A DNA stretch of 64,000 nucleotides from Halichondria panicea (lineage: Eukaryota > Porifera > Demospongiae > Suberitida > Halichondriidae). Below are positions 1 to 64,000 of this stretch, piece by piece; position 1 is the first letter of the stretch, and the number at the start of each line of letters is the position of its first letter. The position numbers and the translations under genes are program-made. The notes beneath the pieces were generated by a model. It made no database searches, was not told the origin of the DNA, and saw only the letters and a list, made by a program, of their open reading frames with translations. The stretch spans positions 5,866,250 through 5,930,249 of the forward strand of contig NC_087390.1 of assembly GCF_963675165.1 (NCBI RefSeq), written 5' to 3'.

Positions 1-131
1 CAACATACTTCACCGGATATTGTACGATCGTGCTTTGATGCTTTAAACAATTATAACTGACCATCACTTAAAATTACCTGGGCACAGACTGTTACATGTA
101 CAGTGTAGGTAGAATGATTGAATGACCTCAC

Positions 132-3100
132 CTATAATGTCGACGTTTGCCTTTGCAATGGAATCTTTTGTGGCCCTCTCCACATGCTTGGAGATATACA
201 GTTCACAGAGTGACATGAGCCGACTCATCACGTATCTGTTGAAGGGGAGGAGTCAATAAGGCATGTGATACACAAGCTCTGAAAATAACAAGGTCTTTAC
301 TTTAATAATAATTATACTGTATAGCGGGTTATTTTCGAAGCACTAAATTTTCGCGGATTGCCCTAACTAAAATATTTTGAGGATAGTGGTTCAAATGACC
401 ACACCCCTACAGTAAACCAATTTTTCGAGGCACTAAATTTTCGTGTTTGTGGGTCATCCTCGAAAATAACCAGCTATACGGTATTTGAGGGGTTGGATGT
501 ACAGTATACGTGCCTATAATTATACGTGCCTATAATTATACGAGCCTATAATTATACATGCCTATAATTATGTACCGTAGACCATTATACTCAAAACCAA
601 ACTCACGGGGCAACACTACTCCTAAACTCAGCAATTTCCTTCACCTGTTGGCCAGCTCCAATATTCCCATAGAGTCCCCCTCCTCAATGGGGGCGTGGTC
701 AGTGTACAGGTACTCTAGGAAACTCACAAACGTGTCCAATGGAATATCAGGGATGGATATCTGAGGAGGGAGTTGATTACTTAAATTCTATTGGAATTCG
801 AAAATAGAAATAAACGCATGGTTGCTAAGCAACTACAGTAGGGCATCTCTGTGACTCTGTGACTTGCGGGTAGAGCTAGCTTTAAGAATATAACGTACGT
901 AGAATGGAACACGAACACAAAGTGCATGCTAACAAACAGAGTCGTCTATTTGGGAGATGCTTCTTGTGTGCTGAATTCTCTGATTCTAGGAATAATAAAT
1001 TCAATTTTTCGAAAGAAGTGAGGTAATAATTAATTTTTGTGATTAGCTATCTGTCGCTATGACAACCTACCTCGTTAGCTGCACTCTCTTGGAAGGCTCC
1101 AGACAACATGGCCGACATGACCTCACATCGTGTGGTCAGTACTAGTCGATGGGCAGGGACAACCACACCCTCCACCAGGAAACACACGTCAGAGAACAAT
1201 CCCTGTGTGTGTGTGTGTGTGGGTGTGTGTGGGTGTGTGTGGGTGTGTGTGTGGGTGTGTGTAGTGTGTGGGTGGTGTGTGTGGATGTGGCAAGTCTTTG
1301 CTTTTTAAAAACACAATATTACAGATCTCTCTAAACGCTGATATATTCGGAACTCAAAATCAGTTAATTACGATAATAAGATGTGCACAAAATTTAATAA
1401 CCAGCACAAAAATGGCAAACCTTGTTGAGAAATAGTTGCTTAGTGACACTGATATTTCGATCATTCAACCACGTTATAATTTTCTGATTCAGAAACTCCT
1501 CCCCTTTACGAACATTCTCACACATGAGCTCCAACTCGGGTAAATTCAGCAGCTGAGAAATCTTGATTGTTTCGTCGAAACCTTCGCTCTCTTTGTCTAG
1601 TTCCACCACTCCAGTGTAGAGGAACGTTAGGGCACGAGATAGCGCCAGCTCTGTCACCATGGAGGGGTCAAAGGTCATCTCTGTCACCTGTTTACCGTCC
1701 GAGTCAGGTCTATAGCAAACAAAAAATTTCATCATACACATTTTTGTGTATGATTTATCGTAAAACGCACTCAAAAACTAAGAATTGATAGACAAAGTGT
1801 GTATATTATTCTCTTAATTACCTGTCTTCAATGTGGAGCATTCCCTCCAGCTGCCCCAAGTTTACCGTCTCCATGGTAACCTTCTTTAGTCGTGCCTTGT
1901 CCCACCCATCACATAGACTATCAACCTGGAGGAGGTGGGAGAGTGGACACAAAGCCATTGCTTAATTGGAACACTGTAATATACAGAGCACTCGGTACTT
2001 TACGTCTCACAACCATATACTGGTAATGATACAGTATTTGAGCCTATAGCAGCAACTACCAGAATTATACAGAGGAAAATAAGATTTGAACGTTATGACG
2101 AGACTTTAAGAACGGTATATAGTGGTGGCATGCAGTCGAACAGCAACTGGAATAAATGCTCAAAGTCTCCATAGCATGTGTTTGGACCTGTGTTAGCAGG
2201 CCACCCTCTAGAATACAGCCAGGTTAATGGGCCCCAAAGTCTCTCCATAGCATGTGTTTGGACCTGTGTTAGCAGGCCACCTCTTTATTACAGCCACTGT
2301 TGGTCTGCCCAAGAGTGACCATCATAGATGTGTGGTATCCACAGCATTTGCCGAGATACGCAGGAACTAAATAGACAAACCTCACCTTAACTTCCTGAGT
2401 CACTCCGAGCAGCTGTCTAAACAAATCTGAAGCAGATGCTAGCACATAGCGATGGGCATGATACGTCTTGCCCTCCAGTCTCAAGACCATGTCCGAATGA
2501 GATGGGTTGTTTATCGTTTTTGCCCGATCAGAGGAAAACGTTGAAATTTGGACTTTTATTGCGGGTGCTTTTTTATGGTCTGGTAGTTGAGGGGGCGGGG
2601 AGGGTCCGCTGACATTTGTTGAAAATGATTGGTCGGATGATTGGGAGCGCCTGTAAGGAAAGTTACAAGGTGACAATAATGTAAACCAGATTTGACTAAT
2701 GCAGTGAAACCTGTCTATAGTGGTCACCCTTGGGCAGACCAACAGTGGCTGTATTCTAGAGGGTGGCCTGCTAACACAGGTCTAAACACATGCTACGGAG
2801 ACTTTGAGGCCCATTACCTAGCGATACCGTTTAGGGGGTTATTTTCGAGGCACTCAATTTTTGCGAATTGGTCAAACTAAACATTCTGCGGATTTCATTT
2901 TCGAGGATAGAGGTTCAAACGACCACACCCCTAGGCGGCAGTAGAAAGGTCATTCAATACCGGAAGTAAACGAGCCACTAAACTTCTGAGGTTCGAGATC
3001 AATCCGCAAAAATAAATATAGTACCTTGCCGCTATACGGCATTATATAGAATGCTTAGGATGACCATAAGGACAATACTCCTACTATTTCACTCACTGTT

Positions 3101-4760
3101 TTCTGCCTGCCCTTGTTAGCCCTGCCCTCACACAAAAGTCCATTGCCTCATTCACACCAGCTCCTGTTAGGGCACTTGTCTCATAGTAACCCACCGCTCC
3201 TGAGGGGAAGAGGGGGGAGGTCATACGGTTATCAGATACAAATAAATGTCACTTTCATACGTAACATTGGATTAAAACGTGCGTTCTTCTAGAAACTTTA
3301 CACACATTAAATAAAGCATCTTTGAACGGCCATAACTTTGTTCTGTTGGTGATATGATTTTTTGAAAAAGTTCAGCCAGGTTAATGGGCCCAAGTCTCCA
3401 TAGCATGTGTTTGGACCTGTGTTAGCAGGCCACCCTCTATAATACAGCCAGGTTAATGGGCCCAAGTCTCCATAGCATGTGTTTGGACCTGTGTTAGCAG
3501 GCCACCCTCTATAATACAGCCAGGTTAATGGGCCCAAGTCTCCATAGCATGTGTTTGGACCTGTGTTAGCAGGTCACCCTCTATAATACAGCCAGGTTAA
3601 TGGGCCCAAGTCTCCATAGCATGTGCTTGGACCTGTGTTAGCAGGTCACCCTCTATAATACAGCCAGGTTAATGGGCCCAAGTCTCCATAGCATGTGTTT
3701 GGACCTGTGTTAGCAGGCCACCCTCTATAATACAGCCAGGTTAATGAGTCCCAAAGTCTCCATAGCATGTGTTTGGACCTGTGTTAGCAGGCCACCCTCT
3801 ATAATACAGCCAGGTTAATGGGCCCAAGTCTCCATAGCATGTGTTTGGACCTGTGTTAGCAGACCACCCTCTATAATACAGCCAGGTTAATGGGCCCAAG
3901 TCTCCATAGCATGTGTTTGGACCTGTGTTAGCAGGCCACCCTCTATAATACAGCCAGGTTAATGGGCCCAAGTCTCCATAGCATGTGTTTGGACCTGTGT
4001 TAGCAGGCCACCCTCTATAATACAGCCAGGTTAATGGGCCCAAGTCTCCATAGCATGTGTTTGGACCTGTGTTAGCAGGCCACCCTCTACAATACAGCCA
4101 CTGTTGGTCTGCCCAAGGGTGACCACTAGAGACAGGGTTTCACTCTAGCAGAAATACGGAAGAATTCCTCACCAAGATCTTTTGCCAGTTGCAGAGCATC
4201 TTCGCGGGGGACCTCAGTGTAGTCACCATTGACCTCTTGACCTCTGAGGTCACACTTGAGCCCCAGTAGCAGCACAGGTGTGTTCGGACAAAAGTGACGA
4301 ACTTCAGGTATCCACTTCTCTTTGATGTTTGCAAATGAAATTGGATATTTTATGGAAAATGCAACAAGTAAAATGTCCGTCTGGGGATAGGAAAGTGGGC
4401 GGAGCCTATCATAGTCTTCTCCACCAACTGTAGAGAATTAGCGTATGTAATAAACCAGCAGATGTGTTTCAAGTGTCGAGAGAGAAAAATTTACACATCC
4501 ATAACTTCACAGTATTTGCTCAAACAGAATCAATATCATAATATATAATTACAAGTGCAAACGACAATCAGGTACGTACCTGTATCAAATGGCACCACTG
4601 TGACTGGTTTTCCGTCGACCATAATTAGAGAATAATAGCTTTCAAACAAAGTGGGGATGTATTCACTGGGGAATGAATTGGTCATCCATTGTATAAGAAA
4701 ACATGTTTTACCCACTGCACCATCTCCAACTATGACCACCTTCAGTTGCATGTGTGACAT
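132..4760 (-). CDS. RhoBTB-like gene 1 (class A), 3' end off the window
   Basis: Exons on the minus strand: 4580-4760, 4173-4427, 3097-3199, 2386-2650, 1822-1925, 1421-1709, 1071-1202, 645-760, 132-235. All have GT-AG borders and compatible phases. Exons 10 and 11 lie left of base 1, and bases 1-131 are intron 9. The product matches gene 2: P-loop GDGAVGKT, switch [11 protein letters not shown]3 reading [11 protein letters not shown]4 LKCD, then the BTB domains. It differs from gene 2 in a Met for Arg after FLIQW, Val for Ala in G3, and a shortened pyrimidine tract before exon 9. The 72-bp array in intron 2 has about 10 units. No break was seen in the nine visible exons. The start is the first ATG of the MSHM frame; a second ATG follows three codons on. 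Confidence 0.85.
314..483. mobile_element. MITE family M1 (TACNGTATAGCGGG ends), gene 1 intron 8
   Basis: Inverted ends ACTGTATAGCGGGTTATTTTCG and CGAAAATAACCAGCTATACGGT, with an internal repeat of GGCACTAAATTTTCG. The orthologous copy is present in intron 8 of every gene: about 6484-6653, 13579-13747, 20605-20842, 26310-26478, 32870-33108, 38468-38653 and 44107-44275. Copies in genes 4 and 6 are longer because an internal segment around GAGGTTCAAATGACCACACC is tandemly repeated. Confidence 0.8.
2825..3042. mobile_element. Second M1-like MITE, gene 1 intron 3
   Basis: Starts TACCGTTTAGGGGGTTATTTTCG and ends GCCGCTATACGGCA, with the same GAGGCACTCAATTTTTGCG body as family M1. Equivalent copies lie in intron 3 of all other array genes (for example about 8960-9185 and 23285-23490). 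Confidence 0.7.
3373..4099. repeat. 72-bp minisatellite, gene 1 intron 2 (about 10 units)
   Basis: Units begin CAGCCAGGTTAATGGGCCCA and end with CCACCCTCTATAATA; spacing of 72 bp was checked between successive CAGCC starts. Some units carry GAGTCCCAAAG or GGTCACC variants. The array ends in a segment (4099-4142) reading GGTGACCACTAGAGACAGGG that resembles the end of a CAGTGAAACCTGTC-type transposon. Confidence 0.92.
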
Positions 4761-4909
4761 CTTCGAGAAAAAGAGATAGATCAGAACAGCGAAGTCATGA
4801 AAGTGTAAATACGGTAAAGGTCGACTGGTAAAGGGGTCTGTACATGTACAAGGTACAAGATCAGAACACCAATGTACCAGGAAATCATTTTATGTTTGTG
4901 GTTGAGATA

Positions 4910-4917
4910 TGACGTCA
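4910..4917. promoter_or_regulatory. CRE-type palindrome TGACGTCA upstream of gene 1
   Basis: Perfect 8-bp CREB/ATF consensus about 150 bp upstream of the gene 1 ATG, in the 298-bp spacer between genes 2 and 1. Confidence 0.55.
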
Positions 4918-5058
4918 CTACATTCCAAGCCTATGATAATTAATTAATATTCAGTGAAAATATTCAGTGAAAAGTGATGGAATAAAAATCAATGGCACAA
5001 AAGTGCATGCTAACACGAACAGAGTAACAGTTTCCGTCTAGTTGATCTACTTGAACAG

Positions 5059-8000
5059 TCAGGAGAGTCCTCGTCTCTTATGGCTCTTGACAGCTGCTCC
5101 ATCTTCTGATGTCCTGGGGGGGTCATCTGTAGTAGCGAGGGGATTGTCATGCATGGTGGGAGGTATATAGTACAGTGTCTACCCCCTGGGCAGATCATGG
5201 CCATGCAACAGTGGCTGCAATAAAGAGGGTCCAAACACATGCTATGGAGAGTCTGGGATCCATTAACCTGGCTGTATTATAGAGGGTGGCCTGCTTATAA
5301 GTTATAGTTATAACGTGGGCACGAGGGCTGAGTGCAATATATGCCATGCATCTCAAGGGCATAGCAACATAACACTGTCTTAGTAACACAATTAATAAAT
5401 AGAACTGCACAAAATGACAGAGACAACGCTATAGACACATCTGCATTTGCAGCGTATACGATTTGCATGCATGGACCAACGAATGGCTTATAGCCTCACC
5501 TCACTATAAAACGGCCCCATTCCACTACTGCTGCAAAACTCCACCGTCAGTACTCGACCAGCCCTCCTATATATATGTACGGTCTACCCTCACAACCAAG
5601 CCAAAGAAGCTCGCCTCTACACTGCTGTAAACAGCTCAAGCCCCCAGTAAAAAAAGCCGCTTCCATAGATGCTTATAGTATTATGGTGAAGCAGAATTAA
5701 AGGACTTATCTAAGCCATGCATCATGCACGAGGACTAGACTAGGAACACAGAATCTTCCACAAAATAAACCTTGGACAATTTTAAAACCTGCATGGTTGC
5801 ACTTTGATACTCGTATTTCTCATCATGCTATTTAATTATGTCAGTCTGACTATAAACCACACCTACCTGACTCCTCCCCCTCAGTATCGAGGTACTTGGC
5901 CTTATACTCATTCATAGCGGCCTCGTAAGGTGGCCATCGATGCTCCTCCACATAAGAGAGGTTGTCTTGGTCCAATTGCAGGAATTGTTCATTTTCCTCA
6001 AAATCAGCATAATTGCTTGATATGAAGTGGAGGCACCAAGTGCTGAGCTGAGACGCGTTGTGCAGCTGTGAGGAGAGCAGGATTCCTGTGTGTGTGTGTG
6101 GGGGGAGTGGGCGTTGGAAATGTGTGGAGTGGGTGTTGGGTGGGTGTGTGTGTGTGGGGAGTGGGCGTTATATTTGGCTGGCAACATATTTGTATGATCG
6201 TGCTTTGATGCTTTAAACAATTATAACTGACCATCACTTAAAATTATTTGGGCACAGACTGTTACATGTAGGTAGAATGATTGAATGACCTCACCTATAA
6301 TGTCGACGTTTGCCTTTGAAATAGAATCTTTAGTAGCCCTCTCCACATGCTTGGAGATATACAGTTCACAGAGTGACATGAGCCGACTCATCACGTACCT
6401 GTTGTGAGGGAGAGGGGAGGAGTCAATAAGGCATGTGATACACAAGCTCTGAAAATAACAAGGTCTTTACTTTAATAATAATTATACTGTATAGCGGGTT
6501 ATTTTCGAAGCACTAAATTTTCGTGGATTGCCCTAACTAAAATATTTTGAGGATAGTGGTTCAAATAACCACACCCCTACAGTAAACCAATTTTTCAAGG
6601 CACTAAATTTTCGTGTTTCTGGGTCATCCTCGAAAATAACCAGCTATACGGTATTTGAGGAGTTGGATGTACAGTATACGTGCCTATAATTATACGTGCC
6701 TATAATTATACGTGCCTATAATTATGCACCGTAGACCATTATACTCAAAACCAAACTCACGGCAACACTCCTAAACTCAACAATTTCCTTCACCTGTTGG
6801 CCAGCTCCAATATTCCCATAGAGTCCCCCTCCTCAATGGGGGCGTGGTCAGTGTACAGGTACTCTAGGAAACTCACAAACGTGTCCAATGGAATATCAGG
6901 GATGGATATCTGAGGAGGGAGTTGATTACTTAAATTCTATTGGAATTCGAAAATAGAAATAAACGCATGGTTGCTAAGCAACTACAGTAGGGCATCTCTG
7001 TGACACTGTGACTTGCGGGTAGAGCTAGCTTTAAGAATATAACGTATGTAGAATGGAACATGAACACAAAGTACATGCTAACAAACAGAGTCGTCTATTT
7101 GGGAGATGCTTCTTGTGTGCTGAATTCTCTGATTCTAGGAATAATAAATTCAATTTTTCGAAAGAAGTGAGGTAATAATTAATTTTTGTGATTAGCTATC
7201 TGTCGCTATGACAACCTACCTCGTTAGCTGCACTCTCTTGGAAGGCTCCAGACAACATGGCCGACATGACCTCACATCGTGTGGTCAGTACTAGTCGATG
7301 GGCGGGGACAACCACACCCTCCACCAGGAAACACACGTCAGAGAACAATCCCTGTGTGTGTGGGTGGGTGTGTGTGTGGGTGTGTGTGTGTGTGTGGGTG
7401 TGTGGTGGTGATAAAACATACGTCTTTGCTTCTATCGAGCAATGTATTTTAAATGGATCTCCCTAAAGATGATATATCTGGACTCAAAAATCAGTTAATC
7501 ATGATAGTAAGATGCACAGGCAAGTACGAGATAACCAGCACAAAAATGGCATACCTTGTTGAGAAATAGTTGCTTAGTGACACTGGCATGTCGATCATTC
7601 AACCACGTTATAATTTTCTGATTAAGAAACTCCTCCCCTTTACGAGCATTCTCACACATGAGCTCCAACTCGGGTAAATTCAGCAGCTGAGAAATCTTGA
7701 TTGTTTCGTCGAAACCTTCGCTCTCTTTGTCTAGTTCCACCACTCCAGTGTAGAGGAACGTTAGGGCACGAGATAGCGCCAGCTCTGTCACCATGGAGGG
7801 GTCAAAGGTCATCTCTGTCACCTGTTTACCGTCCGAGTCAGGTCTATAGCAAACAAAAAATTTCATCATACACATTTTTGTAGAAAAATTTATCGTAAAA
7901 CGCACTCAAAAACTAAGAATTGATAGACAAAGTGTGTACATTATTCTCTTAATTACCTGTCTTCAATGTGGAGCATTCCCTCCAGCTGCCCCAAGTTTAC

Positions 8001-11000
8001 CGTCTCCATGGTAACCTTCTTTAGTCGTGCCTTGTCCCACCCATCACATAGACTATCAACCTGGAGGAGGTGGGAGAGTGGACACAAAGCCATTGCTTAA
8101 TTGGAACACTGTAATATACAGAGCACTCGGTACTTTACGTCTCACAACCATATACTGGTAATGATACAGTATTTGAGCCTATAGCAGCAACTACCAGAAT
8201 TATACAGAGGAAAATAAGATTTGAACGTTATGACGAGACTTTAAGAACGGTATATAGTGGTGGCATGCAGTCGAACAGCAACTGGAATAAATGCTCAAAG
8301 TCTCCATAGCATGTGTTTGGACCTGTGTTAGCAGGCCACCCTCTAGAATACAGCCAGGTTAATGGGCCCCAAAGTCTCTCCATAGCATGTGTTTGGACCT
8401 GTGTTAGCAGGCCACCTCTTTATTACAGCCACTGTTGGTCTGCCCAAGAGTGACCATCATAGATGTGTGGTATCCACAGCATTTGCCGAGATACGCAGGA
8501 ACTAAATAGACAAACCTCACCTTAACTTCCTGAGTCACTCCGAGCAGCTGTCTAAACAAATCTGAAGCAGATGCTAGCACATAGCGATGGGCATGATACG
8601 TCTTGCCCTCCAGTCTCAAGACCATGTCCGAATGAGATGGGTTGTTTATCGTTTTTGCCCGATCAGAGGAAAACGTTGAAATTTGGACTTTTATTGCTGG
8701 TGCTTTTTTATGGTCTGGTAGTTGAGGGGGCGGGGAGGGTCTGCTGACATTTGTTGAAAATGATTGGTCGGATGATTGGGAGCGCCTGTAAGGAAAGTTA
8801 CAAGGTGACAATAATGTAAACCAGATTTGACTAATGCAGTGAAACCTGTCTATAGTGGTCACCCTTGGGCAGACCAACAGTGGCTGTATTCTAGAGGGTG
8901 GCCTGCTAACACAGGTCCAAACACATGCTACGGAGACTTTGAGGCCCATTACCTAGCGATACCGTTTAGGGGGTTATTTTCGAGGCACTCAATTTTTGCG
9001 AATTGGTCAAACTAAACATTCTGCGGATTTCATTTTCGAGGATAGAGGTTCAAACGACCACACCCCTAGGCGGCAGTAGAAAGGTCATTCAATACCGGAC
9101 GTAAACGAGCCACTAAACTTCTGAGGTTCGAGGTCAATCCGCAAAAATAAATATAGTGCCTTGAAAACAACCCGCTATACGGCATTATATAGAATGCTTA
9201 GGATGACCATAAGGACAATACTCCTACTATTTCACTCACTGTTTTCTGCCTGCCCTTGTTAGCCCTGCCCTCACACAAAAGTCCATTGCCTCATTCACAC
9301 CAGCTCCTGTTAGGGCACTTGTCTCATAGTAACCCACCGCTCCTGAGGGGAAGAGGGGGGAGGTCATACGGTTATCAGATACAAATAAATGTCACTTTCA
9401 TACGTAACATTGGATTAAAACGTGCGTTCTTCTAGAAACTTTACACACATTAAATAAAGCATCTTTGAACGGCCATAACTTTGTTCTGTTGGTGATATGA
9501 TTTTTTGAAAAAGTTCAGCCAGGTTAATGGGCCCAAGTCTCCATAGCATGTGTTTGGACCTGTGTTAGCAGGCCACCCTCTATAATACAGCCAGGTTAAT
9601 GGGCCCAAGTCTCCATAGCATGTGTTTGGACCTGTGTTAGCAGGCCACCCTCTATAATACAGCCAGGTTAATGGGCCCAAGTCTCCATAGCATGTGTTTG
9701 GACCTGTGTTAGCAGGTCACCCTCTATAATACAGCCAGGTTAATGGGCCCAAGTCTCCATAGCATGTGTTTGGACCTGTGTTAGCAGGTCACCCTCTATA
9801 ATACAGCCAGGTTAATGGGCCCAAGTCTCCATAGCATGTGTTTGGACCTGTGTTAGCAGGCCACCCTCTATAATACAGCCAGGTTAATGTCCCAAAGTCT
9901 CCATAGCATGTGTTTGGACCTGTGTTAGCAGGCCACCCTCTATAATACAGCCAGGTTAATGGGCCCAAGTCTCCATAGCATGTGTTTGGACCTGTGTTAG
10001 CAGGTCACCCTCTATAATACAGCCAGGTTAATGGGCCCAAGTCTCCATAGCATGTGTTTGGACCTGTGTTAGCAGGCCACCCTCTATAATACAGCCAGGT
10101 TAATGAGTCCCAAAGTCTCCATAGCATGTGTTTGGACCTGTGTTAGCAGGCCACCCTCTATAATACAGCCAGGTTAATGGGCCTCAAAGTTTCCATAGCA
10201 TGTGTTTGGACCTGTGTTAGCAGGTCACCCTCTATAATACAGCCAGGTTAATGGGCCCAAGTCTCCATAGCATGTGTTTGGACCTGTGTTAGCAGGCCAC
10301 CCTCTATAATACAGCCAGGTTAATGGGCCCAAGTCTCCATAGCATGTGTTTGGACCTGTGTTAGCAGGTCACCCTCTATAATACAGCCAGGTTAATGGGC
10401 CCAAGTCTCCATAGCATGTGTTTGGACCTGTGTTAGCAGGCCACCCTCTATAATACAGCCAGGTTAATGGGCCCAAGTCTCCATAGCATGTGTTTGGACC
10501 TGTGTTAGCAGGCCACCCTCTATAATACAGCCAGGTTAATGAGTCCCAAAGTCTCCATAGCATGTGTTTGGACCTGTGTTAGCAGGCCACCCTCTATAAT
10601 ACAGCCAGGTTAATGGGCCTCAAAGTTTCCATAGCATGTGTTTGGACCTGTGTTAGCAGGTCACCCTCTATAATACAGCCAGGTTAATGGGCCCAAGTCT
10701 CCATAGCATGTGTTTGGACCTGTGTTAGCAGGCCACCCTCTATAATACAGCCAGGTTAATGGGCCCAAGTCTCCATAGCATGTGTTTGGACCTGTGTTAG
10801 CAGGTCACCCTCTATAATACAGCCAGGTTAATGGGCCCAAGTCTCCATAGCATGTGTTTGGACCTGTGTTAGCAGGCCACCCTCTATAATACAGCCAGGT
10901 TAATGGGCCCAAGTCTCCATAGCATGTGTTTGGACCTGTGTTAGCAGGTCACCCTCTATAATACAGCCAGGTTAATGGGCCCAAGTCTCCATAGCATGTG

Positions 11001-11845
11001 TTTGGACCTGTGTTAGCAGACCACCCTCTATAATACAGCCAGATTAATGGGCCCAAGTCTCCATAGCATGTGTTTGGACCTGTGTTAGCAGGCCACCCTC
11101 TATAATACAGCCAGGTTAATGGGCCCAAGTCTCCATAGCATGTGTTTGGACCTGTGTTAGCAGGCCACCCTCTACAATACAGCCACTGTTGGTCTGCCCA
11201 AGGGTGACCACTATAGACAGGGTTTCACTCTAGCAGAAATACGGAAGAATTCCTCACCAAGATCTTTTGCCAGTTGCAGAGCATCTTCGCGGGGGACCTC
11301 AGTGTAGTCACCATTGACCTCTTGACCTCTGAGGTCACACTTGAGCCCCAGTAGCAGCACAGGTGTGTTCGGACAAAAGTGACGAACTTCAGGTATCCAC
11401 TTCTCTTTGATGTTTGCAAATGAAATTGGATATTTTATGGAAAATGCAACAAGTAAAATGTCCGTCTGGGGATAGGAAAGTGGGCGGAGCCTATCATAGT
11501 CTTCTCCACCAGCTGTAGAGAATTAGCGTATGTAATAAACCAGCAGATGTGTTTCAAGTGTCGAGAGAGAAAAATTTACACATCCATAACTTCACAGTAT
11601 TTGCTCAAACAGAATCAATATCATAATATATAATTACAAGTGCAAACGACAATCAGGTACGTACCTGTATCAAATGGCACCACTGTGACTGGTTTTCCGT
11701 CGACCATAATTAGAGAATAATAGCTTTCAAACAAAGTGGGGATGTATTCACTGGGGAATGAATTGGTCCTCCATTGTATAAGAAAACATGTTTTACCCAC
11801 TGCACCATCTCCAACTATGACCACCTTCAGTTGCATGTGTGACAT
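5059..11845 (-). CDS. RhoBTB-like gene 2 (class A), Rac-like GTPase with two BTB domains
   Basis: Exons: 11665-11845, 11258-11512, 9240-9342, 8521-8785, 7957-8060, 7555-7843, 7220-7351, 6794-6909, 6295-6398, 5867-6085, 5059-5126; 611 residues joined. Residues 1-180 are a Rac-like G domain: P-loop 12-19, switch [10 protein letters not shown] 34-42, MVDGKPV before G3, [10 protein letters not shown] from 59, G4 LKCD 117-120, G5 TSAL near 153. A Pro-rich linker leads to BTB1 (from [10 protein letters not shown], about 231), which is split by an insertion, as is typical of RhoBTB. BTB2 begins at GLFSDVCF (about 400). The RhoBTB C-terminal region follows (EEHRWPP in exon 10). The protein ends in basic KSHKRRGLS with no CAAX box. 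RhoBTB proteins are known CUL3 adaptors and usually lack prenylation; by analogy this is a cytosolic or vesicle-associated adaptor. Gly63 replaces Rac Gln61, so hydrolysis is probably impaired. Length fits the family (about 600-700). Confidence 0.88.
5296..5845. mobile_element. Dispersed ~550-bp element, gene 2 intron 10
   Basis: The segment from the TAACGTGGGCACGAGGGCTG end through CACAACCAAGCCAAAGAAGC to CCTGCATGGTTGCACTTTG recurs inverted in the DNAJ-like gene (about 56720-57430). Copies sit in intron 10 of each array gene: starts near 12390, 19490, 25160, 31755, 37280 and 42965. Those in genes 4 and 6 lack the last part. No protein coding capacity was recognised. Confidence 0.65.
9516..11182. 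repeat. 72-bp minisatellite, gene 2 intron 2 (about 23 units)
   Basis: Same unit as in gene 1. The array shows a higher-order pattern: a block ending in a GAGTCCCAAAG unit followed by a GGGCCTCAAAGTTT unit occurs twice (near 10100-10200 and 10530-10630), pointing to internal block duplication. It fills most of intron 2. Confidence 0.92.
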
Positions 11846-12003
11846 CTTCGAGAAAAAGAGATCGATCAGAACAGCGAAGTCATGAAAGTGTAAATACGGT
11901 AAAGGTCGACTGGTAAAGGGGTCTCTACAATCATGTAATGTACAAGGTACAAGATCAGAACACCAATGTACCAGGAAATCATTTTATGTTTGTGGTTGAG
12001 ATA

Positions 12004-12011
12004 TGACGTCA
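12004..12011. promoter_or_regulatory. CRE-type palindrome upstream of gene 2
   Basis: Perfect TGACGTCA about 159 bp upstream of the gene 2 ATG, in the 307-bp spacer behind gene 3. Confidence 0.55.
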
Positions 12012-12152
12012 CTACATTCCAAGCCTATGATAATTAATTAATATTCAGTGAAAATATTCAGTGAAAAGTGATGGAATAAAAATCAATGGCACAAAAGTGC
12101 ATGCTAACACGAACAGAGTAACAGTTTCCGTCTAGTTGATCTACTTGAACAG

Positions 12153-15100
12153 TCAGGAGAGTCCTCGTCTCTTATGGCTCTTGACAGCTGCTCCATCTTC
12201 TGATGTCCTGGGGGGGTCATCTGTAGTAGCGAGGGGATTGTCATGCATGGTGGGAGGTATATAGTACAGTGTCTACCCCCTGGGCAGATCATGGCCATGC
12301 AACAGTGGCTGCAATAAAGAGGGTCCAAACACATGCTATGGAGAGTCTGGGATCCATTAACCTGGCTGTATTATAGAGGGTGGCCTGCTTATAAGTTATA
12401 GTTATAACGTGGGCACGAGGGCTGAGTGCAATATATGCCATGCATCTCAAGGGCATAGCAACATAACACTGTCTTAGTAACACAATTAATAAATAGAACT
12501 GCACAAAATGACAGAGACAACGCTATAGACACATCTGCATTTGCAGCGTATACGATTTGCATGCATGGACCAACGAATGGCTTATAGCCTCACCTCACTA
12601 TAAAACGGCCCCATTCCACTACTGCTGCAAAACTCCACCGTCAGTACTCGACCAGCCCTCCTATATATATGTACGGTCTACCCTCACAACCAAGCCAAAG
12701 AAGCTCGCCTCTACACTGCTGTAAACAGCTCAAGCCCCCAGTAAAAAAAGCCGCTTCCATAGATGCTTATAGTATTATGGTGAAGCAGAATTAAAGGACT
12801 TATCTAAGCCATGCATCATGCACGAGGACTAGACTAGGAACACAGAATCTTCCACAAAATAAACCTTGGACAATTTTAAAACCTGCATGGTTGCACTTTG
12901 ATACTCGTATTTCTCATCATGCTATTTAATTATGTCAGTCTGACTATAAACCACACCTACCTGACTCCTCCCCCTCAGTATCGAGGTACTTGGCCTTATA
13001 CTCATTCATAGCGGCCTCGTAAGGTGGCCATCGATGCTCCTCCACATAAGAGAGGTTGTCTTGGTCCAATTGCAGGAATTGTTCATTTTCCTCAAAATCA
13101 GCATAATTGCTTGATATGAAGTGGAGGCACCAAGTGCTGAGCTGAGACGCGTTGTGCAGCTGTGAGGAGAGCAGGATTCCTGTGTGTGTGTGTGGGGGGA
13201 GTGGGCGTTGGAAATGTGTGGAGTGGGTGTTGGGTGGGTGTGTGTGTGTGGGGAGTGGGCGTTATATTTGGCTGGCAACATATTTGTATGATCGTGCTTT
13301 GATGCTTTAAACAATTATAACTGACCATCACTTAAAATTATTTGGGCACAGACTGTTACATGTAGGTAGAATGATTGAATGACCTCACCTATAATGTCGA
13401 CGTTTGCCTTTGAAATAGAATCTTTAGTAGCCCTCTCCACATGCTTGGAGATATACAGTTCACAGAGTGACATGAGCCGACTCATCACGTACCTGTTGTG
13501 AGGGAGAGGGGAGGAGTCAATAAGGCATGTGATACACAAGCTCTGAAAATAACAAGGTCTTTACTTTAATAATAATTATACTGTATAGCGGGTTATTTTC
13601 GAAGCACTAAATTTTCGTGGATTGCCCTAACTAAAATATTTTGAGGATAGTGGTTCAAATAACCACACCCCTACAGTAAACCAATTTTTCAAGGCACTAA
13701 ATTTTCGTGTTTCTGGGTCATCCTCGAAAATAACCAGCTATACAGTATTTGAGGAGTTGGATGTACAGTATACGTGCCTATAATTATACGTGCCTATAAT
13801 TATACGTGCCTATAATTATGCACCGTAGACCATTATACTCAAAACCAAACTCACGGCAACACTCCTAAACTCAACAATTTCCTTCACCTGTTGGCCAGCT
13901 CCAATATTCCCATAGAGTCCCCCTCCTCAATGGGGGCGTGGTCAGTGTACAGGTACTCTAGGAAACTCACAAACGTGTCCAATGGAATATCAGGGATGGA
14001 TATCTGAGGAGGGAGTTGATTACTTAAATTCTATTGGAATTCGAAAATAGAAATAAACGCATGGTTGCTAAGCAACTACAGTAGGGCATCTCTGTGACAC
14101 TGTGACTTGCGGGTAGAGCTAGCTTTAAGAATATAACGTACGTAGAATGGAACATGAACACAAAGTACATGCTAACAAACAGAGTCGTCTATTTGGGAGA
14201 TGCTTCTTGTGTGCTGAATTCTCTGATTCTAGGAATAATAAATTCAATTTTTCGAAAGAAGTGAGGTAATAATTAATTTTTGTGATTAGCTATCTGTCGC
14301 TATGACAACCTACCTCGTTAGCTGCACTCTCTTGGAAGGCTCCAGACAACATGGCCGACATGACCTCACATCGTGTGGTCAGTACTAGTCGATGGGCGGG
14401 GACAACCACACCCTCCACCAGGAAACACACGTCAGAGAACAATCCCTGTGTGTGTGTGTGGGTGGGTGTGTGTGTGGGTGTGTGTGTGTGTGTGGGTGTG
14501 TGGTGGTGATAAAACATACGTCTTTGCTTCTATCGAGCAATGTATTTTAAATGGATCTCCCTAAAGATGATATATCTGGACTCAAAAATCAGTTAATCAT
14601 GATAGTAAGATGCACAGGCAAGTACGAGATAACCAGCACAAAAATGGCATACCTTGTTGAGAAATAGTTGCTTAGTGACACTGGCATGTCGATCATTCAA
14701 CCACGTTATAATTTTCTGATTAAGAAACTCCTCCCCTTTACGAGCATTCTCACACATGAGCTCCAACTCGGGTAAATTCAGCAGCTGAGAAATCTTGATT
14801 GTTTCGTCGAAACCTTCGCTCTCTTTGTCTAGTTCCACCACTCCAGTGTAGAGGAACGTTAGGGCACGAGATAGCGCCAGCTCTGTCACCATGGAGGGGT
14901 CAAAGGTCATCTCTGTCACCTGTTTACCGTCCGAGTCAGGTCTATAGCAAACAAAAAATTTCATCATACACATTTTTGTAGAAAAATTTATCGTAAAACG
15001 CACTCAAAAACTAAGAATTGATAGACAAAGTGTGTACATTATTCTCTTAATTACCTGTCTTCAATGTGGAGCATTCCCTCCAGCTGCCCCAAGTTTACCG

Positions 15101-18100
15101 TCTCCATGGTAACCTTCTTTAGTCGTGCCTTGTCCCACCCATCACATAGACTATCAACCTGGAGGAGGTGGGAGAGTGGACACAAAGCCATTGCTTAATT
15201 GGAACACTGTAATATACAGAGCACTCGGTACTTTACGTCTCACAACCATATACTGGTAATGATACAGTATTTGAGCCTATAGCAGCAACTACCAGAATTA
15301 TACAGAGGAAAATAAGATTTGAACGTTATGACGAGACTTTAAGAACGGTATATAGTGGTGGCATGCAGTCGAACAGCAACTGGAATAAATGCTCAAAGTC
15401 TCCATAGCATGTGTTTGGACCTGTGTTAGCAGGCCACCCTCTAGAATACAGCCAGGTTAATGGGCCCCAAAGTCTCTCCATAGCATGTGTTTGGACCTGT
15501 GTTAGCAGGCCACCTCTTTATTACAGCCACTGTTGGTCTGCCCAAGAGTGACCATCATAGATGTGTGGTATCCACAGCATTTGCCGAGATACGCAGGAAC
15601 TAAATAGACAAACCTCACCTTAACTTCCTGAGTCACTCCGAGCAGCTGTCTAAACAAATCTGAAGCAGATGCTAGCACATAGCGATGGGCATGATACGTC
15701 TTGCCCTCCAGTCTCAAGACCATGTCCGAATGAGATGGGTTGTTTATCGTTTTTGCCCGATCAGAGGAAAACGTTGAAATTTGGACTTTTATTGCTGGTG
15801 CTTTTTTATGGTCTGGTAGTTGAGGGGGCGGGGAGGGTCTGCTGACATTTGTTGAAAATGATTGGTCGGATGATTGGGAGCGCCTGTAAGGAAAGTTACA
15901 AGGTGACAATAATGTAAACCAGATTTGACTAATGCAGTGAAACCTGTCTATAGTGGTCACCCTTGGGCAGACCAACAGTGGCTGTATTCTAGAGGGTGGC
16001 CTGCTAACACAGGTCCAAACACATGCTACGGAGACTTTGAGGCCCATTACCTAGCGATACCGTTTAGGGGGTTATTTTCGAGGCACTCAATTTTTGCGAA
16101 TTGGTCAAACTAAACATTCTGCGGATTTCATTTTCGAGGATAGAGGTTCAAACGACCACACCCCTAGGCGGCAGTAGAAAGGTCATTCAATACCGGACGT
16201 AAACGAGCCACTAAACTTCTGAGGTTCGAGGTCAATCCGCAAAAATAAATATAGTGCCTTGAAAACAACCCGCTATACGGCATTATATAGAATGCTTAGG
16301 ATGACCATAAGGACAATACTCCTACTATTTCACTCACTGTTTTCTGCCTGCCCTTGTTAGCCCTGCCCTCACACAAAAGTCCATTGCCTCATTCACACCA
16401 GCTCCTGTTAGGGCACTTGTCTCATAGTAACCCACCGCTCCTGAGGGGAAGAGGGGGGAGGTCATACGGTTATCAGATACAAATAAATGTCACTTTCATA
16501 CGTAACATTGGATTAAAACGTGCGTTCTTCTAGAAACTTTACACACATTAAATAAAGCATCTTTGAACGGCCATAACTTTGTTCTGTTGGTGATATGATT
16601 TTTTGAAAAAGTTCAGCCAGGTTAATGGGCCCAAGTCTCCATAGCATGTGTTTGGACCTGTGTTAGCAGGCCACCCTCTATAATACAGCCAGGTTAATGG
16701 GCCCAAGTCTCCATAGCATGTGTTTGGACCTGTGTTAGCAGGCCACCCTCTATAATACAGCCAGGTTAATGGGCCCAAGTCTCCATAGCATGTGTTTGGA
16801 CCTGTGTTAGCAGGTCACCCTCTATAATACAGCCAGGTTAATGGGCCCAAGTCTCCATAGCATGTGTTTGGACCTGTGTTAGCAGGTCACCCTCTATAAT
16901 ACAGCCAGGTTAATGGGCCCAAGTCTCCATAGCATGTGTTTGGACCTGTGTTAGCAGGCCACCCTCTATAATACAGCCAGGTTAATGTCCCAAAGTCTCC
17001 ATAGCATGTGTTTGGACCTGTGTTAGCAGGCCACCCTCTATAATACAGCCAGGTTAATGGGCCCAAGTCTCCATAGCATGTGTTTGGACCTGTGTTAGCA
17101 GGTCACCCTCTATAATACAGCCAGGTTAATGGGCCCAAGTCTCCATAGCATGTGTTTGGACCTGTGTTAGCAGGCCACCCTCTATAATACAGCCAGGTTA
17201 ATGAGTCCCAAAGTCTCCATAGCATGTGTTTGGACCTGTGTTAGCAGGCCACCCTCTATAATACAGCCAGGTTAATGGGCCTCAAAGTTTCCATAGCATG
17301 TGTTTGGACCTGTGTTAGCAGGTCACCCTCTATAATACAGCCAGGTTAATGGGCCCAAGTCTCCATAGCATGTGTTTGGACCTGTGTTAGCAGGCCACCC
17401 TCTATAATACAGCCAGGTTAATGGGCCCAAGTCTCCATAGCATGTGTTTGGACCTGTGTTAGCAGGTCACCCTCTATAATACAGCCAGGTTAATGGGCCC
17501 AAGTCTCCATAGCATGTGTTTGGACCTGTGTTAGCAGGCCACCCTCTATAATACAGCCAGGTTAATGGGCCCAAGTCTCCATAGCATGTGTTTGGACCTG
17601 TGTTAGCAGGCCACCCTCTATAATACAGCCAGGTTAATGAGTCCCAAAGTCTCCATAGCATGTGTTTGGACCTGTGTTAGCAGGCCACCCTCTATAATAC
17701 AGCCAGGTTAATGGGCCTCAAAGTTTCCATAGCATGTGTTTGGACCTGTGTTAGCAGGTCACCCTCTATAATACAGCCAGGTTAATGGGCCCAAGTCTCC
17801 ATAGCATGTGTTTGGACCTGTGTTAGCAGGCCACCCTCTATAATACAGCCAGGTTAATGGGCCCAAGTCTCCATAGCATGTGTTTGGACCTGTGTTAGCA
17901 GGTCACCCTCTATAATACAGCCAGGTTAATGGGCCCAAGTCTCCATAGCATGTGTTTGGACCTGTGTTAGCAGGCCACCCTCTATAATACAGCCAGGTTA
18001 ATGGGCCCAAGTCTCCATAGCATGTGTTTGGACCTGTGTTAGCAGGTCACCCTCTATAATACAGCCAGGTTAATGGGCCCAAGTCTCCATAGCATGTGTT

Positions 18101-18943
18101 TGGACCTGTGTTAGCAGACCACCCTCTATAATACAGCCAGATTAATGGGCCCAAGTCTCCATAGCATGTGTTTGGACCTGTGTTAGCAGGCCACCCTCTA
18201 TAATACAGCCAGGTTAATGGGCCCAAGTCTCCATAGCATGTGTTTGGACCTGTGTTAGCAGGCCACCCTCTACAATACAGCCACTGTTGGTCTGCCCAAG
18301 GGTGACCACTATAGACAGGGTTTCACTCTAGCAGAAATACGGAAGAATTCCTCACCAAGATCTTTTGCCAGTTGCAGAGCATCTTCGCGGGGGACCTCAG
18401 TGTAGTCACCATTGACCTCTTGACCTCTGAGGTCACACTTGAGCCCCAGTAGCAGCACAGGTGTGTTCGGACAAAAGTGACGAACTTCAGGTATCCACTT
18501 CTCTTTGATGTTTGCAAATGAAATTGGATATTTTATGGAAAATGCAACAAGTAAAATGTCCGTCTGGGGATAGGAAAGTGGGCGGAGCCTATCATAGTCT
18601 TCTCCACCAGCTGTAGAGAATTAGCGTATGTAATAAACCAGCAGATGTGTTTCAAGTGTCGAGAGAGAAAAATTTACACATCCATAACTTCACAGTATTT
18701 GCTCAAACAGAATCAATATCATAATATATAATTACAAGTGCAAACGACAATCAGGTACGTACCTGTATCAAATGGCACCACTGTGACTGGTTTTCCGTCG
18801 ACCATAATTAGAGAATAATAGCTTTCAAACAAAGTGGGGATGTATTCACTGGGGAATGAATTGGTCCTCCATTGTATAAGAAAACATGTTTTACCCACTG
18901 CACCATCTCCAACTATGACCACCTTCAGTTGCATGTGTGACAT
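12153..18943 (-). CDS. RhoBTB-like gene 3 (class A), near-identical twin of gene 2
   Basis: Exons: 18763-18943, 18356-18610, 16338-16440, 15619-15883, 15055-15158, 14653-14941, 14314-14445, 13888-14003, 13389-13492, 12961-13179, 12153-12220; 611 residues. Introns as well as exons match gene 2 at a constant offset of 7098 bp from exon 1 to exon 6. The offset becomes 7094 bp after a 4-bp change in the CA tract beside exon 7. I saw only a handful of substitutions over about 7 kb. The intron 2 minisatellite has the same unit number and variant order as in gene 2. All motifs are as in gene 2, including [10 protein letters not shown] and LKCD, and every exon is open. Very recent duplication, gene conversion or an assembly duplicate are the possible causes. 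Confidence 0.87.
16614..18280. repeat. 72-bp minisatellite, gene 3 intron 2 (about 23 units)
   Basis: Unit order and variants match the gene 2 array at an offset of 7098 bp. An array this unstable would be expected to drift, so the two genes separated very recently or are homogenised. Confidence 0.92.
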
Positions 18944-19101
18944 CTTCGAGAAAAAGAGATCGATCAGAACAGCGAAGTCATGAAAGTGTAAATACGGTAA
19001 AGGTCGACTGGTAAAGGGGTCTCTACAATCATGTAATGTACAAGGTACAAGATCAGAACACCAATGTACCAGGAAATCATTTTATGTTTGTGGTTGAGAT
19101 A

Positions 19102-19109
19102 TGACGTCA
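19102..19109. promoter_or_regulatory. CRE-type palindrome upstream of gene 3
   Basis: Perfect TGACGTCA about 159 bp upstream of the gene 3 ATG, in the spacer behind gene 4. Confidence 0.55.
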
Positions 19110-19250
19110 CTACATTCCAAGCCTATGATAATTAATTAATATTCAGTGAAAATATTCAGTGAAAAGTGATGGAATAAAAATCAATGGCACAAAAGTGCAT
19201 GCTAACACGAACAGAGTAACAGTTTCCGTCTAGTTGATCTACTTGAACAG

Positions 19251-22200
19251 TCAGGAGAGTCCTCGTCTCTTATGGCTCTTGACAGCTGCTCCATCTTCTG
19301 ATGTCCTGGGGGGGTCATCTGTAGTAGCGAGGGGATTGTCATGCATGGTGGGAGGTATATAGTACAGTGTCTACCCCCTGGGCAGATCATGGCCATGCAA
19401 CAGTGGCTGCAATAAAGAGGGTCCAAACACATGCTATGGAGAGTCTGGGATCCATTAACCTGGCTGTATTATAGAGGGTGGCCTGCTTATAAGTTATAGT
19501 TATAACATGGGCACGAGGGCTGAGTGCAATAATATATGCCATGCATCTCAAGGGCATAGCAACATAACACTGTCTTAGTAACACAATTAATAAATAGAAC
19601 TGCACAAAATGACAGAGACAACGCTATAGACACATCTGCATCTGCAGCGTATACGATTTGCATGCATGGACCAACGAATGGCTTATAGCCTCACCTCACT
19701 ATAAAACGGCCCCATTCCACTACTGCTGCAAAACTCCACCGTCAGTACTCGACCAGCCCTCCTATATATATGTACGATCTACCCTCACAACCAAGCCAAA
19801 GAAGCTCGCCTCTACACTGCTGTAAACAGCTCAAGCCCCCAGTAAAAAAAGCCGCTTCCATAGATGCTTATAGTATTATGGTGAAGCAGAATTAAAGGAC
19901 TTATCTAAGCCATGCATCATGCACGAGGACTAGACTAGGAACACAGAATCTTCCACAAAATAAACCTCTATAAATCACACCTACCTGACTCCTCCCCCTC
20001 AGTATTGAGGTACTTGGCCTTATACTCGTTCATAGCGGCCTCGTAAGGTGGCCATCGATGCTCCTCCACATAAGAGAGGTTGTCTTGGTCCAATTGCAGG
20101 AATTGTTCATTTTCCTCAAAATCAGCGTAATTGCTTGAAATGAAGTGGAGGCACCAAGTGCTGAGCTGAGACGCGTTGTGCAGCTGTGAGGAGAGCAGGA
20201 GTCCTGTGTGTGTGTGGGGGGAGTGGGCGTTGGGTATGTGTGGAGTGGGTGTTGGGTGTGTGTGTGTGTGTGGGGAGTGGGTGTTATATTTAGCTGGCAA
20301 CATATTTCGTACGATCGTGCTTTGATGTTTGATGCTTTAAACAATTATAACTGACCATCACTTAAAATTATCTGAGCACAGACTGTTACATGTAGGTAGA
20401 ATGATTGAATGACCTCACCTATAATGTCGACGTTTGCCTTTGAAATAGAATCTTTTATGGCCCTCTCCACATGCTTGGAGATGTGCCATTCACAGAGTGA
20501 CATGAGCCGACTCATCACGTACCTGTTGTGAGGGAGAGGGAAGGAGTCAATAAGGCATGTGATACACAAGCTCTGAAAATAACAAGGTCTTTACTTTAAT
20601 TTAAACTGTAGAGCGGGTTATTTTCGAGGCACTAAATTTTCGCGGATTGCCCTAACTAAAATATTTTGAGGATAGCGATTCAAATGACCACACCCCTACA
20701 GTAGAGAGGTTCAAATGACCACACCCCTACAGTAGAGAGGTTCAAATGACCACACCCCTACAGTAAACCAATTTTTCGAGGCACTAAATTTTCGTGTTTC
20801 TGGGTCATCCTCGAAAATCTCGAAAATAACCAGCTATACGATATTTGAGGGGTTGGATGTACAGTATACGTGCCTATAATTATACGTGCCTATAATTATA
20901 CGTGCCTATAATTATGCACCGTAGACCATTATACTCAAAACCAAACTCACGGCAACACTCCTAAACTCAACAATTTCCTTCACCTGTTGGCCAGCTCCAA
21001 TATTCCCATAGAGTCCCCCTCCTCAATGGGGGCGTGGTCAGTGTACAGGTACTCTAGGAAACTCACAAACGTGTCCAATGGAATATCAGGGATGGATATC
21101 TGAGGAGGGAGTTGATTACTTAAATTCTATTGGAATTCGAAAATAGAAATAAACGCATGGTTGCTAAGCAACTACAGTAGGGCATCTCTGTGACTCTGTG
21201 ACTTGCGGGTAGAGCTAGCTTTAAGAATATAACGTATGTAGAATGGAACACGAACACAAAGTGCATGCTAACAAACAGAGTCGTCTATTTGGGAGATGCT
21301 TCTTGTGTGCTGAATTCTCTGATTCTAGGAATAATAAATTCAATTTTTCGAAAGAAGTGAGGTAATAATTAATTTTTGTGATTAGCTATCTGTCGCTATG
21401 ACAACCTACCTCGTTAGCTGCGCTCTCTTGGAAGGCTCCAGACAACATGGCCGACATGACCTCACATCGTGTGGTCAGTACTAGTCGATGGGCGGGGACA
21501 ACCACACCCTCCACCAGGAAACACACGTCAGAGAACAATCCCTGTGTGGGTGTGTGTGTGGGTGTGTGTGTGGGTGTGTGTGTGTGTGTGGGTGGGTGTG
21601 GTGGTGATAAAACATACGTCTTTGCTTCTATCGAGCAATGTATTTTAAATGGATCTCCCTAAAAGCTACAAAAGATGATATATCTGGACTCAAAAATCAG
21701 TTAATCATGATAATAAGATGCACAGGCAAGTACGAGATAACCAGCAAAAAAATGGCATACCTTGTTGAGAAATAGTTGCTTAGTGACACTGACATTTCGA
21801 TCATTTAACCACGTTATAATTTTCTGATTCAGAAACTCCTCCCCTTTACGAGCATTCTCACACATGAGCTCCAACTCGGGCAAATTCAGCAGCTGGGCTA
21901 TCTTGATTGTTTCGCTGAAACCTTCGCTCTCTTTGTCTAGTTCCACCACTCCAGTGTAGAGGAACGCAAGGGCACGAGATAGCGCCAGCTCCGTCACCAC
22001 AGAGGGGTCAAAGGTCATCTCTGTCACCTGCTTACCGTCCGAGTCAGGTCTATAGCAAACAAAAATCACAAATAATAAACAGACCGTTTTTAAAAAAAAA
22101 TTTGTCATTACAACAAAATAAATGTTATTTATACAAAGTGTGGTGTACAATTACAGTGGAACCTCTGTTAACAACCACCTCCGAATAAAGGCCAGCTGTT

Positions 22201-24644
22201 ATATAACGGCCATCAGGCACTCAGGTACCAAATGAACAGTTTGTGTACAAAACAACCTCTCAACAAAGGCACCCTCTGTATAGTGGCCAAAACATTATTC
22301 CCCAAAGGTGTCCGTTATAGAGGGTTCCACTGTACCTTTCATCAATGTGGAGCATTCCCTCCAGCTGCCCCGAGTTGACTGTCTCCACAGTAACCTTCTT
22401 TAGTCGTGCCTTGTCCCACCCATCACACAGACTATCAACCTGGAGGAGGTGGGAGAGTGGACATTAAAGGAATCACTTAATTGGAACACTGTAATATACA
22501 GAGCACTCGGTACTTCACGTCTCACAACCATACTGGTAATGATACAGTATTTGAGCCTATAGCAGCAACTACCAGAAGAAAATAAGATTTGAACGTTATG
22601 ACGAGGCTTTAAGAACGGTATATATAGTGGTGGCATGCAGTTGAACAGCAACTGGAATAAATGTGAGAAATATTTTCCAGCTAGTTAAAATAGGCCTCAA
22701 AGTCTCCTAAGCATGTGTTTGGACCTGTGTTAGCAGACAGCCTCTTTATTAGAGCCACTGTTGGTCTGCCCAAGAGTGACCATCATAGATGTGTGGTATC
22801 CACAGCATTTGTCGAGATACGTAGGAACTAATAGAAAACCTCACCTTAACTTCCTGAGTCACTCTGAGCAGCAGTCTAAACAGATCTGAAGCAGATGCCA
22901 ACACATAGCGATGGGGATGATACGTCTTGCCCTCCAGTCTCAAGACCACGTCCGAATGAGATGGGTTGTTTATCGTTTTTGCCCGATCGGAGGAAAACGT
23001 TGAACTTTGGACTTTTATTGCGGGCGCTTTTTTATGGTCTGGTAGTTGAGGGGGCGGGGAAGGTCCGCTGACATTTGTTGAAAATGATTGGTCGGATGAT
23101 TGGGAGCGCCTGTAAGGAAAGTTACAAGGTGACAATAATGTAAACCAGATTTGACTAATGCAGTGAAACCTGTCTATATAGTGGTCACCAACAGTGGCTG
23201 TACTAATAATTATACAGGGTGGCCTGCTAAGTAACACAGGTCTAAACACATGCTACAAAAACTTTGAGGCCCATTACCTAGCGATATCGTTTAAGGGGTT
23301 ATTTTCGAGGCACTAAATTTTTGCGGATAATTATTTTGCGGATCTCATTTTCGAGGATAGAGGTTCAAATGACCACACCCCTAGGCAGCAGTAGAAAGGT
23401 CTTCCAATACCGGAAGTAAACGAGCCACTAAACTTTTTAAGTTCGAGGTCAATCCGCAAAAATATAGTGCCTTGCCGCTATACGGCATTATATAAAATGC
23501 TTAGGATGACCATAAGGACAATACTCCTACTATTTCACTTACCGTTTTCTGCCTGCCTCTTGTTTTTCCCTTGCTAGCCCTGCCCTCATACCAGCGTCCA
23601 TTGCCTCCATCACACCAGCTCCTGTTAGGGCACTTGTCTCATAGTAACCCACCGCTCCTGAGGGGGGAGGTCATACGGTTATCAGATACCCATAAATGTT
23701 CCTTTCGTACGTAACATTGGATTAAAATGTGCGTGCTTCTAGAAATTTTTACACATGTTAAATGAAGCATCTTTGAACGGCCATAACTTTAGTTTCGTTG
23801 GTGATATGATTTTTTGAAAAAGCTCAGCCAGGTTAATGGGCCCAAGTCTCCATAGCATGTGTTTGGACCTGTGTTAGCAGGCCACCCTCTATAATACAGC
23901 CAGGTTAATAGGCCCCAAAGTCTCTATAGCATGTGTGTTTGGACCTATGTTAGCAGACCACCCTCTATAATACAGCCACTGTTGGTATGCCCCAGGGCGA
24001 CCACTAGAGACAGGTTTTCACTCTGCAGAAATACGGCATAAATTCCTCACCAAGATCTTTTGCCAGTTGCAGAGCATCTTCGCGGGGGACCTCAGTGTAG
24101 TCACCATTGACCTCTTGACCTCTGAGGTCACACTGGAGCCCCAATAGCAGCACAGGTATGTTTGGACAAAAGTGACGAACTTCAGGTATCCACCTCTCTT
24201 TGATGTTTGCAAATGAGGTTGGATATTTGATGGAAAATGCAACAAGGAAAATGTTCGTATCAGGATAGGAAATTGGGCGGAGCCTATCGTGGTCTTCTCC
24301 ACCAACTGTAGAGAATTAGCATATGTGATTAAACCAGCAGATGTGTTTCAAGGGTCGAGAGAAAAGATGTTTACATAAATCCATAACTTCACATTATTTG
24401 CTCAAAAAGAATCAATATCATGTTTTATATATTACAAGTGCAAACGACATCATACAGGTAGGTACGTACCTGTATCCCATGGCAACACTATGACTGGTTT
24501 TCCATCGACCATAATTTCGGCGGCATAGCTGTCAAACACAGTGGGGACGTAATCACTGGGGAATGAATTGGTGGTCCATCGAATGTAAAAACATGTTTTA
24601 CCCACTGCACCATCTCCAACCATGACCACCTTCACGTTTTGCAT
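19251..24644 (-). CDS. RhoBTB-like gene 4 (class B front, class A-like end)
   Basis: Exons: 24470-24644, 24051-24305, 23543-23657, 22845-23109, 22336-22439, 21761-22049, 21410-21541, 20984-21099, 20419-20522, 19985-20203, 19251-19318; 613 residues. The start is MQNVKVV, without the MSH extension of class A. Switch I is YVPTVFDSY, closer to canonical Rac than class A. G3 reads [10 protein letters not shown] (His where Rac has Tyr64) and G4 reads LQCD, losing the usual Lys. Exon 3 is 12 nt longer than in class A. Intron 5 begins with a pogo-like MITE at the 5' splice site. Exons 9-11 and their introns match gene 6 at a constant offset of 12265 bp, while exons 1-6 match gene 7 at about 17780 bp, so the gene is a mosaic. 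All exons are open. Confidence 0.85.
22154..22332. mobile_element. 179-bp pogo-like MITE at the gene 4 intron 5 donor
   Basis: Imperfect terminal inverted repeats CAGTGGAACCTCT / AGAGGGTTCCACTG, flanked by TA on both sides as expected for Tc1/mariner/pogo target duplication. It is absent from class A genes at the same place. It touches the exon 5 splice donor on the minus strand. Confidence 0.8.
23825..23973. repeat. 72-bp repeat, gene 4 intron 2 (2 units)
   Basis: Two diverged units; the second has GGTTAATAGGCCCC and a 2-bp GT insertion. Confidence 0.85.
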
Positions 24645-24785
24645 CTTCGAGAAAAAGATCTCAGTTGATCAATGTGTAAATACGGTAAAGGCAAACTGGT
24701 AAAGGGTCTCTACATGTACACATTGTAACTTGTACCTTGTACCCAGGAAGTCTGAAGGGCGTTTCTAATGTTTGCGGTTGAGAGA

Positions 24786-24793
24786 TGACGTCA
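24786..24793. promoter_or_regulatory. CRE-type palindrome upstream of gene 4
   Basis: Perfect TGACGTCA about 142 bp upstream of the gene 4 ATG. It is retained although the class B spacer differs at many other positions. Confidence 0.55.
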
Positions 24794-24936
24794 TTACATT
24801 CCAATCTTATGAATATCATTATTTTAATACCACACTACTATAGAAGTGATAATTCAGTGAAAAGTGATGGAATAAAAATCACACAAAAGTGCAACAGTTT
24901 GATCCACTTGTCATTAATGAACAGTCAGGAGAGTCC

Positions 24937-27900
24937 TCATCTCTTGTGGTTCTTGACAGCTGCTCCATTGTCCGATGTTCTGGGGGGATCATCTGTAGTA
25001 GCGAGGGGATTGTCATGCATGGTGGGAGGTATATAGTACAGTGTCTACCCCTTGGGCAGACCATGGCCATGCAACAGTGGCTGCAATAAAGAGGGTCCAA
25101 ACACATGTTATGGGGAGTCTGGGGTCCATTAACCTGGCTGTATTATAGAGGGTGGCCTGCTTATATAAGTTATAGTTATAACGTGGGCACGAGGGCTGAG
25201 TGCAATATATGCCATGCACCTCGAGTGCACCTCCCAAGGACATAGCAACATAACACTAGCTGTCTTAGTAACAATAGAACTGCACAAAATGACAGAGACA
25301 ACGCTATAGACACATCTACATCTGCAGCATATAAGATTTGCATGCATGGACCAATTAACGAATGGCTTATAGCCTCACCTCACTATAAAACGGCCCCATT
25401 CCACTACTGCTGCAAAAACAGCTCCACCTACCACTGCTGCTCATCAGTGCTCGACCAGCCTCAAGCCCCCATTAAAAACAGCCGCTTCCATAGATGCTTA
25501 TAGTATTATGGTGAAGCAGAATTAAAGGACTTATCTAAGCCATGCATCATGCACGAGGACTAGACTAGGAACACAGAATCTTCCACAAAATAAACCTTGG
25601 ACAATTTTAAAACCTGCATGGTTGCACTTTGATACTCGTATTTCTCATCATGCTATTTAATTATGTCAGTCTGACTATAAACCACACCTACCTGACTCCT
25701 CCCCCTCAGTATCGAGGTACTTGGCCTTATACTCGCTCATAGCGGCCTCGTAAGGTGGCCATCGATGCTCCTCCACATAAGAGAGGTTGTCTTGGTCCAA
25801 TTGCAGGAATTGTTCATTTTCCTCAAAATCAGCGTAATTGCTTGATATGAAGTGGAGACACCAAGTGCTGAGCTGAGACGCGTTGTGCAGCTGTGAGGAG
25901 AGCAGGATTCCTGTGTGTGTGTGTGGGGGGAGTGGGCGTTGGAAATGTGTGGAGTGGGTGTTGGGTGGGTGTGTGTGTGTGGGGAGTGGGCGTTATATTT
26001 GGCTGGCAACATATTTGTATGATCGTGCTTTGATGCTTTAAACAATTATAACTGACCATCACTTAAAATTATTTGGGCACAGACTGTTACATGTAGGTAG
26101 AATGATTGAATGACCTCACCTATAATGTCGACGTTTGCCTTTGAAATAGAATCTTTAGTAGCCCTCTCCACATGCTTGGAGATATACAGTTCACAGAGTG
26201 ACATGAGCCGACTCATCACGTACCTGTTGTGAGGGAGAGGGGAGGAGTCAATAAGGCATGTGATACACAAGCTCTGAAAATAACAAGGTCTTTACTTTAA
26301 TAATAATTATACTGTATAGCGGGTTATTTTCGAAGCACTAAATTTTCGTGGATTGCCCTAACTAAAATATTTTGAGGATAGTGGTTCAAATAACCACACC
26401 CCTACAGTAAACCAATTTTTCAAGGCACTAAATTTTCGTGTTTCTGGGTCATCCTCGAAAATAACCAGCTATACGGTATTTGAGGAGTTGGATGTACAGT
26501 ATACGTGCCTATAATTATACGTGCCTATAATTATGCACCGTAGACCATTATACTCAAAACCAAACTCACGGCAACACTCCTAAACTCAACAATTTCCTTC
26601 ACCTGTTGGCCAGCTCCAATATTCCCATAGAGTCCCCCTCCTCAATGGGGGCGTGGTCAGTGTACAGGTACTCTAGGAAACTCACAAACGTGTCCAATGG
26701 AATATCAGGGATGGATATCTGAGGAGGGAGTTGATTACTTAAATTCTATTGGAATTCGAAAATAGAAATAAACGCATGGTTGCTAAGCAACTACAGTAGG
26801 GCATCTCTGTGACACTGTGACTTGCGGGTAGAGCTAGCTTTAAGAATATAACGTACGTAGAATGGAACATGAACACAAAGTGCATGCTAACAAACAGAGT
26901 CGTCTATTTGGGAGATGCTTCTTGTGTGCTGAATTCTCTGATTCTAGGAATAATAAATTCAATTTTTCGAAAGAAGTGAGGTAATAATTAATTTTTGTGA
27001 TTAGCTATCTGTCGCTATGACAACCTACCTCGTTAGCTGCACTCTCTTGGAAGGCTCCAGACAACATGGCCGACATGACCTCACATCGTGTGGTCAGTAC
27101 TAGTCGATGGGCGGGGACAACCACACCCTCCACCAGGAAACACACGTCAGAGAACAATCCCTGTGTGTGGGTGTGTGTGGGTGTGTGTGTGTGTGGGTGT
27201 GTAGTGTGTGGGTGGTGTGTGTGGATGTGGCAAGTCTTTGCTTTTTAAAAACACAATATTACAGATCTCTCTAAACGCTGATATATTCGGAACTCAAAAT
27301 CAGTTAATTACGATAATAAGATGTGCACAAAATTTAATAACCAGCACAAAAATGGCAAACCTTGTTGAGAAATAGTTGCTTAGTGACACTGACATTTCGA
27401 TCATTCAACCACGTTATAATTTTCTGATTCAGAAACTCCTCCCCTTTACGAGCATTCTCACACATGAGCTCCAACTCGGGTAAATTCAGCAGCTGAGAAA
27501 TCTTGATTGTTTCGTCGAAACCTTCGCTCTCTTTGTCTAGTTCCACCACTCCAGTGTAGAGGAACGTTAGGGCACGAGATAGCGCCAGCTCTGTCACCAT
27601 GGAGGGGTCAAAGGTCATCTCTGTCACCTGTTTACCGTCCGAGTCAGGTCTATAGCAAACAAAAAATTTCATCATACACATTTTTGTAGAAAAATTTATC
27701 GTAAAACGCACTCAAAAACTAAGAATTGATAGACAAAGTGTGTACATTATTCTCTTAATTACCTGTCTTCAATGTGGAGCATTCCCTCCAGCTGCCCCAA
27801 GTTTACCGTCTCCATGGTAACCTTCTTTAGTCGTGCCTTGTCCCACCCATCACATAGACTATCAACCTGGAGGAGGTGGGAGAGTGGACACAAAGCCATT

Positions 27901-30900
27901 GCTTAATTGGAACACTGTAATATACAGAGCACTCGGTACTTTACGTCTCACAACCATATACTGGTAATGATACAGTATTTGAGCCTATAGCAGCAACTAC
28001 CAGAATTATACAGAGGAAAATAAGATTTGAACGTTATGACGAGACTTTAAGAACGGTATATAGTGGTGGCATGCAGTCGAACAGCAACTGGAATAAATGC
28101 TCAAAGTCTCCATAGCATGTGTTTGGACCTGTGTTAGCAGGCCACCCTCTAGAATACAGCCAGGTTAATGGGCCCCAAAGTCTCTCCATAGCATGTGTTT
28201 GGACCTGTGTTAGCAGGCCACCTCTTTATTACAGCCACTGTTGGTCTGCCCAAGAGTGACCATCATAGATGTGTGGTATCCACAGCATTTGCCGAGATAC
28301 GCAGGAACTAAATAGACAAACCTCACCTTAACTTCCTGAGTCACTCCGAGCAGCTGTCTAAACAAATCTGAAGCAGATGCTAGCACATAGCGATGGGCAT
28401 GATACGTCTTGCCCTCCAGTCTCAAGACCATGTCCGAATGAGATGGGTTGTTTATCGTTTTTGCCCGATCAGAGGAAAACGTTGAAATTTGGACTTTTAT
28501 TGCTGGTGCTTTTTTATGGTCTGGTAGTTGAGGGGGCGGGGAGGGTCTGCTGACATTTGTTGAAAATGATTGGTCGGATGATTGGGAGCGCCTGTAAGGA
28601 AAGTTACAAGGTGACAATAATGTAAACCAGATTTGACTAATGCAGTGAAACCTGTCTATAGTGGTCACCCTTGGGCAGACCAACAGTGGCTGTATTCTAG
28701 AGGGTGGCCTGCTAACACAGGTCCAAACACATGCTACGGAGACTTTGAGGCCCATTACCTAGCGATACCGTTTAGGGGGTTATTTTCGAGGCACTCAATT
28801 TTTGCGAATTGGTCAAACTAAACATTCTGCGGATTTCATTTTCGAGGATAGAGGTTCAAACGACCACACCCCTAGGCGGCAGTAGAAAGGTCATTCAATA
28901 CCGGAAGTAAACGAGCCACTAAACTTCTGAGGTTCGAGATCAATCCGCAAAAATAAATATAGTGCCTTGCCGCTATACGGCATTATATAGAATGCTTAGG
29001 ATGACCATAAGGACAATACTCCTACTATTTCACTCACTGTTTTCTGCCTGCCCTTGTTAGCCCTGCCCTCACACAAAAGTCCATTGCCTCATTCACACCA
29101 GCTCCTGTTAGGGCACTTGTCTCATAGTAACCCACCGCTCCTGAGGGGAAGAGGGGGGAGGTCATACGGTTATCAGATACAAATAAATGTCACTTTCATA
29201 CGTAACATTGGATTAAAACGTGCGTTCTTCTAGAAACTTTACACACATTAAATAAAGCATCTTTGAACGGCCATAACTTTGTTCTGTTGGTGATATGATT
29301 TTTTGAAAAAGTTCAGCCAGGTTAATGGGCCCAAGTCTCCATAGCATGTGTTTGGACCTGTGTTAGCAGGCCACCCTCTATAATACAGCCAGGTTAATGG
29401 GCCCAAGTCTCCATAGCATGTGTTTGGACCTGTGTTAGCAGGCCACCCTCTATAATACAGCCAGGTTAATGGGCCCAAGTCTCCATAGCATGTGTTTGGA
29501 CCTGTGTTAGCAGGTCACCCTCTATAATACAGCCAGGTTAATGGGCCCAAGTCTCCATAGCATGTGTTTGGACCTGTGTTAGCAGGTCACCCTCTATAAT
29601 ACAGCCAGGTTAATGGGCCCAAGTCTCCATAGCATGTGTTTGGACCTGTGTTAGCAGGCCACCCTCTATAATACAGCCAGGTTAATGTCCCAAAGTCTCC
29701 ATAGCATGTGTTTGGACCTGTGTTAGCAGGCCACCCTCTATAATACAGCCAGGTTAATGGGCCCAAGTCTCCATAGCATGTGTTTGGACCTGTGTTAGCA
29801 GGTCACCCTCTATAATACAGCCAGGTTAATGGGCCCAAGTCTCCATAGCATGTGTTTGGACCTGTGTTAGCAGGCCACCCTCTATAATACAGCCAGGTTA
29901 ATGAGTCCCAAAGTCTCCATAGCATGTGTTTGGACCTGTGTTAGCAGGCCACCCTCTATAATACAGCCAGGTTAATGGGCCTCAAAGTTTCCATAGCATG
30001 TGTTTGGACCTGTGTTAGCAGGTCACCCTCCATAATACAGCCAGGTTAATGGGCCCAAGTCTCCATAGCATGTGTTTGGACCTGTGTTAGCAGGCCACCC
30101 TCTATAATACAGCCAGGTTAATGGGCCCAAGTCTCCATAGCATGTGTTTGGACCTGTGTTAGCAGGTCACCCTCTATAATACAGCCAGGTTAATGGGCCC
30201 AAGTCTCCATAGCATGTGTTTGGACCTGTGTTAGCAGGCCACCCTCTATAATACAGCCAGGTTAATGGGCCCAAGTCTCCATAGCATGTGTTTGGACCTG
30301 TGTTAGCAGGTCACCCTCTATAATACAGCCAGGTTAATGGGCCCAAGTCTCCATAGCATGTGTTTGGACCTGTGTTAGCAGACCACCCTCTATAATACAG
30401 CCAGGTTAATGGGCCCAAGTCTCCATAGCATGTGTTTGGACCTGTGTTAGCAGGCCACCCTCTATAATACAGCCAGGTTAATGGGCCCAAGTCTCCATAG
30501 CATGTGTTTGGACCTGTGTTAGCAGGCCACCCTCTACAATACAGCCACTGTTGGTCTGCCCAAGGGTGACCACTATAGACAGGGTTTCACTCTAGCAGAA
30601 ATACGGAAGAATTCCTCACCAAGATCTTTTGCCAGTTGCAGAGCATCTTCGCGGGGGACCTCAGTGTAGTCACCATTGACCTCTTGACCTCTGAGGTCAC
30701 ACTTGAGCCCCAGTAGCAGCACAGGTGTGTTCGGACAAAAGTGACGAACTTCAGGTATCCACTTCTCTTTGATGTTTGCAAATGAAATTGGATATTTTAT
30801 GGAAAATGCAACAAGTAAAATGTCCGTCTGGGGATAGGAAAGTGGGCGGAGCCTATCATAGTCTTCTCCACCAGCTGTAGAGAATTAGCGTATGTAATAA

Positions 30901-31207
30901 ACCAGCAGATGTGTTTCAAGGGTCGAGAGAGAAAAATTTACACATCCATAACTTCACAGTATTTGCTCAAACAGAATCAATATCATAATATATAATTACA
31001 AGTGCAAACGACAATCAGGTACGTACCTGTATCAAATGGCACCACTGTGACTGGTTTTCCGTCGACCATAATTAGAGAATAATAGCTTTCAAACAAAGTG
31101 GGGATGTATTCACTGGGGAATGAATTGGTCCTCCATTGTATAAGAAAACATGTTTTACCCACTGCACCATCTCCAACTATGACCACCTTCAGTTGCATGT
31201 GTGACAT
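24937..31207 (-). CDS. RhoBTB-like gene 5 (class A with class B last exon)
   Basis: Exons: 31027-31207, 30620-30874, 29038-29140, 28327-28591, 27763-27866, 27361-27649, 27029-27160, 26603-26718, 26120-26223, 25692-25910, 24937-24992; 607 residues. Exons 1-10 are class A (MSHMQLK start, [14 protein letters not shown]) and nearly equal to genes 2 and 3. The last exon is the shorter class B form, ending AAVKNHKR and stop, where class A ends [12 protein letters not shown]. The earlier stop comes from TGA in place of CGA. The intron 2 array has about 17 units. All exons are open. The reading frame of exon 1 extends upstream without a stop to base 31375, but the MSHM start is kept because all class A copies share it. 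Confidence 0.86.
29314..30543. repeat. 72-bp minisatellite, gene 5 intron 2 (about 17 units)
   Basis: Shares the first dozen unit variants with genes 2 and 3 but lacks the second copy of their higher-order block. Confidence 0.92.
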
Positions 31208-31366
31208 CTTCGAGAAAAAGAGATCGATCAGAACAGCGAAGTCATGAAAGTGTAAATACGGTAAAGGTCGACTGGTAAAGGGGTCTCTACAATCATGTAC
31301 ATGTACAAGGTACAAGATCAGAACACCAATGTACCAGGAAATCATTTTATGTTTGTGGTTGAGATA

Positions 31367-31374
31367 TGACGTCA
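31367..31374. promoter_or_regulatory. CRE-type palindrome upstream of gene 5
   Basis: Perfect TGACGTCA about 160 bp upstream of the gene 5 ATG. Confidence 0.55.
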
Positions 31375-31515
31375 CTACATTCCAAGCCTATGATAATTAA
31401 TTAATATTCAGTGAAAATATTCAGTGAAAAGTGATGGAATAAAAATCAATGGCACAAAAGTGCATGCTAACACGAACAGAGTAACAGTTTCCGTCTAGTT
31501 GATCTACTTGAACAG

Positions 31516-34500
31516 TCAGGAGAGTCCTCGTCTCTTATGGCTCTTGACAGCTGCTCCATCTTCTGATGTCCTGGGGGGGTCATCTGTAGTAGCGAGGGGA
31601 TTGTCATGCATGGTGGGAGGTATATAGTACAGTGTCTACCCCCTGGGCAGATCATGGCCATGCAACAGTGGCTGCAATAAAGAGGGTCCAAACACATGCT
31701 ATGGAGAGTCTGGGATCCATTAACCTGGCTGTATTATAGAGGGTGGCCTGCTTATAAGTTATAGTTATAACATGGGCACGAGGGCTGAGTGCAATAATAT
31801 ATGCCATGCATCTCAAGGGCATAGCAACATAACACTGTCTTAGTAACACAATTAATAAATAGAACTGCACAAAATGACAGAGACAACGCTATAGACACAT
31901 CTGCATCTGCAGCGTATACGATTTGCATGCATGGACCAACGAATGGCTTATAGCCTCACCTCACTATAAAACGGCCCCATTCCACTACTGCTGCAAAACT
32001 CCACCGTCAGTACTCGACCAGCCCTCCTATATATATGTACGATCTACCCTCACAACCAAGCCAAAGAAGCTCGCCTCTACACTGCTGTAAACAGCTCAAG
32101 CCCCCAGTAAAAAAAGCCGCTTCCATAGATGCTTATAGTATTATGGTGAAGCAGAATTAAAGGACTTATCTAAGCCATGCATCATGCACGAGGACTAGAC
32201 TAGGAACACAGAATCTTCCACAAAATAAACCTCTATAAATCACACCTACCTGACTCCTCCCCCTCAGTATTGAGGTACTTGGCCTTATACTCGTTCATAG
32301 CGGCCTCGTAAGGTGGCCATCGATGCTCCTCCACATAAGAGAGGTTGTCTTGGTCCAATTGCAGGAATTGTTCATTTTCCTCAAAATCAGCGTAATTGCT
32401 TGAAATGAAGTGGAGGCACCAAGTGCTGAGCTGAGACGCGTTGTGCAGCTGTGAGGAGAGCAGGAGTCCTGTGTGTGTGTGGGGGGAGTGGGCGTTGGGT
32501 ATGTGTGGAGTGGGTGTTGGGTGTGTGTGTGTGTGTGGGGAGTGGGTGTTATATTTAGCTGGCAACATATTTCGTACGATCGTGCTTTGATGTTTGATGC
32601 TTTAAACAATTATAACTGACCATCACTTAAAATTATCTGAGCACAGACTGTTACATGTAGGTAGAATGATTGAATGACCTCACCTATAATGTCGACGTTT
32701 GCCTTTGAAATAGAATCTTTTATGGCCCTCTCCACATGCTTGGAGATGTGCCATTCACAGAGTGACATGAGCCGACTCATCACGTACCTGTTGTGAGGGA
32801 GAGGGAAGGAGTCAATAAGGCATGTGATACACAAGCTCTGAAAATAACAAGGTCTTTACTTTAATTTAAACTGTAGAGCGGGTTATTTTCGAGGCACTAA
32901 ATTTTCGCGGATTGCCCTAACTAAAATATTTTGAGGATAGCGATTCAAATGACCACACCCCTACAGTAGAGAGGTTCAAATGACCACACCCCTACAGTAG
33001 AGAGGTTCAAATGACCACACCCCTACAGTAAACCAATTTTTCGAGGCACTAAATTTTCGTGTTTCTGGGTCATCCTCGAAAATCTCGAAAATAACCAGCT
33101 ATACGGTATTTGAGGAGTTGGATGTACAGTATACGTGCCTATAATTATACGTGCCTATAATTATGCACCGTAGACCATTATACTCAAAACCAAACTCACG
33201 GCAACACTCCTAAACTCAACAATTTCCTTCACCTGTTGGCCAGCTCCAATATTCCCATAGAGTCCCCCTCCTCAATGGGGGCGTGGTCAGTGTACAGGTA
33301 CTCTAGGAAACTCACAAACGTGTCCAATGGAATATCAGGGATGGATATCTGAGGAGGGAGTTGATTACTTAAATTCTATTGGAATTCGAAAATAGAAATA
33401 AACGCATGGTTGCTAAGCAACTACAGTAGGGCATCTCTGTGACACTGTGACTTGCGGGTAGAGCTAGCTTTAAGAATATAACGTACGTAGAATGGAACAC
33501 GAACACAAAGTACATGCTAACAAACAGAGTCGTCTATTTGGGAGATGCTTCTTGTGTGCTGAATTCTCTGATTCTAGGAATAATAAATTCAATTTTTCGA
33601 AAGAAGTGAGGTAATAATTAATTTTTGTGATTAGCTATCTGTCGCTATGACAACCTACCTCGTTAGCTGCACTCTCTTGGAAGGCTCCAGACAACATGGC
33701 CGACATGACCTCACATCGTGTGGTCAGTACTAGTCGATGGGCGGGGACAACCACACCCTCCACCAGGAAACACACGTCAGAGAACAATCCCTGTGTGTGG
33801 GTGTGTGTGGTGTGTGTGTAGTGTGTGGGTGGTGTGTGTGGATGTGGCAAGTCTTTGCTTTTTAAAAACACAATATTACAGATCTCTCTAAACGCTGATA
33901 TATTCGGAACTCAAAATCAGTTAATTACGATAATAAGATGTGCACAAAATTTAATAACCAGCACAAAAATGGCAAACCTTGTTGAGAAATAGTTGCTTAG
34001 TGACACTGACATTTCGATCATTCAACCACGTTATAATTTTCTGATTCAGAAACTCCTCCCCTTTACGAGCATTCTCACACATGAGCTCCAACTCGGGTAA
34101 ATTCAGCAGCTGAGAAATCTTGATTGTTTCGTCGAAACCTTCGCTCTCTTTGTCTAGTTCCACCACTCCAGTGTAGAGGAACGTTAGGGCACGAGATAGC
34201 GCCAGCTCTGTCACCATGGAGGGGTCAAAGGTCATCTCTGTCACCTGTTTACCGTCCGAGTCAGGTCTATAGCAAACAAAAAATTTCATCATACACATTT
34301 TTGTAGAAAAATTTATCGTAAAACGCACTCAAAAACTAAGAATTGATAGACAAAGTATGTACATTATTCTCTTAATTACCTGTCTTCAATGTGGAGCATT
34401 CCCTCCAGCTGCTCCAAGTTTACCGTCTCCATGGTAACCTTCTTTAGTCGTGCCTTGTCCCACCCATCACATAGACTATCAACCTGGAGGAGGTGGGAGA

Positions 34501-36741
34501 GTGGACACAAAGCCATTGCTTAATTGGAACACTGTAATATACAGAGCACTCGGTACTTTACGTCTCACAACCATATACTGGTAATGATACAGTATTTGAG
34601 CCTATAGCAGCAACTACCAGAATTATACAGAGGAAAATAAGATTTGAACGTTATGACGAGACTTTAAGAACGGTATATAGTGGTGGCATGCAGTCGAACA
34701 GCAACTGGAATAAATGCTCAAAGTCTCCATAGCATGTGTTTGGACCTGTGTTAGCAGGCCACCCTCTAGAATACAGCCAGGTTAATGGGCCCCAAAGTCT
34801 CTCCATAGCATGTGTTTTGGACCTGTGTTAGCAGGCCACCTCTTTATTACAGCCACTGTTGGTCTGCCCAAGAGTGACCATCATAGATGTGTGGTATCCA
34901 CAGCATTTGCCGAGATACGCAGGAACTAAATAGACAAACCTCACCTTAACTTCCTGAGTCACTCCGAGCAGCTGTCTAAACAAATCTGAAGCAGATGCTA
35001 GCACATAGCGATGGGCATGATACGTCTTGCCCTCCAGTCTCAAGACCATGTCCGAATGAGATGGGTTGTTTATCGTTTTTGCCCGATCAGAGGAAAACGT
35101 TGAAATTTGGACTTTTATTGCTGGTGCTTTTTTATGGTCTGGTAGTTGAGGGGGCGGGGAGGGTCCGCTGACATTTGTTGAAAATGATTGGTCGGATGAT
35201 TGGGAGCGCCTGTAAGGAAAGTTACAAGGTGACAATAATGTAAACCAGATTTGACTAATGCAGTGAAACCTGTCTATAGTGGTCACCCTTGGGCAGACCA
35301 ACAGTGGCTGTATTCTAGAGGGTGGCCTGCTAACACAGGTCCAAACACATGCTACGGAGACTTTGAGGCCCATTACCTAGCGATACCGTTTAGGGGGTTA
35401 TTTTCGAGGCACTCAATTTTTGCGAATTGGTCAAACTAAACATTCTGCGGATTTCATTTTCGAGGATAGAGGTTCAAACGACCACATCCCTAGGCGGCAG
35501 TAGAAAGGTCATTCAATACCGGACGTAAACGAGCCACTAAACTTCTGAGGTTCGAGATCAATCCGCAAAAATAAATATAGTGCCTTGCCGCTATACGGCA
35601 TTATATAGAATGCTTAGGATGACCATAAGGACAATACTCCTACTATTTCACTCACTGTTTTCTGCCTGCCCTTGTTAGCCCTGCCCTCACACAAAAGTCC
35701 ATTGCCTCATTCACACCAGCTCCTGTTAGGGCACTTGTCTCATAGTAACCCACCGCTCCTGAGGGGAAGAGGGGGGAGGTCATACGGTTATCAGATACAA
35801 ATAAATGTCACTTTCATACGTAACATTGGATTAAAACGTGCGTTCTTCTAGAAACTTTACACACATTAAATAAAGCATCTTTGAACGGCCATAACTTTGT
35901 TCTGTTGGTGATATGATTTTTTGAAAAAGTTCAGCCAGGTTAATGGGCCCAAGTCTCCATAGCATGTGTTTGGACCTGTGTTAGCAGGCCACCCTCTATA
36001 ATACAGCCAGGTTAATGGGCCCAAGTCTCCATAGCATGTGTTTGGACCTGTGTTAGCAGGCCACCCTCTACAATACAGCCACTGTTGGTCTGCCCAAGGG
36101 TGACCACTATAGACAGGGTTTCACTCTAGCAGAAATACGGAAGAATTCCTCACCAAGATCTTTTGCCAGTTGCAGAGCATCTTCGCGGGGGACCTCAGTG
36201 TAGTCACCATTGACCTCTTGACCTCTGAGGTCACACTTGAGCCCCAGTAGCAGCACAGGTGTGTTCGGACAAAAGTGACGAACTTCAGGTATCCACTTCT
36301 CTTTGATGTTTGCAAATGAAATTGGATATTTTATGGAAAATGCAACAAGGAAAATGTCCGTCTGGGGATAGGAAAGTGGGCGGAGCCTATCATAGTCTTC
36401 TCCACCAACTGTAGAGAATTAGCGTATGTAATAAACCAGCAGATGTGTTTCAAGTGTCGAGAGAGAAAAATTTACACATCCATAACTTCACAGTATTTGC
36501 TCAAACAGAATCAATATCATAATATATAATTACAAGTGCAAACGACAATCAGGTACGTACCTGTATCAAATGGCACCACTGTGACTGGTTTTCCGTCGAC
36601 CATAATTAGAGAATAATAGCTTTCAAACAAAGTGGGGATGTATTCACTGGGGAATGAATTGGTCCTCCATTGTATAAGAAAACATGTTTTACCCACTGCA
36701 CCATCTCCAACTATGACCACCTTCAGTTGCATGTGTGACAT
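31516..36741 (-). CDS. RhoBTB-like gene 6 (class A)
   Basis: Exons: 36561-36741, 36154-36408, 35656-35758, 34945-35209, 34380-34483, 33978-34266, 33659-33790, 33233-33348, 32684-32787, 32250-32468, 31516-31583; 611 residues. The G domain is class A with [10 protein letters not shown] and LKCD. Exon 5 has a Glu for Gly substitution (LEQLEG). Exons 9-10 carry the [17 protein letters not shown] variant shared only with gene 4. Intron 2 holds just two 72-bp units, which makes this the shortest complete copy. All exons are open. It sits 308 bp upstream of gene 5 in the direction of transcription. Confidence 0.86.
35932..36077. repeat. 72-bp repeat, gene 6 intron 2 (2 units)
   Basis: Two units followed by the same terminal segment (CACTGTTGGTCTGCCCAAGG) that ends the long arrays, as expected from a collapse by unequal exchange. 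Confidence 0.88.
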
Positions 36742-36900
36742 CTTCGAGAAAAAGAGATCGATCAGAACAGCGAAGTCATGAAAGTGTAAATACGGTAAAG
36801 GTCGACTGGTAAAGGGGTCTCTACAATCATGTACATGTACAAGGTACAAGATCAGAACACCAATGTACCAGGAAATCATTTTATGTTTGTGGTTGAGATA

Positions 36901-36908
36901 TGACGTCA
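36901..36908. promoter_or_regulatory. CRE-type palindrome upstream of gene 6
   Basis: Perfect TGACGTCA about 160 bp upstream of the gene 6 ATG. Confidence 0.55.
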
Positions 36909-39900
36909 CTACATTCCAAGCCTATGATAATTAATTAATATTCAGTGAAAATATTCAGTGAAAAGTGATGGAATAAAAATCAATGGCACAAAAGTGCATG
37001 CTAACACGAACAGAGTAACAGTTTCCGTCTAGTTGATCTACTTGAACAGTCAGGAGAGTCCTCGTCTCTTATGGCTCTTGACAGCTGCTCCATCTTCTGA
37101 TGTCCTGGGGGGGTCATCTGTAGTAGCGAGGGGATTGTCATGCATGGTGGGAGGTATATAGTACAGTGTCTACCCCCTGGGCAGATCATGGCCATGCAAC
37201 AGTGGCTGCAATAAAGAGGGTCCAAACACATGCTATGGAGAGTCTGGGGTCCATTAACCTGGCTGTGTATTAACTTATAGAGGGTTATAAGTTATAGTTA
37301 TAACGTGGGCACGAGGGCTGAGTGCAATATATGCCATGCATCTCAAGGGCATAGCAACATAACACTGTCTTAGTAACACAATTAATAAATAAAACTGCAC
37401 AAAATGACAGAGACAACACTATAGACACATCTACATCTGCAGCGTATAAGATGGGCATGCATGGACCAACGAATGGTTTATAGCCTCACCTCACTATAAA
37501 ACGGCCCCATTCCACTACTGCTGCAAAACTCCACCGTCAGTGCTCGACCAGCCCTCCTATATATATGTACGGTCTACCCTCACAACCAAGCCAAAGAAGC
37601 TCGCCTCTACACTGCTGTAAACAGCTCAAGCCCCCAGTAAAAACAGCCGCTTCCATAGATGCTTATAGTATTATGGTGAAGCAGAATTAAAGGACTTATC
37701 TAAGCCATGCATCATGCACGAGGACTAGACTAGGAACACAGAATCTTCCACAAAATAAACCTTGAACAATTTAAAAACCTGCATGGTTGCACTTTGATAC
37801 TCGTATTTCTCATCATGCTATTTAATTATGTCAGTCTGACTATAAACCACACCCACCTGACTCCTCCCCCTCAGTATCGAGGTACTTGGCCTTATACTCG
37901 TCCATAGCGGCCTCGTAAGGTGGCCATCGATGCTCCTCCACATAAGAGAGGTTGTCTTGGTCCAATTGCAGGAATTGTTCATTTTCCTCAAAATCAGCGT
38001 AATTGCTTGATATGAAGTGGAGGCACCAAGTGCTGAGCTGAGACGCATTGTGCAGCTGTGAGGAGAGCAGGATTCCTGTGTGTGTGTGTGGGGGGAGTGG
38101 GCGTTGGGTATGTGTGGAGTTGGTGTGTGTGTGTGTGGGGAGTGGGTGTTATATTTGGCTGGCAACAGGATATTGTACGATGGTGCTTTGATGCTTTAAA
38201 CAATTATAACTGACCATCACTTAAAATTATCTGAGCACAGACTGTTACATGTAGGTAGAATGATTGAATGACCTCACCTATAATGTCGACGTTTGCCTTT
38301 GCAATGGAATCTTTAGTGGCCCTTTCCACATGCTTGGAGATATACAGTTCACAGAGTGACATGAGCCGACTCATCACGTACCTGTTGTGAGGGAGAGGGA
38401 AGGAGTCAATAAGGCATGTGATACACAAGCTCTGAAAATAACAAGATCTTTACTTTAATAATAATTATACTGTATAGCGGGATATTTTCGAGGCACTAAA
38501 TTTTCGCGGATTGCCCTAACTAAAATATTTTGAGGATAGTGGTTCAAATGACCACACCCCTACAGTAAACAATTTTTCGAGGTACTAAATTTTCGTGTTT
38601 CTGGGTCATCCTCGAAAATCTCGAAAATCTCAAAAATAACCAGCTATACGGTATTTGAGGGGTTGGATGTACAGTATACGAGCCTATAATTATGCGTGCC
38701 TATAATTATACGTGCCTATAATTATGCGTGCCTATAATTATGTACCGTAGACCATTATACTCAAAACCAAACTCACGGCAACACTCTTAAACTCAACAAT
38801 TTCCTTCACCTGTTGGCCAGCTCCAATATTCCTATAGAGTCCCCCTCCTCAATGGGGGCATGGTCAGTGTACAGGTACTCTAGGAAACTCACAAACGTGT
38901 CCAATGAAATATCAGGGATGGATATCTGAGGAGGGAGTTGATTACTTAAATTCTATTGGAATTCGTAAATAGAAATAAACGCATGGTTGTTAGCAATTAC
39001 AGTAGCGGATCTCTGTGACTTGGTAGAGCTAGCTATAAAAGCGTATGGAATATAACGTAAGTAGAATGGAACATGAACACAAAGTACATGCTAACAAACA
39101 GAGTCGTCTATTTGGGAGATGCTTCTTGTGTGCTGAATTCTCTGATTCTAGGAATAATAAATTCAATTTTTCGAAAGAAGTGAGGCAATAATTAATTTTT
39201 GTGATTAGCTATCTGTCTCTATGACAACCTACCTCGTTAGCTGCACTCTCTTGGAAGGCTCCAGACAACATGGCCGACATGACCTCACATCGTGTGGTCA
39301 GTACTAGTCGATGGGCAGGGACAACCACACCCTCCACCAGGAAACACACGTCAGAGAACAATCCCTGTGTGTGGGTGTGTGTGGTGTGTGTGTGTGTGGT
39401 GGTGATAAACATACGTCTTTGCTTCTATCGAGCAATGTATTTTAAATGGATCTCCCTAAAGATGATATATCTGGACTCAAAAATCAGTTAATCATGATAA
39501 TAAGATGCACAGGCAAGTACGAGATAACCAGCACAAAAATGGCATACCTTGTTGAGAAATAGTTGCTTAGTGACACTGACATTTCGATCATTCAACCACG
39601 TTATAATTTTCTAATTAAGAAACTCCTCCCCTTTACGAGCATTCTCACACATGAGCTCCAACTCGGGCAAATTCAGCAGCTGAGAAATCTTGATTGTTTC
39701 GCTGAAACCTTCGCTCTCTTTGTCTAGTTCCACCACTCCAGTGTAGAGGAATGTTAGGGCACGAGATAGCGCCAGCTCCGTCACCACATAGGGGTCAAAG
39801 GTCATCTCTGTCACCTGCTTACCGTCCGAGTCAGGTCTATAGCAAACAAAAATAATAAACAGACCGTTTTTAGAAAAAAATTTGTCATTACAATAAAATA

Positions 39901-39933
39901 AATGTTATTTATACAAAGTGTGGTGTACAATTA

Positions 39934-40112
39934 CAGTGGAACCTCTGTTAACAACCACCTCCGAATAAAGGCCAGCTGTTATATAACGGCCATCAGGCAC
40001 TCAGGTACCAAATGAACAGTTTGTGTACAAAACAACCTCTCAACAAAGGCACCCTCTGTATAGTGGCCAAAACATTATTCCCCAAAGGTGTCCGTTATAG
40101 AGGGTTCCACTG
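39934..40112. mobile_element. 179-bp pogo-like MITE at the gene 7 intron 5 donor
   Basis: Same element, length and TA-flanked site as in gene 4, so it was inherited by duplication. Confidence 0.8.
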
Positions 40113-41604
40113 TACCTTTCATCAATGTGGAGCATTCCCTCCAGCTGCCCCGAGTTGACTGTCTCCACAGTAACCTTCTTTAGTCGTGCCTTGTCCCACC
40201 CATCACACAGACTATCAACCTGGAGGAGGTGGGAGAGTGGACATTAAAGGAATCACTTAATTGGAACACTGTAATATACAGAGCACTCGGTACTTCACGT
40301 CTCACAACCATACTGGTAATGATACAGTATTTGAGCCTATAGCAGCAACTACCAGAAGAAAATAAGATTTGAACGTTATGACGAGGCTTTAAGAACGGTA
40401 TATATAGTGGTGGCATGCAGTTGAACAGCAACTGGAATAAATGTGAGAAATATTTTCCAGCTAGTTAAAATAGGCCTCAAAGTCTCCTAAGCATGTGTTT
40501 GGACCTGTGTTAGCAGACAACCTCTTTATTAGAGCCACTGTTGGTCTGCCCAAGAGTGACCATCATAGATGTGTGGTATCCACAGCATTTGTCGAGATAC
40601 GTAGGAACTAATAGAAAACCTCACCTTAACTTCCTGAGTCACTCTGAGCAGCAGTCTAAACAGATCTGAAGCAGATGCCAACACATAGCGATGGGCATGA
40701 TACGTCTTGCCCTCCAGTCTCAAGACCACGTCCGAATGAGATGGGTTGTTTATCGTTTTTGCCCGATCGGAGGAAAACGTTGAACTTTGGACTTTTATTG
40801 CGGGCGCTTTTTTATGGTCTGGTAGTTGAGGGGGCGGGGAAGGTCCGCTGACATTTGTTGAAAATGATTGGTCGGATGATTGGGAGCGCCTGTAAGGAAA
40901 GTTACAAGGTGACAATAATGTAAACCAGATTTGACTAATGCAGTGAAACCTGTCTATATAGTGGTCACCAACAGTGGCTGTACTAATAATTATACAGGGT
41001 GGCCTGCTAAGTAACACAGGTATAAACACATGCTACAAAAACTTTGAGGCCCATTACCTAGCGATATCGTTTAAGGGGTTATTTTCGAGGCACTAAATTT
41101 TTGCGGATAATTATTTTGCGGATCTCATTTTCGAGGATAGAGGTTCAAATGACCACACCCCTAGGCAGCAGTAGAAAGGTCTTCCAATACCGGAAGTAAA
41201 CGAGCCACTAAACTTTTTAAGTTCGAGGTCAATCCGCAAAAATATAGTGCCTTGCCGCTATACGGCATTATATAAAATGCTTAGGATGACCATAAGGACA
41301 ATACTCCTACTATTTCACTTACCGTTTTCTGCCTGCCTCTTGTTTTTCCCTTGCTAGCCCTGCCCTCATACCAGCGTCCATTGCCTCCATCACACCAGCT
41401 CCTGTTAGGGCACTTGTCTCATAGTAACCCACCGCTCCTGAGGGGGGAGGTCATACGGTTATTAGATACCCATAAATGTTCCTTTCGTACGTAACATTGG
41501 ATTAAAATGTGCGTGCTTCTAGAAATTTTTACACATGTTAAATGAAGCATCTTTGAACGGCCATAACTTTAGTTTCGTTGGTGATATGATTTTTTGAAAA
41601 AGCT

Positions 41605-41751
41605 CAGCCAGGTTAATGGGCCCAAGTCTCCATAGCATGTGTTTGGACCTGTGTTAGCAGGCCACCCTCTATAATACAGCCAGGTTAATAGGCCCCAAAG
41701 TCTCTATAGCATGTGTTTGGACCTATGTTAGCAGACCACCCTCTATAATAC
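41605..41751. repeat. 72-bp repeat, gene 7 intron 2 (2 units)
   Basis: Two units close to those of gene 4, without the GT insertion. Confidence 0.85.
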
Positions 41752-42589
41752 AGCCACTGTTGGTATGCCCCAGGGCGACCACTAGAGACAGGTTTTCACT
41801 CTGCAGAAATACGGCATAAATTCCTCACCAAGATCTTTTGCCAGTTGCAGAGCATCTTCGCGGGGGACCTCAGTGTAGTCACCATTGACCTCTTGACCTC
41901 TGAGGTCACACTGGAGCCCCAATAGCAGCACAGGTATGTTTGGACAAAAGTGACGAACTTCAGGTATCCACCTCTCTTTGATGTTTGCAAATGAGGTTGG
42001 ATATTTGATGGAAAATGCAACAAGGAAAATGTTCGTATCAGGATAGGAAATTGGGCGGAGCCTATCGTAGTGTTCTCCACCAACTGTAGAGAATTAGCAT
42101 ATGTGATTAAACTGTAGAGAATTAGCATATGTGATTAAACCAGCAGATGTGTTTCAAGGGTCGAGAGAAAAGATGTTTACATAAATCCATAACTTCACAT
42201 TATTTGCTCAAAAAGAATCAATATCATGTTTTATATATTACAAGTGCAAACGACATCATACAGTTAGGTACGTACCTGTATCCCATGGCAACACTATGAC
42301 TGGTTTTCCATCGACCATAATTTCGGCGGCATAGCTGTCAAACACAGTGGGGACGTAATCACTAGGGAATGAATTGGTGGTCCATCGAATGTAAAAACAT
42401 GTTTTACCCACTGCACCATCTCCAACCATGACCACCTTCACGTTTTGCATCTTCGAGAAAAAGATCTCAGTTGATCAATGTGTAAATACGGTAAAGGCAA
42501 ACTGGTAAAGGGTCTCTACATGTACATAGTAACTTGTACCTTGTACCCAGGAAGTCTGAAGGGCGTTTCTAATGTTTGCGGTTGAGAGA

Positions 42590-42597
42590 TGACGTCA
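42590..42597. promoter_or_regulatory. CRE-type palindrome upstream of gene 7
   Basis: Perfect TGACGTCA about 140 bp upstream of the gene 7 ATG. Confidence 0.5.
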
Positions 42598-42740
42598 TTA
42601 CATTCCAATCCTATGAATATCATTATTTTAATACCACACTACTATAGAAGTGATAATTCAGTGAAAAGTGATGGAATAAAAATCACACAAAAGTGCAACA
42701 GTTTGATCCACTTGTCATTAATGAACAGTCAGGAGAGTCC

Positions 42741-45700
42741 TCATCTCTTGTGGTTCTTGACAGCTGCTCCATTGTCCGATGTTCTGGGGGGGTCACCTGT
42801 AGTAGCGAGGGGATTGTCATGCATGGTGGGAGGTATATAGTACAGTGTCTACCCCTTGGGCAGACCATGGCCATGCAACAGTGGCTGCAATAAAGAGGGT
42901 CCAAACACATGTTATGGGGAGTCTGGGGTCCATTAACCTGGCTGTATTATAGAGGGTGGCCTGCTTATATAAGTTATAGTTATAACGTGGGCACGAGGGC
43001 TGAGTGCAATATATGCCATGCACCTCGAGTGCACCTCCCAAGGACATAGCAACATAACACTAGCTGTCTTAGTAACAATAGAACTGCACAAAATGACAGA
43101 GACAACGCTATAGACACATCTACATCTGCAGCATATAAGATTTGCATGCATGGACCAATTAATGAATGGCTTATATGGCCTCACCTCACTATAAAACGGC
43201 CCCATTCCACTACTGCTGCAAAAACAGCTCCACCTACCACTGCTGCTCATCAGTGCTCGACCAGCCTCAAGTCCCCATTAAAAACAGCCGCTTCCATAGA
43301 TGCTTATAGTATTATGGTGAAGCAGAATTAAAGGACTTATCTACGCCATGCATCATGCACGAGGACTAGACTAGGAACACAGAATCTTCCACAAAATAAA
43401 CCTTGGACAATTTTAAAACCCTCATGGTTGCACTTTGATACTCGTATTTCTCATCATGCTATTTAATTATGTCAGTATGACTATAAACCACACCCACCTG
43501 ACTCCTCCCCCTCAGTATCGAGGTACTTGGCCTTATACTCATTCATAGCGGCCTCGTAAGGTGGCCATCGATGCTCCTCCACATAAGAGAGGTTGTCTTG
43601 GCCCAATTGCAGGAATTGTTCATTTTCCTCAAAATCAGCGTAATTGCTTGATATGAAGTGGAGACACCAAGTGCTGAGCTGAGACGCATTGTGCAGCTGT
43701 GAGGAGAGCAGGATTTCTGTGTGTGTGTGGGGGGAGTGGGCGTTGGGTATGTGTGGAGTGGGGAGTGGGTGTTATATTTGGCTGGCAACATACTTCACAG
43801 GATATTGTACGATCGTGCTTTGATGCTTTAAACAATTATAACTGACCATCACTTAAAATTACCTGGGCACAGACTGTTACATGTACAGTGTAGGTAGAAT
43901 GATTGAATGACCTCACCTATAATGTCGACGTTTGCCTTTGCAATGGAATCTTTAGTGGCCCTCTCCACATGCTTGGAGATATACAGTTCACAGAGTGACA
44001 TGAGCCGACTCATCACGTACCTGTTGTGAGGGAGAGGGAAGGAGTCAACAAGGCATGTGATACACAAGCTCTGAAAATAACAAGGTCTTTACTTTAATAA
44101 TAATTATACTGTATAGCGGGCTATTTTCGAAGCACTAAATTTTCGCGGATTGCCCTAACTAAAATATTTCGAGGATAGTGGTTCAAATGACCACACCCCT
44201 ACAGTAAACCAATTTTTCGAGGCACTAAATTTTCGTGTTTCTGGGTCATCCTCGAAAATAACCAGCTATACAGTATTTGAGGGGTTGGATGTACAGTATA
44301 CGTGCCTATAATTATACGTGCCTATAATTATACGAGCCTATAATTATACGTGCCTATAATTATACGTGCCTATAATTATACATGCCTATAATTATACGAG
44401 CCTATAATTATACGTGCCTATAATTATACGTGCCTATAATTATGCACCGTAGACCATTATACTCAAAACCAAACTCACGGCAACACTCCTAAACTCAACA
44501 ATTCCCTTCACCTGTTGGCCAGCTCCAATATTCCCATAGAGTCCCCCTCCTCAATGGGGGCGTGGTCAGTGTACAGGTACTCTAGGAAACTCACAAACGT
44601 GTCCAATGAGATATCAGGGATGGATATCTGAGGAGGGAGTTGATTACTTAAATTCTATTGGAATTCGAAAATAGAAATAAACGCATGGTTGCTAAGCAAC
44701 TACAGTAGGGCATCTCTGTGACTATGTGACTTGCGGGTAGAGCTAGCTTTAAGAATATAACGTACGTAGAATGGAACATGAACACAAAGTACATGCTAAC
44801 AAACAGAGTCGTCTATTTGGGAGATGCTTCTTGTGTGCTGAATTCTCTGATTCTAGGAATAATAAATTCAATTTTTCGAAAGAAGTGAGGCAATAATTAA
44901 TTTTTGTGATTAGCTATCTGTCGCTATGACAACCTACCTCGTTAGCTGCACTCTCTTGGAAGGCTCCAGACAACATGGCCGACATGACCTCACATCGTGT
45001 GGTCAGTACTAGTCGATGGGCGGGGACAACCACACCCTCCACCAGGAAACACACGTCAGAGAACAATCTCTGTGTGGGTGTGTGTGGGTGTGTGGTGTGT
45101 GTGGGTGTGTGGTGTGTGTGTGTGTGGTGGTGATAAACATACGTCTTTGCTTCTATCGAGCAATGTATTTTAAATGGATCTCCCTAAAGATGATATATCT
45201 GGACTCAAAAATCAGTTAATCATGAAAGTAAGATGCACAGGCAAGTACGAGATAACCAGCACAAAAATGGCATACCTTGTTGAGAAATAGTTGCTTAGTG
45301 ACACTGGCATGTCGATCATTCAACCACGTTATAATTTTCTGATTAAGAAACTCCTCCCCTTTACGAGCATTCTCACACATGAGCTCCAACTCGGACAAAT
45401 TCAGCAGCTGAGAAATCTTGATTGTTTCGCTGAAACCTTCGCTCTCTTTGTCTAGTTCCACCACTCCAGTGTAGAGGAACGTTAGGGCACGAGATAGCGC
45501 CAGCTCCATCACCACAGAGGGGTCAAAGGTCATCTCTGTCACCTGCTTACCGTCCGAGTCAGGTCTATAGCAAACAAAAATCACAAATAATAAACAGACC
45601 GTTTTTAGAAAAAAATTTGTCATTACAACAAAATAAATGTTATTTATACAAAGTGTGGTGTACAATTACAGTGGAACCTCTGTTAACAACCACCTCCGAA

Positions 45701-48088
45701 TAAAGGCCAGCTGTTATATAACGGCCATCAGGCACTCAGGTACCAAATGAACAGTTTGTGTACAAAACAACCTCTCAACAAAGGCCACCTCTGTATAGTG
45801 GCCAAAACATTATTCCCCAAAGGTGTCCGTTATAGAGGGTTCCACTGTACCTTTCATCAATGTGGAGCATTCCCTCCAGCTGCCCCGAGTTGACCATCTC
45901 CATGGTAACCATCTTTAGTTGTGCCTTGTCCCAGCCATCACACAGACTATCAACCTGGAGGAGGTGGGAGAGTGGACACAAAGCCATCGCTTAATTGGAA
46001 CACTGTACTATACAGAGCACTCGGTACTTCACGTCTCACAACCATACTGGAATGATACAGTGTTTGAGCCTATAGCAGCAACTACCAGAATTATACAGAG
46101 GAAAATAAGATTTGAACGTTATGACGAGGCTTTAAGAACGGTATATAGTGGTGGCATGCACTCGAACAGCAACTGGAATAAATATGAGAAATATTAGTTA
46201 TTAAGTCTCCATAGCATGTGTTTGGACCTGTGTTAGCAGGCCACCTCTTTACTACAGCCACTGTTGGTCTGCCCAGGAGTGACCATCATAGATGTGTGGT
46301 GTCCACAGTACTTGCCGAGATACGCAGGAACTAAATAGACAAACTTCACCTTAACTTCCTGAGTCACTCCAAGCAGCTGTCTAAACAGATCTGAAGCAGA
46401 CGCCAACACATAGCGATGGGCATGATACGTCTTGCCCTCCAGTCTCAAGACCACGTCCGAATGAGATGGGTTGTTTATCATTTTTGCCCGATCAGAGGAA
46501 AACGTTGAACTTTGGACTTTTATTGTGGGCGCTTTTTTATGGTCTGGTAGTTGAGGGGGCGGGGAGGGTCCGCTGACATTTGTTGAAAATGATTGGTCGG
46601 ATGATTGGGAGCGCCTGTACAGAGAGTTACAAGGTGACAATAATGTAAACCAGATTTGACTAATGCAGTGAAACCTGTCTATATAGTGGTCACCAACAGT
46701 GGCTGTACTAATAATTATACAGGGTGGCCTGCTAAGTAACACAGGTCTAAACACATGCTACAAAAACTTTGAGGCCCATTACCTAGCGATATCGTTTAAG
46801 GGGTTATTTTCGAGGCACTAAAATAATGTTTGCAGATAAATAATTATTTTGCGGATCTCATTTTCGAGGATAGAGGTTCAAATGACCACACCCCTAGGCA
46901 GCAGTAGAGAGGTCTTTCGATACTGGAAGTAAACGAGCCACTAAACTTTTGAGGTTCGAGGTCAATCCGGAAAAATATAGTGCCTTGAAAACAACCCGCT
47001 ATACGGCATTATAGAATGCTTAGGATGACCATAAGGACAATACTCCTACTATTTCACCCACCGTTTTCTGCCTACCCTTGTTAGTCCTGCCCTCACACAA
47101 AAGTCCATTGCCTCCATCACACCAGCTCCTGTTAGGGCACTTGTCTCATAGTAACCCACCGCTCCTGAGGGGAGGAGGGGGGAGGTCATACGGTTATCAG
47201 ATACAAATAAATGTCACTTTCATACGTAACATTGGATTAAAACGTGCGTGCTTCTAGAAACTTTTACACACGTTAAATGAAGCATCTTTGAACGGCCATA
47301 ACTTTAGTTTCGCTGGTGATATGATTTTTTGAAAAAGCTCAGCCAGGTTAATGGGCCCAAGTCTCCATAGCATGTGTTTGGACCTGTGTTAGCAGGCCAC
47401 CCTCTATAATACAGCCATTGTTGGTATACCCCAGGGTGACCACTAGAGACAGGGTTTCACTCTAGCAGAAATACGGAAGAAATTCCTCACCAAGATCTTT
47501 TGCCAGTTGCAGAGCATCTTCACAGGGGACCTCAGTGTAGTCACCATTGACCTCTTGACCTCTGAGGTCACACTGGAGCCCCAGTAGCAGCACAGGTATG
47601 TTCGGACAAAAATGACGAACTTCAGGTATCCACCTCTCTTTGATGTTTGCAAATAAGGTTGGATATTTGATGGAAAATGCAACAAGGAAAATGTTCGTAT
47701 CAGGATAGGAAATTGGGCGGAGCCTATCGTAGTCTTCTCCACCAACTGTAGAGAATTAGCATATGTGATTAAACCAGGAGATGTGTTTCAAGGGTCGAGA
47801 GAAAAGATGTTAATTTACATAAATCCATAACTTCACATTATTTGCTCAAAAAGAATCAATATCATGTTTTATATATTACAAGTGCAAACGACATCATACA
47901 GGTAGGTACGTACCTGTATCCCATGGCGCCACTCTGACTGGTTTTCCATCGACCATAATTTCGGCGGCATAGCCGCCAAACACAGTGGGGACGTAATCAC
48001 TGGGGAATGAATTGGTGCTCCATCGTATGAAAAAACATGTTTTACCCACTGCACCATCTCCAACTATGACCACCTTCACGTTTTGCAT
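42741..48088 (-). CDS. RhoBTB-like gene 8 (class B), most upstream complete copy
   Basis: Exons: 47914-48088, 47491-47745, 47062-47164, 46350-46614, 45851-45954, 45276-45564, 44938-45069, 44512-44627, 43917-44020, 43498-43716, 42741-42796; 605 residues. This is the most divergent copy. The G domain starts [18 protein letters not shown]; switch I is YVPTVFGGY, with Gly where Rac has Asp38, and G3/G4 are [10 protein letters not shown] and LQCD. BTB2 begins RLFSDV rather than GLFSDV because the base after the exon 7 acceptor changed. Exon 10 starts with Glu for Gly, and the first codon of exon 11 is Gly for Asp. The C-terminus is the class B form ending NHKR. Only one 72-bp unit is left in intron 2. 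All exons are open. Its upstream region carries a captured zinc-finger-like fragment. Confidence 0.86.
44301..44444. repeat. 16-bp tandem repeat, gene 8 intron 8 (9 units)
   Basis: Unit CGTGCCTATAATTATA with CGAG and CATG variants. Orthologous tracts next to the M1 element have 4 units in gene 1 (about 508-571), 3 in genes 2-4, 2 in genes 5 and 6 and 4 in gene 7, so the tract is length-variable. Confidence 0.88.
45669..45847. mobile_element. 179-bp pogo-like MITE at the gene 8 intron 5 donor
   Basis: Same element and TA-flanked site as in genes 4 and 7. Its presence in all class B and no class A copies makes it a marker of the class B lineage. Confidence 0.8.
47340..47416. repeat. 72-bp repeat, gene 8 intron 2 (single unit)
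   Basis: One unit in front of the terminal segment; probably close to the state before expansion. Confidence 0.8.
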
Positions 48089-48128
48089 ATTCTAGAAAAA
48101 GATCTCAGTTGATCAATGTGTAAATACG

Positions 48129-48193
48129 TCACATCGTCGATTGCACGGGAGAGAAGCCTTACCTCTGTGAGAAGGATGACTGTGACAAGGTTG
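48129..48193 (+). other. Captured C2H2 zinc-finger-like fragment in the gene 8 upstream region
   Basis: Compared with the same place upstream of genes 4 and 7, about 65 bp are inserted after AAATACG. Read on the plus strand one frame gives CTGEKPYLCEKDDCDK, with the TGEKPY linker and the first Cys pair spacing of a C2H2 zinc finger. No start, stop or splice context was seen. It is a stray coding fragment rather than a gene. Confidence 0.55.
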
Positions 48194-48281
48194 TAAGGCA
48201 AACTGGTAAAGGGTCTCTACATGTACATAGTAACTTGTACTTTGTACCCGGCGTTTCTAATGTTATGTTGCGGTTGAGATA

Positions 48282-48289
48282 TGACGTCA
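48282..48289. promoter_or_regulatory. CRE-type palindrome upstream of gene 8
   Basis: Perfect TGACGTCA about 194 bp upstream of the gene 8 ATG. The larger distance comes from an insertion of about 65 bp between site and gene. Confidence 0.55.
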
Positions 48290-48439
48290 TTACATTCCAA
48301 TCCTATGAATATCATTATTTTAATACCCCACTACAGAAGTGATAATTCAGTGAAAAGTGATGGAATAAAAATCACACAAAAGTGCATAACACAAACAGAA
48401 TAACAGTTTGATCCACTTGTCATTAATGAACAGTCAGGA

Positions 48440-48597
48440 GAGTCCTCGTCTCTTGTGGTTCTTGACAGCTTCCGATGTCCTGGGGGGGGGTCATCTGTAG
48501 TAGCGAGGGGATTGTCATGCATGGTGGGAGGTATATAGTACAGTGTCTACCCCCTGGGCAGATCATGGCCATGCAACAGTGGCTGCAATAAAGAGCA
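48440..48597 (-). pseudogene. Orphan, frameshifted RhoBTB last exon at the array edge
   Basis: The acceptor CTACAG and the start of exon 11 (GATGACCCC, from 48494 downward) match the last exon of the array genes. The C run is nine instead of seven long and a 9-bp segment is missing, so the frame no longer reads RTSE/DNGAAVK but GHRKLSRTT. Upstream similarity to the array's spacer repeat (GTCTACCCCCTGGGCAG ... GCTGCAATAAAGAG) stops abruptly near 48597, where unique sequence begins. No exons 1-10 follow. It is best read as the remnant left at the duplication breakpoint. Confidence 0.75.
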
Positions 48598-48831
48598 CTC
48601 GTTATAATTATGTTAGCTATGAACACACAGCTTGTTTGCTGCATTACATTACTAGCGATAACAGAATTTGTTCTATTAACAGTCCAAGCATTTGAAAAGG
48701 TGACAATACTATAGGCTAGCTATATAGGGACTGAGTAATTAACTAAAATTGATATACTGATATCTAAGAGCGTAAGTCTCATAATAATAGTCTCAGTCTC
48801 AAATTGTCAATATGCACTATATAATTATAGT
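48598..48831. other. Spacer between the RhoBTB array and the iminopeptidase gene
   Basis: Unique AT-rich sequence without a gene that I could recognise. It separates the array breakpoint from the 3' end of the iminopeptidase gene, which is transcribed in the same direction. Confidence 0.6.
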
Positions 48832-53991
<5,160 letters not shown>

Positions 53992-54062
53992 TGTCACCTA
54001 GCTTGTGGTTTCTTTACAACCAGCCCTTTTTTTGGAGGTGGGTCTTGTCGCCGCAGACGTTA

Positions 54063-54074
54063 TGCGCATGCGCA
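54063..54074. promoter_or_regulatory. NRF1-type palindrome TGCGCATGCGCA upstream of iminopeptidase
   Basis: Perfect 12-bp palindrome 72 bp upstream of the iminopeptidase ATG. It matches the NRF1 core YGCGCAYGCGCR known from animal housekeeping promoters. Confidence 0.6.
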
Positions 54075-54270
54075 CTAGACAAAACGTAAAAAATTATCAT
54101 GTCAACTTTGTCTTTTCTTTTTAGCGATGAAACATTTATATTCACATCACGACACTTGAGGACTCGTTAAATAGGCATGATCGGAATTAAACACATACGA
54201 AGTATGTACATGAAGACAGATTAAAAATGATCCAATGATATTAGCTCTAAGAGAATAAGACATTACTCTA

Positions 54271-55626
54271 TTATGAGTTGTTTAGGTTGAATAGAGTTTG
54301 TGATATTCCTTCTAATCGTTTCTTCAAATCTTTTTTCTGTTGCTTGAGTTGCTCCTCAACTTCCAGGGCTTCTTTCAAGAGCTCGTCTATTCGAGTCGGA
54401 CAAAAGGTCTCAAAGGATTCACTCTCACTAACAGGGAGAGGAGGGAACACTGATCACAGGTCTAACGATAAAATGCTAGACATTATAGTTATACGGGCAT
54501 GAATGTTATAACAGTGTACCTCACCATAACGTAGGATAGCCATAGATATATACTGAATGCACATGATCTAACCAGGAGCACACATATCTGATAATTAGTC
54601 TTCATTGTTATAAAGTATACCGTTCTCAAGTAGCTAGTTACAATATTAGCTTTAGAAACAATGTTGCACAGACACTAATGCTACGCTTGACTCTTGAGAC
54701 CAAAACTGTACTAATACCTGATACACGGCAGACCATGTGTTGAACTTACAGCAATCCTTCCTTCCATTTGAGTAATAGATGTTTGAGCTCGTCCGACACA
54801 CGACCCATACACTCGGTCACACCCTCCACTCTCCTCACACCCTCACCGCCCACGGAGGCACTGTCTCCACTCCCAGCACTAACATCTATATACAGGATAA
54901 ACCACACAATACAATCAAGCCCTTTTTATACAACAAGCACAATCTGAGGGAAAATTGTTTTAGCTGTTATACGTGTGTACAAGAGGTGACCTTTGTTGAG
55001 GGTTGTCTTGTACATACAAACTGTTCATTTGGGACCTGGGTATCTGGCCTTTAATTATATCACAGTTGACTAGCTGTTAAAAGCTAGATATACTGCACAT
55101 TATTTAGCTGAGTAAAGCAATGTGATACATAGCATAGGATTAGGTACGGTAGAGCAGCACTTAAAAATTTCCACGAGTCCCTCACTTGAATCTCCCTCTC
55201 CGCCCATCACAGCAAACTGAACACTCTTTCTCTTCTTCCTGACTGGACTGGCACCATCTCCCGGGTAATTGGCAGACAGTTGAGTATCATCGTAGCTCCT
55301 ACAGCAGAAATATACCACACAATTACTTCCATTTATCACGTAGATAGTCATAATTCCCAGCAATTCATTAGCATAATGTAACCATAAATTTAGGTGTGAA
55401 AAAAGGCCTTGCATTAAACATAGAATTCGCTTTATCTGTAGATTAGAAAGAAACCATACAACCCCACCTAGTAACCTAAGGAGCACATGAGGAGATATGT
55501 GCTCCTGCTAGACTAGACATGATCATGTAATTACTTTAATGAACCACTTGAGCTGTCTGCCTGCTCTATGGGAGTATCAGTAGCTCCTCCACCAAGCTCT
55601 GTCTCCACCTCTTCAGTCAATGGCAT
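54271..55626 (-). CDS. Small coiled-coil protein of unknown function (171 residues)
   Basis: Exons: 55535-55626, 55161-55298, 54750-54878, 54271-54427; the sum of lengths is divisible by three and all joins are GT-AG in matching phase. The protein starts MPLTEEVETELGGGATDTP. It has a basic patch with a possible PP1-docking motif (RKKRKSVQF, pattern K-x-V-x-F), a DELKHLLLKWKEG segment, and a C-terminal helix rich in Lys, Glu and Leu (RIDELLKEALEVEEQLKQQ). No signal peptide or membrane span is visible. Such small helical proteins occur in kinetochore, augmin and pore complexes, but I cannot assign one. It is divergently paired with the DNAJ-like gene. Confidence 0.72.
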
Positions 55627-55696
55627 CCTGTGCAGTGCTCAGAAGCTCTTTAGCAAGTCAAAAGTACATGTAGTCTGTAACCAAGCAGTTGGACAA

Positions 55697-55708
55697 TGCG
55701 CATGCGCA
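55697..55708. promoter_or_regulatory. NRF1-type palindrome in a 202-bp bidirectional promoter
   Basis: Perfect TGCGCATGCGCA between the ATG of the coiled-coil gene (55626, minus) and that of the DNAJ-like gene (55829, plus). It lies 71 bp and 121 bp from the two starts. Confidence 0.65.
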
Positions 55709-55828
55709 ATGCAAATTAAGTTTTTTCAAGGGAAAACCCCTTTTCCTATAGAAACTTCCAGCGTTTTTGTGGGATGAGAAACTGAAAGTACACAAGCGCA
55801 GCTAGCTAGCTAGAGAGAGAGCCTAGCT

Positions 55829-58544
55829 ATGGCTAAACGAGACGCCTGGGATGACATCTCTTATTATGAGCTACTTCAAGTAGAGCCAAATGCCTCCACA
55901 GATGACATCAAGAAGGCGTAAGACTCTTATGGAATGATTATGTTTACACGTACATGTCTAGTCTAGCGCCTGTACTGTAGTCTCAGATTGCTAAAGTCCT
56001 ACGTCAGGTTGTATTATGACAGCTGCCTTTATAGACGTAGACTAGAGCTAGATCTATTTATGTACGTAGCAACAGCTAGCTGTCCTGTTTTTAATAATTA
56101 ATTAGGGTGGATCTATAATAATTTTATTAATACTTAATTATGTGTTATGCGCACCCGTACCCCAGGTACAAGCGTATGGCCCTCAAGTGGCACCCGGACA
56201 AGAACCCCGACAGTGTGGAGGAGGCAGACAAAGTGTTTAAACTAGTGGCCCAGGCCTACGAGGTTCTGTCAGATCGTGAGTGTGGCTACTATTATTGCCA
56301 GTGAAGTGGATCAACTGGCTTGAACAGTACCGGATGTGTAAACGTCCTAAAAACTATCACTATCACTTTGCTAACTCGGACCCCTCTCTGTCCACACCCA
56401 CACCTACTAAATCAACATCCGGTGCCGTACATATCAGTTGACCCAGTGAAGCTAGCTATGTGTAATAATAATAATAATATTAGCAGCCAGCCGATAGAAA
56501 GTTTCCATTCCGTTTACGTAATACGTGCGTAGTATGCTGATACGGCACAAATATAAACAATAAACATTATATCCCGTTGCTACGTTGTTGCCAAGTGCAA
56601 TATAAAGCATATTGCACTGCTGAAAGTCATATTGCACTGACCGCAAAGTCATATTGCACTGACCGCAAAACGCCCCTCTGGCAATTAGACAGACAATTAA
56701 ATTAAAATTAAATTAATATGCATGAGAAATAACAAGTATCAAAGTATGTCCAGCCATGCAGGAATGAATGTTCAGCACTGCTGGAGTTTCTTCTTGCAAC
56801 CATGCAGGTTTTAAAATTGTCCAAGATTCATTTTGTGGAAGATTCTGTGTTCCTAGATCGACCTAGTCCTCGACATCGTGATGCATGTCAATTCTGCTTC
56901 ACCGTAGCACTAGAAGTGGCTCTTTTTGCTGGGGGCATGAGCTGTTTTGCAGCAGTGTAGAAGCGAGCTTTCTTGGCTTGGTTATGAGGCCGAGCGTAGA
57001 CCAGCAGCTAATACCATGTATTCACTGAGTAGTGGGGTGGGGCTGTTTCTTTGCAGCAGTAAGTGGGGCGGCGCTGTTTTGCAGCACCAGAAGTGGGGTG
57101 GGGCTGTTTTACAGATTTCAGTTGAAACTCCAACAATTTTGTGTCAAGCCATTCGTCGGTCATGCCAATCTTATACGCTGCAGATACTGGCGTCTAGAAG
57201 AGAGAAGAGATGGAGCTGTGTCTAGAGTTGTCTCTGTCTTTTTTTGTGCTGTTTATATTGTGTTACTAGGACAGTGTTATGTTGCTATGCCCTCGGGATA
57301 TAAACTAGTTATAACACGTGCACTCGGGCTGCATGGCATATATTGCACTCAGCCCTCGGGGCTGGCGCCCTCGTGCTTCAGTGCAATATATTCCATACAT
57401 CCCTCGTGCCCGTGTTATAACTATAACATAAAGTACGCTCAGCGGTTTTTTTTTCCATTGTTAAATTTACTCTGGCTACACCCATGCAGCTCTGTATGCA
57501 GCTACTGTGAACTTTTGCAGCAGCTAGCTGTTCGATTATAGCTAGCTAGCTAGCCTTTTATAACAGAGATAGCTAACGTCCTTTTTGGCTGAGAAAGTTG
57601 TGAATGGTTCGTTTTATGTCTTTGTTGTAGATCTGGAGCTAGGCTTACAGCTAGACATAGCCATAGCCAAGGAACTAGTCCAGCCTATGATACTCGAGAT
57701 GACTAGGATAGTCTCTTTGTGTTGCTTACAACAGTTTCTGCAAAATGTACTTACAACGTGCAACGATAAATTGCAACGCTTTTACTACGGTGTCAAAATC
57801 TGAAATGTAAAACGACGCACTACGTAAACGGAACGGGAGCTTTATATTGACCAGTACTGTATGCCCCAATAAGTGGTATATACCAAGTACTTGAGTGGCG
57901 TTCGTTTTAATTGAGACAAGTATAATTCCTTTTGCCTAGATACCTTGGGTTAAGGTTTGCCAAGATTTTAGAACATACAATAGCTAGTTCTAAATGGCCT
58001 TGAAAGCTTCACCATTAATTTGAGTCTTCAGCTGAGATGATGAATGAAATTATTATATTTATTGAAGCCAAAAATTGTGCATTTTGCCCAATTTTATAGC
58101 CTTACTTCCTCAATTAAATCCCGCGATTTCAATGGAGACTGTACATGTCTCGAATATTTGCGATACAGAAGAATGTGACATGATAGCCACTCGCATCATT
58201 TTTAGCACTACAATATCGTATATAATTATTGATGATTATGTTCTCTCCCTGCAGCTCAAAAGCGTGATGTATATGACAGATATGGGAAGGAGGGGCTTCA
58301 GGATGGTGGGGGTAAGTTATCCTCATTCACAATGCGTTCCCTTCGACTAGTTGACAATGCAATGTAATCGTAAAGCATACTCAGCAGTAATTTTATAGCC
58401 ATAATTTTAGTAGCTTATAAGCATAGAATGATAATTATGTGTTTCATAATGTACAGTAGCCAGTATTAATTCAATGCTCCCCCCCCCCCCCCCCACCAAC
58501 ACATCCACACCCACCCACCCACACACACACACACACACACATCC

Positions 58545-58588
<44 letters not shown>

Positions 58589-59773
58589 GGTGGAGGTCAT
58601 GGATTCCACTTCACATCTGCAAACGACATTTTCGAGCAATTTTTTGGAACAAACGATCCATTTGCAGATTTTGGTTCCATGTTTGGTGGTGGTGGTGGTC
58701 AGTCCAATAGAGGTGGCGGTGGTTTCTTTGGAGGGTTTGGAGGATTCGGAGGATTTGGTGTCGATTTTGGGGATGGTTTTGGTGACGGTGGAAGCAGTTT
58801 CGCTACGTGAGTTATAAAAATAATCATAACTGTCAACATTGTGGTTATTATTTTGTTTGCTGTATGCTTTCACTATGGACTTGCTTATTGGCTATTACCA
58901 AGGGCGTATAAAAGAAGAGAGAGCATGCAACTCTATATAGTTCAAACGTGGGCAGATGAATGTGCATGACTGTGCATGAAATGCTAAAAAAATATACATT
59001 TCTATTTTTAGCACTTTATGCAAATGCACACATTCCTCCGCCCACGTTTGAACTCTGCTAGCTACGTGTACTGATAGTGGAGTTGCATGCCCTCTCTTTA
59101 TACTTGTGTAATAATTTCAAGGATTGATCATTACCTTATGGACCAATTAGATTGCAGAATTCTACTGCATTGGGATTCGCCATGCACATCAATGCACTCC
59201 AGTTTCTTACAACAGCAATGCAAGCTAATAGGGCTGTGGGCGGTGCTTTAGGTTGAATCAGTCTGCATCTTCGTATCAGAGGAGGTACGACAGGCTGGAG
59301 TAATTACGTTTGATTGATTACATACCGTTCACGTATAGGCCTAGGTTTATTAATGCTGAGTCAGCTAATCAAGTAGAAAATCAAGTGTAATTGATCCTAC
59401 ATGCAGTACCTCCTCTGGTTATACTGTAACAACGGTGCAATCATTTGGTGTCTGACCACAATAAGCAATATATGTGTGTCCAACTAGGTCACTAAATTAA
59501 TCGTATATTAATTTTAATCTCACATTAATTTTAATTAGTATGCTTGTTATGGAAAGAAGTTTCTGGTAATCACAAACTTCATTCTTGGCTGCCTAGCAAC
59601 AAAGTTATAATTAGCAAATTAACCTGTGGAACTGGTTTCAGTTAGACATCTAACATTCTTAGAGCACTTAGTTAGGGTTCAATCTAGAACACTTAACAAG
59701 AGTCCACTCACCACTATGCATCTGGCCCAATCAAGGGTTCTAACATACCCCCACATGCACACACACTCCTCCC

Positions 59774-59807
<34 letters not shown>

Positions 59808-60422
59808 CTCCCACACATACACACACACCTCCCACACACACACAAACTCCTCCCCCCCCCCCACACACACACACAGTTTCAGCAGTGGCAGTGGTAGTGG
59901 GGGGTTAACGAGCATGTCATCTTCTCAAACATACTCTCGAGGCGGAAAAACCATCACCAAGAAAACGTACGTCAGTCAGTACTGTGTTATTGACCTTCTG
60001 CCTAGATTCCATGTGCTTCGTGGCCTTTAGAGCAGCCTAGATTATATATTGTGGTCTGTGGGGTGCATGTCAAAGGTGAGACTGTGATGATATGCTGCAA
60101 AGAATTTGTGTTTTCCTGGGATTATCATGATGTTCATTATCTGTGATGACTCCTATGTAAACAGTAGCTCCCTTTTTTTGAGGTGACTATTTTAATTAGG
60201 ATTTAGAGATGGATGCCTGTTATTATTATTATCACATTGCATTGCTCTCACACACCATGCATTTTACACAGTTCTACACAGAATGGAGTGAAAACTGTGG
60301 AAGAATTTGAAAATGGGCAACTCGTGTCTAAAACTGTTAATGGTCAAGCAATGGCTGTCGAAGGAGGAGAAATACCTGCTATAAGCATCGGATCTAAAAA
60401 GAGCTCGAAACGAACAAAATAG
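55829..60422 (+). CDS. DNAJB6-like Hsp40 co-chaperone, six exons, 238 residues
   Basis: Exons: 55829-55917, 56166-56275, 58255-58311, 58587-58806, 59877-59966, 60272-60422; 239 codons including the stop. The J domain occupies residues 11-75 ([34 protein letters not shown] ... in outline), with the HPD tripeptide that stimulates Hsp70 ATPase and the RYGKEGL end. A Gly/Phe-rich region follows ([18 protein letters not shown], then [10 protein letters not shown]), as in DNAJB6/B8/B2. Next is a short Ser-rich stretch ([15 protein letters not shown]) and a C-terminal beta-type segment ([30 protein letters not shown]) typical of DNAJB6-type proteins, which bind aggregation-prone substrates. Two acceptors, before exons 4 and 5, are CA microsatellites. 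Intron 2 (about 2 kb) carries a transposon. The start is the first ATG, close to the bidirectional promoter. Confidence 0.88.
56508..57834. mobile_element. Non-autonomous DNA transposon (about 1.33 kb) in DNAJ-like intron 2
   Basis: The ends are inverted: TTCCGTTTACGTA at 56508-56520 and TACGTAAACGGAAC at 57821-57834. The interior contains the dispersed element also found in RhoBTB intron 10 (inverted, about 56720-57430), tandem AGTGGGGTGGGGCTGTTTT-like copies near 57030-57110, and repeated CATATTGCACTGACCGCAAA near 56610-56670. A 169-codon open frame inside shows no recognisable domain. It is not taken as a gene. Confidence 0.6.
58480..58586. repeat. C-run and CA microsatellite ending in the exon 4 acceptor (DNAJ-like)
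   Basis: A run of 14 C is followed by (CA)n with CCCACC interruptions and ends directly in ACACAG before exon 4. A similar tract at about 59744-59876 precedes exon 5. Confidence 0.9.
58905..59102. mobile_element. Inverted-repeat element in DNAJ-like intron 4
   Basis: The left arm AGAGAGCATGCAACTC ... GTTCAAACGTGGGC is mirrored by the right arm GCCCACGTTTGAACTC ... GAGTTGCATGCCCTCTCT. The arms are imperfect over about 45 bp. A second short inverted pair (CAGAGGAGGTAC / GTACCTCCTCTG) bounds 59277-59417 in the same intron. Confidence 0.6.
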
Positions 60423-60732
60423 AAACTGTAAACTGTGACTGTGTAGTTACTATAATCTGTTTTTGTTTAACGGCAGTTTAGACTTATGGCTTAGTACAAT
60501 AGTTTAGAAGTACACAAACACATCTGTTCCTTATGAACTTTAATTATAAGATGCTTATCAAAAGAGTCTTCCCTGTGTATAAACTTTGTGGGCTGAAGTC
60601 CTATAATAAAGTGCCACTAATGATATTCATTAGCCCGCTAATTGTAAAATCCACGTGTAGCTATCTTGTCTTTCATAACCTGTATAATACCTGTAGACTT
60701 GTTATTGAACATAAGTTAGATTTAGCAGCAAA
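60423..60732. other. Spacer between DNAJ-like and Ski/Dac-domain genes
   Basis: AT-rich 310 bp between two plus-strand genes. It should hold the polyadenylation region of the first and the promoter of the second. No clear palindromic site of the NRF1 type was seen. Confidence 0.5.
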
Positions 60733-63058
60733 ATGGCCCGTGAAGCTGCTATGTGTATCCCACTAAACTGCAGAGGCCTGCAAGTGCTAGGGTTTCCTAT
60801 CAAAGATAAGATCTTCCTTAGCGTACATCAGCTAGCTATTGAATTGTGGAAAGCATACGACACTCCCCGAGTTTCGGTGCAAAGAAAAATCAACGATCTA
60901 GGGATTAAAATTGTGATCAGCGATCGAAGCATGATACGTCTGTTACGTGCTGCAGGAATAATAGAGAACTTCAGAGCCACAATGATACTGCTCAGAGATG
61001 CTGAGATATTGTGTGATGCTCTAGACTACTCCAGGAAGAAACGAGGACTCGCGAAGCATGCATTGCAATCCAAACACAAACCTGGAGAGAGGTCAACACG
61101 CCGTGAGGAGCTAAGTGCGAAGAAATTCACAGAAAAATTCACCAGCCTCTACGATGTGGATGTTTTGCAAGCACATTCTGTCGACAGCGTTTCCTTGACG
61201 AGATCTCAAATTGAACCACAACATGATAATCATGACCGAGAGTGTTCATCATTTAGAGACACACTTTCACCTGATCTTCACTTGGAACTTCATATAGACA
61301 CTCTTCTTGTTGCAAATGAGCCTGTCATTCTGGGAGAAGATCCTTATGAAGAAATAAAACTGGTGTCATTAGAAGCTTGGAAATTGTCCATTCATCGTTC
61401 TATGGATTTGCCGCCTCAGCTCCATCTTTATCATTCGCCGACAAATCAACCAATTAGATTACAGACAAGTAAATTCATGCACACAGAAGCAAGCTACGAA
61501 GAAGATACCTATAAACCGCTAAGTTCACCAAATACGGAAACTAGTGAATTTGACGAAATTTATTCGTCTCCGAGCACAAGATCAGGACATCCCTCAAGAA
61601 GCTCTGACACACCCGAGCGATTTCTGTACCTCCAGGGCAGCAGCAGCGATTCTGAAGAGGACATTAGCAGAGAGGTCAAAGTTCACGGAGGGACTTTTCC
61701 ATTGATTGATTCTGACGAGAGGACATTTAATTATGGTGGTACGAGTACTTGTATATCGATGATTGTACCGTATAGCGCAAAATGTTCGAGGGGCTTAATT
61801 TTCGCGGATTTCGTGGGTTAGAATTCTATACAAAAATTAAGTCCACGAAAAGTGTTCTTTAATTAGAATTACCTGCTTTCGTGCAAATATTTAAAGGCGT
61901 GGCTTCCGGTAAGCAGTCATCCCGCGAACATTGTGCAACGAAATGGTTTTTAGAGGCCAATCCACGAAATATAAGTGCCTCGAAAATTTCGCGCTATACG
62001 GTATCTAAGCTAGACTTTAGTTGCTATTTGCGTACCATAATAATTAATTCCTAGATATTTGATACAAGATTATAATTAATAAACTTAATTTCTCCAAACG
62101 TTTTCCGTTACAAGATTGTATATGTAAAATTATTCACCTTGTTATTCTTTCTTTCTGACAACTGGGTGAAAAACATTAGGGACGATATACTAAGCAGATC
62201 TAAAGTATACCGATGATGCCTGTACTTGTGTAAATTACTTATGATTATTATACTGTTTTTGTTCTCACTGCAGACAAGCATCCTTCCAAGCGCATAGTGG
62301 GTACCAAGCTGAGACACTTTGCACAAACGTCGTCACCACGGACAATTGCCAATGACCCCTCCCCCAACTCTCTCTCCATACCTAGTGCAACTCAAATCCC
62401 TTCCACTTCACGAATTGAGCCGACCATCGTGACTGGAAAAAAAAAGAGAGGCCGTCCACCGAAAGTGAAACATCCAAGACCGACAGCACTCAGCACATTT
62501 GCAACCAAGAAACGTCCAATCAGTCGAACTCCGACCCCCCTCGAGGATGGTGATAGACAATTAAGAAGAATGGGCGAATTTCAAGGGGAGCCTCCTTCAT
62601 TAAGAGCTGATATTGACAAACAGACTGAAGTTACCAAACGTCAAGCGCCGTCTTTGCTACAACTATCCACTGCTCATAACTTATACACTGACTCAACGAA
62701 CACGCCCGCTAATTCAGTTTTGGACGATGATATCGGTTCTGTCGCAAGTGTATCGACCAATAGCTCGGGTCAAAGGTCATCTACAAGGGTCACCAGACGT
62801 ACTAGAGCGAGTGAAAAAGAAAAACAGGCTCCGTTTAGATTCAACGATTTGTTTAATTTCTACCCCCCAAAACTTATAGTTCGAGACGGTGAATTGGTAC
62901 CCGAGCAAAGCCTCTCTGTAAAACATATGGATAGAGTTTCAATAAGCAATCTCCCTGAGTCACATCCGTTCATGAATTGGCGGGTGGGGGAACCCGTGTC
63001 TGAGAACGAGGAGGAGTCAAGTAAGAACAACAGTCGGAAGCGAAAAACTTTTACATAA
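60733..63058 (+). CDS. Ski/Sno/Dac-domain protein with AT-hook, putative transcriptional regulator
   Basis: Exons 60733-61735 (or 61738) and 62274-63058, about 595 residues. The N-terminal region (residues about 10-105: RGLQVLGFPIKDKIFLSVHQ, then DLGIKIVISDRS and RDAEILCDAL) has the pattern of the Ski/Sno/Dac homology fold. It resembles SKIDA1 and DACH more than SKI, lacking the Cys residues of SKI. The middle is acidic and Ser-rich (SSSDSEEDISREV). The second exon has a classic AT-hook (KKKRGRPPKVK) and ends basic (NSRKRKTFT). Such proteins act in the nucleus as DNA-bound co-repressors. The start is in a good context (AAAATGG). The donor is ambiguous by 3 nt, and both options keep frame. An M1-family MITE lies just inside the intron. 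Confidence 0.72.
61765..62003. mobile_element. M1-family MITE in the Ski/Dac-domain gene intron
   Basis: Ends TACCGTATAGCGC and GCGCTATACGGTA are perfect 13-bp inverted repeats, and the body has GAGGGGCTTAATTTTCGCGG. It is related to the MITEs in RhoBTB introns 3 and 8. The first exon's frame stays open into it for about 18 codons. Confidence 0.8.
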
Positions 63059-63293
63059 ATCTTTTTTGTATAATACTTTCTATATGTGGCACTCCTCTGC
63101 AATCTCTTGTATTTGTATAATTATAATCATCCATCATGCATATGCTTATGCTTAATTGCCTCTAATTATAAGCACTGCAACATGCATGCCTTTATTATCG
63201 CTAAGCATAACATTTTTTGTTTATGAAAATGACGACCAATACCATGAAGGGTGCACTTAGAAACAATAATTAATTTCATAATTAAATGTTCAA
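63059..63293. other. Spacer between two convergent genes
   Basis: 235 bp between the stop codons of the Ski/Dac-domain gene and the partial minus-strand gene. AT-rich; no further structure recognised. Confidence 0.5.
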
Positions 63294-64000
63294 TCAGTGT
63301 GTTTGTAATGGGGGGTCAAAGTGCACTGTTCTAGGAGGTGTGGCTTGCATTTGCCGTCCTGGGATGTGACGAGGGGTCGGGGTGGGTGTGGGTACCGGGG
63401 GAGTGTCCAGGAGGGAGTGTCCAGCTACCCCTGCAATTAGGAAAACAATAACATCATAATTATTGAACTCCACTCAAATTTTGCATGGACAGACAGTAAA
63501 TTATTGCTACTAGTACGGTACCTGATTCATGTGATGTGAAGCAAGAGCTTGTTTCTGATTCTCTGAAATTAGCCACTTTTATGTTTGGCTGCAGGAAAAA
63601 ATCAGCAACAGCTAGAGCAATGCTTATAGATCAAGTATAGGCTAAGACTGATTTAGGGGCAGTTCCTAACACACAATGCATGTGTGGTGTGCCTATAACA
63701 AAAGGCTCGCTGTATAGAATTGCTGAGCACAACGTACCAGTGCTTGTCTTGACTTTTGTCCATGGTTCTGTATGTAGAAGACAAACTATAGTACAACCAA
63801 CACAGCTCTTCTCTCACTCTTGTAGATACCTAGCTAGTCTAAGAATGAGGCTAACTATAATTATAACAAGTCGAACGGAAGCTTTCAGATTTTACTAAAG
63901 TAGTTGTGACTTACGGCGTATCCGACTGCTGCATGGTGGAGAGAGGTGGCTTGTCTCTGGAGACTGTGTCTCACATAGAACTCATCTCTCAGAGCGTGGA
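63294..64000 (-). CDS. 3' end of an unrecognised gene (minus strand), cut by the right edge
   Basis: Three exons join in phase: 63915-64000 (continues beyond the window), 63522-63598 and 63294-63430. They read HALRDEFYVRHSLQRQATS, then PNIKVANFRESETSSC, then a Pro/Thr-rich tail (LLDTPPVPTPTPTPRHIPG) that ends FDPPLQTH and stop at 63294-63296. All borders are GT-AG. The S/T-P-rich tail looks disordered and phosphorylatable. No family was recognised. Confidence 0.6.

Follow-up and report, generated by a model that had tools for sequence, protein, structure and literature searches.

A tandem array of RhoBTB-type genes with a diversified Rac-like GTPase module in the sponge Halichondria panicea

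Introduction

RhoBTB proteins consist, in this order, of a GTPase, a proline-rich linker, a split BTB1, a BTB2 and a BACK domain, and they recruit the CUL3 ubiquitin ligase, as set out in the available sections of PMC4931677. From none to three RhoBTBs per animal are given in the accessible parts of PMC7600811 and PMC4931677. One review reports that the family was not found in sponges (PMC7600811) and a second repeats this by citation (PMC8305917), as far as the sections available of both go. These two were the only papers found that treat RhoBTB together with Amphimedon or Porifera, and none of the titles listed in broader searches concerned a RhoBTB expansion in a sponge, in a literature set with few subscription papers and bioRxiv preprints. 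A sequence-only reading of a 64-kb stretch of the Halichondria panicea genome had proposed a tandem RhoBTB array, which could be a diversified signalling or recognition system or simply an unstable locus. Are these genes RhoBTBs, and what keeps so many of them in one place?

Results

Gene content of the array

The window is the whole 64-kb stretch analysed; coordinates are positions in it, and negative values lie to the left of its edge on the same contig (C14). It holds eight RhoBTB-type genes, g1 to g8, which are arranged head to tail on the minus strand and have 11 coding exons each. Three approaches agree on this: exon searches, nucleotide alignment without forced splice sites, and spliced alignment of the protein. 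In the following list the higher coordinate of each gene is the start of exon 1; the model spans of g1, g2 and g5 reach to 48088, 42450 and 24644, a few bases short of these starts.

42729..48097/48100, minus strand: g1, RhoBTB-type, 11 exons, GTPase of type B (WDTVGGEDY); final residues cut off by a late stop
37050..42459, minus strand: g2, RhoBTB-type, 11 exons, type B; exon 6 interrupted by an in-frame TAG that lies between BTB1 and BTB2
31516..36741, minus strand: g3, RhoBTB-type, 11 exons, type A GTPase (FDTVGGEDY); intact 611-aa reference model without internal stop
24925..31207, minus strand: g4, RhoBTB-type, 11 exons, type A; a late stop removes the last residues
19251..24653, minus strand: g5, recombinant; exon 1 to intron 6 mostly g2-like (type B), g3-like from exon 7 on; frame open
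12153..18943, minus strand: g6, RhoBTB-type, type A, intact; unit almost the same as that of g7
5059..11845, minus strand: g7, RhoBTB-type, type A, intact; unit almost the same as that of g6
1..4760, minus strand: g8, RhoBTB-type, type A, intact; exons 10 and 11 outside the window
-1395 to -2477: g9f, fragment with exons 1–3 only
left flank, past g9f: g10 and g11, two further full genes
about -27 to -21 kb: g12inv, an inverted, diverged gene
49370..49569, no strand: assembly gap of 200 N within a (GA)n run, to the right of g1 at a distance of about 1.2 kb

Eight genes, with AG-exon-GT at all internal junctions reported for g1 to g8, thus bear out the proposal of at least eight head-to-tail copies of shared 11-exon structure within 48 kb. 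These junctions come from the alignment made without forced splice sites, which is the independent splice evidence and covers the copies on C14 except g12inv, those on contigs C4 and C8 being excluded. The spliced protein aligner forces GT-AG introns, and its 280 of 280 canonical sites are therefore a product of its construction. Exons of 4–7 bp that it placed near exon 3/4 in g11, g12inv and the second C4 copy were read as artefacts, and its exons 1–3 of g12inv are unreliable.

The frame is open to the end in g3, g5, g6, g7 and g8. All eight genes have the 11 exons, with the correction that g2 carries a nonsense codon and that g1 and g4 end early. Because of the in-frame TAG in exon 6, a full-length product of g2 is probably absent.

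The array runs off the left edge of the window, as had been claimed, since exons 10 and 11 of g8 are located at -92 to -1127. The left flank was examined over 70 kb, joined to the window (144 kb in all), and contains the fragment, the two full genes and the inverted gene listed above. No N bases occur inside the array, and the assembly gap is the sole N run in the 144 kb. A look for the exon set across the genome (131.46 Mb, 39 contigs), made with the BTB2-BACK part, detected three further copies, two on C4 and one on C8; copy counts of repeats from this search are lower bounds. The total is 14 full-length models with all 11 exons, including g2 with its nonsense codon, and one fragment. Against the none to three RhoBTBs given per animal in the sources cited above, this confirms the suspected expansion of the family, which may be specific to this lineage. 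A scan of viral contigs revealed no relatives. The sole match in a scan of prokaryote genomes, 21 residues in Pedobacter, was taken as chance.

The same genome contains 77 cathepsin-type matches. Among 14 stretches examined, four are of the Ser type with CG(A/S)SYAF, nine are of the Cys type and one (L044) yielded no motif. Silicateins of this sort are not known outside the siliceous sponges, and the genome is thus very probably that of a siliceous sponge. Of COX1, a short fragment was all that a search of the assembly recovered. A Cys-to-Ser change is described for the silicatein of sponges in the part of PMC3820600 at hand.

Placement of the products among RhoBTB proteins

The Pfam Ras domain matches residues 7–170 of the full-length g3 protein (E 4.7e-39), and among solved structures the GTPase half is nearest to Rac1 (201.7 bits), closely followed by Cdc42. 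A proline-rich linker, recognized by eye, lies between the GTPase and BTB1 and reads PSPPPQLP in the array and IPPPPQPP in both C4 copies. Pfam places a split BTB1, in two stretches, on exons 4–6 (E 1.7e-11); BTB2 follows on exons 7–11 (E 9.6e-21). The BACK match is weak, with 23.2 bits for exons 7–11 alone and 19.9 bits in the full-length protein at a Pfam cut-off of 20.9. For the BTB2-BACK part the closest solved relative is the BTB-BACK region of SPOP, a CUL3 adaptor, and cullin-family exons are present in this genome. A CAAX box is absent from all 14 tails, which end in RRGLS, HKR, KSH, RLFK or RLFK plus three residues.

A Cys in G4 and the change S(V/I/S)(F/V/Y/L) in G5 are named for RhoBTB in the available text of PMC7600811. 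The G4 Cys is found in 13 of the 15 copies, the exceptions being g11 (Ser) and the first C4 copy (Tyr). The G5 change is absent from 13 of 15 copies, which keep SA; the C8 copy has SS and the first C4 copy ST. Inserts around switch I, a switch II deletion and the exchange of G12 to Asn are listed, in the sections of PMC4931677 at hand, for vertebrate RhoBTB1 and RhoBTB2 and not for the whole family. The sponge GTPase half lacks these deviations, and the array has no such insertions. The RhoBTB assignment is thus supported by domain order, G4 Cys and missing CAAX box, but not by the G5 change and the switch features of RhoBTB1/2. We read the G5 change as a probably derived feature of the proteins aligned in PMC7600811 that does not define the family, and the switch insertions, the switch II deletion and the G12 change as likely derived features of other lineages.

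Loss of the catalytic glutamine

The P-loop GDGAVGK(T/S) is present in 11 of the 14 full models (12 of 15 sequences with the fragment). All eight window genes have kept it along with the Thr of switch I; P-loop or switch I is degenerate in g12inv and in the first copy on C4. The G3 motif is DT(A/V/G)GG in g1 to g8 and the fragment and DT(A/P)GQ in g10, g11, the second C4 copy and the C8 copy. Hence the position of Rac1 Q61 is occupied by Gly in nine of 15 copies, by His in the first C4 copy, and is degenerate in g12inv. Loss of Gln61 predicts GTP binding without efficient hydrolysis. With Q61 lost but P-loop and switch I Thr retained, the GTPases of the array would probably stay GTP-bound.

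Divergence of the copies and tests for selection

Two GTPase types can be distinguished, type A in g3, g4, g6, g7 and g8 and type B in g1, g2 and g5. Mean amino-acid identity among g1 to g8 increases along the protein from 90.3% in the GTPase (81.2% from switch I to beta-3) to 94.8% in BTB1 and 97.5% in BTB2-BACK. The copies therefore differ mainly in the GTPase exon 1 segment from switch I to beta-3, and BTB2-BACK is nearly uniform. Pairwise dN/dS of g3 versus g2 was 0.88 for the GTPase and 0.30 for BTB2-BACK, and in exon 1 the pairwise values between types A and B were about 0.9 to 1.1.

Selection was tested with codon site models (M1a versus M2a) on 12 sets, and we rely on the six exon-1 and GTPase sets, in all of which M2a was preferred over M1a (LRT 7.4 to 25.3, p 0.025 to 3e-6). 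For the GTPase, the LRT was 15.3 in the array (p 5e-4) and 25.3 when g10, g11, the second C4 copy and the C8 copy were added (p 3e-6). Exon 1 alone gave 16.1 in this wider set (p 3e-4), a value reached by none of 132 finished null simulations out of 200 planned, which were run for exon 1 only and had a maximum of 14.7. In the cleanly aligned, gap-free subset of the array with g10 and g11, the LRT was 8.05 for exon 1 (p 0.018) and 8.38 for the GTPase (p 0.015), and with one gene per type it was 7.40 (p 0.025). Exon 2 (LRT 3.59, p 0.17), exons 4–5 (2.80), exon 6 (2.05), exons 6–10 (1.63) and exons 7–10 (0.00) were not significant. The largest value, 58.5, was obtained for the GTPase with g12inv and the first C4 copy and was set aside because of the poor alignment of these two in switch I. 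No other selection set included them, nor was g7 included, whose exons 1–3 equal those of g6. Among the exons run singly (1, 2 and 6), it is exon 1 that carries the signal, which is moderate in the cleanest data. Gene conversion is able to inflate site-model tests.

Twelve of the 24 sites with P>0.8 fall within the 31 of 173 codons from switch I to beta-3 (Fisher p 9e-5, the interval having been chosen after the sites were seen), the site posteriors being naive, at fitted values. Among the high-P sites are Rac1 positions V36, 41–43, 54 and W56 (offset 2, from the alignment with Rac1). The face of Rac from switch I to beta-3 binds regulators and effectors. Downstream of the first Met, exons 1–3 are free of stops in all 15 models. 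Differences that are concentrated in the GTPase module, together with these signs of positive selection, agree with the diversified system that the sequence-only reading had considered.

Recombination within the array

Exchange between copies is evident in g5, and the repeats of intron 2 differ between genes. The features concerned are as follows.

21410..21761, minus strand: intron 6 and exon 7 of g5, where the recombination break is located; a (TG/CA)n tract lies directly against exon 7
3373–4100: 72-bp minisatellite of g8, 10 copies
9516..11185, no strand: 72-bp minisatellite in intron 2 of g7, about 23 copies
16614–18283: 72-bp minisatellite of g6, 23 copies
23825–23978: 72-bp minisatellite of g5, 2 copies
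29314–30547: 72-bp minisatellite of g4, 17 copies
35932–36081: 72-bp minisatellite of g3, 2 copies
41605–41756: 72-bp minisatellite of g2, 2 copies

At sites that differ between g2 and g3, g5 follows g2 through intron 6 (g2:g3 counts 35:0 in intron 6; exon 6 mixed, 7:4) and corresponds to g3 from exon 7 on (for example, 0:9 in exon 9 and 0:32 in intron 10). Thus g5 is a recombinant, broken at the boundary of intron 6 and exon 7. The break lies between BTB1 and BTB2 and therefore joins a type-B GTPase-BTB1 half to a type-A BTB2-BACK half. In g6, a type-B intron 6 (34 to 4) is embedded in otherwise type-A sequence, which we read as a putative conversion tract. Trees of nine genes were calculated for a 5′ part (exon 1 to intron 5 without intron 2) and a 3′ part (exon 7 to intron 10), g7 being left out because it is a near duplicate of g6. 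The two trees reject each other (AU p 1.8e-9 and 5.1e-8).

The units of g6 and g7, about 7 kb each, align over 6,951 bases and, apart from the ends of the alignment, differ by two substitutions and a single indel of 4 bp; the pair could represent a very recent duplication or an artefact. Among g1 to g8, intron 2 varies from 326 to 1915 bp and exon 1 differs by up to about 18% of its nucleotides. The 72-bp minisatellite occurs in seven of these eight genes, with 2 to 23 copies. A coding role of it was rejected, as its open reading frames fall in intron 2. The recombinant g5 and the near-identical g6/g7 units also substantiate the unstable locus that had been offered as the other possibility.

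Discussion

We consider it fairly probable that this is a birth-and-death family of RhoBTB-type adaptors of the CUL3 type, in which a constant BTB2-BACK arm is combined with a diversifying, probably GTP-locked Rac-like module. Unequal exchange and gene conversion would keep the tandem array in flux. The BTB part would recruit a CUL3 ubiquitin ligase as in known RhoBTBs, to judge from the family and the cullin-family exons, and the Rac-like part, which in the array is probably GTP-bound after the change of Q61 to Gly, may serve as a variable recognition module. The sponge would thereby possess several adaptors that share a conserved ligase arm but differ in partner specificity. Several observations speak against this reading. 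The signal in the clean subset amounts only to LRT 8.05 and 8.38, and an exon 1 dN/dS of about 1 fits relaxed constraint as well. One of the eight window genes carries a nonsense codon, BACK is below the cut-off in the full-length protein, and the G5 change of RhoBTB is absent from 13 of 15 copies.

The chief competing explanation is a relaxed constraint on the GTPase, and the p of about 0.02 in the clean subset is compatible with it. At a neutral, unstable locus, unequal crossing-over would generate the copies, concerted evolution and dosage would preserve the BTB part, and the GTPase would be free to decay. The near-identical g6/g7 units, the recombinant g5, the fragment g9f, the nonsense codon of g2, the late stops of g1, g4 and the C8 copy, an exon 1 dN/dS near 1, and the degenerate P-loop or switch I of g12inv and the first C4 copy are all in line with such a locus. 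It is less easily reconciled with exons 1–3 free of stops after the first Met in 15 of 15 models, with a P-loop and switch I Thr kept in eight of eight window genes, with the preference for M2a in all six sets relied on (LRT 7.4 to 25.3), or with the clustering of hot sites between switch I and beta-3, an interval chosen afterwards. We regard a neutral locus as possible, although rather doubtful. Duplication in the assembly, or uncollapsed haplotypes, might have inflated the copy number, as the adjoining and almost identical g6 and g7 units could indicate. The array is free of N, however, and the wider set includes two more diverged genes, an inverted gene and three copies on other contigs. 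Because the copies, g6/g7 excepted, differ in intron 2 length (326–1915 bp), in exon 1 (up to about 18%) and in their mosaic patterns, a plain assembly duplication is very unlikely.

The identity of the family itself also has to be considered. A separate fusion of Rac with BTB-BTB-BACK in sponges, yielding proteins that are not true RhoBTBs, would account for a GTPase half so close to Rac1 (201.7 bits) and devoid of the deviations of vertebrate RhoBTB1/2, and for the SA kept in G5 of 13 of 15 copies. Such a fusion would have had to arrive at the same domain order, split BTB1, proline-rich linker and (weakly matching) BACK-like end, the same lack of a CAAX box and, in 13 of 15 copies, the same G4 Cys. 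Moreover, Dictyostelium RacA suggests that the fusion is older than animals (PMC8305917, in the sections at hand). An independent origin in sponges is in our opinion improbable.

The preferred reading, a family of adaptors with a constant ligase arm, can be compared with known systems. Rnd and RhoH are GTPase-deficient Rho proteins. They share with the sponge proteins the lost equivalent of Gln61 and thus, by prediction on the sponge side, a probably GTP-bound state, but the sponge GTPase is fused to BTB-BACK. The substrate domains of nematode MATH-BTB and F-box proteins evolve under positive selection. Like the sponge genes, these nematode families are expanded ubiquitin-ligase adaptors of variable copy number with a constant ligase arm and a variable partner-binding part, as far as the available text of PMC2822765 goes and, for the sponge, as judged from sequence alone. 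They differ in that the variable part of the sponge proteins is a Rac-like GTPase, that the sponge has far fewer copies, and that the sponge system is known from genes alone. Animal RhoBTB1/2/3 have in common with the sponge proteins the N-terminal Rho-type GTPase, the proline-rich linker, the split BTB1, BTB2, a BACK-like end (a weak match in the sponge) and the G4 Cys (13 of 15 sponge copies), and the lack of a CAAX box is as in RhoBTB1/2 (PMC4931677 and PMC7600811, available sections). What sets the sponge apart from them is 14 full-length models, a Rac-like GTPase without the vertebrate insertions, SA in G5 (13 of 15), a recombining array, a diversifying exon 1 and the change of Q61 to Gly. 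The RhoBTB-like RacA of Dictyostelium is a single gene, for which the accessible sections of PMC8305917 describe no array or diversification.

A more far-reaching idea is that the array is an immune or decoy system, in which a GTP-locked Rac look-alike, diversified at its switch I–beta-3 face, would be displayed as bait on a CUL3 adaptor. Its premise is that Rac is a common target of bacterial effectors and toxins and that the switch I–beta-3 face is contacted by microbial proteins. The idea is drawn from the pattern of sites and from analogy with the sensing of Rho GTPase attack, which is reported in the part of PMC8084149 available to us, and we consider it unlikely. If it were true, whatever bound or modified the bait would become a target of ubiquitination, and recombination between BTB1 and BTB2 would furnish the constant ligase arm with new baits, in an animal rich in bacteria.

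With 14 full-length models in a siliceous sponge, at least one sponge did not lose RhoBTB, a family that one review had not found in sponges. The family represents a compact natural experiment, in which ubiquitin-ligase adaptors share a constant arm while the GTPase has been reshaped at its binding face and has lost its catalytic residue. Should the copies be shown to differ in partner binding, they would exemplify a small GTPase in the role of a variable recognition domain.

Minisatellite of the RhoBTB-type array

Intron 2 of the RhoBTB-type genes carries a 72-bp minisatellite of up to 23 copies, located at 3373-4100 (gene g8), 9516-11185 (g7), 16614-18283 (g6) and 29314-30547 (g4). By eye, related short arrays were seen elsewhere in the gene array, for example at 2169-2333 and 8304-8468, as was a piece in reverse orientation upstream of exon 11.

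Open reading frames to the right of the array

The following ORFs were recorded here:

49092-50363, minus strand: ORF pieces on either side of the 200-N assembly gap, proline iminopeptidase-like by eye
50699-52018, plus strand: single-ORF protein of 439 aa
58460-58810, plus strand: Gly/Phe-rich ORF, by eye like the middle of DnaJ proteins
60715-61821, plus strand: ORF with a sub-threshold Pfam match to the Ski/Sno/Dac homology domain

The Ski/Sno/Dac match scored 17.1 bits, below the cut-off of 24.5 bits. Pfam scans gave no match for the Gly/Phe-rich ORF or for the only iminopeptidase-like piece scanned (49862-50110), and nothing above cut-off for the 439-aa protein. On inspection, this protein seems to have a single membrane segment, along with long repeats rich in Asn and Leu.

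Other loci in the genome

Four silicatein-type exons have CG(A/S)SYAF in place of the Cys-type CGSCWAF. They lie in two pairs, the members of each being neighbours:

C2:659-668 kb: L037 and L038
C6:200-205 kb: L041 and L042

The sole match in a COX1 search of the assembly, L046 (C1:5280300-5280900), is a short copy of mitochondrial cox1 which reads through when TGA is translated as Trp.

On contig C5 (4.73-4.88 Mb), at least four closely alike small-GTPase first exons (L020, L022, L023 and L024) are spread over about 140 kb; by eye, they look Rab11-like. This group is a further GTPase amplification in the genome that harbours the RhoBTB-type array.
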